DNA from: Prolixibacteraceae bacterium
Lineage (GTDB): Bacteria; Bacteroidota; Bacteroidia; Bacteroidales; Prolixibacteraceae
Assembly (NCBI GenBank): GCA_021740385.1
Contig: JAIOZY010000001.1
Location: forward strand, 62,001-126,000
Direction of reading: 5' to 3'
DNA: 64,000 nucleotides
Notes under the pieces: generated by a model
Seen by the model: the letters and a program-made list of their open reading frames with translations, nothing else
What the model was told of the DNA's origin: nothing
The model's database searches: none
Shown here: positions 1 through 64,000 of the stretch, piece by piece
Numbering within the stretch: position 1 is the first letter of the stretch
How the letters are laid out: each line of letters begins with the position of its first letter
Translations under genes and position numbers: made by a program

Positions 1-2
1 TT

Positions 3-1358
3 TTGCCAAAAAGCAGGGAAGACCTTGAATTGCTTTGGGGTGATAAAAAACTGGAATTGTTTGATTATCCACTCGATTATGAATTAATTGGTGAGGGAAA
101 GTACCGTGACCCCTCGATTCCGGAGGGCCAGCCCGGCTGGATGTATGCTGCTGTTCCTGTTGATTATAAACTTCCACCTGTCGAGTATGAAATTCTTGAA
201 GAAATAATCATTCCCAAACACGGAGAAGATAAGCTTAAAAGTACCGCTGAAGATGATTATTTGCTTCAGGTTGAACAGGAATCGCTCAAATTAAATGGGT
301 ATTTGGACGATAGCGAAGGTTTAAAAAGCACCGGATCATACAATCCCTGGGGTTTTGTAAAAGTTCAAAATACCTCAGCCGGATGGGAAGGTTTAAGAGG
401 AATTAAAGTTCGTGCACGTTATTGGTTTCATGTAGAAACCGATTATACCGATATAAATGGGTTTTATTACATAGGTAATTCATTCTCGGCATCAGAGATT
501 GATTATGATATAATTTTTGAAAATTATAAAGGGTTTACTGTTTGGGAAGGCTACATCTCTTTCGCTCCTTCGTGTTATTATGTTGGGTTAAACCCAAGCA
601 GCAATTTTGATTATTATTGCAACGATTACAAGGATATATGGCTGTTAGCCAGCATCAATAATGGTGTTTATCATTACATAACGCAATTATGCCCCGCCAA
701 TGGAATTAGTACACCACATTCTGGTTTGCGGATATGGGCATTACGTGACAACTCTGTTAATTGGGGAGGGAGTGCACCCATGTTGCATTATTTATCCCTG
801 AGCTCTTCGAATGTGCTGGAATTTTTACTTTCATTAACACTCCAGGGTGCTGCCTATACTGCATTTGCCACGTTGGTATTGCCCGATATTTTTATTGCTC
901 CTGAATTTACAACTACTTATTCAACCTATTCAACCTTGTTTCACGAGTTGTCGCATGCCAGCCATTATTCAAAGGTGGGCAAGCCTTATTGGACTTGTTA
1001 TATAAACGGGATGGTTGAGAACTGGTTGGCCGGTAACGATATGTATGGTGATGGAACGGGAACCTGGGATGGCTATATTGGCGTAGGCGAAATGTGGGGG
1101 AATTATTTTGGGAATTATGTTTGTTGTAAGCATTATTTTGGCTATCCTATTTATTGGGAGTCAGGAGAAGATTGGTATAATCCAGGATTTTTGATGTATT
1201 CAGTCTCATTAACTGGAGACTTGACAATAAGTGAAATATATTCTTGCTTAAATGGTTCAGTAAACGATATAAATAAAATAAAATCAGAACTTAAAACTAA
1301 GACTTATTATGATTCGAAAATTGACGAGGCTTATAGTTATTTCCCGGATTGGCCGTAA
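3..1358 (+). CDS. Secreted HExxH zinc metalloprotease, 5'-truncated by window edge
   Basis: The frame is open to the window edge and its first codon here is TTG, so the true start and signal peptide lie upstream. About residues 125-200 resemble a carboxypeptidase-regulatory-like beta-sandwich. A gluzincin-like active site follows: H314-E-L-S-H318 with a further H321, then E363 in GEMWG as a plausible third ligand, about 45 residues downstream. The protein is rich in Tyr, Trp and Asn, as secreted Bacteroidota proteins often are. The last 50 bases overlap lipoprotein gene A in another frame, and this tail is duplicated at about 2692-2770. A secreted peptidase is inferred from the motifs; the exact family and substrate are not recognised. 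Confidence 0.75.
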   Translation: MPKSREDLELLWGDKKLELFDYPLDYELIGEGKYRDPSIPEGQPGWMYAAVPVDYKLPPVEYEILEEIIIPKHGEDKLKSTAEDDYLLQVEQESLKLNGYLDDSEGLKSTGSYNPWGFVKVQNTSAGWEGLRGIKVRARYWFHVETDYTDINGFYYIGNSFSASEIDYDIIFENYKGFTVWEGYISFAPSCYYVGLNPSSNFDYYCNDYKDIWLLASINNGVYHYITQLCPANGISTPHSGLRIWALRDNSVNWGGSAPMLHYLSLSSSNVLEFLLSLTLQGAAYTAFATLVLPDIFIAPEFTTTYSTYSTLFHELSHASHYSKVGKPYWTCYINGMVENWLAGNDMYGDGTGTWDGYIGVGEMWGNYFGNYVCCKHYFGYPIYWESGEDWYNPGFLMYSVSLTGDLTISEIYSCLNGSVNDINKIKSELKTKTYYDSKIDEAYSYFPDWP

Positions 1359-1818
1359 GAGCATGCAAGTTAGTATCTTGATGTTGTTTTTATCAGGATG
1401 TTGGCAGGATAATCCTGATAATTATTATCAGGTATATGTTAGGAATGATACTGCCGATACATTATTGCTGTTATTAGGTAAAGACGATGCAGTATATAAT
1501 GAATTATTAAATTATAAGATCAAACCTTATCGGGATACAACTTTAGATTGGCATGGTGTAATTGGATTAAACAACGATGAGGATCCGGTTAGATGTGTAT
1601 TTAGTGAAGGTCACACTCAATTTCAAGATCAAGCTAGAATTTATAGGCACGACAGCCTGAAAGCTGCCTGGGAAGGGCCTGGCAGGGAAATGCCCGATAG
1701 TGTTCACCACTTTTACAATTACAATTCATGGGAATCGTGGTTGCTGGAAGAAAAACAGATAGACGGTGCAACAGGCATTGTTATGTTTACGATATATGAA
1801 TCGGATTTGGAAAACTAA
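1309..1818 (+). CDS. Small lipoprotein A, first copy of tandem array
   Basis: A 169-residue lipoprotein of unknown function with lipobox LFLSGC, followed by WQDNPDNYYQ. The start at 1309 gives an n-region with six K/R residues and overlaps the protease tail. The alternative ATG at 1363 gives a signal without positive charge, and the second copy has ATA there, so 1309 is preferred. The C-terminus carries GREMPDSVHHF...NSW and ends MFTIYESDLEN. The same pattern recurs in the protein at 3386-3856, so the four proteins here form one family. It is probably co-transcribed with the protease. No domain name is recognised; a partner or inhibitor role is only a guess from position. Confidence 0.8.
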   Translation: MIRKLTRLIVISRIGRKSMQVSILMLFLSGCWQDNPDNYYQVYVRNDTADTLLLLLGKDDAVYNELLNYKIKPYRDTTLDWHGVIGLNNDEDPVRCVFSEGHTQFQDQARIYRHDSLKAAWEGPGREMPDSVHHFYNYNSWESWLLEEKQIDGATGIVMFTIYESDLEN

Positions 1819-1823
1819 AAGTT

Positions 1824-1904
1824 AGAACGCGGATGATGCGGGTTTAACGGGTTAACACGGATATAATCTGTGGTTATCCTCTTAATCTGCGTCATCTGTG
1901 TTCT
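1824..1904. repeat. ~80-bp inverted-repeat element, copy 1
   Basis: It begins 6 bases after the stop of gene A. The ends are inverted: AGAACGCGGATGATGCGGGT on the left and a sequence ending GTCATCTGTGTTCT on the right, with CTGTGGTTATCC in the middle. Closely related copies follow the next three genes. It looks like a MITE or REP-type element that can fold when transcribed. Confidence 0.85.
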
Positions 1905-1986
1905 ATTTCTTACGAATGAATCATTAATTGCCAGACTAGCGATGTAAATACTCACGAAAAATTGAAAAATAAAATAATTAACAATT

Positions 1987-2550
1987 ATGGATATGCAACA
2001 CAAGTTAATGAAGCATTTGAAAATTATGGTTTTTAGAAATAAAATAGAATCAAAAAACTGCAAAACAGTGTGTTGTGTATTGTTGGCTTTTGTTTTGTCA
2101 GCACCTGTCTTTACATCATGCGATCCTGCTTTAGAAGAAACAATATATATTAGTAACGATACAAACAAACCCTTAACTATTATTCTTGAAAAAAAGGATT
2201 CTTTTATTGATACTTTAGATTATAACTACCAATATTATTTTCAATATGCAAATAAATACCATCGAAGTTTTATTGGTGATTCGTTACTAATCGTCACTTG
2301 TGAAATTAAATTCGGTGAGAAATTAATTCTTTTAGATAATGGTCCATTGGGTCTTTTAAGCATAAAAAGTAAAGAAGACGGTATTTATTTTCTAAAGGAA
2401 ATTGCCGACACAATATATTTGCTTGATCATTTTATGGAAAAATCTTTTTTTGACAAAGATAATTGGGAGTTGGATATTGACAGTTATAAAAACGGAGGAG
2501 GGGTTTCTAAATTTTATTTTGCAATTTCTGAAGAAGATTTTAAGCAATAA
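1987..2550 (+). CDS. Small lipoprotein B, array member 2
   Basis: A 187-residue protein whose first residues, MDMQHKLMKHL, are identical to those of the protein at 3386. After about residue 14 the two diverge strongly. Here the signal continues to VFTSC, the probable lipidated Cys, then DPALEETIYISNDTNKPL, which resembles the NDTADTL segment of protein A. Both B proteins end in EEDFKQ. The upstream about 45 bases are also nearly identical to those before 3386. This pattern (conserved ends, different middle) suggests duplication with diversification or recombination. Function unknown. Confidence 0.75.
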   Translation: MDMQHKLMKHLKIMVFRNKIESKNCKTVCCVLLAFVLSAPVFTSCDPALEETIYISNDTNKPLTIILEKKDSFIDTLDYNYQYYFQYANKYHRSFIGDSLLIVTCEIKFGEKLILLDNGPLGLLSIKSKEDGIYFLKEIADTIYLLDHFMEKSFFDKDNWELDIDSYKNGGGVSKFYFAISEEDFKQ

Positions 2551-2564
2551 CTTTATAAATTAGT

Positions 2565-2645
2565 GGAACGCGGATGACGCGGGTTGAACGGGTTTTCACG
2601 AATAGTATCTGTGCTTATCCGCCAAATCTGTGTCACCCGCGTTCC
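2565..2645. repeat. ~80-bp inverted-repeat element, copy 2
   Basis: It starts GGAACGCGGATGACGCGGGT and ends GTGTCACCCGCGTTCC, giving terminal inverted repeats of about 18 bases with few mismatches. It lies 14 bases after the stop of gene B and is the best preserved of the four copies. Confidence 0.88.
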
Positions 2646-2721
2646 ATTTTATCTTGCCTTGAATTTATGTTTGACGCAACTTGCATATAATTAAAAGCAG
2701 AACTTAAAACAAAGACTAATT

Positions 2722-3230
2722 ATGATTCGCAAATTGACGAGGCTTATAGTTATTTCCCGGATTGGCCGTAAGAGCATACAAGTTAGTATCTTGATGTTGT
2801 TTTTATCAGGATGTTGGCAGGATAATCCTGATAATTATTATCAGGTATATGTTAGGAATGATACTGCCGATACATTATTGCTGTTATTAGGTAAAGAAGA
2901 TGCAGTGTATAATGAATTATTAAATTATAAGATCAAACCTTATCAGGATACAACTTTAGATTGGCATGGTGTAATTGGATTAAACAACGATGAGGATCCG
3001 GTTAGATGTGTATTTAGTGAAGGTCACACTCAATTTCAAGATCAAGCTAGAATTTATAGGCACGACAGCCTGAAAGTTGCCTGGGAAGGGCCTGGCAGGG
3101 AAATGCCCGATAGTGTTCACACTTTTACAATTACAATTCATGGGAATCGTGGTTGCTGGAAGAAAAACAGATAGACGGTGCAACAGGCATTGTTATGTTT
3201 ACGATATATGAATCGGATTTGGAAAACTAA
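2722..3230 (+). pseudogene. Frameshifted second copy of lipoprotein A (A')
   Basis: The DNA is nearly identical to 1309-1818, including the fragment that in the first copy is the protease tail. One base is missing where copy 1 reads GTTCACCACTTTT and copy 2 reads GTTCACACTTTT near 3118. The open frame therefore ends at 3174 with an unrelated tail (TFTITIHGNRGCWKKNR), losing the conserved REMPDS-HHF-NSW block and the last ~25 residues. The original frame would continue to the stop at 3228-3230. A 150-residue product with an intact lipobox may still be made. A sequencing error is the other explanation. Confidence 0.8.
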
Positions 3231-3235
3231 AAGTT

Positions 3236-3308
3236 AGAACGCGGATGACGCGCCTGCCTGTCGGCATACAGGGGTTGAACGGGTTTACACGGATATTATC
3301 TGTGTTCC
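3236..3308. repeat. ~80-bp element, copy 3, interrupted by a 21-bp palindrome
   Basis: It begins AGAACGCGGATGACGC like the other copies. It is then interrupted at 3252-3272 by a 21-base near-palindrome (GCCTGCCTGTCGG...ACAGG) and resumes GGTTGAACGGG. The right end is shortened after TCTGTGTTCC. A similar palindrome sits at 33322-33345. Confidence 0.8.
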
Positions 3309-3385
3309 TTTTATACAAATCTACAATTGCCAGACAAGCGATGTAAATACCCATGAAAAATTGAAAAATAAAATAATTAATAATT

Positions 3386-3856
3386 ATGGATATGCAACAC
3401 AAGTTAATGAAGCATTTGATCGTTACGGTTTTTAGTGGCCTATTTCTGTTATTTTGTCTTACAGGTTGTTGGCAAAGGAATCCTGATTTTGAAAATCAAA
3501 TATGGATCAATAATTCCACGAAAGACTCTCTATATTACCAGGTTACAAAAAAATACATTCGGGATGATTCATATGTTAATGAGGCATTTTTACCCCCTGG
3601 ATTAAAAAGGATTGGAGGCCATTATAAATATAAATCTTTAGAAATAATTGGCAGAGAGCACGATAATCCGGGAGATACTGTTGAAATTTTTCGGAATGGT
3701 GAATTATTGATAAAATGGGCTGCTCCTTTTCGTGAAATGCCTGATAGTATTCACCATTTTTTTAACGAGAATTCATGGGATATAAAGATGGGCGGGTATG
3801 ATAACGAGTGGGAAATAGCCACATTTACCATTACCGAAGAAGATTTTAAGCAATAA
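3386..3856 (+). CDS. Small lipoprotein B', array member 4
   Basis: A 156-residue lipoprotein starting MDMQHKLMKHL, with lipobox CLTGC followed by WQRNPDFENQ, which matches the WQDNPDNYYQ that follows the lipidated Cys of protein A. Its C-terminus (FREMPDSIHHFFNENSW...FTITEEDFKQ) links the A and B types. So its N-terminus is B-like while its mature part is more A-like, which hints at mosaic origin. Followed by an ~80-bp repeat. Function not recognised. Confidence 0.78.
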   Translation: MDMQHKLMKHLIVTVFSGLFLLFCLTGCWQRNPDFENQIWINNSTKDSLYYQVTKKYIRDDSYVNEAFLPPGLKRIGGHYKYKSLEIIGREHDNPGDTVEIFRNGELLIKWAAPFREMPDSIHHFFNENSWDIKMGGYDNEWEIATFTITEEDFKQ

Positions 3857-3871
3857 CCCTAGTAGATTAAT

Positions 3872-3952
3872 AGAACGCAGATGACACGGGTTAAACGGGT
3901 TTACGCAGATATTTTCTGCGCTTATCCGCTAAATCAGTGTCATCCGTGTTCT
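3872..3952. repeat. ~80-bp inverted-repeat element, copy 4
   Basis: It starts AGAACGCAGATGACACGGGT and ends GTGTCATCCGTGTTCT. It lies between the convergent genes B' (+) and the membrane protein (-) and may act as a two-way folding signal. A right-end fragment of the same family is visible near 46804-46855. Confidence 0.85.
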
Positions 3953-3964
3953 ATTTTCATGTGT

Positions 3965-4633
3965 TTATTTTTTTATCATTCCTAAAACAGAATCTTCTGC
4001 GGTATGAATTTCAGGGTATAAATTGTCCGCATCAGTATGGATTTTATAATCCCAAACTATACCCCATATTCCACATGTAATTATTGTTAGAATTAAATAT
4101 AGAATAAAACTCCGTTTTTTATTTGTCTTTATTCTAAAATTGACGGGGTATTTTGTCAATTCTAATTTTGTTAGAATGGGATTAAGTTCGTCATAAAATT
4201 TTTGTTCAGAACGTTGAAGGTTATCCCATGCTTTATTTAGTTTATACATAACAATCAAACCCCATATTCCCAATGTTATAATTATGAGTAATAATGAAAG
4301 GCCGGCATTGATTTTTTTATTGTTTTTTAAAAAATCATGTTCATATACATCCCTCAAGTTATTGATTTGGGTAGAAAGTTCTTCGTATTTCCCTTTTTCT
4401 TTAGCAATTTGCTCTGAATAAATGATTAGTCCATCATAATAATCTTTTTTACGATTAATAAATTTGTCAATTCTGCTTATTCTTTGAAAAAACAGAACAA
4501 TTGCCATAATCCCGAAGGTTATCCAACTTAACAGGAATAAATAGAGCCAATAGTTGATTAATACTTTGTCAGTTTCGTTTCTTTCCCTGACACTTCTTTC
4601 GATTCTTAAAACTTCTTGATTCATGATGTTCAA
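3965..4633 (-). CDS. Membrane protein with three DUF4234-like TM repeats
   Basis: A 222-residue protein with no signal peptide. Three hydrophobic segments share one pattern, each followed by a basic/aromatic motif: SWITFGIMAIVLFFQRISRID, ITLGIWGLIVMYKLNKAWD and ITCGIWGIVWDYKIHTDAD. The linkers are charged and helical (about residues 55-100 and 135-165). The TxGIWG pattern resembles DUF4234-type membrane repeats. The start may be 4633 (MNIM) or 4624 (MNQE). It is a single gene convergent with the lipoprotein array, with a 274-base A+T-rich gap behind it in which nothing further was recognised. Confidence 0.7.
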   Translation of the reverse strand: MNIMNQEVLRIERSVRERNETDKVLINYWLYLFLLSWITFGIMAIVLFFQRISRIDKFINRKKDYYDGLIIYSEQIAKEKGKYEELSTQINNLRDVYEHDFLKNNKKINAGLSLLLIIITLGIWGLIVMYKLNKAWDNLQRSEQKFYDELNPILTKLELTKYPVNFRIKTNKKRSFILYLILTIITCGIWGIVWDYKIHTDADNLYPEIHTAEDSVLGMIKK

Positions 4634-4907
4634 AATTTTAGATTTGACTTAGATGAAAAATTTTAGATATGTTTATAATAACATACTTCAGAGTTCGGCT
4701 TTTCTCCTGACTCCTCGTGATTTTAAAACTTAACCCAAATTGATTACCTGGTTATTCAGGGAGAAATGCAGTATGTCGTTTTTAATTGTTTTTGTTGTTT
4801 AGGTTATAAACCTAAAGATTTTTTTTAATAAATGCAAAAAATAATTTGTTTATTTTCATGTATTTACTTTGCCTTCTGCCTGTCAGAATTCTGCCTTTTG
4901 CCTGTTC

Positions 4908-6404
4908 TCAATGAAAATGTTTCTCCAAAAATTTCAAATTGTTTTTCCACAGAACCCTGTCGACAATATCGATAATTTCACCTTCGGTTTTACCGGCAAG
5001 GGTGGCTTCATGCGCAGCCCGTTTTTTCATTACCCTGATGAGTGCCCGCCTGAATGCAGGTAATTTGGTGGCCGTATTGAACGGTTTAAGGGGTGTGATC
5101 ATCCCGTTAAAATCGGTGCCCAGGCTTATGTTGTCCCATATTTTTTCAGGCTGACCGGTTTGGTCGAGAATGTGCCCGGCTATGTATAAAATCTGGTCAA
5201 CAAACGGATTTGCCCAAATAGTTCGTTGGGCCCTCGGCGTTTTAAAACAGGCATTTTTCTTTGTTTGGTTCAGCTTTTCCCTGCCCGTTAAAATGCGTTG
5301 GTCCATAATAAGTCCAATCAAACCTTCGGAATTATGGACGATCATGATTTCATCATCGGAAACAAAATCGTCCCAGGGGTTGAAATCGGTGCTTTCGGCA
5401 TAAAGTTTATCGGCTACATCGAAAATTTCTTCAGGGTTGCCGTGCATTTCGGCTTCTTCCATGGTTGCTTTTCCGTTTACGGCAGTATGGCTGATGATTA
5501 CCGGAATTTTTTCATCGAGTTGTGACAGGTAATTGTAGTACCATTTACGCACTTTGTAGCTCATGTGTTCACAATCGATCAGTATTCTTCTTTCGCCGTT
5601 TTCAGTACTTAGCAGCGCTTTAACAACACTTTTACCCAGCTCGGTAATTCCCTCGTTAATGCCGCCACTTTGGTCGATTACTTTGGGAATAACACCGTAA
5701 AGGCCAACCGAATGCCCGCCCGACTGGTTCCAAAAAAAGTGGCTCAGGGTAAGGAAAAACGGGCACCATGCGCCTTCGTGCCCCGGAGGCCCCAGTTTTT
5801 TGAGTTTTTTTATGTTGTTCAATACTTTATTTTTCAATGCAACTTCATTTTCATAGAGTGTGTTTTTTTGCCCGGCACCAAGAGCATGTGCCCCTTCAAC
5901 GGTGAGAACAACTGCTATTGTACTGTTTTCGCCCGGTTGCATGTTCAGGTTATCATCGAGGTTCAGCAGGTTTTTTAAATCGTCGAAATTATGTACAATC
6001 TTGTAACGGAACCTCTTCCATAAATTACGTCTCAGGTATATTTTTCGTGATTTCGGCATGGCCCAGTCCTGCATAAACCTGAGTTCTTTCTTCAGGTCAT
6101 CGAAGTATTCGTGGTTGTAATCCTGTATTTCATCCGACCGTTCTTTGGGGATATTGACTAAAACTTTTGCAAGAAAATCGGTTAAATTGCCCGTGCCCAT
6201 ACCCAGGGGCTTTGCATCAACAAATCCTTGTTCAATGGGGTAAATCGATGTCATTACCACCCGCACCCTGCCCCTGGCAAGCTGTGAAAAATCGCCCTGT
6301 GCCGGGAATATGGGGAAATACCTTTCGTACCATGGCGTTGGGTACTGCCTGTTGTAGGTGAACAGGGTTGTGTGACAGTGGAGGTCGGAAAAGAAATTCG
6401 TCAT
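4908..6404 (-). CDS. M19-like (membrane dipeptidase family) metallohydrolase
   Basis: A 498-residue cytoplasmic protein, longer than the usual 330-400 residues of peptidase family M19. Visible motifs: N-terminal DLHCHT (HxH, where classical M19 has HxD), TVEGAHALGAG (bridging Glu region), IPVIISHTAVNG (His ligand) and LGTDFNGM near the C-terminus (matching the GSDFDG of M19). These support a binuclear-zinc TIM-barrel amidohydrolase acting on dipeptides or a related amide. The substrate cannot be assigned. It is monocistronic, with 160 bases to the next gene. Confidence 0.8.
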   Translation of the reverse strand: MTNFFSDLHCHTTLFTYNRQYPTPWYERYFPIFPAQGDFSQLARGRVRVVMTSIYPIEQGFVDAKPLGMGTGNLTDFLAKVLVNIPKERSDEIQDYNHEYFDDLKKELRFMQDWAMPKSRKIYLRRNLWKRFRYKIVHNFDDLKNLLNLDDNLNMQPGENSTIAVVLTVEGAHALGAGQKNTLYENEVALKNKVLNNIKKLKKLGPPGHEGAWCPFFLTLSHFFWNQSGGHSVGLYGVIPKVIDQSGGINEGITELGKSVVKALLSTENGERRILIDCEHMSYKVRKWYYNYLSQLDEKIPVIISHTAVNGKATMEEAEMHGNPEEIFDVADKLYAESTDFNPWDDFVSDDEIMIVHNSEGLIGLIMDQRILTGREKLNQTKKNACFKTPRAQRTIWANPFVDQILYIAGHILDQTGQPEKIWDNISLGTDFNGMITPLKPFNTATKLPAFRRALIRVMKKRAAHEATLAGKTEGEIIDIVDRVLWKNNLKFLEKHFH

Positions 6405-6564
6405 TGTTTATTTTTCAACTAAAATATTATTTATTTCTACAATATAAAACTGAACATAAGGTTTTTTTCACAGATAAGGAACAAAGATGCTTCAAAGGAT
6501 CTTATCTCTGCCAAAGCAGGGCATTTTTTTAATTGTTTCTCAGCAATTTCCCGTTAAACATCTT

Positions 6565-8247
6565 TCAAATTTCAGGCAACCTGTATGCAGCCATTTCGCT
6601 TCCGTTTCGGACTAAAAGTGTATTTCCTGCTATTGCCGGAGGATTCCAGGTTTTCCCGTTGAGTACATTCACTTTGTGAAGTTCTGAAAATTTTTCAGGG
6701 GTGGCAGCTACTAACGCAAGTTCCCCTCTTTCAGTCAGAATTAGTAATAAACCCTGTTCGAGGAGCAAGATTGTTTGTCCGCTGTACCGTCCACCCTTCC
6801 ATTTCAATTCACCGTTTGAAAGGTCGATGCATGCCAACAAAGGCCCGTGGTAACCATAAGCATGCCCTTCGTGAATGACAAAATCATTGAAATTGGTTTT
6901 CATTCGCGGTGAAGTCCATCGTCCTTTAATTTTCCAGCCATCGGGTGTTGAATTGACCGATATCCGCTGCATGCCTACACTAAGCCCGGCACTGATCATT
7001 AACTCGTTATTCTTGATTATAGCGGGCTGAACGATGTGTTCTTCCGGACAACTATGTTGCCATAGCTTTTCTCCGGTTACAGGGTTGAAGCTTTCACAAC
7101 CGGTCTGGCTCATCAGCAGTACTTGCTGAATTCCGTCAATGGTTGCCAGGTGGGGCGAACTGTAGCTTCCGCCTCCATCGGTACCCACCCATTTAAATTC
7201 TCCAGAAAAGCGGTTGTAAGCAGCCATTCTTCCGGCAAGCGCCACAACAACCAGGTCATCAATTACCAGCGGAGAACTGGTAAAGCCCCAGCCGGGGAGT
7301 TCTTTGCCGGTATCATTCGCAGCATTGCGCGACCAAATAACCGAACCATCGGCGATATTCAACGCATTCAGAATACCGGTTGCTCCCATGGTATATAATA
7401 ATTCGTTACAAATGGCAGGCGTTGACCGTGGGCCTGCCCCTGCATGGGAGTCCCAGAAACGCGCTGAATCGGCATGTGACCATACAAATTCCCCTGTATT
7501 CAGGTTATAACAGGTAACCAATTCGTAATTACCCCGCTGTTCCTGTGTATAGAAATAATTGTTGCCAATTGCAAAGGAAGAACATCCCGGCCCGACAGGT
7601 CGGCGCCACAATTCTTCAGGGGGATTGGCATCCCAGTTTGTGTTTATTTTCAATCCGGGATAAATGCTGTTTCGGTTTTTACCTCGGAACCCCGGCCATT
7701 CCGATATTGATTCAACCGGAGCTATCCCCGATTTAATTTCATTATTTGTTTTGTCCAACAACTCTTCCTCCGCCGTTTTTGACCATCTCCAAACCAGGTT
7801 TTGACGGGCCTCGCCAGTCATACCATCAGTTCGAAGAAAAGCCCAAAATGCCGAACTGATAATTATTACCGTTATCATAATTACACGCCTCGGTTTTATA
7901 GCATACTTTTGGGTAAATACGAGACCTGCTATAAAAGCAACTCCCGAAACGGGGATTGCAAAAAGAATAAACATAAGCCCCATGTTGGCCGTTGCAACCG
8001 ATATGTGCAGGAAAAAGGAAGTAACAATCAATGAAACGGTTAGGATTACAGGTGCACCTATGCGGTCTTTTAAAGACACCCGGCTAAAGAAGAGCCACCA
8101 TACAAAAATGGCCAGGCTTAAGCCTATGCCCCCAAAAAGGCTGAAATAGGTTGCATTTGGTACAATAAGAGGAAGGACGTAGCGGACCAGCAAAAGTAAT
8201 AATGCCATGATAATTCCAGGACAGATTTTTGTTCTTTGTGTTTTCAT
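6565..8247 (-). CDS. Membrane-anchored PQQ-type beta-propeller protein
   Basis: 560 residues. About residues 10-140 hold four to five hydrophobic helices. The rest reads as an outer-facing propeller. Its blades carry the PQQ-repeat signature of structural Gly/Trp positions: LNTGEFVWS, IADGSVIWS, RFSGEFKWVG, PVTGEKLWQ, LSNGELKWKG. It begins SEWPGFRGKNRNS, typical of secreted PQQ-like WD-type proteins. No calcium/PQQ catalytic residues are evident, so it is probably a scaffold or binding protein and not a dehydrogenase. The start overlaps the stop of the upstream regulator gene (ATGA), so the two are translationally coupled. Confidence 0.82.
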   Translation of the reverse strand: MKTQRTKICPGIIMALLLLLVRYVLPLIVPNATYFSLFGGIGLSLAIFVWWLFFSRVSLKDRIGAPVILTVSLIVTSFFLHISVATANMGLMFILFAIPVSGVAFIAGLVFTQKYAIKPRRVIMITVIIISSAFWAFLRTDGMTGEARQNLVWRWSKTAEEELLDKTNNEIKSGIAPVESISEWPGFRGKNRNSIYPGLKINTNWDANPPEELWRRPVGPGCSSFAIGNNYFYTQEQRGNYELVTCYNLNTGEFVWSHADSARFWDSHAGAGPRSTPAICNELLYTMGATGILNALNIADGSVIWSRNAANDTGKELPGWGFTSSPLVIDDLVVVALAGRMAAYNRFSGEFKWVGTDGGGSYSSPHLATIDGIQQVLLMSQTGCESFNPVTGEKLWQHSCPEEHIVQPAIIKNNELMISAGLSVGMQRISVNSTPDGWKIKGRWTSPRMKTNFNDFVIHEGHAYGYHGPLLACIDLSNGELKWKGGRYSGQTILLLEQGLLLILTERGELALVAATPEKFSELHKVNVLNGKTWNPPAIAGNTLLVRNGSEMAAYRLPEI

Positions 8248-8507
8248 TTTTTAATGTTATAAGTGTTGCTAATTTTTTTCAAGGCTTTGTCTTCATCCGG
8301 ATTGTATGAAAAAACCCCTTCAATGTTTACGTTAAAAACATGTGCAATACGAAAAGCCAGTTCAAGCGAGGGGAAATATTTCCCGTTTTCGATGGCAACG
8401 ATCGTCTGGCGGGTTACCCCGGTTTTATCGGCCAATTGTTGCTGGGTCATTTCATCTTTAAAAAAACGGAGTTTTCTAATTTCGTTATCAATGAGTTGAT
8501 ATTTCAT
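8244..8507 (-). CDS. XRE-family helix-turn-helix regulator
   Basis: An 87-residue single-domain regulator. Residues about 8-70 match the Cro/CI-type HTH of the YozG group: NEIRKLRFF, TQQQLADKTGVTRQTIVAIENGKYFPSLELAFRIAHVF. It is the middle gene of a three-gene operon: it begins directly after the TAA of the small membrane gene and overlaps the propeller gene by four bases. Two 17-base direct repeats over the operon promoter (8865-8902) are the obvious candidate binding sites, so autorepression is inferred. Confidence 0.92.
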   Translation of the reverse strand: MKYQLIDNEIRKLRFFKDEMTQQQLADKTGVTRQTIVAIENGKYFPSLELAFRIAHVFNVNIEGVFSYNPDEDKALKKISNTYNIKK

Positions 8508-8807
8508 TTAATACCCCTTTCTGTAATGGTAAAGTATGGCAATTTCATCGGTTATGTCGGGTTCGTCTTTACCGCTGGCAATACGGTTGATAATGGCAAA
8601 GATAATCTGGATTATGATGGAGGTTACAATGGCTACGGGATAAGGATCATGAACGTTTTCCCCCCAAAAATTCAGGTCGTTGGGATCACTTATAATCTGA
8701 TCCCTGAATTTTGTAATTACCCACAGGCTGTACGATCCAAGAATCACTGCCGAGCTGATTAACGATACGATTGACTGTTTTTCTTTGTACGATAAATCTC
8801 ATTTCAT
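8508..8807 (-). CDS. Small membrane protein, first gene of XRE operon; start uncertain
   Basis: The usable frame from GTG at 8747 encodes 79 residues, but it begins in the middle of a hydrophobic helix. Reading the same frame upstream gives DLSYKEKQSIVSLISSAVI, a natural first TM segment, preceded by ATG AAA TGA at 8807-8799. A full-length protein of about 100 residues with two TM helices would therefore have an in-frame TGA as codon 3. Either translation starts at an unusual codon, the gene is broken, or there is a base error. Such small membrane proteins commonly accompany this class of XRE regulator. Confidence 0.6.
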
Positions 8808-8847
8808 GGTTGAAAATGTTTTAATTATTTGTTAAAGATTACAGGCA

Positions 8848-8878
8848 CAAAGATAAATATATTTTACACAATGTCAAA
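8848..8878 (-). promoter_or_regulatory. Bacteroidota-type promoter of the XRE operon
   Basis: On the minus strand, TTTG (8878-8875), 19 bases, then TATCTTTG (8855-8848). This matches the Bacteroidota -33/-7 consensus TTTG-N19-21-TAnnTTTG exactly. The expected RNA start is about 35 bases before the ATG at 8807. Confidence 0.8.
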
Positions 8879-8902
8879 AAAACCATACACAATGTCAAAA
8901 AA
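8865..8902. promoter_or_regulatory. Tandem operator-like repeats over the XRE promoter
   Basis: TACACAATGTCAAAAAA occurs at 8865 and again at 8886. The 21-base offset, two helical turns, places both copies on the same DNA face. The promoter-proximal copy contains the -33 TTTG. Occupancy would block RNA polymerase, consistent with repression by the XRE protein of the same operon. Confidence 0.72.
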
Positions 8903-8969
8903 TATCTATATGGAATTTTTTTCAAATCAGAATTACCTTGGTAATTAACGGTTTGAATAATTTGTGATC

Positions 8970-10421
8970 CTACCTTGGTGGCTCAATTCCGGGGTACCAT
9001 TTCGACCAGATTGCATCATATGTGCCGTTTTCAACAAGGGTGTTGAAAGCCTGTTCCCATTGCTGAAAGTAATCACTTTTTGTTTCGATATTAAAAGCCA
9101 TATACGTATCGCCTGTCGAAAGCACCAGTTCGTTTCGTACACCGGAAGCATCATACCCGAGTTCCGATGCAAGCGATTCAATGGCAATGTCATTAAGCAC
9201 AGCGGCATCAACCGTTCCGTCCATAAGCATTTCAAACACGATGGCGGGGGTTAACCCGCTTTGAAGGTTAGTGAAACCGGCTTCAATCAGTTCGCTTTCG
9301 GAAGCCCATCCTTCGGGTACGCCAACTGCCCCGAGGTTTTTTGCATCGTTTAATTCTGAAAGGGAAACGGTGCTTTCTGACTTAACGAAGAAGCAGTAAC
9401 TCTTCCGGCACAGGGGACCGATCCAGTTAAAAATCGCTTCACGGTCGTCGTTTCGGAGTGTGCTGAATACAATTGAATTTGGAACGAGGAGTGCCTGGTT
9501 GTAGCCCTGTGTCCAGTTGTTTACAATAATCGGGTCATTGTTGTCGAGCTCCTGCATCAGAGCTTCAACCATTTCTACGGAGCTTCCTGTTAGCTGGCCG
9601 TTTTCACCGGTGTAGCTTTGGGGCGGATTTTCTTCAGTATAAATGGTTAGTAAGCCGGGGGCTTTTTCTCCGGGCAGGTATTTGTCATAAATTTTTTGCA
9701 CAAAACCTTCCGCTTTTAGCCAGTCAAGTTTTTCCTGCCATATATTTATAGTTTCGTCAGAAACTCCGGGCGAAAAAGCAAGAAAGCCCTGCATGGTTGA
9801 ATATTTGTAAGTTGTTGATAATTGGCTGCTATTGTGTCCGTTGGCTTTGGCAATGGCAACAACAGCTTCGGTGAGGTCAAAAACCGCATCAATTTCTTCA
9901 TTGAAAAGTGCAGCAATGGCTTCATCAATTGTACTGTAATAAACCGTATTTGTAAAACCTTCGTCCTCCAATATTTCAAGGGTTGAATAGCCCGTAACAA
10001 CACCAATGGCATTTAAATTTTTTGCATCGCTCAGGCCACTAATTTGATAATTTTTTGAAGAAAGGCTTACAAACCCGCTTGTTGAAAGCATAACCGGTCC
10101 GACCCATTGCAGTTGTTCTTTTCTTTCGGTGGTCATTATCGTTGTAAAAAGGACAATATCATCGGATTTTTTTAGGTCATCAAAAGCCCCATCCCAGTCG
10201 GTTGTTACTTCAATTGTTTTGCTGTGTTCCCCAAGGCAGCCAAGAATCGAATCGGTAATTTCGACTGATATTCCCTTCAGTTCATCGTTTTCGACGTAAC
10301 TGTATGGCCGTAATTCTTCGCATATAATCCGCAGGGTTGAAGAACCGGTTTCATCCTTTTTGCAGGAAGAAATTAAAAACAACGCAATTAATGCGGGTAC
10401 TGTAAAAGCAAAATGTTTCAT
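8970..10421 (-). CDS. Lipoprotein with two tandem solute-binding (SBP_bac_3) domains
   Basis: 483 residues, signal peptide and lipobox LISSC then KKDE. Two homologous extracellular solute-binding domains lie in tandem: about residues 30-250 (LRIICEELRPYSYVENDELKG...) and 258-480 (LLTIYTEENPPQSYTGENGQLTG...). Each has the Q/D-rich switch segment (DAKNL, GVVTGYS; DAKNLGAVGVPEGW) and a terminal IYDKYLPG or IWSKWYPG. The family binds polar amino acids for ABC uptake or sensor kinases. No permease or ATPase is adjacent, so the partner is unknown. Monocistronic. Confidence 0.85.
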   Translation of the reverse strand: MKHFAFTVPALIALFLISSCKKDETGSSTLRIICEELRPYSYVENDELKGISVEITDSILGCLGEHSKTIEVTTDWDGAFDDLKKSDDIVLFTTIMTTERKEQLQWVGPVMLSTSGFVSLSSKNYQISGLSDAKNLNAIGVVTGYSTLEILEDEGFTNTVYYSTIDEAIAALFNEEIDAVFDLTEAVVAIAKANGHNSSQLSTTYKYSTMQGFLAFSPGVSDETINIWQEKLDWLKAEGFVQKIYDKYLPGEKAPGLLTIYTEENPPQSYTGENGQLTGSSVEMVEALMQELDNNDPIIVNNWTQGYNQALLVPNSIVFSTLRNDDREAIFNWIGPLCRKSYCFFVKSESTVSLSELNDAKNLGAVGVPEGWASESELIEAGFTNLQSGLTPAIVFEMLMDGTVDAAVLNDIAIESLASELGYDASGVRNELVLSTGDTYMAFNIETKSDYFQQWEQAFNTLVENGTYDAIWSKWYPGIEPPR

Positions 10422-10531
10422 GAGAGTAATATAAATAATATAAAATTTCAGCTAAATATAAGCTGAATTATTTAAAATTGTAAACAAACTTCCGAATTGT
10501 GGAGGAAAAGATAAACGTGTTCAGATGAACT

Positions 10532-11494
10532 TTAGTTAAAGTCAACCATCACTTTCAGGCTGCCCCTTGTTTTTGCCAGCTCAAAAGCATCAAGCGCCTT
10601 TTCGGTGGGGAAAACTTTCTGAACGATTGGCGAAAGATCAACACCTGTTTTAATGTATTCCAGGGCCGGCTTGAACAGCCCGCACCGTGAGCCCACAATG
10701 GTTATTTCATCAACCACAACGGGGTTCATGTTGATTTTTTGATCGGCAGCAATGGTGCTTTTCAATACCAGTGTGCCGCGTGGTTTTGTGTGGCTTACCG
10801 AAAAATCGAAGCCCGAAGCGCTTCCCGTGGCTTCAACAACAATGTCGTATTTTTTTTCGGGCATTTCGTCAAGCAGAATAGTTTTACACCCGTTCGTTTT
10901 TACCAGCTCAAGTTTGTCAGCATGTTTCCCCACGTGGGTTATCTTTGCACCGGTGGTTGAAAGGGCATGGTTGATAAGCAACCCCAGTTTGCCGTCGCCA
11001 ACAATCAAAACTTCGTGTGATGGCAAAATGGTAAGTTGTTCCAGTATTTCGAAGCCGGCGGCAAGTGGTTCGGTAAGCGTGGCAATTTCGTCGGGGATAT
11101 TATCAGGGACTTCCAGCAGGTTTACAAGCGGAAGTGTAATGTATTCGGACAGGCAGCCGTTGCGGTTAAAAATGCCAAGCGTGGTGCGGTTTGGACAGTG
11201 ACGGCCTAAATCCCTTTGGCAGTATTCGCAATCGGGTTGGCGGCATGCACAGTTAATTTCGCCAACCACCCTTTTCCCCAGCAACGATTGGTCAGCATCG
11301 TTTATTTTTTCGACAACACCCACGAATTCGTGCCCCGGGATGCCTTTAAATCCCATGTAACCCTTGGTGATTTCAATGTCGGTATTGCAAATGCCGGCCA
11401 TTTTAATTTTTATGAGCGCTTCGCCGGGTGGCGGAGTTGGAATGGGTTCATTTTCTGAAAACCTCAGTTTTTTGTCAAAAAGTAGTGCTTTCAT
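10532..11494 (-). CDS. Zinc-dependent MDR alcohol dehydrogenase-like oxidoreductase
   Basis: A 320-residue medium-chain dehydrogenase. Catalytic zinc region: GICNTDIE and GHEFVG. Structural zinc lobe: four Cys in CACRQPDCEYCQRDLGRHC. Rossmann motif: VLIVGDGKLGLL. It is slightly shorter than usual (340-350) but appears complete. It lies 12 bases after folE on the same strand, so it is probably co-transcribed. Whether it reduces a pterin-related carbonyl or is merely a neighbour is open. Substrate not assignable. Confidence 0.85.
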   Translation of the reverse strand: MKALLFDKKLRFSENEPIPTPPPGEALIKIKMAGICNTDIEITKGYMGFKGIPGHEFVGVVEKINDADQSLLGKRVVGEINCACRQPDCEYCQRDLGRHCPNRTTLGIFNRNGCLSEYITLPLVNLLEVPDNIPDEIATLTEPLAAGFEILEQLTILPSHEVLIVGDGKLGLLINHALSTTGAKITHVGKHADKLELVKTNGCKTILLDEMPEKKYDIVVEATGSASGFDFSVSHTKPRGTLVLKSTIAADQKINMNPVVVDEITIVGSRCGLFKPALEYIKTGVDLSPIVQKVFPTEKALDAFELAKTRGSLKVMVDFN

Positions 11495-11506
11495 ATTGCT
11501 TAGAGT

Positions 11507-12130
11507 TTAATGTAGATTGCTGCTGATGATTTTGAAAAATTCTTCGCGTGTTGCTTCGCGGTTAAAAGCGCCGGTAAAATCGGACGTGGTGGTAACCGAG
11601 TGTTGTTTTTGAACCCCCCGCATTTGCATGCAAAGGTGTTGTGCCTCAATAACCACGGCAACACCAAGGGGTTGAAGCGTGTTGTGGATGCACTCTTTTA
11701 TTTGGGTGGTTAAGCGCTCCTGTACCTGCATGCGGCGCGAGTATGCTTCAACTACGCGGGCAATTTTACTCAGTCCGGTTATGTAACCGTTAGGAATGTA
11801 GGCAACATGGGCCTTGCCCACAAAAGGGAGCATGTGGTGTTCGCACATCGAAAACAGTTCAATGTCTTTTACAACAACCATTTGTCGGTAGTCTTCCTGG
11901 AACATGGCCGATTTAAGGATTTCTTCTGGGTTTGTTTCATACCCCTGTAGCATAAATTGCATGGCTTTGGCCATCCTCAGGGGTGTTTTTTTAAGGCCTT
12001 CGCGCGATGCATCTTCGCCCAGTAGCTCAATGATTTTTTTGTAATGTTCAGATAGTTGGGTGGTTATTTCTGGATCGAATTTTTCAATTCTTTTGTATTT
12101 CCCGTCAGGATTATTGAGTGTAAATTCCAT
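11507..12130 (-). CDS. folE: GTP cyclohydrolase I (FolE)
   Basis: Converts GTP to 7,8-dihydroneopterin triphosphate, the first step of folate synthesis. The start at 12130 ([10 protein letters not shown]) gives 207 residues, normal for the family. The frame also opens 17 codons upstream, but that extension is not family-like. Zinc ligands C96, H99 (MCEHHMLPF) and C167 (QHLCMQMRG) and catalytic His 98 and 165 are present, as is the QERLT motif. It is divergent from the Lrp-type regulator and heads the folE-MDR pair. folP lies about 40 kb away, in the cdaA operon. Confidence 0.95.
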
Positions 12131-12322
12131 TTTTTTCTTTTTATGCAAAATAAAACAATTCTGAGAAGAATTTGGTTGCAATTTACAAAAAGCTTTTTTT
12201 TGATCTTGTTGATTTTACAGGTGTGGCGTTGTATATTGTTCCGGAAAGCAACGAAGATTCAAATTATAATTTAACAGCTAACAGCTTCTTTTTAGCGCTG
12301 CAGGGTTAATGTTTTTAATATT

Positions 12323-12350
12323 TTTGTAACTTTAAATTACAATTTGTAAC
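12323..12350. promoter_or_regulatory. Candidate Lrp/AsnC operator upstream of the regulator gene
   Basis: A 15-base near-palindrome GTAACTTTAAATTAC (12326-12340) lies within a 20-base-spaced direct repeat of TTTGTAAC (12323 and 12343). The position, 18-45 bases before the Lrp/AsnC start, and the A+T centre fit autoregulation by a family that binds 15-bp A+T-rich palindromes. Inference only. Confidence 0.45.
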
Positions 12351-12367
12351 ACAAAATTCAATTTGGT

Positions 12368-12847
12368 ATGACCGAAGATAATGTAAACATGTCAAAAAAT
12401 ATCGACGAACTTGATAAGAAAATTTTAAAACTGATAACCCGCAATGCCCGCATACCGTTTTTGGAAGTTGCCCGCGAATGCGGCGTATCGGGTGCTGCAA
12501 TTCACCAACGTGTACAACGTTTACTAAACATGGGCGTAGTTTCGGGCTCCGAATTTATTGTAAGCCCCGAAAAAATGGGCTACAACACCTGTGCTTTCAT
12601 GGGAATTTACCTGGAAAAAGCAAGCTTTCACAAACACGTTGTTGAGGAAGTGAAAAAAATTCCCGAAGTGATCGAATGCCACTATACTACGGGTCAATAT
12701 GCAATTTTTATAAAAATTCAGACCAAAACCAACAAGCATTTAAAACAGATTATCGACGAAGAATTTCAGAAAATTGACGGCATTGCACGTACCGAAACGT
12801 TCATGTCGCTCGAAGTTGAATTTGAACGTCAGGTGCCAATAAAATAA
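12368..12847 (+). CDS. Lrp/AsnC-family transcriptional regulator
   Basis: 159 residues. N-terminal winged helix (DELDKKILKLITRNARIPFLEVARECGVSGAAIHQRVQRL) is followed by a C-terminal RAM ligand domain (FMGIYLEKA...VVEEVKKIPEVIECHYTTGQYAIFIKI). The start is either 12368 or the ATG at 12389. It lies directly upstream of asnA on the same strand, with 213 bases between. This parallels asnC/asnA pairing in enterobacteria, so an asparagine-responsive activator of asnA is the likely role. That is inferred from context. Confidence 0.9.
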   Translation: MTEDNVNMSKNIDELDKKILKLITRNARIPFLEVARECGVSGAAIHQRVQRLLNMGVVSGSEFIVSPEKMGYNTCAFMGIYLEKASFHKHVVEEVKKIPEVIECHYTTGQYAIFIKIQTKTNKHLKQIIDEEFQKIDGIARTETFMSLEVEFERQVPIK

Positions 12848-12981
12848 CCGGTGTTAATCCTGGGAATATCATTGAACGGTTCTGCTTTTGATGATTCTGT
12901 CAAATAAATGCACAAAATACTCCCGTGCTTTTCATTTTGTTTTAAAAAAGGATCAATTTCTTTATTATTGATTCAAAAAAG

Positions 12982-13023
12982 CCAAATTATTTTGGAAAAA
13001 TGATGAAATAATTGCTAAAATTG
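12982..13023 (+). promoter_or_regulatory. asnA promoter with overlapping palindrome
   Basis: TTTG (12991-12994), 21 bases, TAAAATTG (13016-13023, one mismatch to TAnnTTTG). The palindrome CCAAATTATTTTGG (12982-12995) covers the -33 element and is a plausible site for the upstream Lrp/AsnC protein. The start codon follows 37 bases after the -7 box. Confidence 0.55.
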
Positions 13024-13060
13024 GGGCAAATTTCAAATGCGAACAAAAAAATAGAAATAA

Positions 13061-14095
13061 ATGAAGCTACAAATTCCATCAGGGTATAATCCTGTACTAG
13101 ACCCGGTGCAAACCGAAAAAGCCATTAAACTGGTTAAAGATTACTTTCAAAGCAACCTTTCGTCGGAACTGAGGCTGCGGCGGGTTACAGCCCCGCTTTT
13201 TGTTTTGAGGGGTACCGGTATTAACGATGACCTTAACGGGACTGAGCGTGCTGTTAGCTTTCCGATTAAAGATTTTGACGACCAGGTAGCCGAGGTGGTA
13301 CACTCGCTGGCAAAATGGAAGCGGATGACTTTGGGAAGGCTGAACATCCCTGTTGGTTTCGGGCTTTATACCGATATGAATGCAATACGGGCCGACGAAG
13401 AGCTCGATAACCTGCATTCGCTTTATGTCGACCAGTGGGACTGGGAAGTAACCATTAGCGAAGGACAACGGAACCTCGATTTTTTGAAAGACATTGTAAG
13501 GCGGTTGTTCCGGATTTTAAAACGCACCGAATTCCAGGTCTGCGAAGAGTTCCCGATGATTGAACCCGCTTTGCCCGAGGATATCACGTTTGTGCATACC
13601 GAAGAGATGCTTGAAATGTATCCCGACCTTTCGCCTGAAGAACGCGAAACCGAAATGGCACGCAAACACGGTGCAATTTTTATCATTGGCATTGGCGGTG
13701 AACTTGCCAACGGCCAAAAACACGATGGTCGCGCACCCGATTACGACGATTGGACAACACCTACCCAAAACGGTTTTAAAGGGTTAAACGGCGATATTGT
13801 TATTTGGAACCCCGTGTTGGAACGTGCATTCGAAATATCATCGATGGGCATACGGGTCGATAAAGCCGCGCTTTTAAAACAACTCGAAATTGAAGAGGCA
13901 ACAGACCGCAAAGAACTCTTATTCCACAAAATGTTGTTAAACGACGAAATACCCCTCTCGGTAGGAGGTGGTATCGGACAGTCGCGCCTTTGCATGTACT
14001 TCCTTCAGAAAGCGCATGTTGGTGAGGTGCAGGCTTCGATATGGCCCGATGAAATGATTGAACAGTGCGAGGCAAACAGGATATTCTTGATGTAG
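13061..14095 (+). CDS. asnA: Aspartate-ammonia ligase (AsnA)
   Basis: ATP-dependent synthesis of asparagine from aspartate and ammonia in the cytoplasm. 344 residues, a normal length for the class II tRNA-synthetase-like AsnA fold. Recognised from RRVTAPLFVLRGTGINDDLNGTERAV, LHSLYVDQWDWE, GLNGDIVIWNPVLERAFEISSMGIRVD and the C-terminal SVGGGIGQSRLCM motif 3. No frameshift or truncation is seen. It is probably regulated by the adjacent AsnC-like protein. Confidence 0.96.
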   Translation: MKLQIPSGYNPVLDPVQTEKAIKLVKDYFQSNLSSELRLRRVTAPLFVLRGTGINDDLNGTERAVSFPIKDFDDQVAEVVHSLAKWKRMTLGRLNIPVGFGLYTDMNAIRADEELDNLHSLYVDQWDWEVTISEGQRNLDFLKDIVRRLFRILKRTEFQVCEEFPMIEPALPEDITFVHTEEMLEMYPDLSPEERETEMARKHGAIFIIGIGGELANGQKHDGRAPDYDDWTTPTQNGFKGLNGDIVIWNPVLERAFEISSMGIRVDKAALLKQLEIEEATDRKELLFHKMLLNDEIPLSVGGGIGQSRLCMYFLQKAHVGEVQASIWPDEMIEQCEANRIFLM

Positions 14096-14318
14096 ATTTT
14101 TGAAACAGTATTTCGAATCATTTTTTGATTTATCTTCGTCCGGTTTTTTAGCGTTCGTTTAGCGTTATCCAATAAACCTGGCCATACTGAAATCGATGGA
14201 GATGGTGTACTGCAATACACGCAGGAAGCATCGCAGGGTGAGCTAGAACATCAATTAAGCCCGGCAATGGTTCACTTTTAACTTTTCATTTTATATATTT
14301 GCAGCCGCTTTACAATTT

Positions 14319-14392
14319 GCTCCCTTAGCTCAACCGGATAGAGCAACGGCCTTCTAAGCCGTAGGTTGTGGGTTCGAGTCCCGCAGGGAGTA
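14319..14392 (+). tRNA. tRNA-Arg (anticodon TCT)
   Basis: A 74-base cloverleaf: acceptor GCTCCCT with AGGGAGT (one G-U), D-stem GCTC/GAGC, anticodon stem ACGGC/GCCGT with loop CTTCTAA (anticodon TCT, reading AGA), T-arm GTGGG-TTCGAGT-CCCGC, discriminator A. CCA is not encoded. A -7-like TATATTTG sits at 14294-14301, 17 bases upstream. A repeat-dense tract follows immediately. Confidence 0.96.
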
Positions 14393-15062
14393 CCGCCAAA
14401 CATCAGGGGGTGCAGACGTAGTCGCTTCGGCGGTGAACTGCACCTCCTTCTTTTTTCCGGATATTCGATTCCCGATACTGGTTTTACCCGCCGTAGCTTT
14501 AGGCACCTACGCTGTTCCTCCGCTAAAGATACTATGACGGCACGCGGAAAAGCTACAGCGACAGCGTGCGGTGGCGCAAGCGTTGTGTTAGTGAGGATGT
14601 TGTTATGGCCGTGTGTTTATCACCACGCTAAAGCGCGGTGTTAGTGAGTGGTTGTTAGAGCCGAGTGTTTTATCACCACGCTAAAGCGCGGTGTTAGTGA
14701 GTGGTTGTCAGAGCCGAGTGTTTTGTCACCACGCTAAAGCGCAGTGTTGCCTAAGCTCAGCGAAGGTGGGATTCTGGATACTCGATTCTGGCATCGCCCG
14801 CCGTAGCCTTGGCGGAGGAGGGATACTCGATGCTCGATATTAGATACTCGATACGGTGTGTCTCTATACTCTATACTCGATGCTGGCATCGCCCGCCGTA
14901 GCCTGCAACACTGCTAAAGCTTTAGCGACACGCGGTTGGCGGAGGTGGGATACTGGATACTGGATTCCTAAAAATACCTGAGAACCTAACCTAACAACAA
15001 TGACAATCCCGATGTACGTCGAGAACAACAATGACAAACAATGACAACAACGCTACCCCGAT
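14393..15062. repeat. Repeat-filled gap after tRNA-Arg, no gene
   Basis: No credible coding sequence is present. The tract holds GCCGTAGC/GGCGGAGG palindrome fragments (about 14488, 14800, 14890), the 53-base tandem repeat listed separately and short heptamer arrays. The heptamers are GATACTC-type at 14822-14856 and GATACTG at 14949-14962. It ends in the hexamer array. It separates the tRNA (+) from the ABC permease (-), so it is a convergent 3' region. Confidence 0.75.
14621..14746. repeat. 53-bp tandem repeat, two full copies plus part
   Basis: Units start at 14621, 14674 and 14727. Units 1 and 2 differ at two bases; unit 3 matches for about 20 bases. Each begins with the imperfect palindrome CACCACGCTAAAGCGCGGTG. 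A decayed unit lies just upstream. There are no variable spacers, so it is not a CRISPR array. Confidence 0.88.
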
Positions 15063-15120
15063 AACCTCAACCTCAACCTCAGCCTCAGCCTCAGCCTCAA
15101 CCTCAACCTCAACCTCAACC
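15063..15120. repeat. AACCTC hexamer array 1
   Basis: About 9.7 hexamers: AACCTC x3, AGCCTC x3, AACCTC x3 and a part unit. It lies at the 3' end of the ABC permease gene. A further AACCTC at 15154 supplies the permease stop codon (TGA on the minus strand). Confidence 0.95.
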
Positions 15121-15156
15121 TTTTTGTCCTCCGTAGTTTTAACGAAGGAGGAAACC

Positions 15157-15885
15157 TCAACCTCTCTTAATGGTCTTCCTGAACGAAAGGATTGCTGTAA
15201 AAAAGAATACAACGGTATAAGCGATTACCGGAAACAGGTTTTTCATTATTCCCGTGGTTTCACCACCCCTTAGCAGTATTTTTGCCGCATCGATGGCATG
15301 GGCAAATGGCAACGCATAACCAATGGTTTCAAACAGCCCGCCAACCATGTGCAGATCCATCCAGGCACCGCTGAAAAGACTGATAACGGTAATGAGCAAC
15401 GAGCCAACAGCCGATACCTGGTTTACCGATAATAATGCCCCTAAAGTTACCCCCATGCAAATGCATGTAAATGAAATAAGAAAAAAGATGCCGAGGACAG
15501 GCAGGATGTTTTGAAAATCAGCACCCAAAAACACACCTGTAAGTATACAAATAAGTGTTTGGGTGAGGGCAAATGGTATATAAGGCAGCATGTATGCCAG
15601 GATAAAGTGGGATGGTTTTAGTGGTGTTGTGAACAGCCTTGTTAAAAATGAGTTTTCTTTATCCTTTGAAATCAGTACTGAAGAAAACATAATGATGAAA
15701 GAGAAACTAAATATAAGTACGCCGGGTGTGAGCAAGGTTGGAGAAAAAATTTCTACCTGAGCCCGTTTGAAGATGGAAGAAAATAAAATCATCAGCAAAA
15801 CGGGCAAGGCCAGCCCCAGTGAAATAGTAAGCGGGTCGCGGTATATCTCTTTGAAATTCCGGCTCGAAAGGCTTAACGTTTTCAT
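15157..15885 (-). CDS. ABC-2 type transporter permease
   Basis: 242 residues with six hydrophobic segments in ABC-2 membrane arrangement. An N-terminal cytoplasmic lead (LSSRNFKEIYRDPLTISLGLALPVLLMILF) precedes extracellular IFKRAQVEIFSPTLLTPGVL. SKDKENSFLTRLFTTPLKPSHFILAYMLP is the typical ABC-2 coupling segment. It is the exporter subunit for the ATPase encoded immediately upstream (4-base ATGA overlap). The cargo is unknown; drugs or lipids are usual. The last codon and stop lie in the start of an AACCTC tract. Confidence 0.92.
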   Translation of the reverse strand: MKTLSLSSRNFKEIYRDPLTISLGLALPVLLMILFSSIFKRAQVEIFSPTLLTPGVLIFSFSFIIMFSSVLISKDKENSFLTRLFTTPLKPSHFILAYMLPYIPFALTQTLICILTGVFLGADFQNILPVLGIFFLISFTCICMGVTLGALLSVNQVSAVGSLLITVISLFSGAWMDLHMVGGLFETIGYALPFAHAIDAAKILLRGGETTGIMKNLFPVIAYTVVFFFTAILSFRKTIKRG

Positions 15886-16808
15886 GGTTGGGCCTCCTTT
15901 CCTGTTAATTGGATAAACACATCGTCGAGGGTAGGTTCAGGCATGTGAATGGCTTCAATTTTCACATTGCCGGAGCGGAGTATGTCCACAAGTGTGTAAA
16001 AATCGGGGTTGTTTCCCGTAATTTCAATGCCCGATGGAGTTTGTAAAACATCCATCCCTTTTTGCTGCAACATTTCGATCTCTTTCGTGGTTATATTATT
16101 CGTTTTAATATTAAGTGTTTGCCGGGTGTTGTATTTTTTCTTCAGTTCCGACGAAGTCCCCATTTCAATAATTTTCGATTTGTTCATAATGGCAATGCGG
16201 TCGGCCAGTGAATCGGCTTCTTCGAGGTAGTGGGTTGTGAGCAATATGGTTTTTTCCCCTTTTAGTTTTTCAATGTAATTCCAAACCGATTTCCGGGCAT
16301 GGGGGTCAAGGCCCAGGGTTGGTTCATCGAGGAAAAGTATTTGCGGGTCCGACATCAGGGCCATGGCAATGCTCAATCTGCGTTGCAATCCGCCCGAAAG
16401 TTTGCGGGCCTGGTCTCTTCGGTCTTCCAGTTCCATCAAATCCATTAATTGATGTGCTTTTTTCTTCGATTCTTTTTGTGAAAGTCCGTGAACACCACCC
16501 ATCAGAATAAGGTTTTCCCGGGTGTTTAAGTGCCCGGCAATGGCCGTTTCCTGTGGCGATACCCCAATAATGCGTTTTATTTTCATGGTGCCCTGGTTGA
16601 TGGGGTTCCCCATAATTTGAGCGTTGCCCGAGGTGGGTTTCAGCAGGCAGCACAACATTTTTATGGTGGTGGTTTTTCCGGCACCGTTTGTGCCCAGTAA
16701 CGAAAATATCTCACCCTGTTTTATGTCGAAACTGACATGCTGGACGGCTTTGCGCGACCCAAAATGTTTCGTGAGTTCCTTGGCCGAGATGGCAGCTTTG
16801 TTTTGCAT
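15882..16808 (-). CDS. ABC transporter ATP-binding protein (DrrA/CcmA-like)
   Basis: 308 residues from ATG 16808 (MQNKAAISAKEL). The longer frame to 16877 lacks family character. Walker A LLGTNGAGKTTT, Q-loop VSPQE, signature LSGGLQRRLSIAMAL, Walker B ILFLDEPTLGLDP and switch His in LLTTHYLEEA are intact. The C-terminal ~80 residues form the accessory domain of DrrA-type exporters (PTLDDVFIQLTG). Couples to the downstream permease. A TAATTTTG -7-like box lies at 16882-16875 on the minus strand. Confidence 0.95.
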   Translation of the reverse strand: MQNKAAISAKELTKHFGSRKAVQHVSFDIKQGEIFSLLGTNGAGKTTTIKMLCCLLKPTSGNAQIMGNPINQGTMKIKRIIGVSPQETAIAGHLNTRENLILMGGVHGLSQKESKKKAHQLMDLMELEDRRDQARKLSGGLQRRLSIAMALMSDPQILFLDEPTLGLDPHARKSVWNYIEKLKGEKTILLTTHYLEEADSLADRIAIMNKSKIIEMGTSSELKKKYNTRQTLNIKTNNITTKEIEMLQQKGMDVLQTPSGIEITGNNPDFYTLVDILRSGNVKIEAIHMPEPTLDDVFIQLTGKEAQP

Positions 16809-16975
16809 GTTCGTTGTGAATAATGATTTCTTTGGAAAAATAAGAAAATGAGATGATATATTGTGTTTTATATTCAAAATTATAGGGCAATAAACGAAAT
16901 AAATCGGGGAATGGCTTTTTGGGGTTGGGCAATGATTTTTTTTTCTTATTTTCAGATCGAATATAAATTTTTAAA

Positions 16976-17374
16976 ATGCAAAAAATGAAGGGAATATTGT
17001 TTTTTGGGGTTATTTTATGCAGCATAATTGTTTTAACACAATGTAAAAGTGACACACAGGAACCTGCTGACTTATTGGTTGATGAATGGCAAAAACTCTA
17101 TGAAGCCACCGATACCAGTTTTCATGTGAAATTAACGTTCAGGGACGATGGTACATTTAGCTGGGACATGATTGACGTGGTGCCCGGGCATACAAATTCG
17201 GGCGGGGAATATACTGCCACAAATTCCGAATTTACCCTGATAAATGATCCCGATTGTGACGGGGAAGGTGTATATGGTTACGCCGTTGCAAACGACCAGT
17301 TAACGGTAACAAAAATATCCGACGATTGTGACCCGCGCTCCCCGGCTTTTACCGGAGTGTGGGAAAAGTATTGA
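16976..17374 (+). CDS. Small lipocalin-like lipoprotein
   Basis: A 132-residue lipoprotein with lipobox VLTQC. The mature part begins KSDTQEPADLLVDEWQKLYEATDTSF and alternates short beta strands (VKLTFRDDGTFSWDM, GGEYTATNSEFTLIND, YGYAVANDQLTVTKIS). It ends GVWEKY, the shape of single-domain lipocalin-like lipoproteins of Bacteroidota. Two Cys pairs (DPDCDGEG, SDDCDPRS) may form a disulfide. Divergent from the ABC exporter; function unknown. Confidence 0.75.
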   Translation: MQKMKGILFFGVILCSIIVLTQCKSDTQEPADLLVDEWQKLYEATDTSFHVKLTFRDDGTFSWDMIDVVPGHTNSGGEYTATNSEFTLINDPDCDGEGVYGYAVANDQLTVTKISDDCDPRSPAFTGVWEKY

Positions 17375-17581
17375 TGAGTTTAGATTGTGAATATTATGAT
17401 TATGGAACTTTGAGTACAGAGGAATTGAGCGTGTGAGAATTGAATGAACCGGATGAGATCCCCAATTCCATGATTACGGTGTTCATCTCAACCTCAACCT
17501 TCTGCGAAGTATGAGCAGTACCGGTTTACCGGGAAACCTCCTTCGATCGCCATAGCCCCGATTTTTCGGGGCGGAGGCGAT

Positions 17582-17635
17582 AACCTCAACCTCAACCTCA
17601 ACCTCAACCTCAACCTCAACCTAAACCTTAACCTA
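17582..17635. repeat. AACCTC hexamer array 2
   Basis: Six exact AACCTC units followed by degenerate AACCTA, AACCTTA and AACCTA copies. Two more units occur near 17489. It lies in the convergent gap between the lipoprotein (+) and map (-). The intervening 17520-17580 holds GGTTTACCGGG and CCCCGATTTTTCGGGG palindromes. No gene is present in 17375-17672. Confidence 0.93.
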
Positions 17636-17672
17636 AGTAAATGATAAGTTCCACCTTAAATCCACTTGATCA

Positions 17673-18434
17673 TTAATTATCTGGCAACGTAAGTATTTCA
17701 ACCCCCGTTGGGGTAACCAGCACGGTATGTTCAAATTGTGCCGATAGTTTACCGTCGACAGTACGGGCAGTCCAGCCATCGTGTTTGTCGACCCTGGTAC
17801 GTGGTTTACCTTCGTTTATCATGGGCTCAATGGTGAAAATCATGCCCGGTTTCATAACTGCGCCCGAGTTGCGGCGTGCCGAGTGTTCCACCTGGGGCTC
17901 TTCATGAAACTCGATACCCACGCCATGGCCACAAAATTCGTACACCACAGAATACCCTTTGCTCCGTACAAACTGTCCGATAACATGGCCAATGTTGCCG
18001 AATTTATTGCCCGGTCTTACCTGCTGGATGCCCAGGTCAAGACTGTGTTTTGTTATATCGATAAGCCTGAGGGCAGCCGGTGAAACTTCACCCACGGTGT
18101 ACATTTTGCTTGTGTCGCCGTAATACCCGTTCAGGATAGTGGTTACATCAATGTTGAAAATATCGCCCGGTTTAATAATGGTATCATTTGATGGTATCCC
18201 ATGGCAAACTACCTCGTTAAGCGAAATGCAGCTCGATTTCGGAAAGCCGTGATAACCCAGGGTGGCCGGCACGGCGCCGTGGTTGCGCATGTATTCTTCC
18301 ATTATGTTGTCGAGGTACCCGGTTGATACCCCTTCTTTAATATATCCTTCAATCATTTTCAGGGTATTGGCGGCCAGCCGGCTGCTTTGCCTTATACCCT
18401 CAATTTGTTCCGCATTTTTAATGAGAATTGCCAT
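17673..18434 (-). CDS. map: Type I methionine aminopeptidase
   Basis: Removes N-terminal Met from nascent proteins. 253 residues, the normal short (type Ia) form. Metal ligands D96, D107, H170, E203 and E235 all align, in NIDVTTILNGYYGDTSK, GHGVGIEFHEEP, TIEPMI and QFEHTVLV. Substrate-pocket HGIPS is present. There is no N-terminal zinc finger extension. Alone in its transcript here, unlike the common placement in ribosomal protein operons, so it may be a second map copy. Confidence 0.95.
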   Translation of the reverse strand: MAILIKNAEQIEGIRQSSRLAANTLKMIEGYIKEGVSTGYLDNIMEEYMRNHGAVPATLGYHGFPKSSCISLNEVVCHGIPSNDTIIKPGDIFNIDVTTILNGYYGDTSKMYTVGEVSPAALRLIDITKHSLDLGIQQVRPGNKFGNIGHVIGQFVRSKGYSVVYEFCGHGVGIEFHEEPQVEHSARRNSGAVMKPGMIFTIEPMINEGKPRTRVDKHDGWTARTVDGKLSAQFEHTVLVTPTGVEILTLPDN

Positions 18435-18594
18435 CTGAAAAAAATTTATGCAAAAGTGGAGATAATGAGCGATATTTCAAAACATCTGTTATCGTTGTTA
18501 AATTAAGTATTCCAGAAAATTCTCTCTTGAAAACCTAAATTTGGCAAGTTTGGTTGCTGAATTAATAAGATAAGGAATGAAGAATATGAAATCC

Positions 18595-21033
18595 TTAATA
18601 CTGTACAGTATATTCCGCAGTTCCCCTGCAGAGCCGGCCATCGGTGGTGAAGCCCTCAACAACAATGGTTACAAAGCCGGGCTGATCCGAATTGTAGTAT
18701 TGAACACCGGCATGGCCGGTTGAATCGGTCCATATATTGGGATGCCAGAAAAGGGTGCTCCGGAAATCGGTCTTTTCGGTGGAGGGTTTTGTCTTTGAAT
18801 AATCGGGCGAATAAAATTCCCGTATCACGGCATATCCCTTGAGGGTGAGCCTTTTTACCCCGTCGGGCAAGGGGACTTCCATATTCTGAACCCCTCTTTT
18901 TAAAGTGAAATTAATGACCCCGTTATTTCCTTTTATCCCGTACATGGGGGCAAATCGTAGCATATCGACCCGTTCAAAACTGCTGAAGGGCAGGGTGGCG
19001 ATCAGGTCACTCTCGACCGGAATCCCGTCAAGCAGCACATAGGCAGCCCCTGAATTTCCTGCTATCCGGAAAGTAGGGCCGGCTCCTGCTGGCGTATTAA
19101 AGTCAATATACACCCCTGGCATTGTAAATTGCATATAGTCAAAAATGTTCGCAGCACTGTTTTCTTCTTCATTGATGATGACGGTTTTATCGGGATTGGG
19201 CAGGTACAGGAGCGCCTGCTCCATTTCCTTGTGTCTGTTTCTTCCCCAAACATCAATATCATCCAGCAGAATGGTGTCACTGATGTGCCATTTGCGCTGA
19301 ATTACGGAGCTGTCTTTTTGGCTGATTTCAAAGGTTGTACTGACCTTTTTCTCCTTCTTCACCAGGTATCCGGCCGGCAGTTGTTCCTCAGGGGGTGAGG
19401 TTGATGAGCGGTCGTCGATTTCCAGCCAGATATTTTTTTTCCATTTTTCCCTTTTGGCCTGCAACAGCACAGGCGTTTCATCGTAAAAAAACAGGTTGTT
19501 AAAGGAAAACCTTCCGGATGAATCGGCATAAAGCTGGTTAAATGCATAGGCTTTCTGATCAAATATCAGGGTGACTTCCGCATTCGGGATGGGTTTTTCC
19601 ATGAACTTTGTCGTTACAGTACCCTTCACCGAAATACCAAACTCGTGTTCATAGGAGAGTTCGGGGAGTTGGTCCCCCAGTACCACCTGCCATGCAAAAC
19701 GCCGCCACCCCTGGGTGAGCATCAGATTGTCGAGCGCCACAAGCGTTCCTTTCGAATCGTTCCGAAAGTAAAAAGCCGGTTCTTCGATACGTCCCTTCAG
19801 GTCGGCAACCAGTAAAAACTGAGTCAGGATGTTGTTGGGGTACTCTTCCAAGCGGAGCTGGTTTTCAATGGTAAAAGCGCTCATGGAAAGGTTTGATACA
19901 ATGGGCATGGAATCTTTCAACAGGCTGGAAATCTCCACCTTGACCTCTTCTCGAAGTTTGTATGTCGGTTGATTCGTTTCGACCGAAAGGTGCACATATT
20001 CGTGGTTGTTGATGAATGCAAGTCGCTCACACAAGGGGATCAGGTTTTGGTCAAAGAGGGTCACCTGCAGTACTCCGGAAGGAATTTTATTCTTCTCAAT
20101 TTTCAGGCCATACACCCCATTGACCAGTTCCGTCTCCCGGGCAAAGATCAAATTTCCGCGGGTTTGCCCGACAATGATGTAACGAGTGTTGTCCGGATTC
20201 CCGCTCAGTTCTGTCAGGGTGATCTGAAGCTCACCGGGCAATGTGGTTTCAAGGGAAAGGGAGACCCCGTATCGAGCTGCTGCGGGCAGCCGGGTTGTAA
20301 TGGTTTTTTTGTTCAGGGTTACCGAGGCGGAATAGGTCCTTCCCTCTTCGGGGGTGAATTCTACGCGGCCCATCCCTTTGTACAGGCTTTTAAAAAAAGT
20401 GACGAAAGCCCCCCTGTCATCCAAAATAGTTCCTTCAATATCGATCCCGATCCCGTTCTCATCAACTGCTTTAAATCCCAGCCGGCTTCTGACGCCGCAC
20501 AAAAAGGTGCCTCCTTCGGGGAAAAACCTTAGGTCGATGTTGCCGGCTTTCAGTGTTTCCGGCCGGTCCTCGAAATTCTTGTCCTTAAGGTTCCATATGA
20601 TAATATCTTTGTGAAAAAAGGCATCTTCCCCAAAATTGCGCATCCAGTTGGTATAGGACCTGACCTGGTACACACCGCTCGAAGTGGTGTCGGGAAGGTG
20701 GAAATCGCCATAAGCCAGGTTGTCGATGGCCATCAGGATCTTTTTTTGGAGAATCTTCCCTGCCGGATTGATGAGTTCAATGTAAATGTTTGTGCTGTCC
20801 TCTTCCGATTGGAGATAGGCTTTAAACCAGATGTCATCGTTGGCCCAGTAGGATGGGCGGTCAAGCTGCAAATAGATAATTTCAGGAGGAAGCTTTTGAT
20901 TGGCCAGGGAAAGCTTGTTTTTGACAATCGATATCCCGTTTTCTTCCAGGGAGAGAGGGGGAAAGGAATCCCCGCTCCCCGCCAGGCATGTGATCCCCAG
21001 CAGAAGGATGAATAATCTGGCAGACTTTTTCAT
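18595..21033 (-). CDS. MG2-domain/TonB-plug secreted protein without a barrel
   Basis: 812 residues with an N-terminal signal peptide. Early part: IYLQLDRPSYWANDDIWFKAYL, the MG2-type strand motif of alpha-2-macroglobulin-like Bacteroidota proteins, then further beta domains. About residues 485-560: carboxypeptidase-regulatory-like segment (VKGTVTTKFMEKPIPNAEVTLIF). About 640-725: TonB-receptor plug (IFDYMQFTMPGVYIDFN, YVLLDGIPVESDLIATLPFSSFERVDMLR, GNNGVINFTLKRG). No beta-barrel follows. A relative begins the other end of the window (62443-64000). Role unknown, probably periplasmic or surface-exposed. Confidence 0.85.
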   Translation of the reverse strand: MKKSARLFILLLGITCLAGSGDSFPPLSLEENGISIVKNKLSLANQKLPPEIIYLQLDRPSYWANDDIWFKAYLQSEEDSTNIYIELINPAGKILQKKILMAIDNLAYGDFHLPDTTSSGVYQVRSYTNWMRNFGEDAFFHKDIIIWNLKDKNFEDRPETLKAGNIDLRFFPEGGTFLCGVRSRLGFKAVDENGIGIDIEGTILDDRGAFVTFFKSLYKGMGRVEFTPEEGRTYSASVTLNKKTITTRLPAAARYGVSLSLETTLPGELQITLTELSGNPDNTRYIIVGQTRGNLIFARETELVNGVYGLKIEKNKIPSGVLQVTLFDQNLIPLCERLAFINNHEYVHLSVETNQPTYKLREEVKVEISSLLKDSMPIVSNLSMSAFTIENQLRLEEYPNNILTQFLLVADLKGRIEEPAFYFRNDSKGTLVALDNLMLTQGWRRFAWQVVLGDQLPELSYEHEFGISVKGTVTTKFMEKPIPNAEVTLIFDQKAYAFNQLYADSSGRFSFNNLFFYDETPVLLQAKREKWKKNIWLEIDDRSSTSPPEEQLPAGYLVKKEKKVSTTFEISQKDSSVIQRKWHISDTILLDDIDVWGRNRHKEMEQALLYLPNPDKTVIINEEENSAANIFDYMQFTMPGVYIDFNTPAGAGPTFRIAGNSGAAYVLLDGIPVESDLIATLPFSSFERVDMLRFAPMYGIKGNNGVINFTLKRGVQNMEVPLPDGVKRLTLKGYAVIREFYSPDYSKTKPSTEKTDFRSTLFWHPNIWTDSTGHAGVQYYNSDQPGFVTIVVEGFTTDGRLCRGTAEYTVQY

Positions 21034-21216
21034 ATTTCACAATAGTAATCCTGAATTAAAGATACGGCATCCCAGGGGATAACCGTCGTTCCAGTAGATA
21101 TATTTGACATAAAAAGGTTTAATGAACGATGTTGTTTTAGGGCAATATAATGTCCATTTCCTGTTGCCATTTTCGTTCATCCTTCCTACTTTTACCCCCG
21201 TTTCAAAATTTAAATT

Positions 21217-21975
21217 ATGAGCGCGTTCCATATCAATCCCGGTTCGCCCCTGAAGTTTTCAGAGGATTTTATTGTCCGTTCGTACCATACCGATATTCAC
21301 CGTCAGCTGACCATCCCTAAATTGTGCAGCTTCTTTCAGGACATAGCTGGTAACCACACGGTGGCTTGCGGCGTGGGCTGGGAAGTAATGCAGGAACAAA
21401 ACGTTTTCTGGGTATTATCGAGACTGAAAATTGAGGTGATCAAGATTCCTGTATGGCGGCAAAACATTAAAGTTACAACCTGGTCGATGGGTTCCAACGG
21501 CCTGTTTGCCTACCGTAATTTTTTGGTGGAGGATGAACAGGGTAATGCCATGGTAAAAGCCGTGAGCATGTGGCTGATGGTGAATACCGAAACACGTCGC
21601 CTTGTGCGCCCCGACGATTACATGCGCGATTTTCCGCTGTGTGCCGAAAAACTGTTTGATGGTGAGCCTGAAAAACTGAAACCCATGAAAAATGCTGTGT
21701 TTTCAGAAGCGTCAAAAGTAGCGTTTACCGAAACCGACATGAACCACCACATGAACAACGTGAGCTACATTGAGCGGATATTAAACACCTATGATTTCGA
21801 TTTTTTGAAGCAGCATTCCATTTCAGAATTTCAGATCAACTTTTTGAAAGAAGCCGTGCCGGGCGATTTGTTAAAAGCGGGTTGTGAAAACATAAGCAAT
21901 GCTGAATTTATGAACAATATTGTACGGGAAGCCGATGGTGTTGAGATGGTGCGTACCCGGATAAACTGGGGATAA
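21217..21975 (+). CDS. Acyl-ACP thioesterase
   Basis: 252 residues, two hot-dog folds as in the plant-type FatA/FatB family (PF01643). N-terminal hot-dog: FIVRSYHTDIHRQLTIPKLCSFFQDIAGNH...FWVLSRLKIEVIKIPVW. C-terminal hot-dog contains TETDMNHHMNNVSYIERILN, the N-x-H catalytic signature. Releases fatty acids from acyl carrier protein in the cytoplasm. A PlsC-type acyltransferase lies 300 bases downstream on the same strand, a lipid-metabolism neighbourhood. Divergent from the MG2/plug gene. Confidence 0.9.
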   Translation: MSAFHINPGSPLKFSEDFIVRSYHTDIHRQLTIPKLCSFFQDIAGNHTVACGVGWEVMQEQNVFWVLSRLKIEVIKIPVWRQNIKVTTWSMGSNGLFAYRNFLVEDEQGNAMVKAVSMWLMVNTETRRLVRPDDYMRDFPLCAEKLFDGEPEKLKPMKNAVFSEASKVAFTETDMNHHMNNVSYIERILNTYDFDFLKQHSISEFQINFLKEAVPGDLLKAGCENISNAEFMNNIVREADGVEMVRTRINWG

Positions 21976-22038
21976 GGTTATCGTGAAAGCATTGAAAGAT
22001 AGGGTTTCCCATAAAATCAAAAAAGCTACTTTTGTGGT

Positions 22039-22233
22039 ATGAGAGCAATTGGAGAAATGGAATTGAAAATAAACCAATTGACACCTGGTTTAATTGAAGA
22101 ACTCGGCCATTATTTGAATTGTCTGATAAATAAACGGGTTGTACGCAAACCAGGAAAATTACGTCAGGATTGGGCTGGAGGTTTAAAAGATGTTGAAATG
22201 ACCTCTATGGAACTACAAAAAAAAGCACTGTAA
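22039..22233 (+). CDS. Orphan DUF2281-like antitoxin
   Basis: 64 residues. The layout, an N-terminal helix pair (INQLTPGLIEELGHYLNCLINK), then a basic linker and KLRQDWAGGLKDVEMTSMELQKKAL, is that of DUF2281-type antitoxins that neutralise VapC/PIN toxins. The usual downstream PIN gene is absent: the next frame at 22282 is an acyltransferase. The protein stops at the point where family members usually continue for a few residues. It is a relict or a free-standing regulator. Confidence 0.7.
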   Translation: MRAIGEMELKINQLTPGLIEELGHYLNCLINKRVVRKPGKLRQDWAGGLKDVEMTSMELQKKAL

Positions 22234-22281
22234 CTCACTTTGCCGGCAGATTATTAAATTTGCCCCAAAAACCGAAAAATC

Positions 22282-23076
22282 ATGTACAACAAATATTTTC
22301 CCGAAAACGAATACCATACCCCGGCTAACCACAAGCGTTCGGTTTGGGATATTTTATCGCTGGGTGGCAGTGCGTATTTTAAAATCAGGTTTTTGAAATT
22401 TGTACTGCAAAACCGCCGATATGCACTTGATGGGGTGTACGACACAGCACGCTGGGCGCATAGCTCATACGAAATATTCAAATTTGTTGAAGACTGTGGC
22501 GGCAAATTTCACATTACCGGTTTCGACCATGTCGATGCCGTGAAAGATGAACCCGTGGTGTTCATCAGCAATCACATGAGCACCCTCGAGACCATGATTT
22601 TTCCCTGCCTGATTGCGCCGGTGAAAGAAGTTACTTTTGTTGTAAAGGATAACCTGATCAGAAGTAAAACATTTGGCCCCGTTATGCGTGCACGCGACCC
22701 CATTGCCGTGGGGCGTACCGACTCGCGTAAAGACCTTATGACCGTACTTAACGAAGGAAAAGAAAAATTAATAAAAGGTACTTCAATCATCATCTTTCCG
22801 CAAAGTACACGTAAGCTCGATTGTAATCCCTCTGAGTTTAATTCTCTGGGGGTAAAACTGGCACAGAAAAACAAGGTACGTATTGTGCCCATGGCCATTA
22901 AAACCGATTTTTGGGAAAACGGGAAACTGGTAAAAGACCTGGGTATTGCCCGTCGTAAAAAACCCATTCACATCAAGTTTGGAGAACCAATGGCGATTAG
23001 AGGATCAGGAAAAGAAGAACATCAGTTTGTGGTTGATTTTATACAGGATCACCTTAGAGAGTGGCAACAGGAATAA
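22282..23076 (+). CDS. PlsC-type lysophospholipid acyltransferase
   Basis: 264 residues. PlsC motifs: block I N97-H98-M-S-T-L-E103 where the family norm is H-x4-D; block II region AVGRTDSRKD; block III IIFPQSTRK in place of FPEGTR; block IV VRIVPMAIK. These are characteristic enough to assign acyl transfer to a lysophosphatidate or related glycerol lipid at the membrane. The Glu for Asp in the H-x4-D dyad is unusual. Follows the thioesterase and orphan antitoxin. Confidence 0.85.
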   Translation: MYNKYFPENEYHTPANHKRSVWDILSLGGSAYFKIRFLKFVLQNRRYALDGVYDTARWAHSSYEIFKFVEDCGGKFHITGFDHVDAVKDEPVVFISNHMSTLETMIFPCLIAPVKEVTFVVKDNLIRSKTFGPVMRARDPIAVGRTDSRKDLMTVLNEGKEKLIKGTSIIIFPQSTRKLDCNPSEFNSLGVKLAQKNKVRIVPMAIKTDFWENGKLVKDLGIARRKKPIHIKFGEPMAIRGSGKEEHQFVVDFIQDHLREWQQE

Positions 23077-23269
23077 TGGGTGCTTGTCGTTCAGGAATTT
23101 CGTTTTAACTTTATTGTATGGGCTTTCTATTTGTTACTTGTTTGTAGCATGTGTTCGTGTAAATTACACCATGCATTGGTTTGATGGTTTTATTTATAAG
23201 CATAAAAAAAATAGAATAATATTTTGTGCTAATCGTTTTTTTTTTAGATTTACACTTTAAACATAATCC

Positions 23270-23593
23270 TGTAACTGAAATTAGCAACTATGCCCGGGTA
23301 CATTAAATCTGTAAAACGCGCATTAGCCCAATAACCCGACATTATTGCACTTTAATATAAAAACGTTTGCCTATGTAAAATTTAAACCAATAACCTGTTT
23401 GCCTTATGAAGCAGTGAGTTAAACAGGCGTATGGCGTTGTTAAGCCAGGCAGTGGTTCAATTGTTGAATTGATTATTGTACCATAAATAAAGGCAGCGCC
23501 ATCCGAAAATAACGCTGCCTCGTGAACACCAATTAATACAATGATTAACGGCTTTAGGGAGCCTCCACTCCCCGGCCACAAATGTAAATAATT
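23270..23593 (+). promoter_or_regulatory. Leader of envelope locus I with two hairpins
   Basis: No credible gene lies in 23077-23593. The last 100 bases contain GGCAGCG...CGCTGCC (23492-23519, seven perfect pairs) and then GGGAG/CTCCC near 23558-23573, ending 20 bases before the ATG of the first gene. The same arrangement (7-bp GGCAnCR/YGnTGCC hairpin 40-75 bases before the first ATG) recurs at 33601 and 40774. No U-run follows the main hairpin, so it is not a simple terminator. Confidence 0.6.
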
Positions 23594-24685
23594 ATGAAAA
23601 AGTATTTTGTATTTTTATTCATTATTTGTGTAATTCTTTTTTCCTGCGAAAGGGAAAATGAAATCCTCGATTCAACCCAAAATGAAATTGCTCCAAAAAT
23701 CCTCAATATTGAAGGAATTGAAGTTGGAAGCGAGAACGGGTATTTGGTTCTAAAAAACTTTAATGATGTTATCCAATTAGTGACTTTATTGGAAAATGTT
23801 ACAGATGAAGAATTAGAAGTATTTAATCAGAAACATTGTTTCACTTCAGCTTATGTGTTTAGAAAAGAGCAAAATATAAAACTAATGAATTTGAAAGATG
23901 AAACAACAGCACAATCAATTATTGAGGAATTAAAGTCTGAAGGATACTTTGATTCTGAAACAAATTCTATGGCTTATCCTTTTGTAATTAATCCTTGGGC
24001 AAAAGTACTTAATAAAGAAGGTATTATTAAAATAAATAATTCGTTGCTTAGATTTTGGAAGGATAATCAAATATGTTCAGAAGCGAGCGATTTAGATGCA
24101 TTAATTAAAGTTAGCTCAAATGAAGATATTGATAATTTCCATTTAAAAAATTCAAAAATAATATCAAATACTCAAGGGGAAAAGATCAGCGAAAATTTAA
24201 AATCATTACCCATTCCTAATTATGACCATCAATTTTTCTCTACAGGTTATTTTGATACGTTTAATTGGGTGGCAGGAAAACGTTATGTTAGAAGAACAAA
24301 TTTATATAGTTTGATTGTAACAGATTATAGCAATAATGTATCTCAACATTATGTGTATGTCGGTCATCTTCTTTTTGTTGAAGGTTTTTTGGGAATATGG
24401 TTTGATTATTATGATTATTTATATTTCAAATTTTTTGATTTAACAATTGGCGGCAATCCAAAATCGTCAGACAGTGGTTATGGTAATCATGACTATACTG
24501 ATTATCATTGTCAATACCCTAGTACCGGAGGTGGTTTAATTCAGCGAGCAGAACACAGTTATTATCTTTATGATGATAGTTTTTATCCTTCGATACCGAA
24601 TTATTTAACGCCATATTTTGGAGAGTTTAAATATGAGTATTGGACGAACAAAGTACCATCAAAGGGTTGGTTGATAATAGATTGA
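23594..24685 (+). CDS. Variable surface lipoprotein, envelope locus I
   Basis: 363 residues, lipobox ILFSC then ERENEILD. The N-terminal half has the pattern NGYLVLKNFNDVIQLVTLLENVTDEELEVFNQKHCF, seen also in the locus III lipoprotein (NNILVFENIDELNECTVFLNKIGEENFDAFEEAIGF) and reminiscent of DUF4848-type Bacteroidota lipoproteins. The C-terminal half is rich in Tyr, Asp and Gly strands (KRYVRRTNLYSLIV...HYVYVGHLLF). It is clearly more A+T-rich than the receptor genes downstream. It is separated from them by a strong hairpin terminator, so it is expressed in excess or alone. Function unknown. Confidence 0.75.
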   Translation: MKKYFVFLFIICVILFSCERENEILDSTQNEIAPKILNIEGIEVGSENGYLVLKNFNDVIQLVTLLENVTDEELEVFNQKHCFTSAYVFRKEQNIKLMNLKDETTAQSIIEELKSEGYFDSETNSMAYPFVINPWAKVLNKEGIIKINNSLLRFWKDNQICSEASDLDALIKVSSNEDIDNFHLKNSKIISNTQGEKISENLKSLPIPNYDHQFFSTGYFDTFNWVAGKRYVRRTNLYSLIVTDYSNNVSQHYVYVGHLLFVEGFLGIWFDYYDYLYFKFFDLTIGGNPKSSDSGYGNHDYTDYHCQYPSTGGGLIQRAEHSYYLYDDSFYPSIPNYLTPYFGEFKYEYWTNKVPSKGWLIID

Positions 24686-24700
24686 AAAAGAAATGACTAA

Positions 24701-24750
24701 ACACGGGACGATATCTCTATATTAAACAAAGGAATCGTTCCGTGTTTTTT
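24701..24750 (+). terminator. Rho-independent terminator within locus I
   Basis: ACACGGGACGAT pairs over 12 positions (one G-U) with ATCGTTCCGTGT, followed by six T. It lies 15 bases after the lipoprotein stop and 21 before the next gene. It probably allows partial read-through, giving high lipoprotein and low receptor levels. Confidence 0.88.
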
Positions 24751-24770
24751 AATGAAATAATTATATTTAG

Positions 24771-25445
24771 ATGAATTTTAAAAGAATCACATTCATTATT
24801 TTTCTTTTTGCAAGCTTTTTATGCTTAAATGCTCAGGACAATTTAAAAGTTGGGGGTGCAATTAGTGGCGGTTACACGGCAATTAGCGACCCGTTTTTAA
24901 TGGGAGTTCGTTATCGTGCCCTGATAAATGATAGCTACCCTTTTCATGCCGGTGCTTATGCCGAATACACATTTAAGAGACTAACAATCCATTCGGGCAT
25001 TAACCTGGGCTACGAAAGGTGCAATTTGCTGTACAAAGACATTGTAGGGACAGACAGTATTTTGAAAAACGATCCGAATGCCAATTCTTTAGAATTGTTA
25101 AATAATCCTTTAATGATTTACGATCACATTAATTCATTTAGTGTAAGCATCCCGTTAATTTTAAAGTTAAAACTGATCAGTAAATTTTTTGTTTCAGCAG
25201 GATTAAAAGGTCGTTACTATTTTCATTCGCGGGTATTTCATCCTTTCAACGGTGAAACCAGTTTTGGAATTGGGTTTCAATATCCAAAATTATGTTTTTC
25301 AATTTCGGTTGATACCCCTTTGCGGGAGAACGGTTTTGAAATGATCAACAATAACCATATTCCAGATACTGAATACCAAAATAATCTGGTTTATACTCAG
25401 CGTTCGGTGACTTTTAATATATCTTATTTGTTATGGTCGAAATGA
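24771..25445 (+). CDS. Outer-membrane beta-barrel protein, locus I
   Basis: 224 residues with signal peptide (FIIFLFASFLCLNAQ). The mature part alternates amphipathic strands (NLKVGGAISGGYTAI, FHAGAYAEYTFKRLTIHSGINLGYERC, SFSVSIPLILKLKLISKFFVSAGLKGRYYF) and ends SVTFNISYLLWSK, an aromatic-rich last strand. Consistent with a small 8-10 stranded barrel of the PorT/OmpA-like type. Its stop overlaps the DUF4249 start (ATGA). Confidence 0.78.
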   Translation: MNFKRITFIIFLFASFLCLNAQDNLKVGGAISGGYTAISDPFLMGVRYRALINDSYPFHAGAYAEYTFKRLTIHSGINLGYERCNLLYKDIVGTDSILKNDPNANSLELLNNPLMIYDHINSFSVSIPLILKLKLISKFFVSAGLKGRYYFHSRVFHPFNGETSFGIGFQYPKLCFSISVDTPLRENGFEMINNNHIPDTEYQNNLVYTQRSVTFNISYLLWSK

Positions 25446-26347
25446 TTAAGAAACTGATTTGTTTCATTGTCGCCTTGTTTATGCTCAATGCCTGCATTTT
25501 AGATGTAGAAGTAGAACTCCCGCTCGAAAACAGCATCGTTCTAAATGGCTTTTTGGTTCCAGGTGATACCGTTTCGGTTTCGTTGAATCGTTCGGGCGCA
25601 AGTACCGATACTGCTGGTTTTGAGGAGATCAGAGATGCCACCGTAACTTTGTTCGAAAACGGTGTAGCGTTGGGTTTACTTCACTATAAAGGAAACGGAA
25701 TATACCGGGCAGAGACCGTTGCCAAAGAGCTTACTGCTTATAAAATTGTGGTTGAAACGCCAGAGGGTGAAATGGCTTGGGCTGAAACTACTACGCCCGA
25801 AATTGAGTTTGGGGCTTCAATTGATAAAATAAACGATTTATATGGATTCAAAAGCGGAAACTATATCCTTGAACTTTCAGACAACCCAAATATCGACAAT
25901 TTTTACTGGGTTTGTATTGCACGTACCGATTCAGTTTACAACTCGGGAACCACTAAAAACCTGGCCTATTCGCTCTATACCAATTCACCTTATATCGACA
26001 GGTTTAACATGACTTATGATCCGATGGGTTCTGATGGGTATTATTACGATTACGAAATGTTTCTACATTTTGATGACAGATCATTTTCAGGTGAGACAAT
26101 AACTATTGATTTTATTCAAACAGGAGCATGGAACCTAAAAAGCGAGAACGTTTTATTTTTTAACGCCGATATACATTACAGTAACTATTTTAAATCGAAA
26201 TTGATTTCTGAAAAGGGAGGAGAATATCTGGCAGAAGATATGCCGCCATTAAATTATGTCCCTTCTTTTTTGTACACCAATGTACATAATGGTATGGGCA
26301 TACTGGGTTCTTATTCATTTTATTCAAGAGTTTTTACTTATGATTAA
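25442..26347 (+). CDS. DUF4249 lipoprotein, locus I
   Basis: 301 residues from ATG 25442 (MIKKLICFIV); a start at 25433 is also open. Lipobox MLNAC then ILDVEVELPLENSIVLNGFLVPGDTVSVSLNRS, the DUF4249 hallmark opening. It continues with DATVTLFENGV...YRAETVAKELTAYKIVVETPEG and ends in the family pattern (YTNVHNGMGILGSYS). DUF4249 proteins are encoded next to TonB receptors and are predicted periplasmic or outer-leaflet partners. Coupled to the barrel (4-base overlap) and the receptor (8-base overlap). Confidence 0.9.
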   Translation: MIKKLICFIVALFMLNACILDVEVELPLENSIVLNGFLVPGDTVSVSLNRSGASTDTAGFEEIRDATVTLFENGVALGLLHYKGNGIYRAETVAKELTAYKIVVETPEGEMAWAETTTPEIEFGASIDKINDLYGFKSGNYILELSDNPNIDNFYWVCIARTDSVYNSGTTKNLAYSLYTNSPYIDRFNMTYDPMGSDGYYYDYEMFLHFDDRSFSGETITIDFIQTGAWNLKSENVLFFNADIHYSNYFKSKLISEKGGEYLAEDMPPLNYVPSFLYTNVHNGMGILGSYSFYSRVFTYD

Positions 26348-28667
26348 TACGGTTGACAATATAAAACATAAATTGTTTTTTCTGTTGATGTTTTTATCAC
26401 AGATAGCCTATTCTCAACATACCCTCTCGGGCAAAATAACCGATATCGAAACAGGCGAATCCCTGATTGGTGCAACCATATACAATCCCGGGGCAAAGCA
26501 GGGGACAAGCTCAAACGCATATGGTTTTTACAGCCTGAACCTGCCGGTTGGAAAGCAGAAAGTGGTTTTTAGCTTTGTTGGTTATGAGCCGCAGACCATT
26601 ATGGTTGATCTGAAAAACGATAGCACGCTAAACATTGGGTTAACCTCTAACAATGTCCTTTCGGAAGTAACGGTTACCGAATCGCGCGGGCAATATTTCC
26701 TGAGCGGTGTACAAATGGGTGAAAACAGGTTGACAGCCCGCGAAATTGAAAACCTGCCGGTGGTGTTGGGCGAAACCGATGTGTTGAAAGCCATCCAGTT
26801 GCTGCCGGGGGTGAATGCCGGGAACGACGGTACGGCCGGTATTTCGGTGCGCGGAGGCAGCCCCGACCAAACCCTTATCCTGCTCGACGAGGTGCCGGTG
26901 TACAACGTGAACCACCTGTTCGGCTATTTTTCGGTGTTTAACAACGATGCCATTAAGGAGGCCAGCCTGATCAAGGGCGCTATCCCGGCCCAGTACGGCG
27001 GTCGCCTGTCATCGGTGCTCGATATCAGGATGAAGGAAGGCAATCTGAAAGAACATACCGGCAAAGCATCGCTTAGTACCCTTTCGGGGAAATATACAAT
27101 CGAAGGGCCAATTATAAAGGGGAAAGCCTCTTACATGCTGTCGGGACGGGCTACCTGGCTCGACCTGCCTTTGCGGTTGTATTTTTACCTTACCGATAAC
27201 GACATGAAAGTGTACTACTCGTTTTGGGACCTGAACGGCAAGGCCAATTTCGAATTATCAAACAACGACAGGCTGTTTGTCAGTTTTTATGGCGGTAACG
27301 ATGAATTCTTTGTGGGGAATGAAGGCGATGATTACTTTGCCGGGAACAGTAATACAAAGTATCAGTTTAGCTGGGGCAACTACACGGCCTCCGCACGCTG
27401 GAACCATATTTTCAGTTCAAAGCTCTTTTCAAACCTCACGGCCTATTTTAGCAGGTACAATTACAGCCATTTGTATGAAATGAAAAGTACCAGTGACACA
27501 CTTATTATTGACACATACTCTTCGTTGGCCGATGCCAGCCTGAAATATGATTTTGATTACTACCCCGACAATGTCCATAAAATAAAATTTGGCACTAAAC
27601 TTTCGTACCTGTTCTTTCAACCCGAAAAAACCGATTTCGACACAGTAACAGCAGGGTTAAGTTCCCACTACCAGGCCCCGGTTGTTGATTTATACGTTAA
27701 TGACGAATTCCTTTTGGGTGAAAAATTGAGGGTGAGTGGCGGCCTTCGCTTGTCGTCACTGAAAAGGGGGGATGAGTTTGATTTTCATCTCATGCCACGT
27801 TTTTCGGCGTGTTATCCACTTTCACCTTCCCTTTCGCTTAAAGCCGGATATTCAATGATGGTTCAGCATCTGCACCAGCTTACCAATCCTTCGTTGAGCC
27901 TGCCTACCACCATGTGGGTGCTGTCGAATTCATCGCTCGAATCATCGTCCTCAAACCTTTCTTCATTTGGCTTGTATTACATGAATGATAAAGGGCTTGA
28001 ACTTTCGGGCGAGGCCTATTTCAATACCATGGACAAGGTGATTGATTACAAGCCCGGAAAAGAAAATTTCAAAATAAATGAAGAACAATGGGATGAAAGC
28101 GTGATGGTGGGCGAAGGTTTTTCGTACGGCATCGAACTGTTTGCAAAATACCGGTTTGGCAGTTATTACGGCCAGTTGAGCTACACGTATTCCCGATCGT
28201 ACCGAAAATTCGATGAGCTGGCCCACGTGGGCTACTACCCGTACATGTACGACCGTCCCCACAACATTTCGCTGCAAATAACCAGGGAGTTTGAAAATAG
28301 TGCCGATGCAAAATTCAACAAACGCTTAACCCTGAATTTTAATTATATGAGCGGCCATTTAATTTCGTTTTCAAATTACACCATCCCGGCAATCCTTCCA
28401 TCGGAATTTGAAGGCTACAAACACCATATAAGTGATTTTAATTATTACATTCCTCACCCCAACAATGTGAGGCTGCCGGCCGTGCACCACCTCGACCTTT
28501 CATTTCATCTGGAAAATAAAACGAAAGAAAAAAGTTCGTGGGTGTTCAGTATTTACAATATTTACAACCGGAAGAACATCAGTTTTTACTACGTTCAAAA
28601 TGATCAGATAAAGGGAGCTGCCCTTTTACCTATCATCCCGTCGGTTACCTGGAATTATAAGTTTTAG
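26340..28667 (+). CDS. TonB-dependent receptor, locus I
   Basis: 775 residues from ATG 26340, which follows the DUF4249 coding overlap and opens a proper signal peptide (FFLLMFLSQIAYSQ). Carboxypeptidase-regulatory domain at about residues 27-100 (LSGKITDIETGESLIGATIYNPG), plug at about 120-235 (ETDVLKAIQLLPGVNAGNDG, ISVRGGSPDQTLILLDEVPVYN), then a 22-strand-type barrel ending IIPSVTWNYKF. There is no SusD homologue nearby; DUF4249 occupies that place. Transports an unknown substrate across the outer membrane. Confidence 0.93.
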   Translation: MINTVDNIKHKLFFLLMFLSQIAYSQHTLSGKITDIETGESLIGATIYNPGAKQGTSSNAYGFYSLNLPVGKQKVVFSFVGYEPQTIMVDLKNDSTLNIGLTSNNVLSEVTVTESRGQYFLSGVQMGENRLTAREIENLPVVLGETDVLKAIQLLPGVNAGNDGTAGISVRGGSPDQTLILLDEVPVYNVNHLFGYFSVFNNDAIKEASLIKGAIPAQYGGRLSSVLDIRMKEGNLKEHTGKASLSTLSGKYTIEGPIIKGKASYMLSGRATWLDLPLRLYFYLTDNDMKVYYSFWDLNGKANFELSNNDRLFVSFYGGNDEFFVGNEGDDYFAGNSNTKYQFSWGNYTASARWNHIFSSKLFSNLTAYFSRYNYSHLYEMKSTSDTLIIDTYSSLADASLKYDFDYYPDNVHKIKFGTKLSYLFFQPEKTDFDTVTAGLSSHYQAPVVDLYVNDEFLLGEKLRVSGGLRLSSLKRGDEFDFHLMPRFSACYPLSPSLSLKAGYSMMVQHLHQLTNPSLSLPTTMWVLSNSSLESSSSNLSSFGLYYMNDKGLELSGEAYFNTMDKVIDYKPGKENFKINEEQWDESVMVGEGFSYGIELFAKYRFGSYYGQLSYTYSRSYRKFDELAHVGYYPYMYDRPHNISLQITREFENSADAKFNKRLTLNFNYMSGHLISFSNYTIPAILPSEFEGYKHHISDFNYYIPHPNNVRLPAVHHLDLSFHLENKTKEKSSWVFSIYNIYNRKNISFYYVQNDQIKGAALLPIIPSVTWNYKF

Positions 28668-28748
28668 ATCTGGTTGCCAGATACTTGCTGCTTGCTGCTC
28701 GATACTTTGTATCTTCTAAATACTTTGTATCTTCTCAATCTCAACCTT

Positions 28749-28788
28749 AACCTCAACCTCAACCTCAACCTCAACCTCAACCTCAACC
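28749..28788. repeat. AACCTC hexamer array 3
   Basis: Six AACCTC units plus AACC in the 170-base convergent gap between the locus I receptor (+) and nspC (-). It is preceded by a duplicated TACTTTGTATCTTCT (28705-28736 region). Confidence 0.95.
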
Positions 28789-28837
28789 ATAGCCTTGTAT
28801 TCTCTGATCCTAATTTAGGAATTTGGGTTTTAGAATT

Positions 28838-29980
28838 TCAAGATAGCTTGTTCTTAAAATCTTCGTACCCGAATTCACGCAGCAGCCTGAAACCGTTTTT
28901 ATCGTTCCATGTTCCGATGGAGGGGTGGTTCACCCCGTTAAAGAAAGTGGTTTTTACCATGGTGTAGTGGATCATGTCCTCGAATACAATACAGTCGCCG
29001 GGTTTCAGTTCCCTGTCGAACGACCATGAGCCAACGTAATCGCCCGAGAGGCATGAATTTCCGCCCATGCGGTAGGTGGGTTTGTCTTTTACCGGTTCAA
29101 AATAACTGCCAACAATGCGGGGTTTGTAAGGCATTTCGAGGCAGTCGGGCATGTGGGCTGCAAACGAAAGATTGAGCATGGCCGTTTTGATGCCCTTGTT
29201 TTCCACCACATCGATAACAGTTGAAACCAGGTAGCCGGTTTCCCAGGCAAAGGCGCTGCCGGGTTCAAGAATCACTTCGAGGCCGGTACGTTGCCTGAAA
29301 TTCTTCAGCAGCGCGATCAGGTGCTCCACATCGTAATCTTTGTGGGTCATTAGGTGGCCGCCCCCCATGTTTACCCACTTTATTTGCTTGAAGTATTTTC
29401 CGAATTTGTTTTCAAACGCTTTCAACGTTTTTGCCAGGTCGTACGATTTTGATTCGCACAGCGTATGAAAATGGAGCCCTTCAATTTCACCGGGAAGTTC
29501 GCTTGGCAGTTGTGAGGCAATTACACCCAGCCGCGAACCCGGGGCACAAGGGTTGTATAATTCAGTTTCAACTTCGGAATACTCGGGGTTCACCCGTAAT
29601 CCCAGCGACAATTTTTTTCCTGATTTTTTTACTACCGGTAAAAAATGTTCAAACTGTGAAATGGAATTGAACGTGATATGGCTCGAACAATTAATAATTT
29701 CCGGGAAATCGGTATCGGTATAAACGGGGGCGTAGGTGTGTGCCGGGTTGCCGAATTCTTCAAAGGCCAGACGGGCTTCGTTGAGGGAACTGGCTGTGGT
29801 TGAATGGATGTATTTTTTTATGATCGGGAAAACGCCCCACATGGCAAAACCCTTGAATGCCAGTATGATTTCTGCCCCCGACTTCTGTTTCACCGAATGG
29901 ATGAGCCCGAGGTTTTTTTCCAGCAGGCGTTCATCGAGCACATAACATGGCGATGGTACCCTGTTAAAATCGATGGCCAT
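28838..29980 (-). CDS. nspC: Carboxynorspermidine/carboxyspermidine decarboxylase
   Basis: 380 residues from ATG 29980 (MAIDFNRVPSPCYVLDE). The frame runs 20 codons further upstream without family similarity. PLP-dependent fold III decarboxylase: PLP lysine K43 in ILAFKGFAMW, SSLNEARLA, HFHTLCES, WVNMGGGHLMT, ILEPGSAFAW and the C-terminal GNSCLSGDYVG/FEDMIHYT. Makes spermidine or norspermidine from the carboxylated precursor. Two bases after dapA, so co-transcribed. The carboxyspermidine dehydrogenase partner is not in this window. Confidence 0.93.
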   Translation of the reverse strand: MAIDFNRVPSPCYVLDERLLEKNLGLIHSVKQKSGAEIILAFKGFAMWGVFPIIKKYIHSTTASSLNEARLAFEEFGNPAHTYAPVYTDTDFPEIINCSSHITFNSISQFEHFLPVVKKSGKKLSLGLRVNPEYSEVETELYNPCAPGSRLGVIASQLPSELPGEIEGLHFHTLCESKSYDLAKTLKAFENKFGKYFKQIKWVNMGGGHLMTHKDYDVEHLIALLKNFRQRTGLEVILEPGSAFAWETGYLVSTVIDVVENKGIKTAMLNLSFAAHMPDCLEMPYKPRIVGSYFEPVKDKPTYRMGGNSCLSGDYVGSWSFDRELKPGDCIVFEDMIHYTMVKTTFFNGVNHPSIGTWNDKNGFRLLREFGYEDFKNKLS

Positions 29981-29982
29981 TA

Positions 29983-30861
29983 TTAGAAATTTTTCAATGC
30001 CTCGGCAAGCCTTTTGTACGTTCTTTCGCTGGCCGGGCACAAAGGCAGGCGCAGTTCGTTTTCAATCATGCCTTTTTGGTGTAACAGGGCTTTTACCCCG
30101 GCCGGGTTCCCGTCAACAAAAAGCAGTTTGATCAGCCGTGCATACGAATCCTGCATTGTGATGGCATCGGGTTCGTTGTTGCGGCATTTTTCGGTGAGTT
30201 TTACCGTTTCGGCCGGTAGTGCATTGGCCAGTACGGAAATTACGCCATCGCCGCCTATGCTGTTAATGCCATGTATCATGGCATCGTCGCCCGATACTAC
30301 GCCGAAACCTTTAGGTGAACGGTCGATGATCTTTTTAATCTGGTCGATTTTCCCCGAAGCCTCTTTAACACCCATGAACTTTGATGACGACCGTGCAAGG
30401 CGAAGGGTTGTATCAGCAGTCATGTTCACGCCACAGCGCGATGGCACGTTGTACAAAATTATTGGTACGGGGCACACTTCGGCAATGGCCATAAAGTGGC
30501 GGTACAGTCCTTCCTGTGTGGGTTTGTTGTAGTATGGTACTACCGAAAGAATGGCATCGACGCCTTTAAAATCGGCCGATTTGATGTGGCTGATCACTTC
30601 GGCGGTGTTGTTACCACCAAAGCCAACCATGAGTGGCAGCCGCCCTTTGTTTACATCTTTTACAAAGTTATATACCGAATGCCTCTCCTGTTCCGACATG
30701 GTTACCGCTTCGGCTGTTGTGCCGAGCGTTACTAAAAACTGTATTCCGCTTGCTATTTGAAATTCGAGCAGGTTGCCCAGTGCTTCAAAATCAATCGATT
30801 GATCGGGGCTTTTAAACGGGGTAATTACTGCCGGCCCTGTGCCTTTAAAAATATTTTCCAT
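29983..30861 (-). CDS. dapA: 4-hydroxy-tetrahydrodipicolinate synthase (DapA)
   Basis: 292 residues, the normal length. Condenses pyruvate with aspartate semialdehyde in lysine/DAP synthesis. Schiff-base K166 (GVKEASG), Y137 (LYNVPSR), T48-T49 (LGTTAE) and Y110 (VVPYYNKPTQEG) are present. It is the middle gene of a DUF6913-dapA-nspC transcript. Polyamine and DAP pathways both draw on aspartate semialdehyde, which makes the pairing with nspC sensible. Confidence 0.96.
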   Translation of the reverse strand: MENIFKGTGPAVITPFKSPDQSIDFEALGNLLEFQIASGIQFLVTLGTTAEAVTMSEQERHSVYNFVKDVNKGRLPLMVGFGGNNTAEVISHIKSADFKGVDAILSVVPYYNKPTQEGLYRHFMAIAEVCPVPIILYNVPSRCGVNMTADTTLRLARSSSKFMGVKEASGKIDQIKKIIDRSPKGFGVVSGDDAMIHGINSIGGDGVISVLANALPAETVKLTEKCRNNEPDAITMQDSYARLIKLLFVDGNPAGVKALLHQKGMIENELRLPLCPASERTYKRLAEALKNF

Positions 30862-30867
30862 AATACG

Positions 30868-31347
30868 TTATTCATTTAATTTAGTAAGAACATAAAAAAG
30901 TTCGGCGGCAATGAGGTGTTTTTTTTCTTTTTCGAGCGGTATGACCAGGTCGAAAATATTTCCTGCCTGGATGTACGAAACTTTAAATTTTGCCTTCGAC
31001 TTTGCACAAATATAATTCATTGCACGGTTCGTTCCGTCGGTTAAGTTAATCAAAATGTCGAACTTTTTTTCGGTAAAAGGTTTGCTTATGCGTTTGGGCG
31101 GACGTTTTAGCAGGTTAAGGTCTGAAGAAAAAACCGTGTTGCTGTTATCGTTTTGCGGCCTTTTTCCTTCCTTGCATGAAAGTGTGTCAATTGTAATGGG
31201 AATGCCCAGCTTTTCAGAAAGGTCGAACGGAAGCCCTTCATCGCCGTCAAAAACAATTCCGGCCGATTGTATGGAATTTAAAGAAGGGAAGCAAAGGTTC
31301 CTTTTAGCCGTTCTGTAGTTGTGATTAAGTATTTTGACATTATCCAT
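30868..31347 (-). CDS. DUF6913-family protein
   Basis: A 159-residue cytoplasmic protein conserved in Bacteroidota and often placed beside dapA. Visible parts: SAGIVFDGDEG near residue 28, FDILINLTDGTNRAMNYICAKSKAKFKVSY around 100-130 and a helical C-terminus (HLIAAELFYVLTKL). No enzyme motif is recognised. First gene of the dapA operon, 6 bases before dapA, with a good promoter at 31398-31368. Confidence 0.72.
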   Translation of the reverse strand: MDNVKILNHNYRTAKRNLCFPSLNSIQSAGIVFDGDEGLPFDLSEKLGIPITIDTLSCKEGKRPQNDNSNTVFSSDLNLLKRPPKRISKPFTEKKFDILINLTDGTNRAMNYICAKSKAKFKVSYIQAGNIFDLVIPLEKEKKHLIAAELFYVLTKLNE

Positions 31348-31367
31348 ACAATACTGTTTTGCCTGAA

Positions 31368-31398
31368 CAAAAATACAAAATGTAATGGCCCTTTTAAA
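31368..31398 (-). promoter_or_regulatory. Promoter of the DUF6913-dapA-nspC operon
   Basis: On the minus strand, TTTA (31398-31395), 19 bases, then TATTTTTG (31375-31368), a full match to TAnnTTTG. The expected RNA start leaves only about 15 bases before the ATG at 31347. Confidence 0.65.
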
Positions 31399-31430
31399 AA
31401 AAGCCGGGATATAAAGTAGATTGGAGGCAT

Positions 31431-31461
31431 AAAAAAAAGGATGTCCTCAACCCGGACACCC
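31431..31461 (-). terminator. Rho-independent terminator after the ferredoxin gene
   Basis: On the minus strand GGGTGTCC-GGGTTGA-GGACATCC (8-bp stem, one G-U) followed by eight T. It ends about 35 bases after the ferredoxin stop and isolates it from the dapA operon promoter. Confidence 0.88.
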
Positions 31462-31496
31462 TTATCCGAAAATAGGGTGATATACTTTAAAAAGTA

Positions 31497-31676
<180 letters not shown>

Positions 31677-31796
31677 TTAAATTGTTTTATTGATAATTTT
31701 GAAAACAAAAGTAACAGATTATTTCAAAAATAAAAGATATAATTTGTCAGTTTAAATGATGAAATATTAACTTTTAACAAAAAAATGATTAAACAG

Positions 31797-31828
31797 TGGG
31801 CGATTATTCGGAAATAATTATAATTTTG
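31797..31828 (+). promoter_or_regulatory. Likely zupT promoter
   Basis: TAATTTTG at 31821-31828 matches TAnnTTTG. The -33 element is weak (TGGG at 31797-31800, spacing 20). The ATG follows 25 bases downstream. No zinc-box palindrome is obvious. Confidence 0.5.
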
Positions 31829-31853
31829 AATCATTCTAAATAAAGAAAGTGTT

Positions 31854-32675
31854 ATGCATGAAAATTTTGTTCTCGCGTTAGTGCTGACGTTAGTAGCGGG
31901 CTTGTCAACAGGGATTGGCAGCGCACTGGCTTTTTTTACAAAGCGTACCAATACAAAGGTATTGAGTTATGTTTTGGGGTTTTCGGCCGGGGTAATGATT
32001 TATGTCTCTTTTGTTGAAATTTTTCCATCGGCAATGGATGAATTTTCTGCAAAGCTGGGAGATAAACAGGCCATTTTGTATACCATTCTGTCTTTTTTTG
32101 GCGGGATGTTGATAATTGGCCTGATCGATAAATTTATTCCCTCGTTTGAAAACCCGCACGAGATGCACAAAATTGAGGAACTGGAAAGCGTTTCGCTCGA
32201 GAAAAAATACAAAAAGCTTTACCGCATGGGCATTTTAACAGCGCTTGCCCTGGCCATTCATAATTTTCCCGAAGGCATTGCCACGTTTATGTCGGCATTG
32301 GAAGACCCTGAGGTTGGTATTGCCATTGCCGTGGCCATTGCCATTCATAATATACCGGAGGGGATTGCTGTATCGGTGCCCATTTATTTTGCTACAGGCA
32401 GCAGGCGCAAGGCTTTCTTCCTTTCATTTTCATCGGGACTGGCCGAACCCGTTGGCGGGCTTTTGGCCTACCTGTTACTTACACCCTTTTTAACAAATGA
32501 AAACTCAGGCATAGCCGTTGGTATTATTTTGGCGGCAGTGGCAGGTATTATGGTATTTATTTCGCTCGACGAACTGTTGCCCTCGGCCGAAGAGTACGGC
32601 GAACACCACCTGTCGATTTATGGTGTGGTTACCGGTATGATGGTTATGGCCTTCAGCCTGCTGATATTGGCTTAG
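31854..32675 (+). CDS. zupT: ZIP-family zinc transporter (ZupT)
   Basis: 273 residues, eight TM helices in ZIP order. Metal-site motifs on TM4 and TM5, HNFPEGIATF and HNIPEGIAVSVPIY, match ZupT closely. The loop between TM3 and TM4 carries a His-containing stretch (ENPHEMHKIEELE). Imports zinc and other divalent metals through the inner membrane. Single gene with a recognisable promoter; MITE and leader sequences follow it. Confidence 0.95.
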   Translation: MHENFVLALVLTLVAGLSTGIGSALAFFTKRTNTKVLSYVLGFSAGVMIYVSFVEIFPSAMDEFSAKLGDKQAILYTILSFFGGMLIIGLIDKFIPSFENPHEMHKIEELESVSLEKKYKKLYRMGILTALALAIHNFPEGIATFMSALEDPEVGIAIAVAIAIHNIPEGIAVSVPIYFATGSRRKAFFLSFSSGLAEPVGGLLAYLLLTPFLTNENSGIAVGIILAAVAGIMVFISLDELLPSAEEYGEHHLSIYGVVTGMMVMAFSLLILA

Positions 32676-33402
32676 GATTTTGGAATACGGTTTACTCGGA
32701 TTTTCAAGGAAGAATTAAAGTCCACAGATGCACACAGATACACACAGATGAATTTTTTGTTACCCCCCGCTGCCGCACGATTGTATCGTGTGGTTTTGCC
32801 GCAGGCTAAGCTTTATTATAAACAATTCGTAAGCTAAAACTTTATCTTTTTGTTGTTTAACCAACAAACCACGCGTGAGGACACGCGCGGCAGCGGGGGA
32901 TAATCACCATATTATTAAGCTAATACATTGTTTTTTTGACCACAAATTGAAAAAAAATCAATTTTGATGGTAACCTTTTTGCCTTTTTGGGAATAAAGAG
33001 GTAGAAACGCCGTTTTTCGAATTTCCGTCTCAATTATTCAAAATATAATTTACTGCATTTTAAAAAGAAAACACTGATAAAGTTTGGTGGTATTCTTTTT
33101 TTTTTTTTAGGTTTGTGGTATTAACCCATAAAATTAAATGCGCGTGGAATTAAAAAACACTAGTATGCCCTTTTTACCCGTGATGTTTTGTGAAGTTGGA
33201 TTTTGAGTGAAAGAATATCACTAACCCCGTCCTGAAATTTCGGGATTAACCCGGAGGTTAGAAGAGGATATTTTTTTAAAAACCGGCCATGGTAGCTCCA
33301 ACAAAAAGGAGAAAAAGCTGTATGGCCTGTCTGCCGACAGGCAGGCCGGAATGGAAAAACCAACAAAAGATTGAATAACCAAAAAATAACCAATAATGAA
33401 AC
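32676..33402. other. Long intergenic region after zupT, no gene
   Basis: It contains CACACAGAT-type short direct repeats (32715-32750), a full MITE copy (32764-32899) and a T15 homopolymer near 33100. It also holds the segment CCCGTGATGTTTTGTGAAGTTGGATT (33176-33201), which recurs at 40259, and a palindrome GGCCTGTCTGCCGACAGGCAGGCC near 33322. No open frame there has a credible start or composition. Confidence 0.7.
32764..32899. mobile_element. MITE-like element, full copy 1 (136 bp)
   Basis: Terminal inverted repeats CCCCCGCTGCCGC / GCGGCAGCGGGGG, each followed inward by its own small palindrome (CACGATTGTATCGTG on the left, CGCGTGTCCTCACGCG on the right, read inward) and GTGGTTT. The middle is A+T-rich (GCAGGCTAAGCTTTATTATAAAC) without a coding frame. 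A near-identical copy lies at 45847-45987 and a left-end fragment at 40192-40230. No transposase is in the window. Target duplications are not clear. Confidence 0.85.
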
Positions 33403-33465
33403 CAATATCAAATATCCAACATCGAGCATCCAATATCGAGCATCCAATATCCAATATCGAATAAC
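33403..33465. repeat. Heptamer array before locus II
   Basis: Nine 7-base units in register, mostly CAATATC with CAACATC, GAGCATC and GAATAAC variants. It is followed by the sequence AATATGAACCCTTAAAACCCAA, shared with the locus III leader. Confidence 0.9.
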
Positions 33466-33469
33466 CAAC

Positions 33470-33705
33470 AATCCCAAATATGAACCCTTAAAACCCAATA
33501 TGCCTATGAGATGATAACCCGGGTGTTATCGTGCAGCCTTTAGCAGCGGAACTTGCATAAGCCGAAGAAATTTAAAAACATGAGCTATGCATAATAGAAA
33601 GGCAGCACGGCCCGGAAAACCAAACGCATGCTGCCTTAAACAAATTAATTTAAAAATTAACTCGGATAGAGAGGTGCTATCTCTCTGTTCGCAAAATTAA
33701 ACATT
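33470..33705 (+). promoter_or_regulatory. Leader of envelope locus II
   Basis: It starts with AATATGAACCCTTAAA (shared with 40591), then has hairpin GGCAGCA...TGCTGCC (33601-33635, seven pairs) and a second stem AGAGAGGTGCTATCTCTCT near 33669-33687. The ATG is at 33706. The upstream heptamer array and CCCGTGATG block are also shared with locus III, so the two leaders are paralogous. Confidence 0.62.
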
Positions 33706-35405
33706 ATGAAGAATATTCAATTAGTGATTTTGTCATTATTATTCTTTTTTATCTATTCTTGTGATAAGGATTTAACTAATGACCAAATTCAAAGTTTGGA
33801 AAGCCTTGAAAGTAATTTTGATATAAATTCTCAATTTGAAGCAATAGAGCTTTTTGCTGTTGCTATTTCAAAATCGATGCAAAGTGAAGAATTCAGATCT
33901 TTGATACGATATGAAACAAATAAACGGTTTGATTATGACTATGATGTGCTGTATCGTTTTATAAGGGATAAAAAGATAAATGTGCCAGATGTGGGAGATA
34001 TTGATATTGAGTCTTTTATCAGGAGTAATTTAGAAGATGGGGATTTTAACTCCAGATTTCCAACTCCTGAATCAATTTTTAAATGTATAAATATTTTAAA
34101 TGTATAAATACAATTCCAGATTTAAACATTTGTGTTCCATTTGTATATGCAGATTGGAATCCGAAGGATGTATCTCCTCACGTGGTAGTTTTAAATCAAA
34201 TTTTCATAAAGCAAAATGGAAAAGCAAAATGTTTTGATAATAATGGGGGAAAATATTTTTTGTATAAAAAGGACGGTTACCCCGATATGCCGGTTGTTAC
34301 AGTAGGTTTTTCAGAAAGGGTGGATAATGAAGGAAGAATTCTTGTTGATTACGATGGTTTTGTTATAGATGAATCGGAAAGGAAACTCACTGCTGATGAT
34401 GCCTACCTTGAAGCATCAATGAATCTAAAATCAGGTAAAATTGATTTTCCTAAATCAATTGTTGAAATTGTTGATGCATCTTATTTTGACTCACTTAGGG
34501 TAGAAGAAGAAAGTTTAAATAAAATGGATAAAGAAAATATACAATTAAAATCCAGTAGTAGCGAGGAAAATTTTATTAGTGTTAATGAAAATAACCTGGA
34601 GAATTCCGTATCTGTCAATGGACTAACTGCACCCACGATTGAGAAAGTTGTTCCATCACAGGAACGTAATAAGGCATTCATTCAGTGGACAAATGTTGAT
34701 GGGGAAACAAACTATGAAATTCAATGTAGAAAAGGTCAATCAGGCACATGGGGTAGTACTAAAACAACTGGCAAGGATATGGTAAGCTTTGTTAGTCATT
34801 GGTTGGAAAATGGCCAACTTTATTATTTTAGGGTAAGAGCCAAGAATATAAATACAGGCGCAATTTCTGATTGGACCGAATGTGATGATTTTTATCAATC
34901 ATGCTGGAGGAAAGGAAATGCAACGGAGGTAGTCTCAAAAGTTATTTTGGATGAAGATTGTGCTTTCGATGTAGCCTTTTTAGAAAGTCATGTCGAATTG
35001 CAAGCAATAGTACTCTTTTACGATTTTGAATATGAACAGGTTGAATATCCAAAAGTTGATCTTGGTCGTTATGCAAAAACCGAATATCTTGATGGCTCTG
35101 TTGAAGCGAATATGTGGAGGTATTTATTTACTTGGAACATGGCATCTATGCATGCTCAGAACTATTATTTTCAACTATGGGAAGTAGATGACATGCTTTT
35201 TGATATGGAAGTTACTATTGGAATGACATTTAAAGGTAATGAAAAAACTTCAGGAATTTCAGTTCCTTTCTCTGTTAAATTTAAAATGAAAGATTGGGAT
35301 GATAAAATTGGTTTCCTTGATGTATATAGTCATATGAGAACTTATAATGGTTATTCTTTACAACCTATGATGGGTAATGCATTTGTATACATTCAAAATA
35401 ATTAA
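33706..35405 (+). pseudogene. Large lipoprotein gene split by a 17-bp tandem duplication, locus II
   Basis: Two overlapping frames, 33706-34107 (lipobox FIYSC, 133 residues) and 34083-35405 (440 residues), are one gene. A 17-base unit TTTTAAATGTATAAATA is duplicated in tandem at 34077-34110. Removing one copy joins ...ESIFKCIN to TIPDLNICVPFVYADWN. The restored protein of about 560 residues has an N-terminal region with VLYRFIRDKKI, a middle domain and a fibronectin-III-like module (APTIEKVVPSQERNKAFIQWTNVDGETNYEIQCRK...YYFRVRAKN). The A+T-rich composition resembles the first genes of loci I and III. Reversible slippage is possible. Confidence 0.85.
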
Positions 35406-35412
35406 ATATTTA

Positions 35413-35446
35413 TGCACCTCAAATATTGTTTTGAGGTGCATTTTTT
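35413..35446 (+). terminator. Rho-independent terminator after the locus II lipoprotein
   Basis: TGCACCTCAAA pairs with TTTTGAGGTGCA around a TATTG-type loop, then six T (35441-35446). As in locus I, a terminator separates the first lipoprotein gene from the receptor part of the locus. Confidence 0.9.
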
Positions 35447-35469
35447 AAATTTCTTTAAAAATTAAAAGT

Positions 35470-36408
35470 ATGAAAACTGTAAAATGTTTTGTAAAAATTT
35501 TATACTCATTAACCATATTATTTTTTACCTCATGCGATGGGCCTGATATAAAAATGCCTGTTGTCCAAATCGATTCGATTTCCAACATATCACACAATTC
35601 GGCTTTTGTATATGCCACAATTGTTGACGATGGAGGCTCAACCCCGGCTTTTGGGGGCGCTGCATGGTCCGACAGCCCTGGTGTAACGCTGGAAGATACG
35701 ATTACAAAAGTTGGGAGTTACATTCATTTCAATGTTGCAATTGCGGAACTAGAGCCGTACAAAACCTATTTTGTAAGACCCTATTGTGAAGATCATCGGG
35801 GTGGTGTTTTGGGAGAAGAAATAAGCTTTACATCAAAATCAGTGGAAACTTATACCGATTCGCGTGATGGCAATGTTTACCCGGTTCTCCCTCTCGGGAA
35901 TTTGATCTGGTTTGCTGAAAACCTGCGTTTCAATTCTGAAGAAGGATGCGTTCCTGTTCTGAATGATAACTATACCGAATTAACCCGATTTGGCAACTTG
36001 TACACTTTTGAAACCGCGCAAAACGTTTGCCCCGAAGGCTGGCGTTTGCCTGCCGACGATGATTGGAAAGATTTGGAACGTTTTGTAGGTGTTCCCGAGG
36101 AGGAAATTGATGCTGCCCGAACTACCGATGCGGGTCTTCAGCTAATAATCCCGGGTAAAAAATACTTTAAGTATTTTAATAATGGAACGAATTGCACGGG
36201 TTTCTCTGCTTTACCGGCAGGATATTATACAAAAGATGATGGTTACAGCATTTTTGGTACATCAATAATATTTTGGTCAAATACAATTACAAATGATGAA
36301 GCAATTAAAAGAATCTTTGATCAAGATGGAGGCATAATATACCGGGAACACGTATATGAAACAAATAGCTATTATTCAGTTCGTTGTGTGAAAGATAATA
36401 ACCAGTAA
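35470..36408 (+). CDS. FISUMP-domain lipoprotein, locus II
   Basis: 312 residues, lipobox FFTSC then DGPDIKMPVVQID. An N-terminal Ig-like strand region (ISNISHNSAFVYATIVDDGGSTP...PYKTYFVRPYCED) is followed by the Fibrobacter succinogenes major paralogous domain at about 135-310: YTDSRDGNVYPVLPLGNLIWFAENLRF, GNLYTFETAQNVCPEGWRLPADDDWKDLE and the closing YYSVRCVKD. This C-type-lectin-like domain occurs on secreted and cell-surface proteins. Three bases before the receptor gene, so co-transcribed with it. Confidence 0.88.
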   Translation: MKTVKCFVKILYSLTILFFTSCDGPDIKMPVVQIDSISNISHNSAFVYATIVDDGGSTPAFGGAAWSDSPGVTLEDTITKVGSYIHFNVAIAELEPYKTYFVRPYCEDHRGGVLGEEISFTSKSVETYTDSRDGNVYPVLPLGNLIWFAENLRFNSEEGCVPVLNDNYTELTRFGNLYTFETAQNVCPEGWRLPADDDWKDLERFVGVPEEEIDAARTTDAGLQLIIPGKKYFKYFNNGTNCTGFSALPAGYYTKDDGYSIFGTSIIFWSNTITNDEAIKRIFDQDGGIIYREHVYETNSYYSVRCVKDNNQ

Positions 36409-36411
36409 TTT

Positions 36412-38766
36412 ATGAAAATTTGTCGATTATTAATTATCTCTTTTTTCATTTATGGCTTTATTTTTACCGGTTTTACCCAGGATAAATCATTCATTATTAG
36501 CGGGTATGTACAGGATGCATCGTCGGGGGAGCGATTGCCCGGTGCAGGGATATATTGTGCAGAAACCGCAAGGGGAACCCAGACAAACACCTATGGGTTT
36601 TTCTCAATTTCACTTTCAGAAATGAACAGAAATATCGAGGTTTCTTATATCGGATTTACGGCTAAGAAAATTGAAATTGCTGCTGTCAAAGATACGTTCA
36701 TTGTTGTTTCCCTGAATAAAAAACAGTTTGAGATTGATGAAGTGCTTGTGTCGGCAGATAAAACACTACAGTCGGTTCAACGTATAGGAAAACATCAGCT
36801 TACATCCTCTCAAATTGAAAAGATACCGATAGTGCTGGGTGAAACCGATATATTAAAAGCGTACCAAATGCTGCCCGGTGTGCAAACCGGCATACAGGGC
36901 ACTTCGGGTATGGTGGTCAGGGGCAGCGACCCGGGGCAAAACCTGATCTTACTGGATGGTGTGCCCGTGTACAATGCCAGCCATCTTTTCGGTTTGTTTT
37001 CTGTATTCAATTCCGATGCAATAAACAGTAGTACGCTCATTAAAGGGGCTTTCCCTGCCCGTTACGGTGGACGGGTTTCTTCGGTAATGGATATCCGCAT
37101 GAAAGAGGGCAATAACCAGAAACTGAAAGGGGTGGCATCGGTAGGATTAATTTCTGCGAAATTTTTGTTGGAGGGGCCGTTAATTAAAGGGAAAACATCT
37201 TTTATGTTGAGTGCCCGGACTACTTATATCGATTTGTTTACTTCCCTGTATCAAAAACTATTATATGGAAATACTGCGTTGTTTTCATACAATTTTCATG
37301 ATTTGAACCTGAAAGTAAATCATAAGATAACTGATCATAACCGACTGTACTTTAGTATGTATTATGGAAAAGATGTTTATAATAATACAATGAAATTCGA
37401 TGATGAAACCGATTCAATACAAACAGAACATGATAACGGTTTCAACTGGGGGAACCTGACAGCTACCCTGCGATGGAATTTTCAACCCGGGAAACGTTTG
37501 TTTTTTAATACCACTTTAATATACAGCCGGTATGCTTTTGAAACACATACAATGACAAAAACGACCTATGCCGCTGATACGACTGGTAAATCATCGGTTT
37601 TTGAACTTGGTTTTAATTCCGGCATTGAAGATTACGGGGCAAAGGTTGATGTGGATTATTGGCCGGGTAAAAACCACAGGGTACAGTTTGGGGCACTTTA
37701 TACCCATCATCGGTTTAAACCAGGCGTGAACATTGTCGATTTCACTGATTTTGGCAACTTGTTAAAGGCCGATACCATCGATCATCAGGAAGAATTGTAT
37801 AACAACGAGGCTGCCCTTTACCTGGAGGACGAATGGAGCATATCCCCTGAATTCATGGTGCAGGCCGGGATCAGGGGTACATCATTTTTTACCGACACCA
37901 AAACATATTACAGCATTGAGCCCCGCTTGTTTTTGAAGTATACGTTGAACAGTAACAACTGGTTTGGGATGGCCTACTCGAGGACTTCCCAAAACATCCA
38001 CCTGCTGACCAATTCATCGGTTGGATTTCCTACCGACCAGTGGGTACCGGTTACCGACAGTGTAAAACCAATTCTGGCTAATCAGTATAACATTTCATAC
38101 AATCTGAATTTTGACCCCGGTTACAGTTTTTCGGTCGAAGGGTTTTACAAGGACATGCAAAACGTTGTGGAGTACCAGGAAAACGCTAACCTAAAGAATA
38201 ACTGGCAGGAAATTATCGAACAAGGCGAAGGAAAAGCTTATGGGATTGAACTCCTATTGAAAAAGGAAAGCGGCAAGCTGACAGGCTGGCTGGCATATAC
38301 GCTCTCGAAATCGGACAGGATTTTTAAAGATATTAACAACGGCATTGTGTTTCCTTACAAATACGACAGGCGGCACGATTTTAAAATCGTAATGATGTAC
38401 CCTCTAAGTGAGAAGATTGACATTGGCGTTAACTGGGTGTTTACCACAGGCCATGCGGTTACCCTCCCGCTCGAAAGGATTTACAACGCAACTTCCCTCG
38501 ATAGATTGTTTTATGGATACTACTATACCCCGGAAGTATACACCTATGATACGAAAAATAATTTTAGGATGCCCGATTATCACAGGCTCGACATTACCGT
38601 GAACTTTAGCAGGAAGCTGGGCCGTTTCGACCGTACATTAAGCCTGGGTGTTTACAATGTATATGCACACCATAACGCGCTCTATTACGATTTTTTCGAG
38701 GGCAAGTTAAGAAGCATCAGCTATCTAAGTGTTTTGCCGTCGATTAATTATGTGTTGCGGTTTTAG
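36412..38766 (+). CDS. TonB-dependent receptor, locus II
   Basis: 784 residues with signal peptide (FFIYGFIFTGFTQ). Carboxypeptidase-regulatory domain at about 25-105 (ISGYVQDASSGERLPGAGIYC), plug about 130-240 (ETDILKAYQMLPGVQTGIQG, VVRGSDPGQNLILLDGVPVYN, GRVSSVMDIRMKEG), barrel to the C-terminal aromatic strand (LPSINYVLRF). Closely parallels the receptors at 26340 and 43255. Unlike loci I and III, its DUF4249 partner lies downstream, not upstream. Confidence 0.93.
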   Translation: MKICRLLIISFFIYGFIFTGFTQDKSFIISGYVQDASSGERLPGAGIYCAETARGTQTNTYGFFSISLSEMNRNIEVSYIGFTAKKIEIAAVKDTFIVVSLNKKQFEIDEVLVSADKTLQSVQRIGKHQLTSSQIEKIPIVLGETDILKAYQMLPGVQTGIQGTSGMVVRGSDPGQNLILLDGVPVYNASHLFGLFSVFNSDAINSSTLIKGAFPARYGGRVSSVMDIRMKEGNNQKLKGVASVGLISAKFLLEGPLIKGKTSFMLSARTTYIDLFTSLYQKLLYGNTALFSYNFHDLNLKVNHKITDHNRLYFSMYYGKDVYNNTMKFDDETDSIQTEHDNGFNWGNLTATLRWNFQPGKRLFFNTTLIYSRYAFETHTMTKTTYAADTTGKSSVFELGFNSGIEDYGAKVDVDYWPGKNHRVQFGALYTHHRFKPGVNIVDFTDFGNLLKADTIDHQEELYNNEAALYLEDEWSISPEFMVQAGIRGTSFFTDTKTYYSIEPRLFLKYTLNSNNWFGMAYSRTSQNIHLLTNSSVGFPTDQWVPVTDSVKPILANQYNISYNLNFDPGYSFSVEGFYKDMQNVVEYQENANLKNNWQEIIEQGEGKAYGIELLLKKESGKLTGWLAYTLSKSDRIFKDINNGIVFPYKYDRRHDFKIVMMYPLSEKIDIGVNWVFTTGHAVTLPLERIYNATSLDRLFYGYYYTPEVYTYDTKNNFRMPDYHRLDITVNFSRKLGRFDRTLSLGVYNVYAHHNALYYDFFEGKLRSISYLSVLPSINYVLRF

Positions 38767-38893
38767 AAAACATTGTTCTATGCAGCCGAGTTAAATTATA
38801 GGTAATGATTTTGGCTGAAATAATAAAGGCTTACAGCCTTATAAAAAAGTAAAAAATAATCTGTCGGATAAATTTTTTTAATTATCGATAAAA

Positions 38894-39844
38894 ATGAAAA
38901 CTTTTCACAGATACAAGTACAGTAAGCTGCTCGCAGCCCTGCTCATTGTTGCATTTTTCATTTCCTGCAGCGAAAAATACCACGATCTGGAATTACCCGA
39001 TTTTGAACCAAAACTGGTGGTGAATTCTTTTTTCAGGGAAGGAAAACCGTTCAGGGTAAGTGTTTCGAACAGTCAGGGGCGGAACAACACAAATAAACTT
39101 TTCCCGGTTGTTGGGGCTCAGGTCGATTTGTATGAAGACAATATTTGGGTTGAAGCGCTTGAAGGTAGCCGGGATCCTGAAATAGCGGGTGGGGATTCGA
39201 TATGGAAATGGTTTTTTTACAGCTGCGAGGTATTGCCCCGCGAAGGCCACACCTACCGTTTGGAAGTTTCTGCTGAGGGTTTTGCATCGGTAACTGCCGA
39301 AAGTACCATACCACCGCGAACGGAACTTGAAATCATCGATACCTCATGGATAAAGAGGGATTATGACAAGTTTCTTAAAGTTGATCTGGAAATGGAAAAT
39401 CCTGATGATAAAAGGTGGTTTCAACTGATCGTATCGAACCTGTCATACATTCTTGAATTCGATAGTCTGCAAAACGATGTGATTGTCGGCTATAAAGATC
39501 ATGGGACTACTTTTGATATTAACGACCCCGTAATTGGGTTAAGGGAGCAAAGGCTTAATGAAGATTACCTTGTTTTTTCAAATGAACTGATGTCTGAAAA
39601 AATACATCCATTTTCGGTTGAGATAAGCAGATCGAAAATTATATACGAGATGGTAGGAATCGATTTGGTTACACTAAGCGATGAAGCATACAAGTACATG
39701 GTCACTTTAACCGATTTCAAGAACAACGATATGCGCTATAGCGAACCGGTAAAAATATTTACCAATGTGAATGGCGGATATGGCATTTTTGCTGGTATTA
39801 ATGTTGAATGTGATACCATTAACTTATTTAACCAGCTTTATTAA
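38894..39844 (+). CDS. DUF4249 lipoprotein, locus II
   Basis: 316 residues, signal and lipobox FFISC then SEKYHDLELPDFEPKLVVNSFFREGKPFRVSVSNS. The opening block, the middle VGAQVDLYEDNIW and EGHTYRLEVSAEGFASVTAESTIP, and the end PVKIFTNVNGGYGIFAGIN are all typical DUF4249 features. It lies 127 bases after the receptor. The first ~20 residues hold several K/R, and the ATG is preceded by an A+T-rich stretch, so a separate weak promoter is possible. Confidence 0.9.
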   Translation: MKTFHRYKYSKLLAALLIVAFFISCSEKYHDLELPDFEPKLVVNSFFREGKPFRVSVSNSQGRNNTNKLFPVVGAQVDLYEDNIWVEALEGSRDPEIAGGDSIWKWFFYSCEVLPREGHTYRLEVSAEGFASVTAESTIPPRTELEIIDTSWIKRDYDKFLKVDLEMENPDDKRWFQLIVSNLSYILEFDSLQNDVIVGYKDHGTTFDINDPVIGLREQRLNEDYLVFSNELMSEKIHPFSVEISRSKIIYEMVGIDLVTLSDEAYKYMVTLTDFKNNDMRYSEPVKIFTNVNGGYGIFAGINVECDTINLFNQLY

Positions 39845-39983
39845 GCTGATATGCTGATATTATGAAATGGATTTTGGATTTTTGTTGAATGCAGGGATCG
39901 GGTATCGGTTTTAAAATGGGATAAAATAAATATCCCCCGGTAACCGTTTATTTATCAATATGAACTAACTAAACCAAAACAGC

Positions 39984-40235
39984 ATGAAACACTTTCAAAA
40001 ACGATTTCTTTTAATCTTGTTCGTTTGCCTTATTGCCCAAAACTGCTTTGCCCAACCCCCAAAGCAATTCGGGCTTTCTGTAATCCCCGGTTATGCCACC
40101 TTTTCAACCAACAACGAGCAGGGAATGTCCCTTTCCGGTGAGTTCATGTATAAATTCAACAGGTGGGTAAACCCGGCATTGCGCATCTCATCCCCCCGCT
40201 GCCGCACGATTGTATCGTGTGGTTTTGCCGAATAA
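39984..40235 (+). pseudogene. Outer-membrane barrel gene cut short by a MITE fragment, locus II
   Basis: The signal peptide (LILFVCLIAQNCFAQ) and about 50 mature residues match the locus III barrel: FGLSVIPGYATFSTNNEQGMSLSGEFM against FELSVHPGYSQFSTHQENGMSVFGEFV. After NPALRIS the sequence runs into the left end of the MITE (from 40192). The last residues (PRCRTIVSCGFAE) are encoded by the element and a stop follows. The rest of the barrel, about 130 residues, is gone. Confidence 0.85.
40192..40230. mobile_element. MITE left-end fragment inside the barrel pseudogene
   Basis: CCCCCCGCTGCCGCACGATT... through GTGGTTTTGCCG is identical to the first 39 bases of the full copies. The element then stops and joins sequence shared with the region before locus II (AACACC..., CCCTTTTACCCGTGATG). 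The break probably reflects a deletion between repeats. Confidence 0.85.
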
Positions 40236-40330
40236 AAAAACACCTGAAAGCCCTTTTACCCGTGATGTTTTGTGAAGTTGGATTGCCTTGAATTTAAGTA
40301 TTGGGTGATGCAGGCCGTGGTTGTCAAGAG

Positions 40331-40443
40331 TGTGTCATTTCTAACGCAGAGAGGAGGAGCGTAGCGAAGTCCCGCGAAGCGGGAAATCTCAACGAATTCG
40401 AGAAAGATTTTTCTCCCGACTAATCGGGACCGAAATGACACAA
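40331..40443. mobile_element. ~113-bp MITE-like element with TGTGTCATTTC ends
   Basis: Left end TGTGTCATTTC (40331-40341), right end GAAATGACACAA (inverted match). Inner palindromes TCCCGCGAAGCGGGA and TCCCGACTAATCGGGA. No coding frame. A right-end fragment (CATTCGAAATGACACACTT) sits near 46888-46906. Confidence 0.75.
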
Positions 40444-40519
40444 GTGTAAATACTTAGGTGTACTATTTAAAAAATGGAATGCAAACAAAAAAATGAGTAC
40501 CCAAAGAATATTAAATTGC

Positions 40520-40582
40520 CAATATCCAATATCCAATACTCAATACTCAATACTCAAAACTCAAAACTCAAAACTCAATAAC
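40520..40582. repeat. Heptamer array before locus III
   Basis: Nine 7-base units in register: CAATATC x2, CAATACT x3, CAAAACT x3, CAATAAC. Same position and register relative to the following leader as the array at 33403. Confidence 0.93.
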
Positions 40583-40584
40583 CA

Positions 40585-40848
40585 ACAAACATAAATATGA
40601 ACCCTTAAACCCAAAGTCTATGAAAGTACCCTGAGCCGCCGGCCGTCCGTGCATGAGCATGCCTTATCGAATTGTGAAGTTTGGTAGCCTTTGCAGGCCC
40701 CGTTAATTCGGGATCACTTTTACCTTTGTAATTGAGTGTGTTTTGCTCCTCAATCCCGGGTAATGTAAAAGAAGGCAACACGGACGGTCACCCATACACA
40801 TGTTGCCTAAAAATAAAACTAAAAAGTAACAACAAAAGTAAAACAATT
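40585..40848 (+). promoter_or_regulatory. Leader of envelope locus III
   Basis: It starts AATATGAACCCTTAAACCCAA like the locus II leader. Hairpin GGCAACA...TGTTGCC (40774-40807, seven pairs with compensated base changes relative to loci I and II) lies 41 bases before the ATG at 40849. No coding frame is supported in 40236-40848. Confidence 0.62.
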
Positions 40849-41742
40849 ATGAAACAAAATATTTTATTAATCGTCGTATTGGGAATACTTTTTTTGACTG
40901 CATGTTCAGAAAAAGAAGATTTAATTAATTCTGTCAAACCAGAATTCGAATTTGACCTAAGTGATATAAAGGTTGAAGTTGATAATAATATTCTTGTTTT
41001 TGAAAACATAGATGAACTGAATGAGTGTACTGTTTTTTTAAATAAGATAGGAGAAGAGAATTTTGATGCATTTGAAGAAGCTATTGGTTTTATGAGTTAT
41101 AGACGACACAATAAATTGCTTATTAACAAATATTATCCAGACAATATCATAAGGACTTTTATGAATCCAAACAATGAAATAATAGTTGATAATTATTTGT
41201 ATGAAATTATACCTGAAAAAGATTCAGTTTGTGTTTATAAACTGGAAAAGGATGCTTATGGGTGTAAATTTCCAAATGTTTCTTATGATTATATTTTATC
41301 AGTAAAGGACGATATTTATTCAATTGTGTATGAAGATATTTCTTTAAAAAGTGCATCAACAGGTTACTGTGATTTTAAGCAAAAGAAATCTCCAATTTTA
41401 AATTGGTCATATGAAATTTATCATTTAGCACAATATGATCCATTTTTTTTGTGGCGCTCCTTTTATGCTTATATTTCGAAAGAATCATTGGGTGGAACAC
41501 TTTTTATTAGTTTGCATACAAGGAATGATATAACTTCGCATTATGAATGGAAAAATGGAAGCATTGGTAGTTTTTCATTGCATAATGACGGAGGAAACGG
41601 TTTATTTTATTCAATTAATTTATCAGTACCCAGGTTAACATCTTTTAGTTTTAATGTAGAATTTGATGTTTGGGATACGTATACATTTGAACAAAATGCA
41701 TACTGGATAAGTATAGATTGTGAAGATGGTGTAACATACTAA
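40849..41742 (+). CDS. Variable surface lipoprotein, envelope locus III
   Basis: 297 residues from ATG 40849 (MKQNILLIVVLGILFLTAC); the frame runs further upstream only through the leader hairpin. Lipobox FLTAC then SEKEDLIN. The N-terminal block VDNNILVFENIDELNECTVFLNKIGEENFDAFEEAIGF parallels the locus I lipoprotein. The C-terminal half is aromatic and beta-rich (ILNWSYEIYHLAQYDPFFLWRSFYAYIS). A+T-rich. Followed after 21 bases by the barrel gene. Function unknown. Confidence 0.75.
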   Translation: MKQNILLIVVLGILFLTACSEKEDLINSVKPEFEFDLSDIKVEVDNNILVFENIDELNECTVFLNKIGEENFDAFEEAIGFMSYRRHNKLLINKYYPDNIIRTFMNPNNEIIVDNYLYEIIPEKDSVCVYKLEKDAYGCKFPNVSYDYILSVKDDIYSIVYEDISLKSASTGYCDFKQKKSPILNWSYEIYHLAQYDPFFLWRSFYAYISKESLGGTLFISLHTRNDITSHYEWKNGSIGSFSLHNDGGNGLFYSINLSVPRLTSFSFNVEFDVWDTYTFEQNAYWISIDCEDGVTY

Positions 41743-41763
41743 TAATCTAAAAAAGAATTGCTG

Positions 41764-42354
41764 ATGAAGTATAATTTTTTAATAAAGTTGATTGTATTTA
41801 TAGTTTTCAATTTTCTGGCAAATACAATTTATTCTCAATTTCAACAATCGTTTGAGTTATCTGTTCATCCGGGATATTCTCAGTTTTCAACGCATCAGGA
41901 AAATGGGATGTCTGTATTTGGTGAATTTGTGTGGAATAATAATAAATTTATAAACCCATCGTTGAGAGTGGGATCCTCTGCCGGGTTCAAATTAGTTGAA
42001 GAAGGAATGGGGGCATATAATGTTTTATTGCATTCTGTATCATTAAATGCTATTGTGGATTTTTTAAACTCAAAATCTGTTCATAATATACAACTTGGAT
42101 TAGGGCCATGCTTGCATTTTGAGATGTATAGTTATCTTTTGGAAACTCATAATATTGAAGGATTAAACAGAAATGTAAATGAGTTCGTTTCAGTGGGATA
42201 TTATTATTTTGGTATCGACTATTTTTTGCGTTACAAATATCAATTCTCTGAACATTTTCAGGTAGGGCTTGAATGGAGTGAAACCGGGTTGTTTTCTGCT
42301 GGAAAAGTAAAGCAATCAGCTATATCTTTAACTCTTACTTCTTTAATCTTTTAA
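41764..42354 (+). CDS. Outer-membrane beta-barrel protein, locus III
   Basis: 196 residues from ATG 41764 (MKYNFLIKL); a TTG two codons earlier is less likely. Signal peptide ends NTIYSQ. The strands FELSVHPGYSQFSTHQENGMSVFGEFVW, NPSLRVGSSAGFKLV, NIQLGLGPCLHFEMY, YYYFGIDYFLRYKYQF and the last SAISLTLTSLIF fit a small barrel. It is the intact counterpart of the fragment at 39984. A visible shift to higher G+C begins at the next gene, one base downstream. Confidence 0.78.
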   Translation: MKYNFLIKLIVFIVFNFLANTIYSQFQQSFELSVHPGYSQFSTHQENGMSVFGEFVWNNNKFINPSLRVGSSAGFKLVEEGMGAYNVLLHSVSLNAIVDFLNSKSVHNIQLGLGPCLHFEMYSYLLETHNIEGLNRNVNEFVSVGYYYFGIDYFLRYKYQFSEHFQVGLEWSETGLFSAGKVKQSAISLTLTSLIF

Positions 42355-42355
42355 A

Positions 42356-43258
42356 ATGAAGCGAATAGGTTTGTCATATTTGTTCCCTGTCCTGACCTTG
42401 TTTGCACTTCTTCACTTCTCGTGCAAAAAGGAAGTGTTTATCGATATCCCGGATCATGAATCACAGATTACGGTAAATGCTTTCCTTGAAAACGGGCAAG
42501 AAATAGCGGTGCATGTCAGCCAAAGCGGGCAGATCAGTGAAAGCATCGATTCGTTTTTACAGGGCGCTACAGTGGTTTTGTTTGCCGATGATGTACCGGA
42601 TACATTGGCATTTTCGGATGACCATTGGTACAAAACCGGGCAAAAGGCATCTCCCGGTATAAATTATTTATTAAAGGTTTACCACCCCGATTTTGAAGAA
42701 ACGCTGTCGGGAGATGCTTTCCCTGCCCCCGTTCCTTTTGTTCTGAAAAATTTTATATCCAAAGATGCGGTTGATGAATGGGGGTTTATCTATTCAAGCA
42801 TTGATGTGGTTTTTAACGATGACCCTGGCCGGAACGATTATTATGAACTTCGAACCGAACTTGGGGAGACTGTCAGGCAGGAAAGCAATATGATTTTTAA
42901 CGGGGGTACCCGAAGCAACGATGTAATTATCAAAAACGAAGGATTTACCGGGGAATTTTTTACGGGAGGCATAGCTTTTTCTGATAAACTTTTCAACGGT
43001 GATACTGCTTCAATAAAGATACGTTTTGCTTACAACGCGAATGTCGATTACGTGTACATCATCCTCCGTTCGGTAAGTGAAAACTACTACCAATACAAAA
43101 AAAGCTACTACCGTTATACCGTTAATGCTTCGAACGATATTTGGAATACATCCAACCCGGTTGGCCTGTTTACCAACATCGAAAACGGGTACGGCATTTT
43201 TGCCGGTTATTCCGAAGTGAAAGATTCAATTTATACCTATTCTGAACACCACGAATGA
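42356..43258 (+). CDS. DUF4249 lipoprotein, locus III
   Basis: 300 residues, lipobox LHFSC then KKEVFIDIPDHESQITVNAFLENGQEIAVHVSQS, the DUF4249 opening. Middle: ATVVLFADDVPD, PGINYLLKVYHPDFEETLSGDAFP. End: NPVGLFTNIENGYGIFAGYSE, nearly the same closing motif as the locus II protein. Overlaps the receptor start by four bases (ATGA), so the two proteins are made in step. Confidence 0.92.
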   Translation: MKRIGLSYLFPVLTLFALLHFSCKKEVFIDIPDHESQITVNAFLENGQEIAVHVSQSGQISESIDSFLQGATVVLFADDVPDTLAFSDDHWYKTGQKASPGINYLLKVYHPDFEETLSGDAFPAPVPFVLKNFISKDAVDEWGFIYSSIDVVFNDDPGRNDYYELRTELGETVRQESNMIFNGGTRSNDVIIKNEGFTGEFFTGGIAFSDKLFNGDTASIKIRFAYNANVDYVYIILRSVSENYYQYKKSYYRYTVNASNDIWNTSNPVGLFTNIENGYGIFAGYSEVKDSIYTYSEHHE

Positions 43259-45630
43259 TGAAAGGGACGATAAAATACCGAATCCTGTACGGGTATGTGC
43301 TGGCCTTCATGTTGGTTTTCAGTTTTACACTTTGTGAAGCACAGGTTACGCTAAGCGGCTATGTCTCCGATTCTGAAACGGGCGAACGGCTAATTGGCGC
43401 CTCGGTGTACAACACGGCTACCCACAAAGGGACATCGACCAATGCTTATGGTTTTTTCAGCATTACCCTGAAACCCGGTTCGGTTGCAGGCATAAGGTTT
43501 TCTTTTGTGGGATATGAACCGGTTGACCTGGAATTTTTTCCTGAAACCGATCAGCAGGTAGAGATAAAACTGTTTCCGGGCAGGGAGATCGATGAGGTGC
43601 TGGTTACCCGGTCGGCCATGCAGGGTAGCCGTTCCGAGATGAACACAACGGTAATGCCCGTGCGGGAAATCAAACAACTGCCTTCCCTTGGCGGCGAGGC
43701 CGACCTGATGAAAACCATCCAATTATTGCCGGGTTTCAAATCGGGAGGCGAAGCGTCGAGCGGGCTGTACGTGCGAGGCGGCAGCCCCGACCAGAACCTG
43801 GTCATGATCGATGATGTGCCGCTTTATTACGTGAACCACCTCGGCGGTTTTGTTTCCATCTTCAATGCCGATATCCTGAGCGATGTAAAGCTTATAAAGG
43901 GCAGTTTCCCTGCCCGTTATGGTTCACGCCTCTCGTCGGTGGTCGACGTTCGCATGAGGGACGGGAACATGAAAAAAAGGGAGATCAACGGCACCTTTGG
44001 AATGGTTACCACTAAAATCTCAATCGAAGGGCCGGTGAAAAAAGATACCTCTTCGTTCCTGATATCGGCCAGGCGTTTCATGTACGATGTACTGCTGATC
44101 CCTTTGTCGAAACTCATTCAGGACGGGGGCTGGTTTGGGTATTCATTTTACGATGTTAATGCGAAGTACAACCATATTTTTTCAGAAAAAGACCGTTTGT
44201 ATGCCAGTTTTTATATGGGGCAGGATAATTCGGATTTTGGTTATGACGATAATAACGTAGCTACTAAAATGCTCCATACGGTTAAATGGGGCAACCTGGC
44301 CGGGGCAGTGCGCTGGAACCATGTGTTCAACCCCGGGCTGTTTGCCAATGTTACGGCCTCGTATACAAGGTACAGGTACGGATTGGAGGATATTGCCAAA
44401 ACCGATTCAACAGGCGGGAACAGCTATTTCAACAACAACTATTCTTTCGAATCGGAGATTCAGGATATTGCATTGAAGGCCGATTTTAACCATTACATCG
44501 TTCCGGGATATGAGCTACGGTACGGGGCAGGGGGGACATACCATTATTTTCTCCCGGCAAATACCAATATCAGTATAGAAAGAGAAGATATAAAAACCCA
44601 AACCGTTTATGGCTTCGACCCGATGAACGCTTTTGAAGGCTTTGCCTACCTTGAGAATATCCTTCAGTTGGGCAAATCGCTCGATGTGAACATTGGCGGG
44701 CGGTATTCAGCATACTATGTAAACCAAAAATTCTATAACTGGTTTGAACCCCGGGCCATGCTTGCACTGCAACTGGGCAGCGGGTATAGCCTGAAAGCCG
44801 GGTATACGCAAATGAACCAGTTTGTGCACCTGCTGACAAGCGAGGGCATGGGCATCCCGGCCGATTACTGGGTGCCGGCAACCGATACGTTGCCGCCTTC
44901 GCAGGCAGTGCAGTACGGACTGGCTCTCGAACGTGAAGACCCGTTGGGCGAATACCGCTGGAGCATTGAGCCGTATTACAAAACCATGGCCAACCTGATT
45001 GCCTTTAAGGAAGGGTATTCAAACCTGTACACGGCTACCAACTGGCAGCAGGTTGTTGAAAAAGGCGGCAGGGGCGAATCGTATGGCGTGGAACTTTTCT
45101 TCCGTAAAATGAAGGGGAAGAACACCGGATGGATCGGCTATACCCTGGCATGGACAAACCGGCAGTTTGAAAACATCAATTCAGGCAGGTCCTACCCGTT
45201 CCGGTACGACCGCCGCCACGATGTCAGCATTGTTTACAACCGGAAGATCAGGGAGAACATAGACTTTTCGGCAACCTGGGTTTTTGCCACAGGTAACGCG
45301 TTTACCCTTGCAACTGCCCGCCATTGGGTAATTAATGATTTGGAACGGCTTGTCCTGGCCGATGTTTATGGCGAAAAAAACAGTTTCCGCATGAAGCCCT
45401 ACCACCGTTTGGACGTGGGCATTAACTTTCACAAAGAAACCAAATGGGGCGAACGTACCTGGAGCTTCAGCATTTACAATGTATATAACCAACTAAACCC
45501 TTATTTTTATAACTGGGGCACCGAATACAATGGAGCCCCCGGCTCTGTCAGTTCCATTCCCGAACAAAAATTATATCAGTACAGTTATTTCCCGATCATG
45601 CCTTCGGTAAGTTACAGTTTTAAGTTTTGA
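43255..45630 (+). CDS. TonB-dependent receptor, locus III
   Basis: 791 residues with signal peptide (YVLAFMLVFSFTLCEAQ). Carboxypeptidase-regulatory domain about 28-110 (LSGYVSDSETGERLIGASVYN), plug about 135-250 (EADLMKTIQLLPGFKSGGEA, YVRGGSPDQNLVMIDDVPLYY, GSRLSSVVDVRMRDG), barrel ending YFPIMPSVSYSFKF. Third member of the set with 26340 and 36412; all lack an adjacent sigma/anti-sigma pair, so regulation is likely through the shared leader. Confidence 0.94.
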   Translation: MMKGTIKYRILYGYVLAFMLVFSFTLCEAQVTLSGYVSDSETGERLIGASVYNTATHKGTSTNAYGFFSITLKPGSVAGIRFSFVGYEPVDLEFFPETDQQVEIKLFPGREIDEVLVTRSAMQGSRSEMNTTVMPVREIKQLPSLGGEADLMKTIQLLPGFKSGGEASSGLYVRGGSPDQNLVMIDDVPLYYVNHLGGFVSIFNADILSDVKLIKGSFPARYGSRLSSVVDVRMRDGNMKKREINGTFGMVTTKISIEGPVKKDTSSFLISARRFMYDVLLIPLSKLIQDGGWFGYSFYDVNAKYNHIFSEKDRLYASFYMGQDNSDFGYDDNNVATKMLHTVKWGNLAGAVRWNHVFNPGLFANVTASYTRYRYGLEDIAKTDSTGGNSYFNNNYSFESEIQDIALKADFNHYIVPGYELRYGAGGTYHYFLPANTNISIEREDIKTQTVYGFDPMNAFEGFAYLENILQLGKSLDVNIGGRYSAYYVNQKFYNWFEPRAMLALQLGSGYSLKAGYTQMNQFVHLLTSEGMGIPADYWVPATDTLPPSQAVQYGLALEREDPLGEYRWSIEPYYKTMANLIAFKEGYSNLYTATNWQQVVEKGGRGESYGVELFFRKMKGKNTGWIGYTLAWTNRQFENINSGRSYPFRYDRRHDVSIVYNRKIRENIDFSATWVFATGNAFTLATARHWVINDLERLVLADVYGEKNSFRMKPYHRLDVGINFHKETKWGERTWSFSIYNVYNQLNPYFYNWGTEYNGAPGSVSSIPEQKLYQYSYFPIMPSVSYSFKF

Positions 45631-45651
45631 ATCCTGTTATATATGAAGTTG

Positions 45652-45780
45652 GGGCGGGATTACAAATCCCGCCCAGCGATGATCTGATTTTAAGTGAAGC
45701 AGGGTCGGGATGTGTGATTTTCAATCGCACAAGGCGAATGCAATTCGCCTGCCTCCGCTGGTGCGGTTTGCAATCCGCAC
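45652..45780. repeat. Cluster of four REP-like palindromes
   Basis: In order: GGGCGGGATTACAAATCCCGCCC (perfect 10-bp stem, 45652-45674), TGTGTGATTTTCAATCGCACA (45711-45731), AGGCGAATGCAATTCGCCT (45732-45750) and GTGCGGTTTGCAATCCGCAC (45761-45780). The first carries a CCAGC-like tail shared with 46032-46054 and 47697-47715. It may also end transcription of locus III. The surrounding 45631-46065 holds no gene. Confidence 0.82.
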
Positions 45781-45846
45781 TTCCCAAACATAGAATTTAA
45801 AATTCCAAAAATTCCAAAACTCTTTATGCAAAAAACCAAACAGGAA

Positions 45847-45987
45847 CCCCGCTGCCGCACGATTGTATCGTATGGTTTTGCCGCAGGCTAAGCTTTATTA
45901 TAAACAATTACAATTCGTAAGCTAAAACTTTATCTTTTTGTTGTTTAACCAATAAACCACGCGTGAGGACACGCGCGGCAGCGGGGG
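45847..45987. mobile_element. MITE-like element, full copy 2 (141 bp)
   Basis: Same ends and interior as the copy at 32764, differing by a few substitutions and a six-base ACAATT-type duplication in the middle. Ends CCCCGCTGCCGC and GCGGCAGCGGGGG. Its near-identity over 13 kb suggests recent movement or gene conversion. Confidence 0.87.
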
Positions 45988-46065
45988 CGAGAATGACATA
46001 TTTACGCCAGCTGTTGTTTTTGATAAATATAGGTGGGGTTTATAAATCCCAACCAGCAATACTTT

Positions 46066-46221
46066 TTATGCACCCGGTTTCGTTTGTTTTTCAAATTGTT
46101 GTTTTTTGAAATACTCAACAATTTCACTTTTTGTCATTTTAGACAATTTCTCACTTAACCGTTCCCTTTGTTGACGCATATATTTTACCGCATCAAATTT
46201 TTTATCAGTCATTGTCTTCAT
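46066..46221 (-). CDS. Antitoxin-like small protein beside PIN pseudogene
   Basis: 51 residues starting MKTMTDKKFDAVKYMRQQRERL and continuing with KLSKMTKSEIVEYFKKQQ. The FDxVKxxR start and the S/TxxEIxEYxK end match the protein at 54837-54995, which also overlaps the 3' end of a PIN gene. Basic, helical; probably the antitoxin of a VapBC-like pair in toxin-first order. Start 46221 overlaps the PIN stop; ATG 46212 is an alternative. Confidence 0.7.
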   Translation of the reverse strand: MKTMTDKKFDAVKYMRQQRERLSEKLSKMTKSEIVEYFKKQQFEKQTKPGA

Positions 46222-46672
46222 ATTTTACAAAATCTCTCGGTGAACGAATTTCTAACATTTTATATCCATTTTTCAGGTTTATGGCATTGTAGCCTCTTAT
46301 CCTTTCAATGTTTACAATATGCTTAAAATTCCAACTAATTAAATAATCAGCTCTGTTTATTGTAGCTGAAGCAATATGTAAACAATCAGCAAGGCTGGTT
46401 TGTCCAACAACTTTTTCATTAATATATTCAAGAGCTAAATCAACTATTTCATCTGTTGTTTCAATAAATTCCGTGTTTATGGTTTTAATTTGTCTTACCA
46501 AATTTCTTACTTTTTCAGGTGCATTTTCAAGTTCGTCTTGTGTAACTGAAGAATAGAGTAGAATAAATTCTTCATTGTTCAATCTATCAAACAATGGAAT
46601 AGTGAATTCGGAGAACTCTTCATCAAATTACCCTCCAAATACCGAAGTGTCTATATATAGACTTTGTTTTTT
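46205..46672 (-). pseudogene. Decayed PIN-domain toxin gene
   Basis: Residues from FDRLNNEEF to EIRSPRDFVKYEDND align with the intact PIN protein at 54985: EKVVGQTSLADCLHIASATINRADYLISWNFKHIVNIERIRGYNAIN. Upstream in the same frame, KQSLYIDTSVFGG is followed by a TAA (46630-46628) where the intact copy continues VFDKEFEE. The ATG is replaced by an AAA codon. Only a TTG at 46594 could start the rest, which would lack the first catalytic Asp (YxDTS). Two independent lesions make this a pseudogene. Confidence 0.85.
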
Positions 46673-46970
46673 TAAAACCTAAAAAAGAATTTATTTCTGC
46701 TAAATTACAATTTTTTTATCGTTGATCAGAATCAAAATGTTTTCAAATCAATACCCAATATAATTAAACATTTGGTTTTGTATTTACACGACTATTTTAG
46801 AAAATGAATAATCTGTGCCAATTCGCCCAACCCGTGTCATTCGCATTCTATCTTCTAACAAAAGATTTCTCATTCCGCTGCAATCCATTCGAAATGACAC
46901 ACTTATCGTAAATCTGTCATAAGTGGCAGATTCCCCCTTCAGGCTTCGATGTGAGCTCAGCCGAACGGGG

Positions 46971-47618
46971 TTAGGTGGTAGTTGGGGGGGTATTGTAATA
47001 CTTGCACCACATCTTCAACCCGCATTTTTCGCACTCCGGTTTACGGGCCTTGCACACGTAACGACCATGCAGGATGAGCCAGTGGTGGGCTTTGGGCACC
47101 AGCGCTTCGGGGATGTATTTCATCAGTTGTTGTTCGGTTTGCAAGGGGTTTTTGGCGTTGGTCGAAAGCCCAATACGGGCGGCTACCCTGAAAACGTGCG
47201 TGTCTACCGCGAGGGTTGGCTGGTTAAAAACAACCGAGGCAATCACGTTGGCGGTTTTGCGGCCCACGCCGGGCAGCTTCTGAAGCTTGTTTACATCATC
47301 GGGGACTTCTCCTTTAAAATCATTAACAAGCATGTTGGCCATGCCTGTAAGGTGTTTGGCCTTGTTGTTGGGGTACGAGCAACTGCGGATGTATTCGTAC
47401 ACCTCTTCGATGGTTGCACCGGCCAGCAATTCAGGTGTCGGGTATCTTTCAAAAAAAGGCGGGGTAATCTGGTTTACGCGCTTGTCGGTGCATTGTGCTG
47501 AAAGGATTACGGCCACCAGCAATTCATAAGGTGTGCGGTATTCGAGTTCGGTTTCGGCTATGGGCATGTTCGCTTCAAACCATGCAAGCACTTTATCAAA
47601 GCGTTCTTTCTTCTGCAT
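46971..47618 (-). CDS. nth: Endonuclease III
   Basis: 215 residues. Bifunctional DNA glycosylase/AP lyase for oxidised pyrimidines. Helix-hairpin-helix LPGVGRKTAN with catalytic K121, D139 in AVDTHVFRVA, and the [4Fe-4S] ligands C189, C196, C199 and C205 (C-x6-C-x2-C-x5-C) are all present. Length is typical. Upstream of it (46673-46970, the gene's 3' side) lie only repeat fragments of the ~80-bp and ~113-bp elements. Confidence 0.97.
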   Translation of the reverse strand: MQKKERFDKVLAWFEANMPIAETELEYRTPYELLVAVILSAQCTDKRVNQITPPFFERYPTPELLAGATIEEVYEYIRSCSYPNNKAKHLTGMANMLVNDFKGEVPDDVNKLQKLPGVGRKTANVIASVVFNQPTLAVDTHVFRVAARIGLSTNAKNPLQTEQQLMKYIPEALVPKAHHWLILHGRYVCKARKPECEKCGLKMWCKYYNTPPTTT

Positions 47619-47658
47619 TTCGACTAATTTTTGTTTCTCATTTGCTGACCTTGGCTGA

Positions 47659-47715
47659 TTCGGATTTATAATCCGAATTTATTATGGTTTCGTGTGTCGG
47701 GATTATAAATCCCGA
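47659..47715. repeat. Two REP-like palindromes between nth and tilS
   Basis: TTCGGATTTATAATCCGAA (47659-47677) and TCGGGATTATAAATCCCGA (47697-47715), the second followed by CCAGCAG. The second palindrome overlaps the 3' end of tilS and encodes its last residues and stop codon. Confidence 0.85.
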
Positions 47716-49055
47716 CCAGCAGTGGAGTTACTCCCGGTCAGTTCTATCCGCAATACCGTTTTCGTTTCCGGGGTCAGTTTCACACGGTCGTCGATCCGTT
47801 TTCCAACAATCCACACCACCCGGTCGCCTGAGTATAAAATCCAGGCATTTTCTTTATCGGGGATGGAATATTTTTCATCGATAAAAAAGTCGCTCAGTTT
47901 TTTCAGTCCTTTCATGCCCAGTGGCCTGAAGTATTCGCCGGTCTGCCATTTCCGCAACACCAGCGGGAAAGATACTTTGTCGGCATCGATGGTGGCGATT
48001 TTTTCATCCCGGGTAATGGGGTAATTTTCAGAAAAGGGTTCTTCGAAAATGTGCAAACGCACCGGGCCGTCAAAAACTTCCTGGTCTTTTTCAATGTAAA
48101 ACAGCGCTGCTCCTTTTTCGGCGAGTTGTGTAATAATCAGTTCATCGCGGTCGCAAACCAGCCGGTGGGTAGGGGAGAAAAACTGTTTGCCGGGTTCGCC
48201 CCACAGAGCTTGTTCAATTTCGGCAACCACGTCGGAATTAAAATTGTACGGGCGCAACAATTCATAAAGGTATAACGACAGGGGCTGTTTCTTCTTCAGT
48301 TTTGGGATGGATACGGTATCCCGATCAGGTTGTTTTTTAACCAGCTTTTCACGGGTTTTTTCCATTGCGGTAAAAAAAACGTCGGACGTTTGGGAAAGGT
48401 AACCAATGGTTTTTTCGAGGTTTTGCCTGAACGACGGGTTGAGTTGTTCAAGCAGTGGGATTACCCGGTGCCTGATGAGGTTTCGTTTAATGGTAGTGTC
48501 GTTGTTGCTGGCATCGGTGCGGTAGTTAAATCCCTGTGAGCCGGCATAGTCTTCAATTTCCTGCCGGGTGGCAAAAAGCAGTGGCCTGATAATCTTTCCC
48601 GAAAGGGGTTTAATGCCCGTTAGACCGCGGATGCCGGTTCCCCGGGTAAGGTTTAGCAAAAAGGTCTCGAGCACATCGTCTAAGTGATGCCCAACCACGA
48701 TGCGGTGAAAGCCGTTTTCGATGCAAATTTTGTCGAACCAGTTGTAGCGCAGGTCGCGGGCAGCCATTTCGACTGAAATGCCTTTTTCGGCAGCGTATTC
48801 TTTGGTGGGGAACGAGCTCAGGTAACATTCAACGCCAAGGTCGTCGGCCAGCCATTGCACAAAACGTTCATCGCCGTCGGAGTCGGCTCCGCGCAGGTTA
48901 AAGTTGCAATGAGCCAGCGCGAAGGGGTTGCCGGTTTTGGCAATTAAACGGGTCAGCACCACTGAATCGGGGCCGCCGCTAATACCAACAAGCAAGCGGT
49001 CGCCGGGCTTAAATAGCTTTTCCGATTGTATATATTGAACAAATTTCCTGTACAC
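47703..49055 (-). CDS. tilS: tRNA(Ile)-lysidine synthase
   Basis: 450 residues. Converts C34 of the CAU-anticodon tRNA-Ile to lysidine. N-type ATP pyrophosphatase PP-loop SGGPDS at residues 26-31, then VGHHLDDVLETFLLNLTRGTGIRGL and RPLLFATRQEIEDY, followed by the TilS substrate-binding and C-terminal domains (WQTGEYFRPLGMKGLKKLSDFFIDEK). The final GRDL and stop come from a REP palindrome. The start MYRKFVQYI is family-like. Confidence 0.95.
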   Translation of the reverse strand: MYRKFVQYIQSEKLFKPGDRLLVGISGGPDSVVLTRLIAKTGNPFALAHCNFNLRGADSDGDERFVQWLADDLGVECYLSSFPTKEYAAEKGISVEMAARDLRYNWFDKICIENGFHRIVVGHHLDDVLETFLLNLTRGTGIRGLTGIKPLSGKIIRPLLFATRQEIEDYAGSQGFNYRTDASNNDTTIKRNLIRHRVIPLLEQLNPSFRQNLEKTIGYLSQTSDVFFTAMEKTREKLVKKQPDRDTVSIPKLKKKQPLSLYLYELLRPYNFNSDVVAEIEQALWGEPGKQFFSPTHRLVCDRDELIITQLAEKGAALFYIEKDQEVFDGPVRLHIFEEPFSENYPITRDEKIATIDADKVSFPLVLRKWQTGEYFRPLGMKGLKKLSDFFIDEKYSIPDKENAWILYSGDRVVWIVGKRIDDRVKLTPETKTVLRIELTGSNSTAGRDL

Positions 49056-49223
49056 GGTCTGTTTTTATTGATATTATTTACTATCCTTATGGTTTCTAAA
49101 AAGTATTCAACCAGTTAAATGAGAGGGGATTTTTTGAATGTCACCGTTTCAATATAGGTTATATTTTGGTTTTGAGGTTCGAAGACGTAAGTCTGATAAT
49201 CTTCATTTAGATGTAGCGCCGTT

Positions 49224-49251
49224 TTTCGACTTTTGACTTCCGACTTCCGAC
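49224..49251. repeat. Short heptamer array TTCCGAC
   Basis: Four 7-base units (TTTCGAC, TTTTGAC, TTCCGAC x2) in the 252-base gap between tilS and mscS. Same period as the arrays at 33403 and 40520 but a different unit. Nothing else is recognised in the gap. Confidence 0.8.
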
Positions 49252-49307
49252 AAAATTAAAAGTATTTATATCATTTTCATTCATAATTGTTATAATCAAC
49301 GTTTTTT

Positions 49308-50414
49308 TTAAGTATAATCATTTTTTTTAACCCTGAAATCGCTTTTTATATGCAAATCGTTTTGCGGGAAGGGGATCACGATGTTGTTCTCCCGGAATTT
49401 TTTATCGATCAGGAAACGCAGGCGGCTTTTTATGTTTTCCACCCTGAACGATTTGTAGGTCCAGAAAAAGAGGTTAAAATCGAGTGAAGAGTTGCCGAAA
49501 TCTTCAAAACGTACAAATGACGGCGGGGTTTTTTCAATGTCGGCGGTTTCGCTGGCACACGCAAGCAATATTTTTTCAACGAGTTGCACATTTGAACCGT
49601 ATTCAACACCTACAGAAACGTTAAACCGGCTTTTCATGTCGTGGTGGCTCCAGTTGATCACGTTGTCTTGTGTGAATTTAGAATTGGGGATGATGAGCAC
49701 GATGTTGTCACGGTCGATGATTTTTGTTGTGCGGATACCAATTTCTTCCACTTCGCCTACAATTTCACCCACCTGGATTACATCCCGGACCTGTATAGAA
49801 CGGTCGAAGAGGAGTATAATGCCCGAGAAGAAGTCGTTGAAAATGTTTTGCAGTCCAAAACCAACACCCACCAAAAGTGCCGATACCGATGCAATGATGA
49901 AGGTAAGTTTTAACCCCAGTGAGCTGATCGCGATTAAAATACCAACAATCCATATCAGGTAGCGGGTAATTTGCAGTATGGAATGGCCTTTCCCGATTTC
50001 GATCTCTTGCTTTGCAACTTTTCGGCTTATCATGTATTCGACTACCAGCATAACAAGGCGAATGAGGAAAATAATTACAATTATGATGAAAATTTTCATC
50101 ACGGTTATCGATATTTTATCGCCCTGAAAAATTACGTATGAGAAGAATTTGTTTGTATTGACATTTTCCAGCCTCAGTAAAAACACAATGCCCACAATCC
50201 AAATAAAGTAAACGATCATCCTTAAAATAAGCCGGTTTAGTTTAGGACTGAGGTTTAGCAAGGTTTTGTTCCGCTTAAAAATGCGGGTGACTACCACATG
50301 TGCTACCAAAATTACGATAAGGCCGACAGCCAGTATGATTGTTTGTTTTACAGTTAGGTTAAAATCACCGAGGCTAATCAGTGTTTTATTTCCAAATTCA
50401 ATCAATTCATTCAT
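49308..50414 (-). CDS. Mechanosensitive channel of the MscS family
   Basis: 368 residues from ATG 50414 (MNELIEFGNK); the frame opens 14 codons further upstream. Four to five TM helices; the pore helix region ASVSALLVGVGFGLQNIFNDFFSGIILLFDRSIQVRD is the MscS signature, followed by the beta domain (VGEIVGEVEEIGIRTTKIIDRDNIVLIIPNSKF) and alpha/beta C-terminus. Releases osmolytes on membrane tension. Downstream of cdaA on the same strand, a suggestive link to c-di-AMP osmotic control. Confidence 0.93.
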   Translation of the reverse strand: MNELIEFGNKTLISLGDFNLTVKQTIILAVGLIVILVAHVVVTRIFKRNKTLLNLSPKLNRLILRMIVYFIWIVGIVFLLRLENVNTNKFFSYVIFQGDKISITVMKIFIIIVIIFLIRLVMLVVEYMISRKVAKQEIEIGKGHSILQITRYLIWIVGILIAISSLGLKLTFIIASVSALLVGVGFGLQNIFNDFFSGIILLFDRSIQVRDVIQVGEIVGEVEEIGIRTTKIIDRDNIVLIIPNSKFTQDNVINWSHHDMKSRFNVSVGVEYGSNVQLVEKILLACASETADIEKTPPSFVRFEDFGNSSLDFNLFFWTYKSFRVENIKSRLRFLIDKKFRENNIVIPFPQNDLHIKSDFRVKKNDYT

Positions 50415-50444
50415 TCGCTTGTATTTATTATTTTCAAAGGCAAT

Positions 50445-50460
50445 CCCGATGTACATCGGG
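50445..50460. repeat. Perfect 16-bp palindrome before mscS
   Basis: CCCGATGTACATCGGG in the 75 bases between cdaA and mscS. A decayed relative (CCCGATGTACGTCG) lies at 15008. A REP-like interspersed unit, or possibly an attenuator of mscS. Confidence 0.75.
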
Positions 50461-50489
50461 AGAACTTATCCCGCTTAGGCGGTATCGTT

Positions 50490-51281
50490 TTATCGGTTTT
50501 GTTTTTCATATACTTTTTCAATAATCCGTATAAGGTTTACGGGGTTGAGGTTTTCGTGCAAGGTGCCGTTGTATGCATACGAAAGTTTCCCCGTTTCTTC
50601 CGAAACAATAATGACCTGGGCATCGGTTGCCTGCGAAATGCCCAGTGCAGCGCGGTGGCGCAAACCCAGCCGGTCGTTTTTCAAACGTTTGCTGCTTACG
50701 GGCAACACGCAGCGGGCGGCAATAATTTTGCCTTTGTTAATGATCACGGCCCCGTCGTGCAGGGGTGAGTTTTTAAAAAAGATGGTTTGCAGCAGTGGCC
50801 CCGACATGCGCGAGTCGATCTGCTCGCCCGTATCGACAAACTCCTGCAATTCGGTTTTGTTAACCAGCACGATGAGCGCGCCTGTTTTTGAACGCGACAT
50901 GGCATCGCAGGCCATCACAATCTCTTTCACGTGGTAGTCGTTATCTTCTTCTTTTTCGCGAGAAAAAAGTGTTTCGAACGAAAATTTGTTGTTGAGGTTG
51001 TAGCGGGTACCCAGCAAAAGAAACAGTTTACGTATTTCCTGCTGGAAAACAACAATTAAGGCCAGTACGCCCACGCCCATTACCTGTCCCATAATGCTGC
51101 CCATAAGTTCCATGTTCAGTGCTCTTACAATAATCCAGGTGATGTAAAAAATGAAGATGCCGAGAATGATGTTAAAAGCTGCCGTGCCTTTAATTAAAAG
51201 GTAGAGCTCGTATATGAGAAAAGCAACGAGTAAAATGTCGAGTATATCGAGAAACCGCAGGTTTATAAAAGCTTCAGTCAT
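50490..51281 (-). CDS. cdaA: Diadenylate cyclase CdaA
   Basis: 263 residues. Three N-terminal TM helices (about 12-30, 36-55, 62-82), short coiled linker, then the DAC domain with D176-G-A (SPLHDGAVIINKG) and R208-H-R (GLRHRAALG) catalytic motifs. Makes cyclic di-AMP from two ATP at the inner membrane. Overlaps folP by four bases; no CdaR-type regulator gene is adjacent, as is usual for Bacteroidota. Confidence 0.96.
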   Translation of the reverse strand: MTEAFINLRFLDILDILLVAFLIYELYLLIKGTAAFNIILGIFIFYITWIIVRALNMELMGSIMGQVMGVGVLALIVVFQQEIRKLFLLLGTRYNLNNKFSFETLFSREKEEDNDYHVKEIVMACDAMSRSKTGALIVLVNKTELQEFVDTGEQIDSRMSGPLLQTIFFKNSPLHDGAVIINKGKIIAARCVLPVSSKRLKNDRLGLRHRAALGISQATDAQVIIVSEETGKLSYAYNGTLHENLNPVNLIRIIEKVYEKQNR

Positions 51282-52156
51282 GAGGCAAAACGTTTTAACT
51301 GGTTAAAAATTTTCACGGCTTCCATGGCCGGTTTTACATCGTGCACCCGCAAAATATCGGCCCCGGCCTGCAGTGCAAGTGTGTTGAGTACCGTGGTGCC
51401 GTTCAGGCTTTCTTCGGGTGTAATTTTCAATAATTTGTATATCATCGATTTTCGCGAAACGCCTACAAGTACTGGCAATTCGAAAAGCCTGAATGTGTCG
51501 AGTTGGTTAAACAGTTCGTAGTTGTGGGCAAGTGTTTTTCCAAACCCGAAACCCGCGTCGATGATTACGTCGCTTACGCCCATTTCGTGCAGCCGGTAAA
51601 CGCCTTCACTCAGTTGTTTGATCACATCTTTGGTAACGTTCTTGTACGTGGGGTTTTGTTGCATGTTTCGCGGAGTACCCTGAATGTGCATCAGGATGTA
51701 GGGCACTTTTAACCTCGAAATGGTTTCAAACATTCGTCGGTCGAGGGTTCCGCCCGATATGTCGTTAATGATGCAATCGCCGTGTTTTTCAACCACTTTT
51801 TCGGCAACTGCTGATCGAAACGTGTCGATGGAAAGGATGGCATCGGGAAAAGAAGCCCTGATTTCGGTAACAACGGGCATAAGCCTTTTTAGCTCTTCTG
51901 TTTCGTCGATTTCATCGGCACCAGGCCGGGTGGAAAAGGCGCCAATGTCGATGATGGTTGCCCCTTCGTCAAGCATTTTCGCGGCTTGCTGTATTGCAGT
52001 ATCAACCGAATTAAAACGCCCCCCGTCGTAAAACGAATCGGGCGTGATGTTCAATACGCCCATGACAAGCGGCTCCGACAAGTCGATTAATTTTCCTTTG
52101 TACAAAAACGACTTTTTTTTCTGATAATATTTTTTGTCCTGTTTTTCCGCTAACAT
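51278..52156 (-). CDS. folP: Dihydropteroate synthase (FolP)
   Basis: 292 residues. Joins p-aminobenzoate to hydroxymethyl-dihydropterin diphosphate. Motifs: MGVLNITPDSFYDGG, GATIIDIGAFSTRPGA, SIDTFRSAVA, INDISGG, MHIQGTPRNMQ, IIDAGFGFGKTLAHN, VGVSRKSM and the terminal ILRVHDVKPA. Head of the folP-cdaA-(mscS) transcript; the pairing with cdaA is conserved in Bacteroidota. Divergent from the DUF1599 gene with about 100 bases between starts. Confidence 0.96.
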   Translation of the reverse strand: MLAEKQDKKYYQKKKSFLYKGKLIDLSEPLVMGVLNITPDSFYDGGRFNSVDTAIQQAAKMLDEGATIIDIGAFSTRPGADEIDETEELKRLMPVVTEIRASFPDAILSIDTFRSAVAEKVVEKHGDCIINDISGGTLDRRMFETISRLKVPYILMHIQGTPRNMQQNPTYKNVTKDVIKQLSEGVYRLHEMGVSDVIIDAGFGFGKTLAHNYELFNQLDTFRLFELPVLVGVSRKSMIYKLLKITPEESLNGTTVLNTLALQAGADILRVHDVKPAMEAVKIFNQLKRFAS

Positions 52157-52259
52157 ACCAAACCTTCAACGTTTTCGGCAATTACCGAACACAAATCTAC
52201 AATATTTCAACAGGATTGTCTTGAATTTTTCTATTTTTATTGATCAAAAGAATAATGCA

Positions 52260-52811
52260 ATGGAAAAGACAAGCCAGCAGTACGACAAGGTGGTTGATAT
52301 TTGTAAAGCCGTGTTTGAGAAAAAGATGAAGGATTACGGCATTGCCTGGCGTATTTTGAGGCTCAGCTCAATGACTGACCAGATTTACATTAAGGCCCAG
52401 CGTATTCGCAGCATCGAAGAAAAAGGAAAACAACAGGTCGATGATGACATCCGGTCGGAATTTATTGGCATTATCAATTATTGCTCAATGGCTTTAATTC
52501 AATATGAGCTGGGGCCATCGGAAAATGAGGATCTAAGCCGGGAGCAAACCATTGACATGTATACAAAAAGCCTGAAAACAGCCAAGGATTTGATGATGCG
52601 TAAAAACCACGATTACGGCGAGGCCTGGCGAAATATGCGCATCAGCTCATATACCGACCTTATTTTAATGAAGTTGAAGCGAATAAAACAAATTGAGGAC
52701 AACGAGGGGAAAACCCTTGTATCGGAAGGAATTGATGCCAATTACCTCGATATGATCAACTATGCTGTTTTTGCGCTCATTAAAATTGAATTTGAAAAAA
52801 AACTGATGTGA
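52260..52811 (+). CDS. DUF1599 protein, two repeats
   Basis: 183 residues from ATG 52260 (MEKTSQQYDKVVDICK). Two copies of one helical unit: VFEKKMKDYGIAWRILRLSSMTDQIYIKAQRIRSIEE (about 17-53) and LMMRKNHDYGEAWRNMRISSYTDLILMKLKRIKQIED (about 113-149). This is the DUF1599 pattern, whose K-x-DYGxAWRxxR signature is nucleotide-hydrolase-like. Biochemical role unproven. Immediately upstream of the DoxX gene, a neighbourhood conserved in Bacteroidota. Confidence 0.9.
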   Translation: MEKTSQQYDKVVDICKAVFEKKMKDYGIAWRILRLSSMTDQIYIKAQRIRSIEEKGKQQVDDDIRSEFIGIINYCSMALIQYELGPSENEDLSREQTIDMYTKSLKTAKDLMMRKNHDYGEAWRNMRISSYTDLILMKLKRIKQIEDNEGKTLVSEGIDANYLDMINYAVFALIKIEFEKKLM

Positions 52812-52876
52812 TATATTTTTCTGTTTTAATCGTTGTATTTATATTCTTGTTTTTTGTTAAACACTATTGAAACATT

Positions 52877-53992
52877 ATGAAGATATTTCGTGAAGCAATT
52901 CGAATTTTGCTTGGTTTAACGTTTATTTTTTCCGGTTTTGTGAAAGGCATCGACCCGCTGGGGTCAACCTACAAATTCATCGATTATTTTACCGCCTTTG
53001 GTACACACTGGGCAAACAACCTTGCTTTTTCCCTCGCTATTATTTTGGCCCTGGCCGAGTTTGCCATTGGGGTGGCATTGTTGCTGAATTACCGGATTAA
53101 GCTTTTTTCGTGGTTTGCCCTTTTGTTTATGGCATTTTTCCAGGTACTCACGCTTTACATCGCACTTGAAGACCCGGTTAGCGACTGCGGATGTTTTGGC
53201 GATGCTATCATCCTTACCAATTGGGAAACATTTTACAAAAACATTGTATTGCTCACTTTTGCCGTAATCGTTTTCATTTTCAGAAAAAGATACCGTAACC
53301 GTTTTAACATGAACTTTCAGAACGGCTATTTCGCGGTTATTCTAACGCTGTTCCTGGTTCTTGAATTTTATTCATACAACCATCTTCCGCCCATCGATTT
53401 CAGGCCGTATAAAATTGGGGCGAACATTATTGATGGCATGACCATGCCCGAGGATGCACCAACCGATGAGTACAAAAATGAATTTATATACCGGAATAAA
53501 AAAACCGGCCGTACAAAAAAATTCAACGAAACCAACTACCCCTGGCAAGATACATTGCACTGGGAATTTGTTGAAACTCAATCGGTGCTGGTTAAAGAAG
53601 GTTACCATCCGCCTATTCACGATTTTACCATCGAAAACCGTTACGGCGAAAACGTGGCCGATTACTACCTCTACGACCCGAATTACACCCTGATGCTGGT
53701 TTCGTACAGCCTCGAAAAAGCCAGTAAAAAACGGCAGGATGAGATCAACGAACTGGCTCAAAAAGCCATCGACAATGGGTGGAACTTTATATGCCTTACC
53801 TCGTCAACCGAAACGGACATTAGGCAGTTTGTTGAAAATTTCCGGCCGCCATACGAATTTTTCTTTTGCGACGAGATTACCCTGAAAACCATCGTGCGCT
53901 CAAACCCGGGACTGCTGCTTTTGCAGGAAGGGACCATTTACAACAAGTGGCACTGGCGGGATATTCCGGAGTTTGAGGAGGTGCTGGAGTAA
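52877..53992 (+). CDS. DoxX/MauE-type membrane protein with thioredoxin-like C-terminus (BT_3928 family)
   Basis: 371 residues. N-terminal four-TM DoxX/MauE region (about 8-135) with a VSDCGCFGDAI cysteine motif typical of MauE-like redox membrane proteins, one further TM helix at about 147-165, then a periplasmic domain with a thioredoxin-like fold (TLMLVSYSLEKASKKRQDEINELAQKAI...FICLTSS). The usual CxxC is absent from the latter. Probable role in periplasmic thiol redox. Follows DUF1599 by 65 bases. Confidence 0.88.
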   Translation: MKIFREAIRILLGLTFIFSGFVKGIDPLGSTYKFIDYFTAFGTHWANNLAFSLAIILALAEFAIGVALLLNYRIKLFSWFALLFMAFFQVLTLYIALEDPVSDCGCFGDAIILTNWETFYKNIVLLTFAVIVFIFRKRYRNRFNMNFQNGYFAVILTLFLVLEFYSYNHLPPIDFRPYKIGANIIDGMTMPEDAPTDEYKNEFIYRNKKTGRTKKFNETNYPWQDTLHWEFVETQSVLVKEGYHPPIHDFTIENRYGENVADYYLYDPNYTLMLVSYSLEKASKKRQDEINELAQKAIDNGWNFICLTSSTETDIRQFVENFRPPYEFFFCDEITLKTIVRSNPGLLLLQEGTIYNKWHWRDIPEFEEVLE

Positions 53993-54053
53993 ATCCTGAA
54001 AATTCCAAAGCCCAAATTCCAAAGCATAAAAGAAACTTAAAAAGAATTGTTTC

Positions 54054-54118
54054 TTGCAGCAGCGGAACTTTGACTTTCCAAGTTGAAGGTTTGTCCAAAG
54101 GGCAAAAAGGTTGCTGAA
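54054..54118. repeat. 65-bp direct repeat, left copy
   Basis: About 85% identical by eye to 55512-55576, in the same orientation. Both end in the perfectly conserved CCAAAGGGCAAAAAGGTTGC followed by TGAA. The pair flanks an A+T-rich segment with a lipoprotein gene and a PIN toxin/antitoxin pair. Confidence 0.85.
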
Positions 54119-54136
54119 ACGCAATTTCAGCCAGTG

Positions 54137-54802
54137 TTATTGTACAATGGTTGATTCTTTTACTGACCATGAGTATGTTTGCCCGTTATGGTACAACAGT
54201 TTTTTTATGATCCAGTTGTTTTTCGAAATCCAGTATTGATATACATTATCTGAATCGGGTGGGTAAATTGAAATATGTGCAATTTCATTATAGTTTTTAC
54301 CTAACACCTGGTAAGAATATAGTTTTTCAGCTTCGATTACAGTATCGTAGTAATGAATCTTCTCGGTAATTACACCGTTTTCGTTAATCCTAAAAGCACC
54401 TTTAGGTATTTTTATTTCAAGCTCATAATATTCTTCTTCCCATGAGATAACACCAATGCCTGTTACCTGAATAAAACTATCGAACGATCTGTTGTTGCTA
54501 TTATTCAAAGGGCTACAAATATAAGTGTCACACCACTCGTAGTATTCCTTATTATAGTTGATTGATGTGTCAATTTTTGAGACATCGCCTATACTACCCT
54601 GACTAACATTGAAATCTCTTGATACTTTTATAGTATCACAAGTTGACAGAAGTGAATCATTTTGGAATACCCAGATTGTACCTTTATTATATTCGCCCCA
54701 GTCGTTAATGTTTTGACTTAGCTTTAATAATTCAAGTCCGTCACTATCGATGCAAGAAGAAAATAGAGTTGTTGTAAAAAGAATTAAAATTAAATTTTTC
54801 AT
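54137..54802 (-). CDS. Lipoprotein of unknown function
   Basis: 221 residues, signal peptide and lipobox LFSSC then IDSDGLELLKLSQNIND. The mature part is acidic and strand-rich (GTIWVFQNDSLLSTCDTIKVSRDFN, ISWEEEYYELEIKIPKGAFRIN, VYQYWISKNNWIIKKLLYHNGQTYSWSVK) with five Cys, possibly disulfides. The composition is A+T-rich, like the variable lipoproteins of loci I-III and the 1-4 kb array. It lies in the segment bounded by 65-bp direct repeats. No family recognised. Confidence 0.72.
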   Translation of the reverse strand: MKNLILILFTTTLFSSCIDSDGLELLKLSQNINDWGEYNKGTIWVFQNDSLLSTCDTIKVSRDFNVSQGSIGDVSKIDTSINYNKEYYEWCDTYICSPLNNSNNRSFDSFIQVTGIGVISWEEEYYELEIKIPKGAFRINENGVITEKIHYYDTVIEAEKLYSYQVLGKNYNEIAHISIYPPDSDNVYQYWISKNNWIIKKLLYHNGQTYSWSVKESTIVQ

Positions 54803-54836
54803 GATGATTAGTTTTAGTTTTCATTAATTGTGAAAG

Positions 54837-54995
54837 TTATTTTTCAGTTTGAAATTTGACACTATTCAATTTTAAATATTCCAAAATTTGCTCGGTAGTT
54901 TTTCCAACCAAATCCTTCGATATTTTTTCTTTGATTTCTCTAAATGTTTTTACTGTATCAAATTCTTTTTCCGCTATTTTGTTTTTAGTCTTCAT
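54837..54995 (-). CDS. Antitoxin-like partner of the PIN toxin
   Basis: 52 residues: MKTKNKIAEKEFDTVKTFREIKEKI followed by KDLVGKTTEQILEYLK. Same layout as 46066-46221. Basic N-terminal helix and a C-terminal helix suit binding to a PIN toxin. Starts inside the last codons of the toxin gene (11-base overlap), so translation is coupled, in toxin-first order. Confidence 0.72.
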   Translation of the reverse strand: MKTKNKIAEKEFDTVKTFREIKEKISKDLVGKTTEQILEYLKLNSVKFQTEK

Positions 54996-55446
54996 ATTCA
55001 ATAATTTCTTTTGGTGAACGTATTTCTATTGGCGCATAATTCATTTTCATATTTATTGAGTTATATCCCCTTATCCTATATATATTTACAATGTGTTTAA
55101 AATTCCAACTAACTAAAATATCAACTTTGTTTATTGTTGCAGTTGCAATATGTAAACAATCGTCAAAGCTTGTTTCTCCTACAACTTTTTCTTCAATATA
55201 ACTCGTTGCTAAACTAATAATTTCTTCATTTACAATAACTTTTTCTTTAAACTCTACGGGTAATTTTTTGAAAAAATTTCTAACATTTTCAGGTGCTTTT
55301 TGTAGTTCCGATTCGGTTAAGTCTGAATAAATACAAATTACTTTCCCAAGTTTTACCCGTTCAAAGAGTTGAAGTGTTTCTTCCTCAAACTCCTTGTCAA
55401 AAACACCACCAAAAACAGATGTGTCAAAGTAAAACCTTTGTTTCAT
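54985..55446 (-). CDS. PIN-domain (VapC-like) toxin
   Basis: 153 residues from ATG 55446 (MKQRFYFDTSVFGG). PIN acidic residues: D in YFDTS (residue 8), E in the SDLTESEL helix, D in FDDCLHIATA and the closing segment ILVSWNFKHIVN. Predicted Mg-dependent endoribonuclease. Intact, in contrast to its relative at 46205. Paired with the small gene at 54837 and enclosed by 65-bp direct repeats. Confidence 0.88.
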   Translation of the reverse strand: MKQRFYFDTSVFGGVFDKEFEEETLQLFERVKLGKVICIYSDLTESELQKAPENVRNFFKKLPVEFKEKVIVNEEIISLATSYIEEKVVGETSFDDCLHIATATINKVDILVSWNFKHIVNIYRIRGYNSINMKMNYAPIEIRSPKEIIEYED

Positions 55447-55511
55447 TATTTTCAATTCATGTTTTTCAAATTTAGTGAATTTTCTTTAATCCATTCATAT
55501 ACTTTTTTTTC

Positions 55512-55576
55512 TTGTAGCACCGGGACTTCCATTTTCTAAGTCGAAGATTTGCCCAAAGGGCAAAAAGGTTGCTGAA
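55512..55576. repeat. 65-bp direct repeat, right copy
   Basis: Partner of 54054-54118. The gap on to 55806 holds no gene. It contains a tandem duplication of CTTTACCCTGTGCTTTT near 55656-55691. Confidence 0.82.
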
Positions 55577-55806
55577 GGCGCCGGAAAAATTACCTGCCAG
55601 GCTTTCAAACTTTAAATTTTGTCAATGGCTTTCACACACAGGGTTCCGTTTCACTTTACCCTGTGCTTTTACTTTACCCTGTGCTTTTTAAATGTTGCTT
55701 TAAAAGGTTTTTGAAGCAACCGGTTTCCGGTTTTGGGTTTATTCCCCCTCCCGGCTAATAAACTATTTTTTTTATCTTCGGAAAATTGAATAAAACATCT
55801 AACGCT

Positions 55807-57774
55807 ATGAAACCGATTTCTTTTATAAAAAGAAAAATGGAAAACCCGTTTCCCAAAAAACAACAAAATTTTCTATTGAAAGTAGTTTACTCCATTACCG
55901 GATTTTTCGCACTGGTGTGGATCTTGCTGCGGGTTATACCCAAACCGTCAAGGGCTAACTATCCGTGTATTAATGCTGCTTTTCCTTTTGCATCAACTTT
56001 TGTTTTGTATGTTGCCGGGCTTGCTTCGTCGGTTCTGTTTTTCAAAAAAGCAGGCAAAAAACTGAAACAGCATAAGTGGGTATTATCGGTCGTCTTTATT
56101 TTGATGGCCCTGGTTTCCGTATCGGTAGCCATGTTCAACAGTAACAAGCCGGTAAGTGCTAACATAACTGTCGAAAATGCTTTTGACGATCCGTTGGGCC
56201 CCAATTCGCCCATTGGTGAGGCAAAGGGTATTTTTCCCGGTAGGGTGGTTTGGGTGCATAATCCCGATGCAACAAATGCGAACTGCACGAACCGCAATAA
56301 AAGTGATGCTTATTTTAACGATAAAAATACCAACCAGGATATTGTTAACAACATGATTTCAAAAGGTATTAAGCAGCTTACCGGCAAAGAAACCATTGCC
56401 GAAGCCTGGGATGTCCTGTTCAGGTATTTTAATACCAATCATGGGAGGGGCGACGTTGGCTATACCGAAGGAGAAACCATTTTTATTAAAATCAATGCAG
56501 TAACAGCCTGGAGCGGTGCTACGCCCGATGGTGAATTTTCTGACTGGGCAGGCATTGAATACGATACTTCGCCGCAAACCATTCTCACCATTCTACGTCA
56601 TTTGGTTAACGATGCGGGTGTGAGCGAATCGAACATTTATGTTGGCGACCCGATGTGCGACATCTGGAATCACCTGTACGAAAAATTTTATGCCGAATTC
56701 CCCAATGTAAAGTACTGCTCTAAAAGGGACATTCCCGGTCGTTACCGCATAACAAAAAGCACAGAACCGGCCATTGTTTATTCCGACAAAGGCAACGTGT
56801 TGTCGGATGAGCCGTCGCTGGGTTTTTACGGCAGCCATTCCCTCTTTGAAGAGATGAGGGATGCCGATTACCTGATAAACATACCCACCATGAAAGGGCA
56901 CCGCTGGGCCGGGGTCACGTTCTTTGCAAAAAACCATTTTGGCTCAAATACAGCAGAAGGCTCATGGGGGCTTCACAAGGGACTGATGAACCCCGATAAC
57001 AACGGCATGCGCTACGGTTATGGTTTGTACCGGGTTTTGGTCGATCTGATGGGAAGCAGGTACCTCGGTGGAAAAACCATGCTCTACTTCATGGAAGGCT
57101 TGTGGTCTACTTCGTACGAGCATCAGCCACCACAAAAGTTTCAATCGACACCGTTTAACAACCACTGGAGCTCGTCGTTGCTCTTTTCGCTCGACCCGGT
57201 TGCCATTGAATCGGTTTGCCTCGATATCCTGCAAAAGGAATTTGTAACCGAAGACCTTGATGCTGACCCGCCAAGGTACACGTACGTGCAGTGGGACGGT
57301 GTTGACGATTACCTTCACCAGGCTGCCGATCCTGACCGGTGGCCCGAGGATATTGAATACGACCCCGATAATACCGGGGAGCCCATATCGAGCCTGGGGG
57401 TACACGAGCACTGGAACAACCCCGACGATATGAAATATTCGCGGAACCTTGGATCGGGAAACGGTATTGAGCTTGTTTACCTCAAGCAGTCGGCTTCAGG
57501 CACACCGAAAGATTTGATTGCCGGGGATGGTATGATTATTATTCCCAACGTGATCCGCAATAGTGCAAGATTGCAGTTTGCCAGGCCTGTTAACACGAGT
57601 CTGACGGTTAATGTATGTAATTTGAAAGGTGAAAAAGTACATGCTGAATTTTTTTCAAAAGTTAATAATGAAAAATACCGGGAAATAAATCTTTCACATT
57701 TGCCTAAAGGTACGTATATTGTTCATGCAATTGTCAACGGGAAAAAATTCCGCGGAAAGATCGTGAAAGAATAA
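55807..57774 (+). CDS. DUF362 protein with N-terminal TM helices and type IX-like tail
   Basis: 655 residues from ATG 55807 (MKPISFIKRKM); a later ATG at 55837 is possible. Three hydrophobic helices within about residues 20-115 (YSITGFFALVWILLRVIP, AFPFASTFVLYVAGLASSVLF, WVLSVVFILMALVSVSVAMF). A DUF362-type domain then follows (IFIKINAVTAW, LVNDAGVSESNIYVGDP, DADYLINIPTMKGHRWAGVTFFAKNHFG, LDPVAIESVCLDIL). The last ~75 residues resemble a type IX secretion sorting domain (VIRNSARLQFARPVNTSLTVNVCNLKGEKV...LPKGTYIVHAIVNGKKFRGKIVK). TM helices plus a secretion tail is an odd combination. Confidence 0.85.
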   Translation: MKPISFIKRKMENPFPKKQQNFLLKVVYSITGFFALVWILLRVIPKPSRANYPCINAAFPFASTFVLYVAGLASSVLFFKKAGKKLKQHKWVLSVVFILMALVSVSVAMFNSNKPVSANITVENAFDDPLGPNSPIGEAKGIFPGRVVWVHNPDATNANCTNRNKSDAYFNDKNTNQDIVNNMISKGIKQLTGKETIAEAWDVLFRYFNTNHGRGDVGYTEGETIFIKINAVTAWSGATPDGEFSDWAGIEYDTSPQTILTILRHLVNDAGVSESNIYVGDPMCDIWNHLYEKFYAEFPNVKYCSKRDIPGRYRITKSTEPAIVYSDKGNVLSDEPSLGFYGSHSLFEEMRDADYLINIPTMKGHRWAGVTFFAKNHFGSNTAEGSWGLHKGLMNPDNNGMRYGYGLYRVLVDLMGSRYLGGKTMLYFMEGLWSTSYEHQPPQKFQSTPFNNHWSSSLLFSLDPVAIESVCLDILQKEFVTEDLDADPPRYTYVQWDGVDDYLHQAADPDRWPEDIEYDPDNTGEPISSLGVHEHWNNPDDMKYSRNLGSGNGIELVYLKQSASGTPKDLIAGDGMIIIPNVIRNSARLQFARPVNTSLTVNVCNLKGEKVHAEFFSKVNNEKYREINLSHLPKGTYIVHAIVNGKKFRGKIVKE

Positions 57775-57894
57775 TTTTTGAAGTTGTTTTTCGAAAGAGA
57801 CCATAACCTGTTTTTAATATGAAACGATCCCGCACAGGCGGGAGAAGTTCCATACGCCAGCTGGCGGACTTTTAAAAATAAATACTTTAATCGT

Positions 57895-58302
57895 ATGAAA
57901 AAAATACTGTTGCTTTTATTGGTGGGTGTTGTTTTGTATGCCTGTAGCAGTACAAAAAATGCTGTTTACAAAGAATCGGATTTTGAGATCAGGTTTGGCC
58001 ACCTTGGCGGTTTTACAAACCGCCCCATGGAGTACCTGATAAACGGCGACAGAAACATTTTTAAAGTAGAGCCCGATTCGGTGGTTTTTGTAAACCGTAT
58101 ATCGAAGAAAGAGTTTGAAAGCATACAGTGCTCTTTGCAGGAACTGGGCTTTGAAGCCATGCAGCTGAACGTTCCCGGGAATATGACCCATTTCGTGAAG
58201 GTAAAAACACCCGAGTATGAGAACAAAGTTATTTGGTACGAGTACTCGGGGAACAGTGATATTGAAGAATTGTACAACATCTTGTTAACGACCCTTGATT
58301 AA
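57895..58302 (+). CDS. Small lipoprotein of unknown function
   Basis: 135 residues, signal peptide and lipobox VLYAC then SSTKNAVYKESDFEIRFGHLGGFTNRPMEYLINGDRNIFKV. Predicted alpha/beta sandwich with EFESIQCSLQELGFEAMQ and a closing NSDIEELYNILLTTLD. It resembles the widespread small lipoproteins with a FGxxGGFTG...YxLxxDG pattern. Preceded by two palindromes (TCCCGCACAGGCGGGA at 57828 and CGCCAGCTGGCG at 57855). Confidence 0.75.
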   Translation: MKKILLLLLVGVVLYACSSTKNAVYKESDFEIRFGHLGGFTNRPMEYLINGDRNIFKVEPDSVVFVNRISKKEFESIQCSLQELGFEAMQLNVPGNMTHFVKVKTPEYENKVIWYEYSGNSDIEELYNILLTTLD

Positions 58303-58430
58303 TTTTTTCGAGAGCGGAAAAAAGCTGTTTAATCCGTGATCAATCAGTTGTGATAGGGTGAATTAATAAAAAGGCTTCTGTGATTTTTTTGCAGGTTGAT
58401 AACGATTGATTAACGGTTAAATGAAGAGCG

Positions 58431-61400
58431 ATGAAAAAATTGGTTTTGGTGTTAGGTGCACTATTTATTTTTGCCGCAGGTGAGGCACAATCCCCCGTTT
58501 TTAAGCATAAACAAAAAAAACAACCCGGCACAACCCCGGTAACTTTCACAGCCGGGAAAATCAACGGGCAAACTTCCTTAAAGTCGGCTTCTTTGCCCAA
58601 ATACCGTACAATAAAAAAATTAAACTTGCCGGCTCCTGCTGTTGGTAATCGTATTTTGGGTAAAGTAATGGTTGAAGATATGCCGGTGTTCATCGAAAAG
58701 GAAACGCCGAATTTAAAATCAGTATCGACATCTTCGCCCGAACAACGTTTCTTTTCGTTCTTCGAATCGGTAAAACACCTCACCCGGGTCGAAAATCCCG
58801 AATCGGCTTTTAAAATTGAAAAAGTTGAAACCGATGAACTGGGCATGGTACATTACAAATCGACCCAGTTGTACAAAGGGGTTGAAATATACGGCAGCCA
58901 GTCAACCCTTCATATCGATTCGCAAAAGGAACGTTTTACCGGTACTGTCAAAAAAGTGGGCAACGATGTAGCAACCCGGCCTTCGTTAAGTACCGAAGGT
59001 GCGTTGTTAAAAACCATCAATCATCTGAAAGAAAAGACTGTATATAACGAACTTACGCCCAAAGTAAAAGAGCTTTATAATTACAATGGCCCTTCGTCGA
59101 AACTGGTGGTTTTTGAAAAGCCGGGCAAAGGGTTTACCCTTGCTTACGAAATTGAAGTCAGGCCAAATGTAATTGAAGTCTGGAAGTATTTTATTGATGC
59201 CCACACCGGCGATGTGTTGCACCATTTTAACGCCACAAAAACCGATGGCCCGGCCACTGCAAATGCCTACGACCTGAATGACCAGTTAAGGGTTATCAAT
59301 ACGTATTTAGAGAACGGGAGTTACTTGCTGGCCGATGTTTCCCAACCCATGTACAACCCCGAAACAGGTGACGGGATGATACTTACTTTTGATGCAAACA
59401 ACACATCGACAAGGGACCTTGACTATTCCTGGATCCAATCGGCCGATAATACATGGAACAACCCAAAGGCCGTTTCGGCACATGCCAACATGGTTAGCAC
59501 TTACCGCTATTTTTTAAATACCTTCGGGCGAAATTCAATAAACGGTAACGGGGGTTCACTTATATCATTCATTAATGTTGCCGATGATGACGGGCAGTCG
59601 ATGGCCAATGCATTTTGGAACGGCGAGGCAGCATTTTTTGGTAACGGGGGTGGTTATTTTAAACCGCTTTCGGGAGCAATGGATGTAATGGCGCACGAAT
59701 TGGGACATGGCGTGGTTGGAAATACTGCTAACCTGGAGTACTATGGGCACTCGGGCGCTATTAACGAAACGTTTGCCGATGTTTTTGGCAGCATGGTCGA
59801 CCGCGAGGACTGGCTGATTGGCGAGGACATTGTTTATACCGATTATCACCCCACGGGCGCTTTAAGAAACATGTCGGATCCATACAACGGTGCCATTTTT
59901 CAGGACTGGGACAATGGCTGGCAACCCCGGCATGTATCTGAAATGTACATAGGCGAAGAAGACAATGCCGGTGTTCATTACAACAACAGTATCGGGAGTT
60001 ATGCCTACCACCTTTTTTCTACAGCCGTATCGAAAGAAAAGGCCGAGCAGGTTTTTTACAGGGCGCTGGCATACTATTTAACAAAAAACTCACAATTTAT
60101 CGATTTCAGGATTGCCGTTGTTCAGGCGGCAAAAGATTTGCATGGCGAAAATTCGAACGAAGTCCTTCAAGCCGCCAGTGCATTCGATCAGGTTGGTATT
60201 TACGATGAAAGCACCGTGGAAAAAGAGGTTGATTACGAAGTGAACTCCGGCGAAGATTTCCTGATGAGCTACGATACCGACGAGTTCTCCGATGCGACAC
60301 TTTACCGTTCAACGGTAACGGCCGAAAACTTTTTTCAGGTTACCACAACCGACATGAAAGGCAAGGTGAGCATTACCGATGACGGAACGGCCCTGGTTTT
60401 TGCCGGAGAGGACGATTACATGAAATACATTGTGTTTGATGGTGACGATGTTGAAGAGGGAAACCTGTCGAGCGATGCTTTTTGGGACAACGTGGCCATT
60501 TCGAAAGACGGGAACCGGGTGGCAGGCATATCAACCGAAATTGATACCACCATTTACGTTTTCGACCTTAGTGCCGATCCCGTAACCGGTATGCAATTCA
60601 AGCTTTATAACCCTACAACCAGCCATTCAAATACAAACGCGGGTGGGGTGCTCTATGCCGATATCATTGAGTTTGACCACACGGGCGAATACCTCATTTA
60701 CGATGCCTGTAACGTTTTTACATCCACTACGGCCGAGGATATCTATTACTGGGACATCGGGTTTATTAAAGTGTGGGATAACCAGGAAAACGATTTTGGC
60801 GATGGGCGTATTGAAAAACTCTTTGGATCGTTGCCCGAAAATGTGAGTGTGGGTAACCCGGTGTTTTCAAAAAATTCACCGTACATTATTGCCTTCGATT
60901 ATTTCGACAATGTAAATGAAGAGTATTACATTTTGGGCTCCAATATTCAAACCGGTGAATTGGGGGCAATTTATACCAATACAACCCTGGGGTACCCCTC
61001 TTTCTCGAAATACGATGACAAAATTGCCTTTTCGGCATTAAGTACCGGGGGCGATGAAGTGGTGGCCGTTATTAACCTGGCCGACGATAAAATTAATGCA
61101 TCGGGCGAAGATGCTACCGCATTAATTTCCGATGCCAAATGGCCTGTTTATTACACTACCGGCCAGCGCGACCTCGGGTTGATGCCCTTTGCCAACTTCA
61201 CCGTCGATTATAAAACAGGGCCAGCGCCCATGGGGGTGCAGTTTATCGACCTTTCAACATACGACCCCGAAGGCTGGTACTGGACTTTTGAAGGGGGCAC
61301 GCCCGAAACTTCGTACGAACAAAACCCGGTGGTTATGTATTATTCCCCCGGCAGCTACCAGGTATCGCTAACTGTTTGGAACGATTATGGCGAAAACATG

Positions 61401-61673
61401 AAGGTTAAAACCGGTTACATTAACATTAACCCTACTGCCGCCGAAATTTTCAGTGAAGCCGGTATTTCGTTTTATCCGAACCCTGCAAGCGATTTGATCT
61501 TTGTAAACTGTAAGGAGCACTTTGAATTAAGCCTGTTCGATTTAAACGGGCGCCTTTTGCTCAACGGCGTCAACAATAACCGTGTTGACATTTCAGGAAT
61601 CGGGCAGGGAATGTACCTGATTGAAATTAATTCGGGCGAAAAGGTGCTGAGGGAGCGGTTTGTGAAGAACTAA
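58431..61673 (+). CDS. Secreted M4 (thermolysin-like) metalloprotease with PKD and type IX tail
   Basis: 1080 residues. Signal peptide (LVLVLGALFIFAAGEAQ), FTP-type propeptide (GVEIYGSQSTLHID...FTGTVKK; VVFEKPGKGFTLAYEIEV), M4 catalytic domain with H422-E-L-G-H426, E446 in GAINETFADVFG and H516 in AGVHYNNSIGSYAYHLF, a beta-propeller-like region (about 640-920), a PKD domain (FANFTVDYKTGPAPMGVQFIDLS...GSYQVSLTVWNDYG) and a C-terminal YPNPASD...FVKN type IX sorting signal. Exported through PorSS to the surface or medium; degrades protein. All catalytic residues are present. Confidence 0.95.
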   Translation: MKKLVLVLGALFIFAAGEAQSPVFKHKQKKQPGTTPVTFTAGKINGQTSLKSASLPKYRTIKKLNLPAPAVGNRILGKVMVEDMPVFIEKETPNLKSVSTSSPEQRFFSFFESVKHLTRVENPESAFKIEKVETDELGMVHYKSTQLYKGVEIYGSQSTLHIDSQKERFTGTVKKVGNDVATRPSLSTEGALLKTINHLKEKTVYNELTPKVKELYNYNGPSSKLVVFEKPGKGFTLAYEIEVRPNVIEVWKYFIDAHTGDVLHHFNATKTDGPATANAYDLNDQLRVINTYLENGSYLLADVSQPMYNPETGDGMILTFDANNTSTRDLDYSWIQSADNTWNNPKAVSAHANMVSTYRYFLNTFGRNSINGNGGSLISFINVADDDGQSMANAFWNGEAAFFGNGGGYFKPLSGAMDVMAHELGHGVVGNTANLEYYGHSGAINETFADVFGSMVDREDWLIGEDIVYTDYHPTGALRNMSDPYNGAIFQDWDNGWQPRHVSEMYIGEEDNAGVHYNNSIGSYAYHLFSTAVSKEKAEQVFYRALAYYLTKNSQFIDFRIAVVQAAKDLHGENSNEVLQAASAFDQVGIYDESTVEKEVDYEVNSGEDFLMSYDTDEFSDATLYRSTVTAENFFQVTTTDMKGKVSITDDGTALVFAGEDDYMKYIVFDGDDVEEGNLSSDAFWDNVAISKDGNRVAGISTEIDTTIYVFDLSADPVTGMQFKLYNPTTSHSNTNAGGVLYADIIEFDHTGEYLIYDACNVFTSTTAEDIYYWDIGFIKVWDNQENDFGDGRIEKLFGSLPENVSVGNPVFSKNSPYIIAFDYFDNVNEEYYILGSNIQTGELGAIYTNTTLGYPSFSKYDDKIAFSALSTGGDEVVAVINLADDKINASGEDATALISDAKWPVYYTTGQRDLGLMPFANFTVDYKTGPAPMGVQFIDLSTYDPEGWYWTFEGGTPETSYEQNPVVMYYSPGSYQVSLTVWNDYGENMKVKTGYININPTAAEIFSEAGISFYPNPASDLIFVNCKEHFELSLFDLNGRLLLNGVNNNRVDISGIGQGMYLIEINSGEKVLRERFVKN

Positions 61674-61726
61674 ACAAATGAAAGGGGTGAACAGGAAAAA
61701 CATTTTATTGATGTAATGGAAACTTG

Positions 61727-62440
61727 TTAAGGTTCAAAGTTAAAGTTGTCGTAATCGCTGTCAATCAGTGCTATCAGTTTTACCAGGTTTTGTTCGCCGC
61801 GTTTGCGAAGGCGATTGGCCTTTATCATTTTCTTAATTTCCCGCTTGTTATCGGGGAAATATTTGATTACCGAACGGGCGTTGCCCCTTATCTCAACAAC
61901 TTTTCCGTTTACCTTTAAAAAATAGAATTCTTTGGGATAGACTTTGTTTTTTGAGTTAAGGTTGTTCGAGTTGATCACATCGGCCAGGTGTTTTACATAA
62001 AGGGTAATGTTTCCTTCATGCAATACTTCAATCAAATCGTTTTTTCGCAGCTTAAACCCAATTTCTTCACCCGTGTATTTTATAAAACGGTGGGGTGTTG
62101 CCCCCGGTGCCGTTTTCATGCTAAAAGAACGTAACGTGTTTTTGTCAATGGTGAAGACTTTTAGCAGTGATTCGTTGTAAAAAACCAGATCGTTTTGGAT
62201 GATGTTGAGCCTGATTTTTATTTCGTTGGCTACCTTTCCGCTTTCGAGGACAATATTACCAATTTGCCAGTCTTTATTCAGGTAAGGCGATCCTTCAAGC
62301 CCCAGTGGGTAGTAATAAATTTTCCCGTACAATTTTGTTTTTTCCTGTTGCAGGCCTTTTTCTTCATCTGCTGTGCAAACAAGCGTTGCGAGCAAGAGCA
62401 TTGAAAAGGGCAAAATATATTTAATTTTCATGTGCTTCAT
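61727..62440 (-). CDS. Exported protein of unknown function
   Basis: 237 residues with an N-terminal signal (IKYILPFSMLLLATLVCT), start 62440 or 62431. Mature part: YGKIYYYPLGLEGSPYLNKDWQIGNIVLESGKVANEIKIRLNIIQNDLVFYNESL, then a basic helical C-terminus (NKREIKKMIKANRLRKRGEQNLVKLIALIDSDYDNFN). Such proteins occur beside envelope genes of Bacteroidota. It is two bases after the stop of the MG2-type gene, hence same transcript and probably a functional partner. Convergent with the M4 protease. Confidence 0.72.
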   Translation of the reverse strand: MKHMKIKYILPFSMLLLATLVCTADEEKGLQQEKTKLYGKIYYYPLGLEGSPYLNKDWQIGNIVLESGKVANEIKIRLNIIQNDLVFYNESLLKVFTIDKNTLRSFSMKTAPGATPHRFIKYTGEEIGFKLRKNDLIEVLHEGNITLYVKHLADVINSNNLNSKNKVYPKEFYFLKVNGKVVEIRGNARSVIKYFPDNKREIKKMIKANRLRKRGEQNLVKLIALIDSDYDNFNFEP

Positions 62441-62442
62441 TT

Positions 62443-64000
62443 TTAGTTAACTGAAAATTGAAAAACCGAACGATGAATGACCCCCGATGCATCAACAGCC
62501 TGTGCGACCGCGATGTAAGAACCCTTTTCGAGGGAGCTTTGCACGTTTACGCCCGTTATTTCCGAGAAGTTGTCAAGCACGGGTTTCCAGCACAGTACAT
62601 CCCTGAAGTCGGCAAAATGGTGTTCGGATTTTATGTTGTTACCCGGATAATCTCCCGGCTGGTAAAAGGTTTCGATGTTCATCCTGATGGCATTTGGGGG
62701 CAGGTTAATATCGTGAAAACCACCATTGTTTGTGACAACCGAAAGGGCGCTCTCAATGAGCAATTCGCCGTAACACCTTATTTCGGGTTGAATTTCAATG
62801 CGTCTTATTTTGGGCGAGTTAAGCTCATTTATTTCGTTAATATTGTGAACCGGTACCCCGTCGACCAAAATCATGGGATTGTCGTAATAACCGGTGCGAA
62901 CGGGATCGTATATCCGAAGCATCTTTTCGCCTTTTTCTTTTCGTATGCGGCAAAGCGGCAAAATTTCGAGTGTTATTTCTTCAAAGTTCGACAGGTCGAC
63001 ATACCTGCCCGGGGTTACTTTAAAGGCCGGTTCGCCGTAAAAAGGGTAGGCTTGTTTTTGTATCTCCGTTTGTTTTTTCGTGGTTGAAAAATAGGCTTTT
63101 TGCAATTGTGCCCGTTTTATGGCCAGTTCGGCAAATTCATTATTTTCAACATTTTCAGGAATGAAAAAGGGAATTTTTGATGGAGGGGACAGCCGGTTGG
63201 GAAAAATTGTAATGTCCATCTCCTTTTCTTTCGATGCCGTTTGTACAATTGCATCTTTTGTGCCGTAATACTCTTCGAGCTGAAAATGGAATTCCCCGTT
63301 CGGGTCGGTTCGGGTGTAAATAATACGTGGTATCGAATCGGGGATTGAGAAATAGACCATTTCGCCGGTGACCGGGTCTTTATCGTCCGATGTAACAACC
63401 CGTCCGCTTAGCGTGAGGCGGTTATATATTTTTGCATCATCGTTCAACGGGTATTCCAAAAAGTTTTCGGGTGCCGATGAAGGAATATGGGTTTTTGGGT
63501 TTTTGGGAATTTTAAAAGCCACGAACGAAATCCCTGCCTGTAGCGGCATGTTGTCTTTTTCGACCAAAAATTCAATCATGTCACTGGTATTGAATTCTTT
63601 TTTTGAAGCATAAACTTTTAGTGCATTGCCCTTTGTTTGGGGTATAACCTGTGTGTGGTACAGTGGGCTGTAATTGCTTTTTCCTTTTCGGGCCTCGTTG
63701 GTGTCGTTATGGCCAAAGCGGTTAATAACGGTAACAAGTGTTGAAGCTACATCGGGCGAGCCGGTTGCATTTCCGGTGTAAACCCTGAACAGGTAAATGC
63801 CTGTGCTAAGCGAATCTGGTATTACAAGATCGCCTTGCCAGTGGTTGTTTTCCCTTAAAAGTATTCTTGATGTAATTACTTTATTTTCATCGCACAAATC
63901 GGCATACAGTATGGTTTGTTTTGCCAGTGCCGAATTGGTAAGTGTGTTTTTAAACCAGATATTTTCGCCCGAAACGTATATCTTTTTGTGAATTTGCAGG
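62443..64000 (-). CDS. MG2-domain/plug secreted protein, N-terminal part beyond window
   Basis: The frame is open to the window edge: reading in from 64000 gives KIYVSGENIWFKNTLTNSALAKQTILYADLCDENKV, the MG2-type opening seen in the protein at 18595 (DRPSYWANDDIWFKAYL). Later features: a carboxypeptidase-like strand region (LSGRVVTSDDKDPVTGEMVYFS), a reduced plug (NPMILVDGVPVHNINEINELNSPKIRRIEIQ) and a C-terminal domain (FADFRDVLCWKPVLDN). No barrel follows. Its start and signal peptide are outside the window. Confidence 0.83.
   Translation of the reverse strand, partial: LQIHKKIYVSGENIWFKNTLTNSALAKQTILYADLCDENKVITSRILLRENNHWQGDLVIPDSLSTGIYLFRVYTGNATGSPDVASTLVTVINRFGHNDTNEARKGKSNYSPLYHTQVIPQTKGNALKVYASKKEFNTSDMIEFLVEKDNMPLQAGISFVAFKIPKNPKTHIPSSAPENFLEYPLNDDAKIYNRLTLSGRVVTSDDKDPVTGEMVYFSIPDSIPRIIYTRTDPNGEFHFQLEEYYGTKDAIVQTASKEKEMDITIFPNRLSPPSKIPFFIPENVENNEFAELAIKRAQLQKAYFSTTKKQTEIQKQAYPFYGEPAFKVTPGRYVDLSNFEEITLEILPLCRIRKEKGEKMLRIYDPVRTGYYDNPMILVDGVPVHNINEINELNSPKIRRIEIQPEIRCYGELLIESALSVVTNNGGFHDINLPPNAIRMNIETFYQPGDYPGNNIKSEHHFADFRDVLCWKPVLDNFSEITGVNVQSSLEKGSYIAVAQAVDASGVIHRSVFQFSVN

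Follow-up and report, generated by a model that had tools for sequence, protein, structure and literature searches.

Three gene clusters in the genome of a Prolixibacteraceae bacterium (GCA_021740385.1) raise the question of whether a TonB-dependent receptor and its DUF4249 partner keep an exchangeable lipoprotein at the head of their operon, and of what the leader in front of that gene does. The clusters (loci I, II, and III) lie within a 64,000-nt window, the whole stretch of DNA analyzed here (contig JAIOZY010000001.1, positions 62,001-126,000), and were described by a first-pass annotation as three paralogous loci, each with a leader. Open reading frames were found where that annotation had placed them, and a leader was found at all three loci. 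The features of loci I and III are as follows, in window coordinates, R1 being one of two covariance models for the leader.

23460-23596, + strand: leader I (R1 match, E 4.0e-14; a training sequence)
23492-23519 and 23557-23572, + strand: hairpins 1 and 2 of leader I
23594-24685, + strand: first gene of locus I, a lipoprotein whose N-domain is predicted to be DUF4848-like and whose C-part is divergent and beta-rich
24699-24746, + strand: terminator-like hairpin 3′ of the first gene (fold z -4.5)
24771-25445, + strand: small outer-membrane barrel, swapped along with the lipoprotein body
25433-26347, + strand: DUF4249 lipoprotein, putative lid (Pfam, 1.5e-21)
26340-28667, + strand: TonB-dependent receptor (92% identity in the sister species)
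40745-40851, + strand: leader III (R1 match, E 4.5e-12; 3′ end misplaced beyond the ATG)
40774-40807, + strand: hairpin 1 of leader III; no hairpin 2 is evident
40849-41742, + strand: first gene of locus III, a locus I-type lipoprotein (open reading frame and profile)
41758-42354, + strand: small barrel (weak OMP_b-brl match, 0.043)
42356-43258, + strand: DUF4249 lipoprotein (Pfam, 2.4e-28)
43255-45630, + strand: TonB-dependent receptor (Pfam; residues 1-616 92% identical in the sister species)

Pfam matches placed DUF4249 at 25433, 38894, and 42356 in loci I, II, and III (77.6, 104.8, and 99.9 bits, respectively, against a cut-off of 28.5), with an adjoining receptor carrying CarboxypepD/Plug domains at 26256, 36412, and 43255. 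The locus I receptor likely starts at 26340 rather than at 26256, and from this in-frame ATG it overlaps the DUF4249 gene, whose stop ends at 26347; at locus III the receptor ATG (43255) likewise overlaps the DUF4249 gene (stop ending at 43258), as expected from the translational coupling that had been proposed for both loci. The reported lack of SusD was borne out, with no Pfam match among the 16 proteins scanned from the three loci and their neighbors, and with receptors I and III reaching 63.2 and 50.2 bits with the NCBIfam SusC/RagA model, whose cut-off is 368.25 (receptor II was unlisted). The loci resemble SusCD/RagAB systems in pairing a CarboxypepD-domain TonB receptor with a lipoprotein, but differ from them in the identity of that partner and in receptors that, at loci I and III, score far below the SusC cut-off. 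No Pfam match was obtained for the locus I barrel. The first genes are A+T-rich, as claimed, with GC contents of 0.293 (I), 0.276 and 0.329 (the two frames of II), and 0.276 (III), against 0.452, 0.418, and 0.489 for the receptors of loci I, II, and III, and the terminators reported after the first genes of I and II were recovered as the hairpins listed here.

The likeness of the three loci is real, but locus II is of another type than I and III, with a different first lipoprotein, an extra lipoprotein, a truncated barrel, and a reversed order in which the receptor comes first and is followed by a gap and then DUF4249.

33569-33708, + strand: leader II (R1 match, E 1.9e-24; a training sequence)
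33601-33635 and 33665-33690, + strand: hairpins 1 and 2 of leader II
33706-35405, + strand: first gene of locus II, another lipoprotein type with a weak fn3 match
35412-35441, + strand: terminator-like hairpin 3′ of the first gene (z -6.5)
35470-36408, + strand: additional lipoprotein, Fib_succ_major (Pfam, 1.7e-31)
36412-38766, + strand: TonB-dependent receptor (Pfam)
38894-39844, + strand: DUF4249 lipoprotein (Pfam, 7.7e-30)
39984-40235, + strand: truncated barrel; a repeat element starts at 40192

The first gene lies in two frames, 33706-34107 and 34083-35405, split by a tandem duplication of 17 bp whose two copies (34077-34110) are identical. The sister species (the only other genome in the genus) has an intact homologue of this barrel and retains the Fib_succ_major lipoprotein. 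Across the whole genome, DUF4249 has 19 Pfam matches, 18 of them above the cut-off, so the gene set is larger than three loci. Operons of such layout are common across the family Prolixibacteraceae, and the co-occurrence predicted by the first-pass annotation was observed elsewhere: the lipoprotein adjoins DUF4249 and a receptor in 15 of 16 relatives' loci, the sixteenth ending at a contig end (the loci being those of 16 of the 39 other genomes with a match). In a partly overlapping count on named organisms, it stands with DUF4249 and/or a receptor in 16 of 19 loci; two of the other three are cut by contig ends, and Chitinophaga has neither partner.

What, then, is the variable first gene? Those of loci I and III are not unrelated but distant relatives sharing about 19% identity and one common profile; the claim of different first genes stands for locus II. 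In this family, 9 of 20 members match Pfam DUF4848 (best 1.5e-10), the family profile matches 4lb8 (3.2e-6), and fold comparison with 4lb8 gives Z 9.0 (rmsd 2.7, 119 residues), although lipoproteins I and III themselves fall below Pfam's DUF4848 model. On profile and model comparisons, the N-domain is thus predicted to be DUF4848-like (PF16140; 4lb8, BT3222) at the family level. The alignment covers model residues 42-160 only, leaving the C-part outside; unlike the N-domain, the C-part gave only weak, general beta-sandwich matches in fold searches (best Z 5.7), with no clear shared fold, and confidence in the window lipoprotein's own model is low in this part (mean pLDDT 55.5).

Replacement of this gene is seen at locus I, in one species pair compared with one outgroup. 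The sister species keeps the leader (97% identity over 23450-23599), the first ~50 codons, and the receptor, while identity falls to 0.29 in the lipoprotein body and 0.28 in the barrel. The two species group together in 1997 of 2000 bootstraps for the first 50 residues and in all 2000 for both DUF4249 and the receptor, but in 0 of 2000 for the lipoprotein body and 8 of 2000 for the barrel, both of which lie nearer to another genus; residues 51-134 leave the trees undecided (401 of 2000). At locus II, the same leader precedes a different cassette in the sister species, and at locus III both the leader and the lipoprotein are missing there, again in keeping with a variable first gene. In other species pairs the lipoprotein phylogeny follows that of the receptor, so exchange is episodic, and dN/dS values of 0.08-0.26 in three species pairs indicate purifying selection on the lipoprotein and show no sign of diversifying selection by point mutation. 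The proposed exchangeability, read from these comparisons, thus appears to amount to occasional allele replacement: N-domain and C-part differ between loci, but between species the variability is only episodic.

What is chiefly new here is the leader, a predicted structured element absent from Rfam. It spans ~130 nt, contains two hairpins, and ends at the start codon. Plain-sequence searches failed—a 139-nt DNA query recovered, apart from itself, short matches with low scores, and the one site that fitted a strict leader pattern was that of locus II—and covariance models were therefore needed. Two models, R1 and R2, with no genome in common, together found leaders in 53 of the 140 genomes of the family. 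R2 gave 65 matches in 44 genomes (1-4 per genome), 50 of the matches and 32 of the genomes being outside its training set, and R1 gave 30 matches in nine further genomes; ten leader sites are present in the genome studied here. The two types probably constitute one leader family, judging by their layout and by the weak matches (E 0.013 to 0.36) that R1 gives at four leaders of the R2 type. Of the 41 genomes in which the lipoprotein family occurs, 38 have a leader and three do not, against 15 with a leader among the 99 that lack the family; in the present genome, two lipoproteins (C61a and C15) have no R1 match. Other exported-protein genes are also preceded by it—for example, a C25 peptidase gene—and the leaders of unrelated genes within one genome are near-identical as far as the ATG. 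R2 found nothing in 295 genomes drawn from the order, but this result is uninformative, since the present genome and at least three family members in the draw also gave no match.

The structure of the leader is conserved. Two-sided base changes numbered 20 against 7.1±2.5 in shuffled alignments when the alignment was not model-fitted, 91 against 26.1±5.6 for 51 distinct R2 sites (51 of the 65 matches, three duplicate loci having been removed beforehand), and 29 against 6.6±1.9 for 29 R1 sites (one of two matches at the C1/C40 contig join having been removed); slid-alignment controls gave far fewer. In the strand test, G-U and A-C pairs numbered 24 versus 14 in hairpin 2 and 3 versus 16 in hairpin 1. 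The local fold of leader III was no improvement on shuffles (z -0.57). At Rfam's gathering score, the single match anywhere in the window was a tRNA, and E-value searches with leaders I and II yielded chance-level scores. We read this leader as a probable cis-acting mRNA element through which variable surface genes would be regulated together.

We therefore weighed several readings of these loci. The one we favor, by a small measure, is that they encode uptake systems of the outer membrane, in which a TonB-dependent receptor is accompanied by DUF4249 as putative lid and usually by a small barrel, and that a structured cis-acting leader heads a lipoprotein and barrel that are occasionally replaced on a conserved receptor platform. 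The leader would most likely be read by a common trans-acting factor, either a protein or a small RNA, setting the expression of the variable lipoprotein and of some other exported-protein genes together. Now and then the lipoprotein body and barrel would be swapped by homologous recombination between conserved flanks, with the leader/signal-peptide region on one side and DUF4249/receptor, or repeated barrels, on the other; such a swap would change the set of things that the surface binds or is bound by, while the transporter stayed the same. The analysis shows the anatomy of the operons, the structural conservation of the leader, and the allele replacement at locus I; the leader's action as RNA, a common factor, exposure at the surface, the formation of a complex, and the selective reason are all things that we infer. 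A stricter version, in which the leader marks a surface-variation regulon in Prolixibacteraceae, a single factor reads the dispersed lipoprotein, peptidase, and other exported-gene leaders and the leader/signal-peptide block serves as a homology arm for body exchange, is offered tentatively.

The favored reading extends known systems in part. The idea of DUF4249 as the lid of a TonB-dependent transporter (BT2172/BT2173) is not new, having been put forward by Price, Deutschbauer and Arkin (2023, as cited in PMC11003636); that receptor subfamily is almost always encoded beside DUF4249, as here, and the available text of PMC11003636 speaks of neither a leader nor a variable lipoprotein. For Bacteroides FopS sRNAs and RbpB, control at the RNA level has been described for first genes of SusC/TonB-transport operons (PMC11697453), and, according to the available part of that source, FopS sRNAs are separate and trans-acting, whereas the leader here lies in cis and has no Rfam family.

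Could these instead be ordinary uptake operons, with a generic translation or stability leader and a fast-evolving accessory ligand-binding lipoprotein, and no exchange system? The lipoprotein following its receptor in other pairs with dN/dS of at most 0.26, a layout common in the family, and a leader that heads several kinds of exported protein would fit, but leaders are few per genome and tied to one lipoprotein family, the locus I trees are incongruent, and lipoprotein dS exceeds that of both DUF4249 and the receptor in three pairs; we regard this account as doubtful. Less probable again is that the leader is a DNA recombination site, resembling Vpma/Vsp or a single-stranded DNA hairpin, at which a site-specific recombinase switches or swaps the genes behind it. 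In Mycoplasma Vpma/Vsp, divergent lipoproteins follow a 5′ untranslated region and a signal peptide that are both conserved (PMC2268961, available text); here, too, a conserved block lies directly 5′ of the start codon with divergent genes downstream, and its position matches the Vpma recombination sites (-1 to -72; same text). However, as described there, the Vpma/Vsp genes occupy a single locus with a single promoter and a linked recombinase, whereas the operons here are dispersed, one leader precedes the C25 peptidase gene, and the genome's three tyrosine-recombinase (PF00589) matches (C6, C48, and C63) include no leader contig. At locus I, moreover, the change sets in near codon 50, within the gene and not at the leader.

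Secreted antimicrobial proteins of Bacteroidales occur as linked toxin/receptor-allele or immunity-like pairs that are exchanged together. That the lipoprotein and barrel form such a jointly exchanged pair is highly improbable: their joint replacement, and leader genes elsewhere that include proteins with small lipoproteins directly downstream, would agree with it, but PADLOC-DB gave no defense match for nine proteins, the Pfam scan of the lipoproteins no toxin domain, and the C-part fold searches nothing beyond the weak, general matches above, and the middle of the locus I DUF4249 protein is also divergent, which fits ligand recognition equally well. A recognition or defense role thus stays a conjecture.

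If the favored reading is true, DUF4249 receptors gain a third, changeable surface partner, which would bear on receptor recognition and on escape from attack on receptors, and the same kind of leader at several receptor clusters hints at a common control element for surface change. As RNA, the leader would be a strongly covarying element new to Rfam, joining DUF4848-like lipoproteins and other exported-protein genes into one testable set in a family with cultured members, e.g., Tangfeifania diversioriginum.

Further candidates were considered and dropped. A segment 5′ of hairpin 1 and complementary to it gave p≤0.022 at leaders I, III, C61b, and C95 and at the sister's I, whose sequence is nearly that of I, but p of 0.17-0.86 at the other four of the nine leaders (II, C97, C88, and the sister's II). 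In relatives, the pairing of AAGGG with CCCTT as a candidate H-type pseudoknot gave 209 against 154±8 in shuffles, but loop-swapping gave 201±9, close enough to leave it without covariation support. Phage origin was rejected, with no relative among viral contigs. A promoter search near 45 leaders gave no clear position, and the motif TAnnTTTG occurred 14 times near them, against 4.4±2.0 by simple shuffling, at scattered positions.

The three envelope loci of the window, each with a TonB receptor and a DUF4249 lipoprotein, are laid out as follows:

Locus I, 23594-28667: lipoprotein, small barrel, DUF4249, TonB receptor
Locus II, 33706-40235: lipoprotein of a type other than that of I and III, Fib_succ_major lipoprotein, receptor, DUF4249, shortened barrel
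Locus III, 40849-45630: gene order as in locus I

An ORF and domain check located the genes and domains where the first-pass annotation had put them, and its coupling of DUF4249 to the receptor in I and III is seen as overlapping reading frames. The first genes are A+T-rich, as described (GC 0.28-0.33 versus 0.42-0.49 in receptors), and terminator-like hairpins follow those of I and II. The picture of three alike loci, however, fits only I and III; locus II differs in first gene, order, and barrel. Its first gene is spread over two frames, with an exact 17-bp tandem duplication (34077-34110) at the change of frame, and its barrel ends early, at the start of a repeat element. Copies of this repeat (~137-143 bp, with inverted copies as ends, CCCCGCTGCCGC ... 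GCGGCAGCGGGG) occur at 32763-32899 and 45845-45987, and a partial copy at 40192-40230 coincides with the barrel end. The genome contains 19 DUF4249 matches (18 above the cut-off), and loci I-III are therefore a sample only.

Comparison of locus I with its orthologue in G001, the only further genome of this genus, showed 97% nucleotide identity in the non-coding leader preceding the first gene (23450-23599) and 87% at the gene start (23600-23749), a drop to ~0.5 across the lipoprotein and barrel, and recovery in DUF4249 and the receptor. Protein identity is 92% for the receptor, 62% for DUF4249 (0.42 in its divergent middle), and 30% for the barrel. Identity of the window to an orthologue from another genus (L229) is higher than that to G001 in both the lipoprotein body (0.46 versus 0.29) and the barrel (0.39 versus 0.28). 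When these three orthologues were subjected to 2000 bootstraps, the window grouped with G001 in none for the lipoprotein body and 8 for the barrel, but in 1997 for the first 50 residues and in all 2000 for both DUF4249 and the receptor; residues 51-134 (401/2000) favour neither grouping clearly. In G001, locus II has a conserved leader followed by a I/III-type lipoprotein with its own receptor and DUF4249, and then the shared Fib_succ gene; its locus III lacks both leader and lipoprotein, and has a barrel starting like that of II and ending like that of III. The differences between the window and G001, one species pair, are replacements of alleles and modules. The proposed variability of the first gene holds for this pair, but in other species pairs the lipoprotein tracks the receptor and is under purifying selection. 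In three pairs, lipoprotein dS exceeds that of DUF4249 and the receptor, a pattern expected if divergent alleles were imported.

A profile built from eight first-gene lipoproteins found matches in 41 of the 140 genomes of the window's taxonomic family, spread over 12 of 23 genera; the window's genome has 10 matching stretches. Neighbourhoods were taken from 16 of the 39 other genomes with a match, and recurrence of the gene set was borne out, with same-strand DUF4249 and receptor adjoining the lipoprotein in 15 and a contig end interrupting the sixteenth. In one of the 15, a transposase-like ORF (L151:5671-6648) in or beside the lipoprotein gene separates it from the receptor and DUF4249. Among 19 loci from named organisms, mostly Prolixibacteraceae (Tangfeifania, Draconibacterium, Mariniphaga) and some being the same records as the fetched neighbourhoods, DUF4249 and/or a receptor lies downstream of the lipoprotein in 16, and two end at contig ends. 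The remaining one, a relative of the lipoprotein in Chitinophaga vietnamensis (L230:6905-8056), has neither receptor nor DUF4249 nearby.

The leader is a non-coding block of two hairpins upstream of first genes, with its 3′ end at the ATG; locus III shows no evident hairpin 2, and its local fold scores no better than shuffles. A covariance model of nine leaders (R1) gave 11 matches at E < 1e-6 in the window's genome, counted as ten sites since two matches, judged by common sequence, are one site across a contig join. The leader precedes a receptor operon at eight of the ten, with DUF4249 above the cut-off in seven and weak in the eighth, on contig C100 (23.3 bits versus a cut-off of 28.5). At another site (G000:C38:60500-67000, overlapping window 1-5000), it heads a 545-aa lipoprotein with a HELSH motif (by eye), whose gene starts just upstream of the window; behind it come four small ORFs that look like lipoproteins, two types in alternation. 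At a site spanning the ends of contigs C40 and C1, the gene behind the leader encodes a C25 (gingipain-type) peptidase. Stretches made up of CCAATATC-like units lie directly 5′ of leaders II and III (33402-33498 and 40519-40615), and also 5′ of the C88, C97, C100, and G001 locus II leaders.

In relatives, the layout is kept and the stem sequences are different. A second model (R2), built from 15 of these leaders, gave 65 matches in 44 of 140 family genomes (50 of the matches and 32 of the genomes lay outside the training set), and R1 gave 30 in nine, with no genome common to both. Leaders were found in 38 of the 41 genomes with the lipoprotein family versus 15 of the 99 without it. In an alignment of 15 leaders not fitted to a model, 20 two-sided base changes were counted versus 7.1±2.5 in shuffled controls. 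The corresponding counts, from alignments leaning towards their own models, were 91 versus 26.1±5.6 for 51 distinct R2 sites (slid controls ≤24; both-sided variation in 11 of 14 pairs) and 29 versus 6.6±1.9 for 29 R1 sites. As a strand test of action as RNA, G-U versus A-C counts gave opposite leanings for hairpins 1 and 2. Because R1 matches four R2-type leaders at the correct positions, albeit with weak scores (E 0.013-0.36), the two types probably constitute one family; Rfam gave no match.

Downstream genes were read at 51 of the 65 R2 matches, 48 of which end on ATG, itself part of the model. The lipoprotein family stands directly behind the leader at 26; the others head locus II-type lipoproteins, tail-fibre-like exported proteins (by eye), other lipoproteins, or broken frames, and one lies shortly upstream of a 1960-aa protein. 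A frame of <100 residues follows at 13 of the 51; breakage of the first gene is therefore frequent, and metagenome assembly errors may be partly responsible. At three sites (L155, L161, L193), the A run after the ATG is one base shorter, putting the lipoprotein out of frame, possibly through slipped-strand switching or assembly error. Within the window's genome, the leader pairs C95/C38 and II/C97 are near-identical over 300-350 nt, with no alignment above background in the genes behind; C88/C100 is similar but for a diverged stretch in between, and in C61a/C61b, conversely, the gene start is conserved and the proximal leader diverged.

Most likely, an mRNA leader, putatively acting as RNA, couples expression of variable exported proteins, and heads uptake operons that would retain the transporter and now and then swap the surface lipoprotein and barrel via homologous flanks. 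One precedent is control at the RNA level of first genes in SusC operons (PMC11697453). Another is the conserved 5′ regions and signal peptides preceding divergent lipoproteins in mycoplasmas (PMC2268961); there, however, a linked recombinase acts, whereas no tyrosine recombinase was found on any leader-bearing contig of the window's genome. The DUF4249-receptor pairing has already been published (PMC11003636, which cites a 2023 preprint); no description of the leader or of this lipoprotein set was found in the literature searched, which excluded bioRxiv and most subscription journals, weak evidence that they are undescribed so far. Replacement may be driven by ligand change or by escape from phages or bacteriocins. 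Conservation of the receptor points to an unchanged transported substrate, by which escape or recognition would be mildly favoured.

As for the lipoprotein itself, the I/III type combines a DUF4848-like N-domain with a divergent C-part. A Draconibacterium member, modelled with mean pLDDT 75.6, has an N-domain that shares its fold with the DUF4848 structure 4lb8 (Z 9.0, rmsd 2.7, 119 residues), and both a profile search (3.2e-6) and Pfam (nine of 20 family members) agree with this. The C-part is beta-rich with no clear fold match. Neither window lipoprotein (I, III) taken singly reached the Pfam DUF4848 model, and the locus I protein was modelled confidently in its N-domain only. One paper, PMC10434189, names DUF4848, in a table row for BT3221-23, which are lowered 10.0- to 14.6-fold under iron depletion (P 0.002-0.084).
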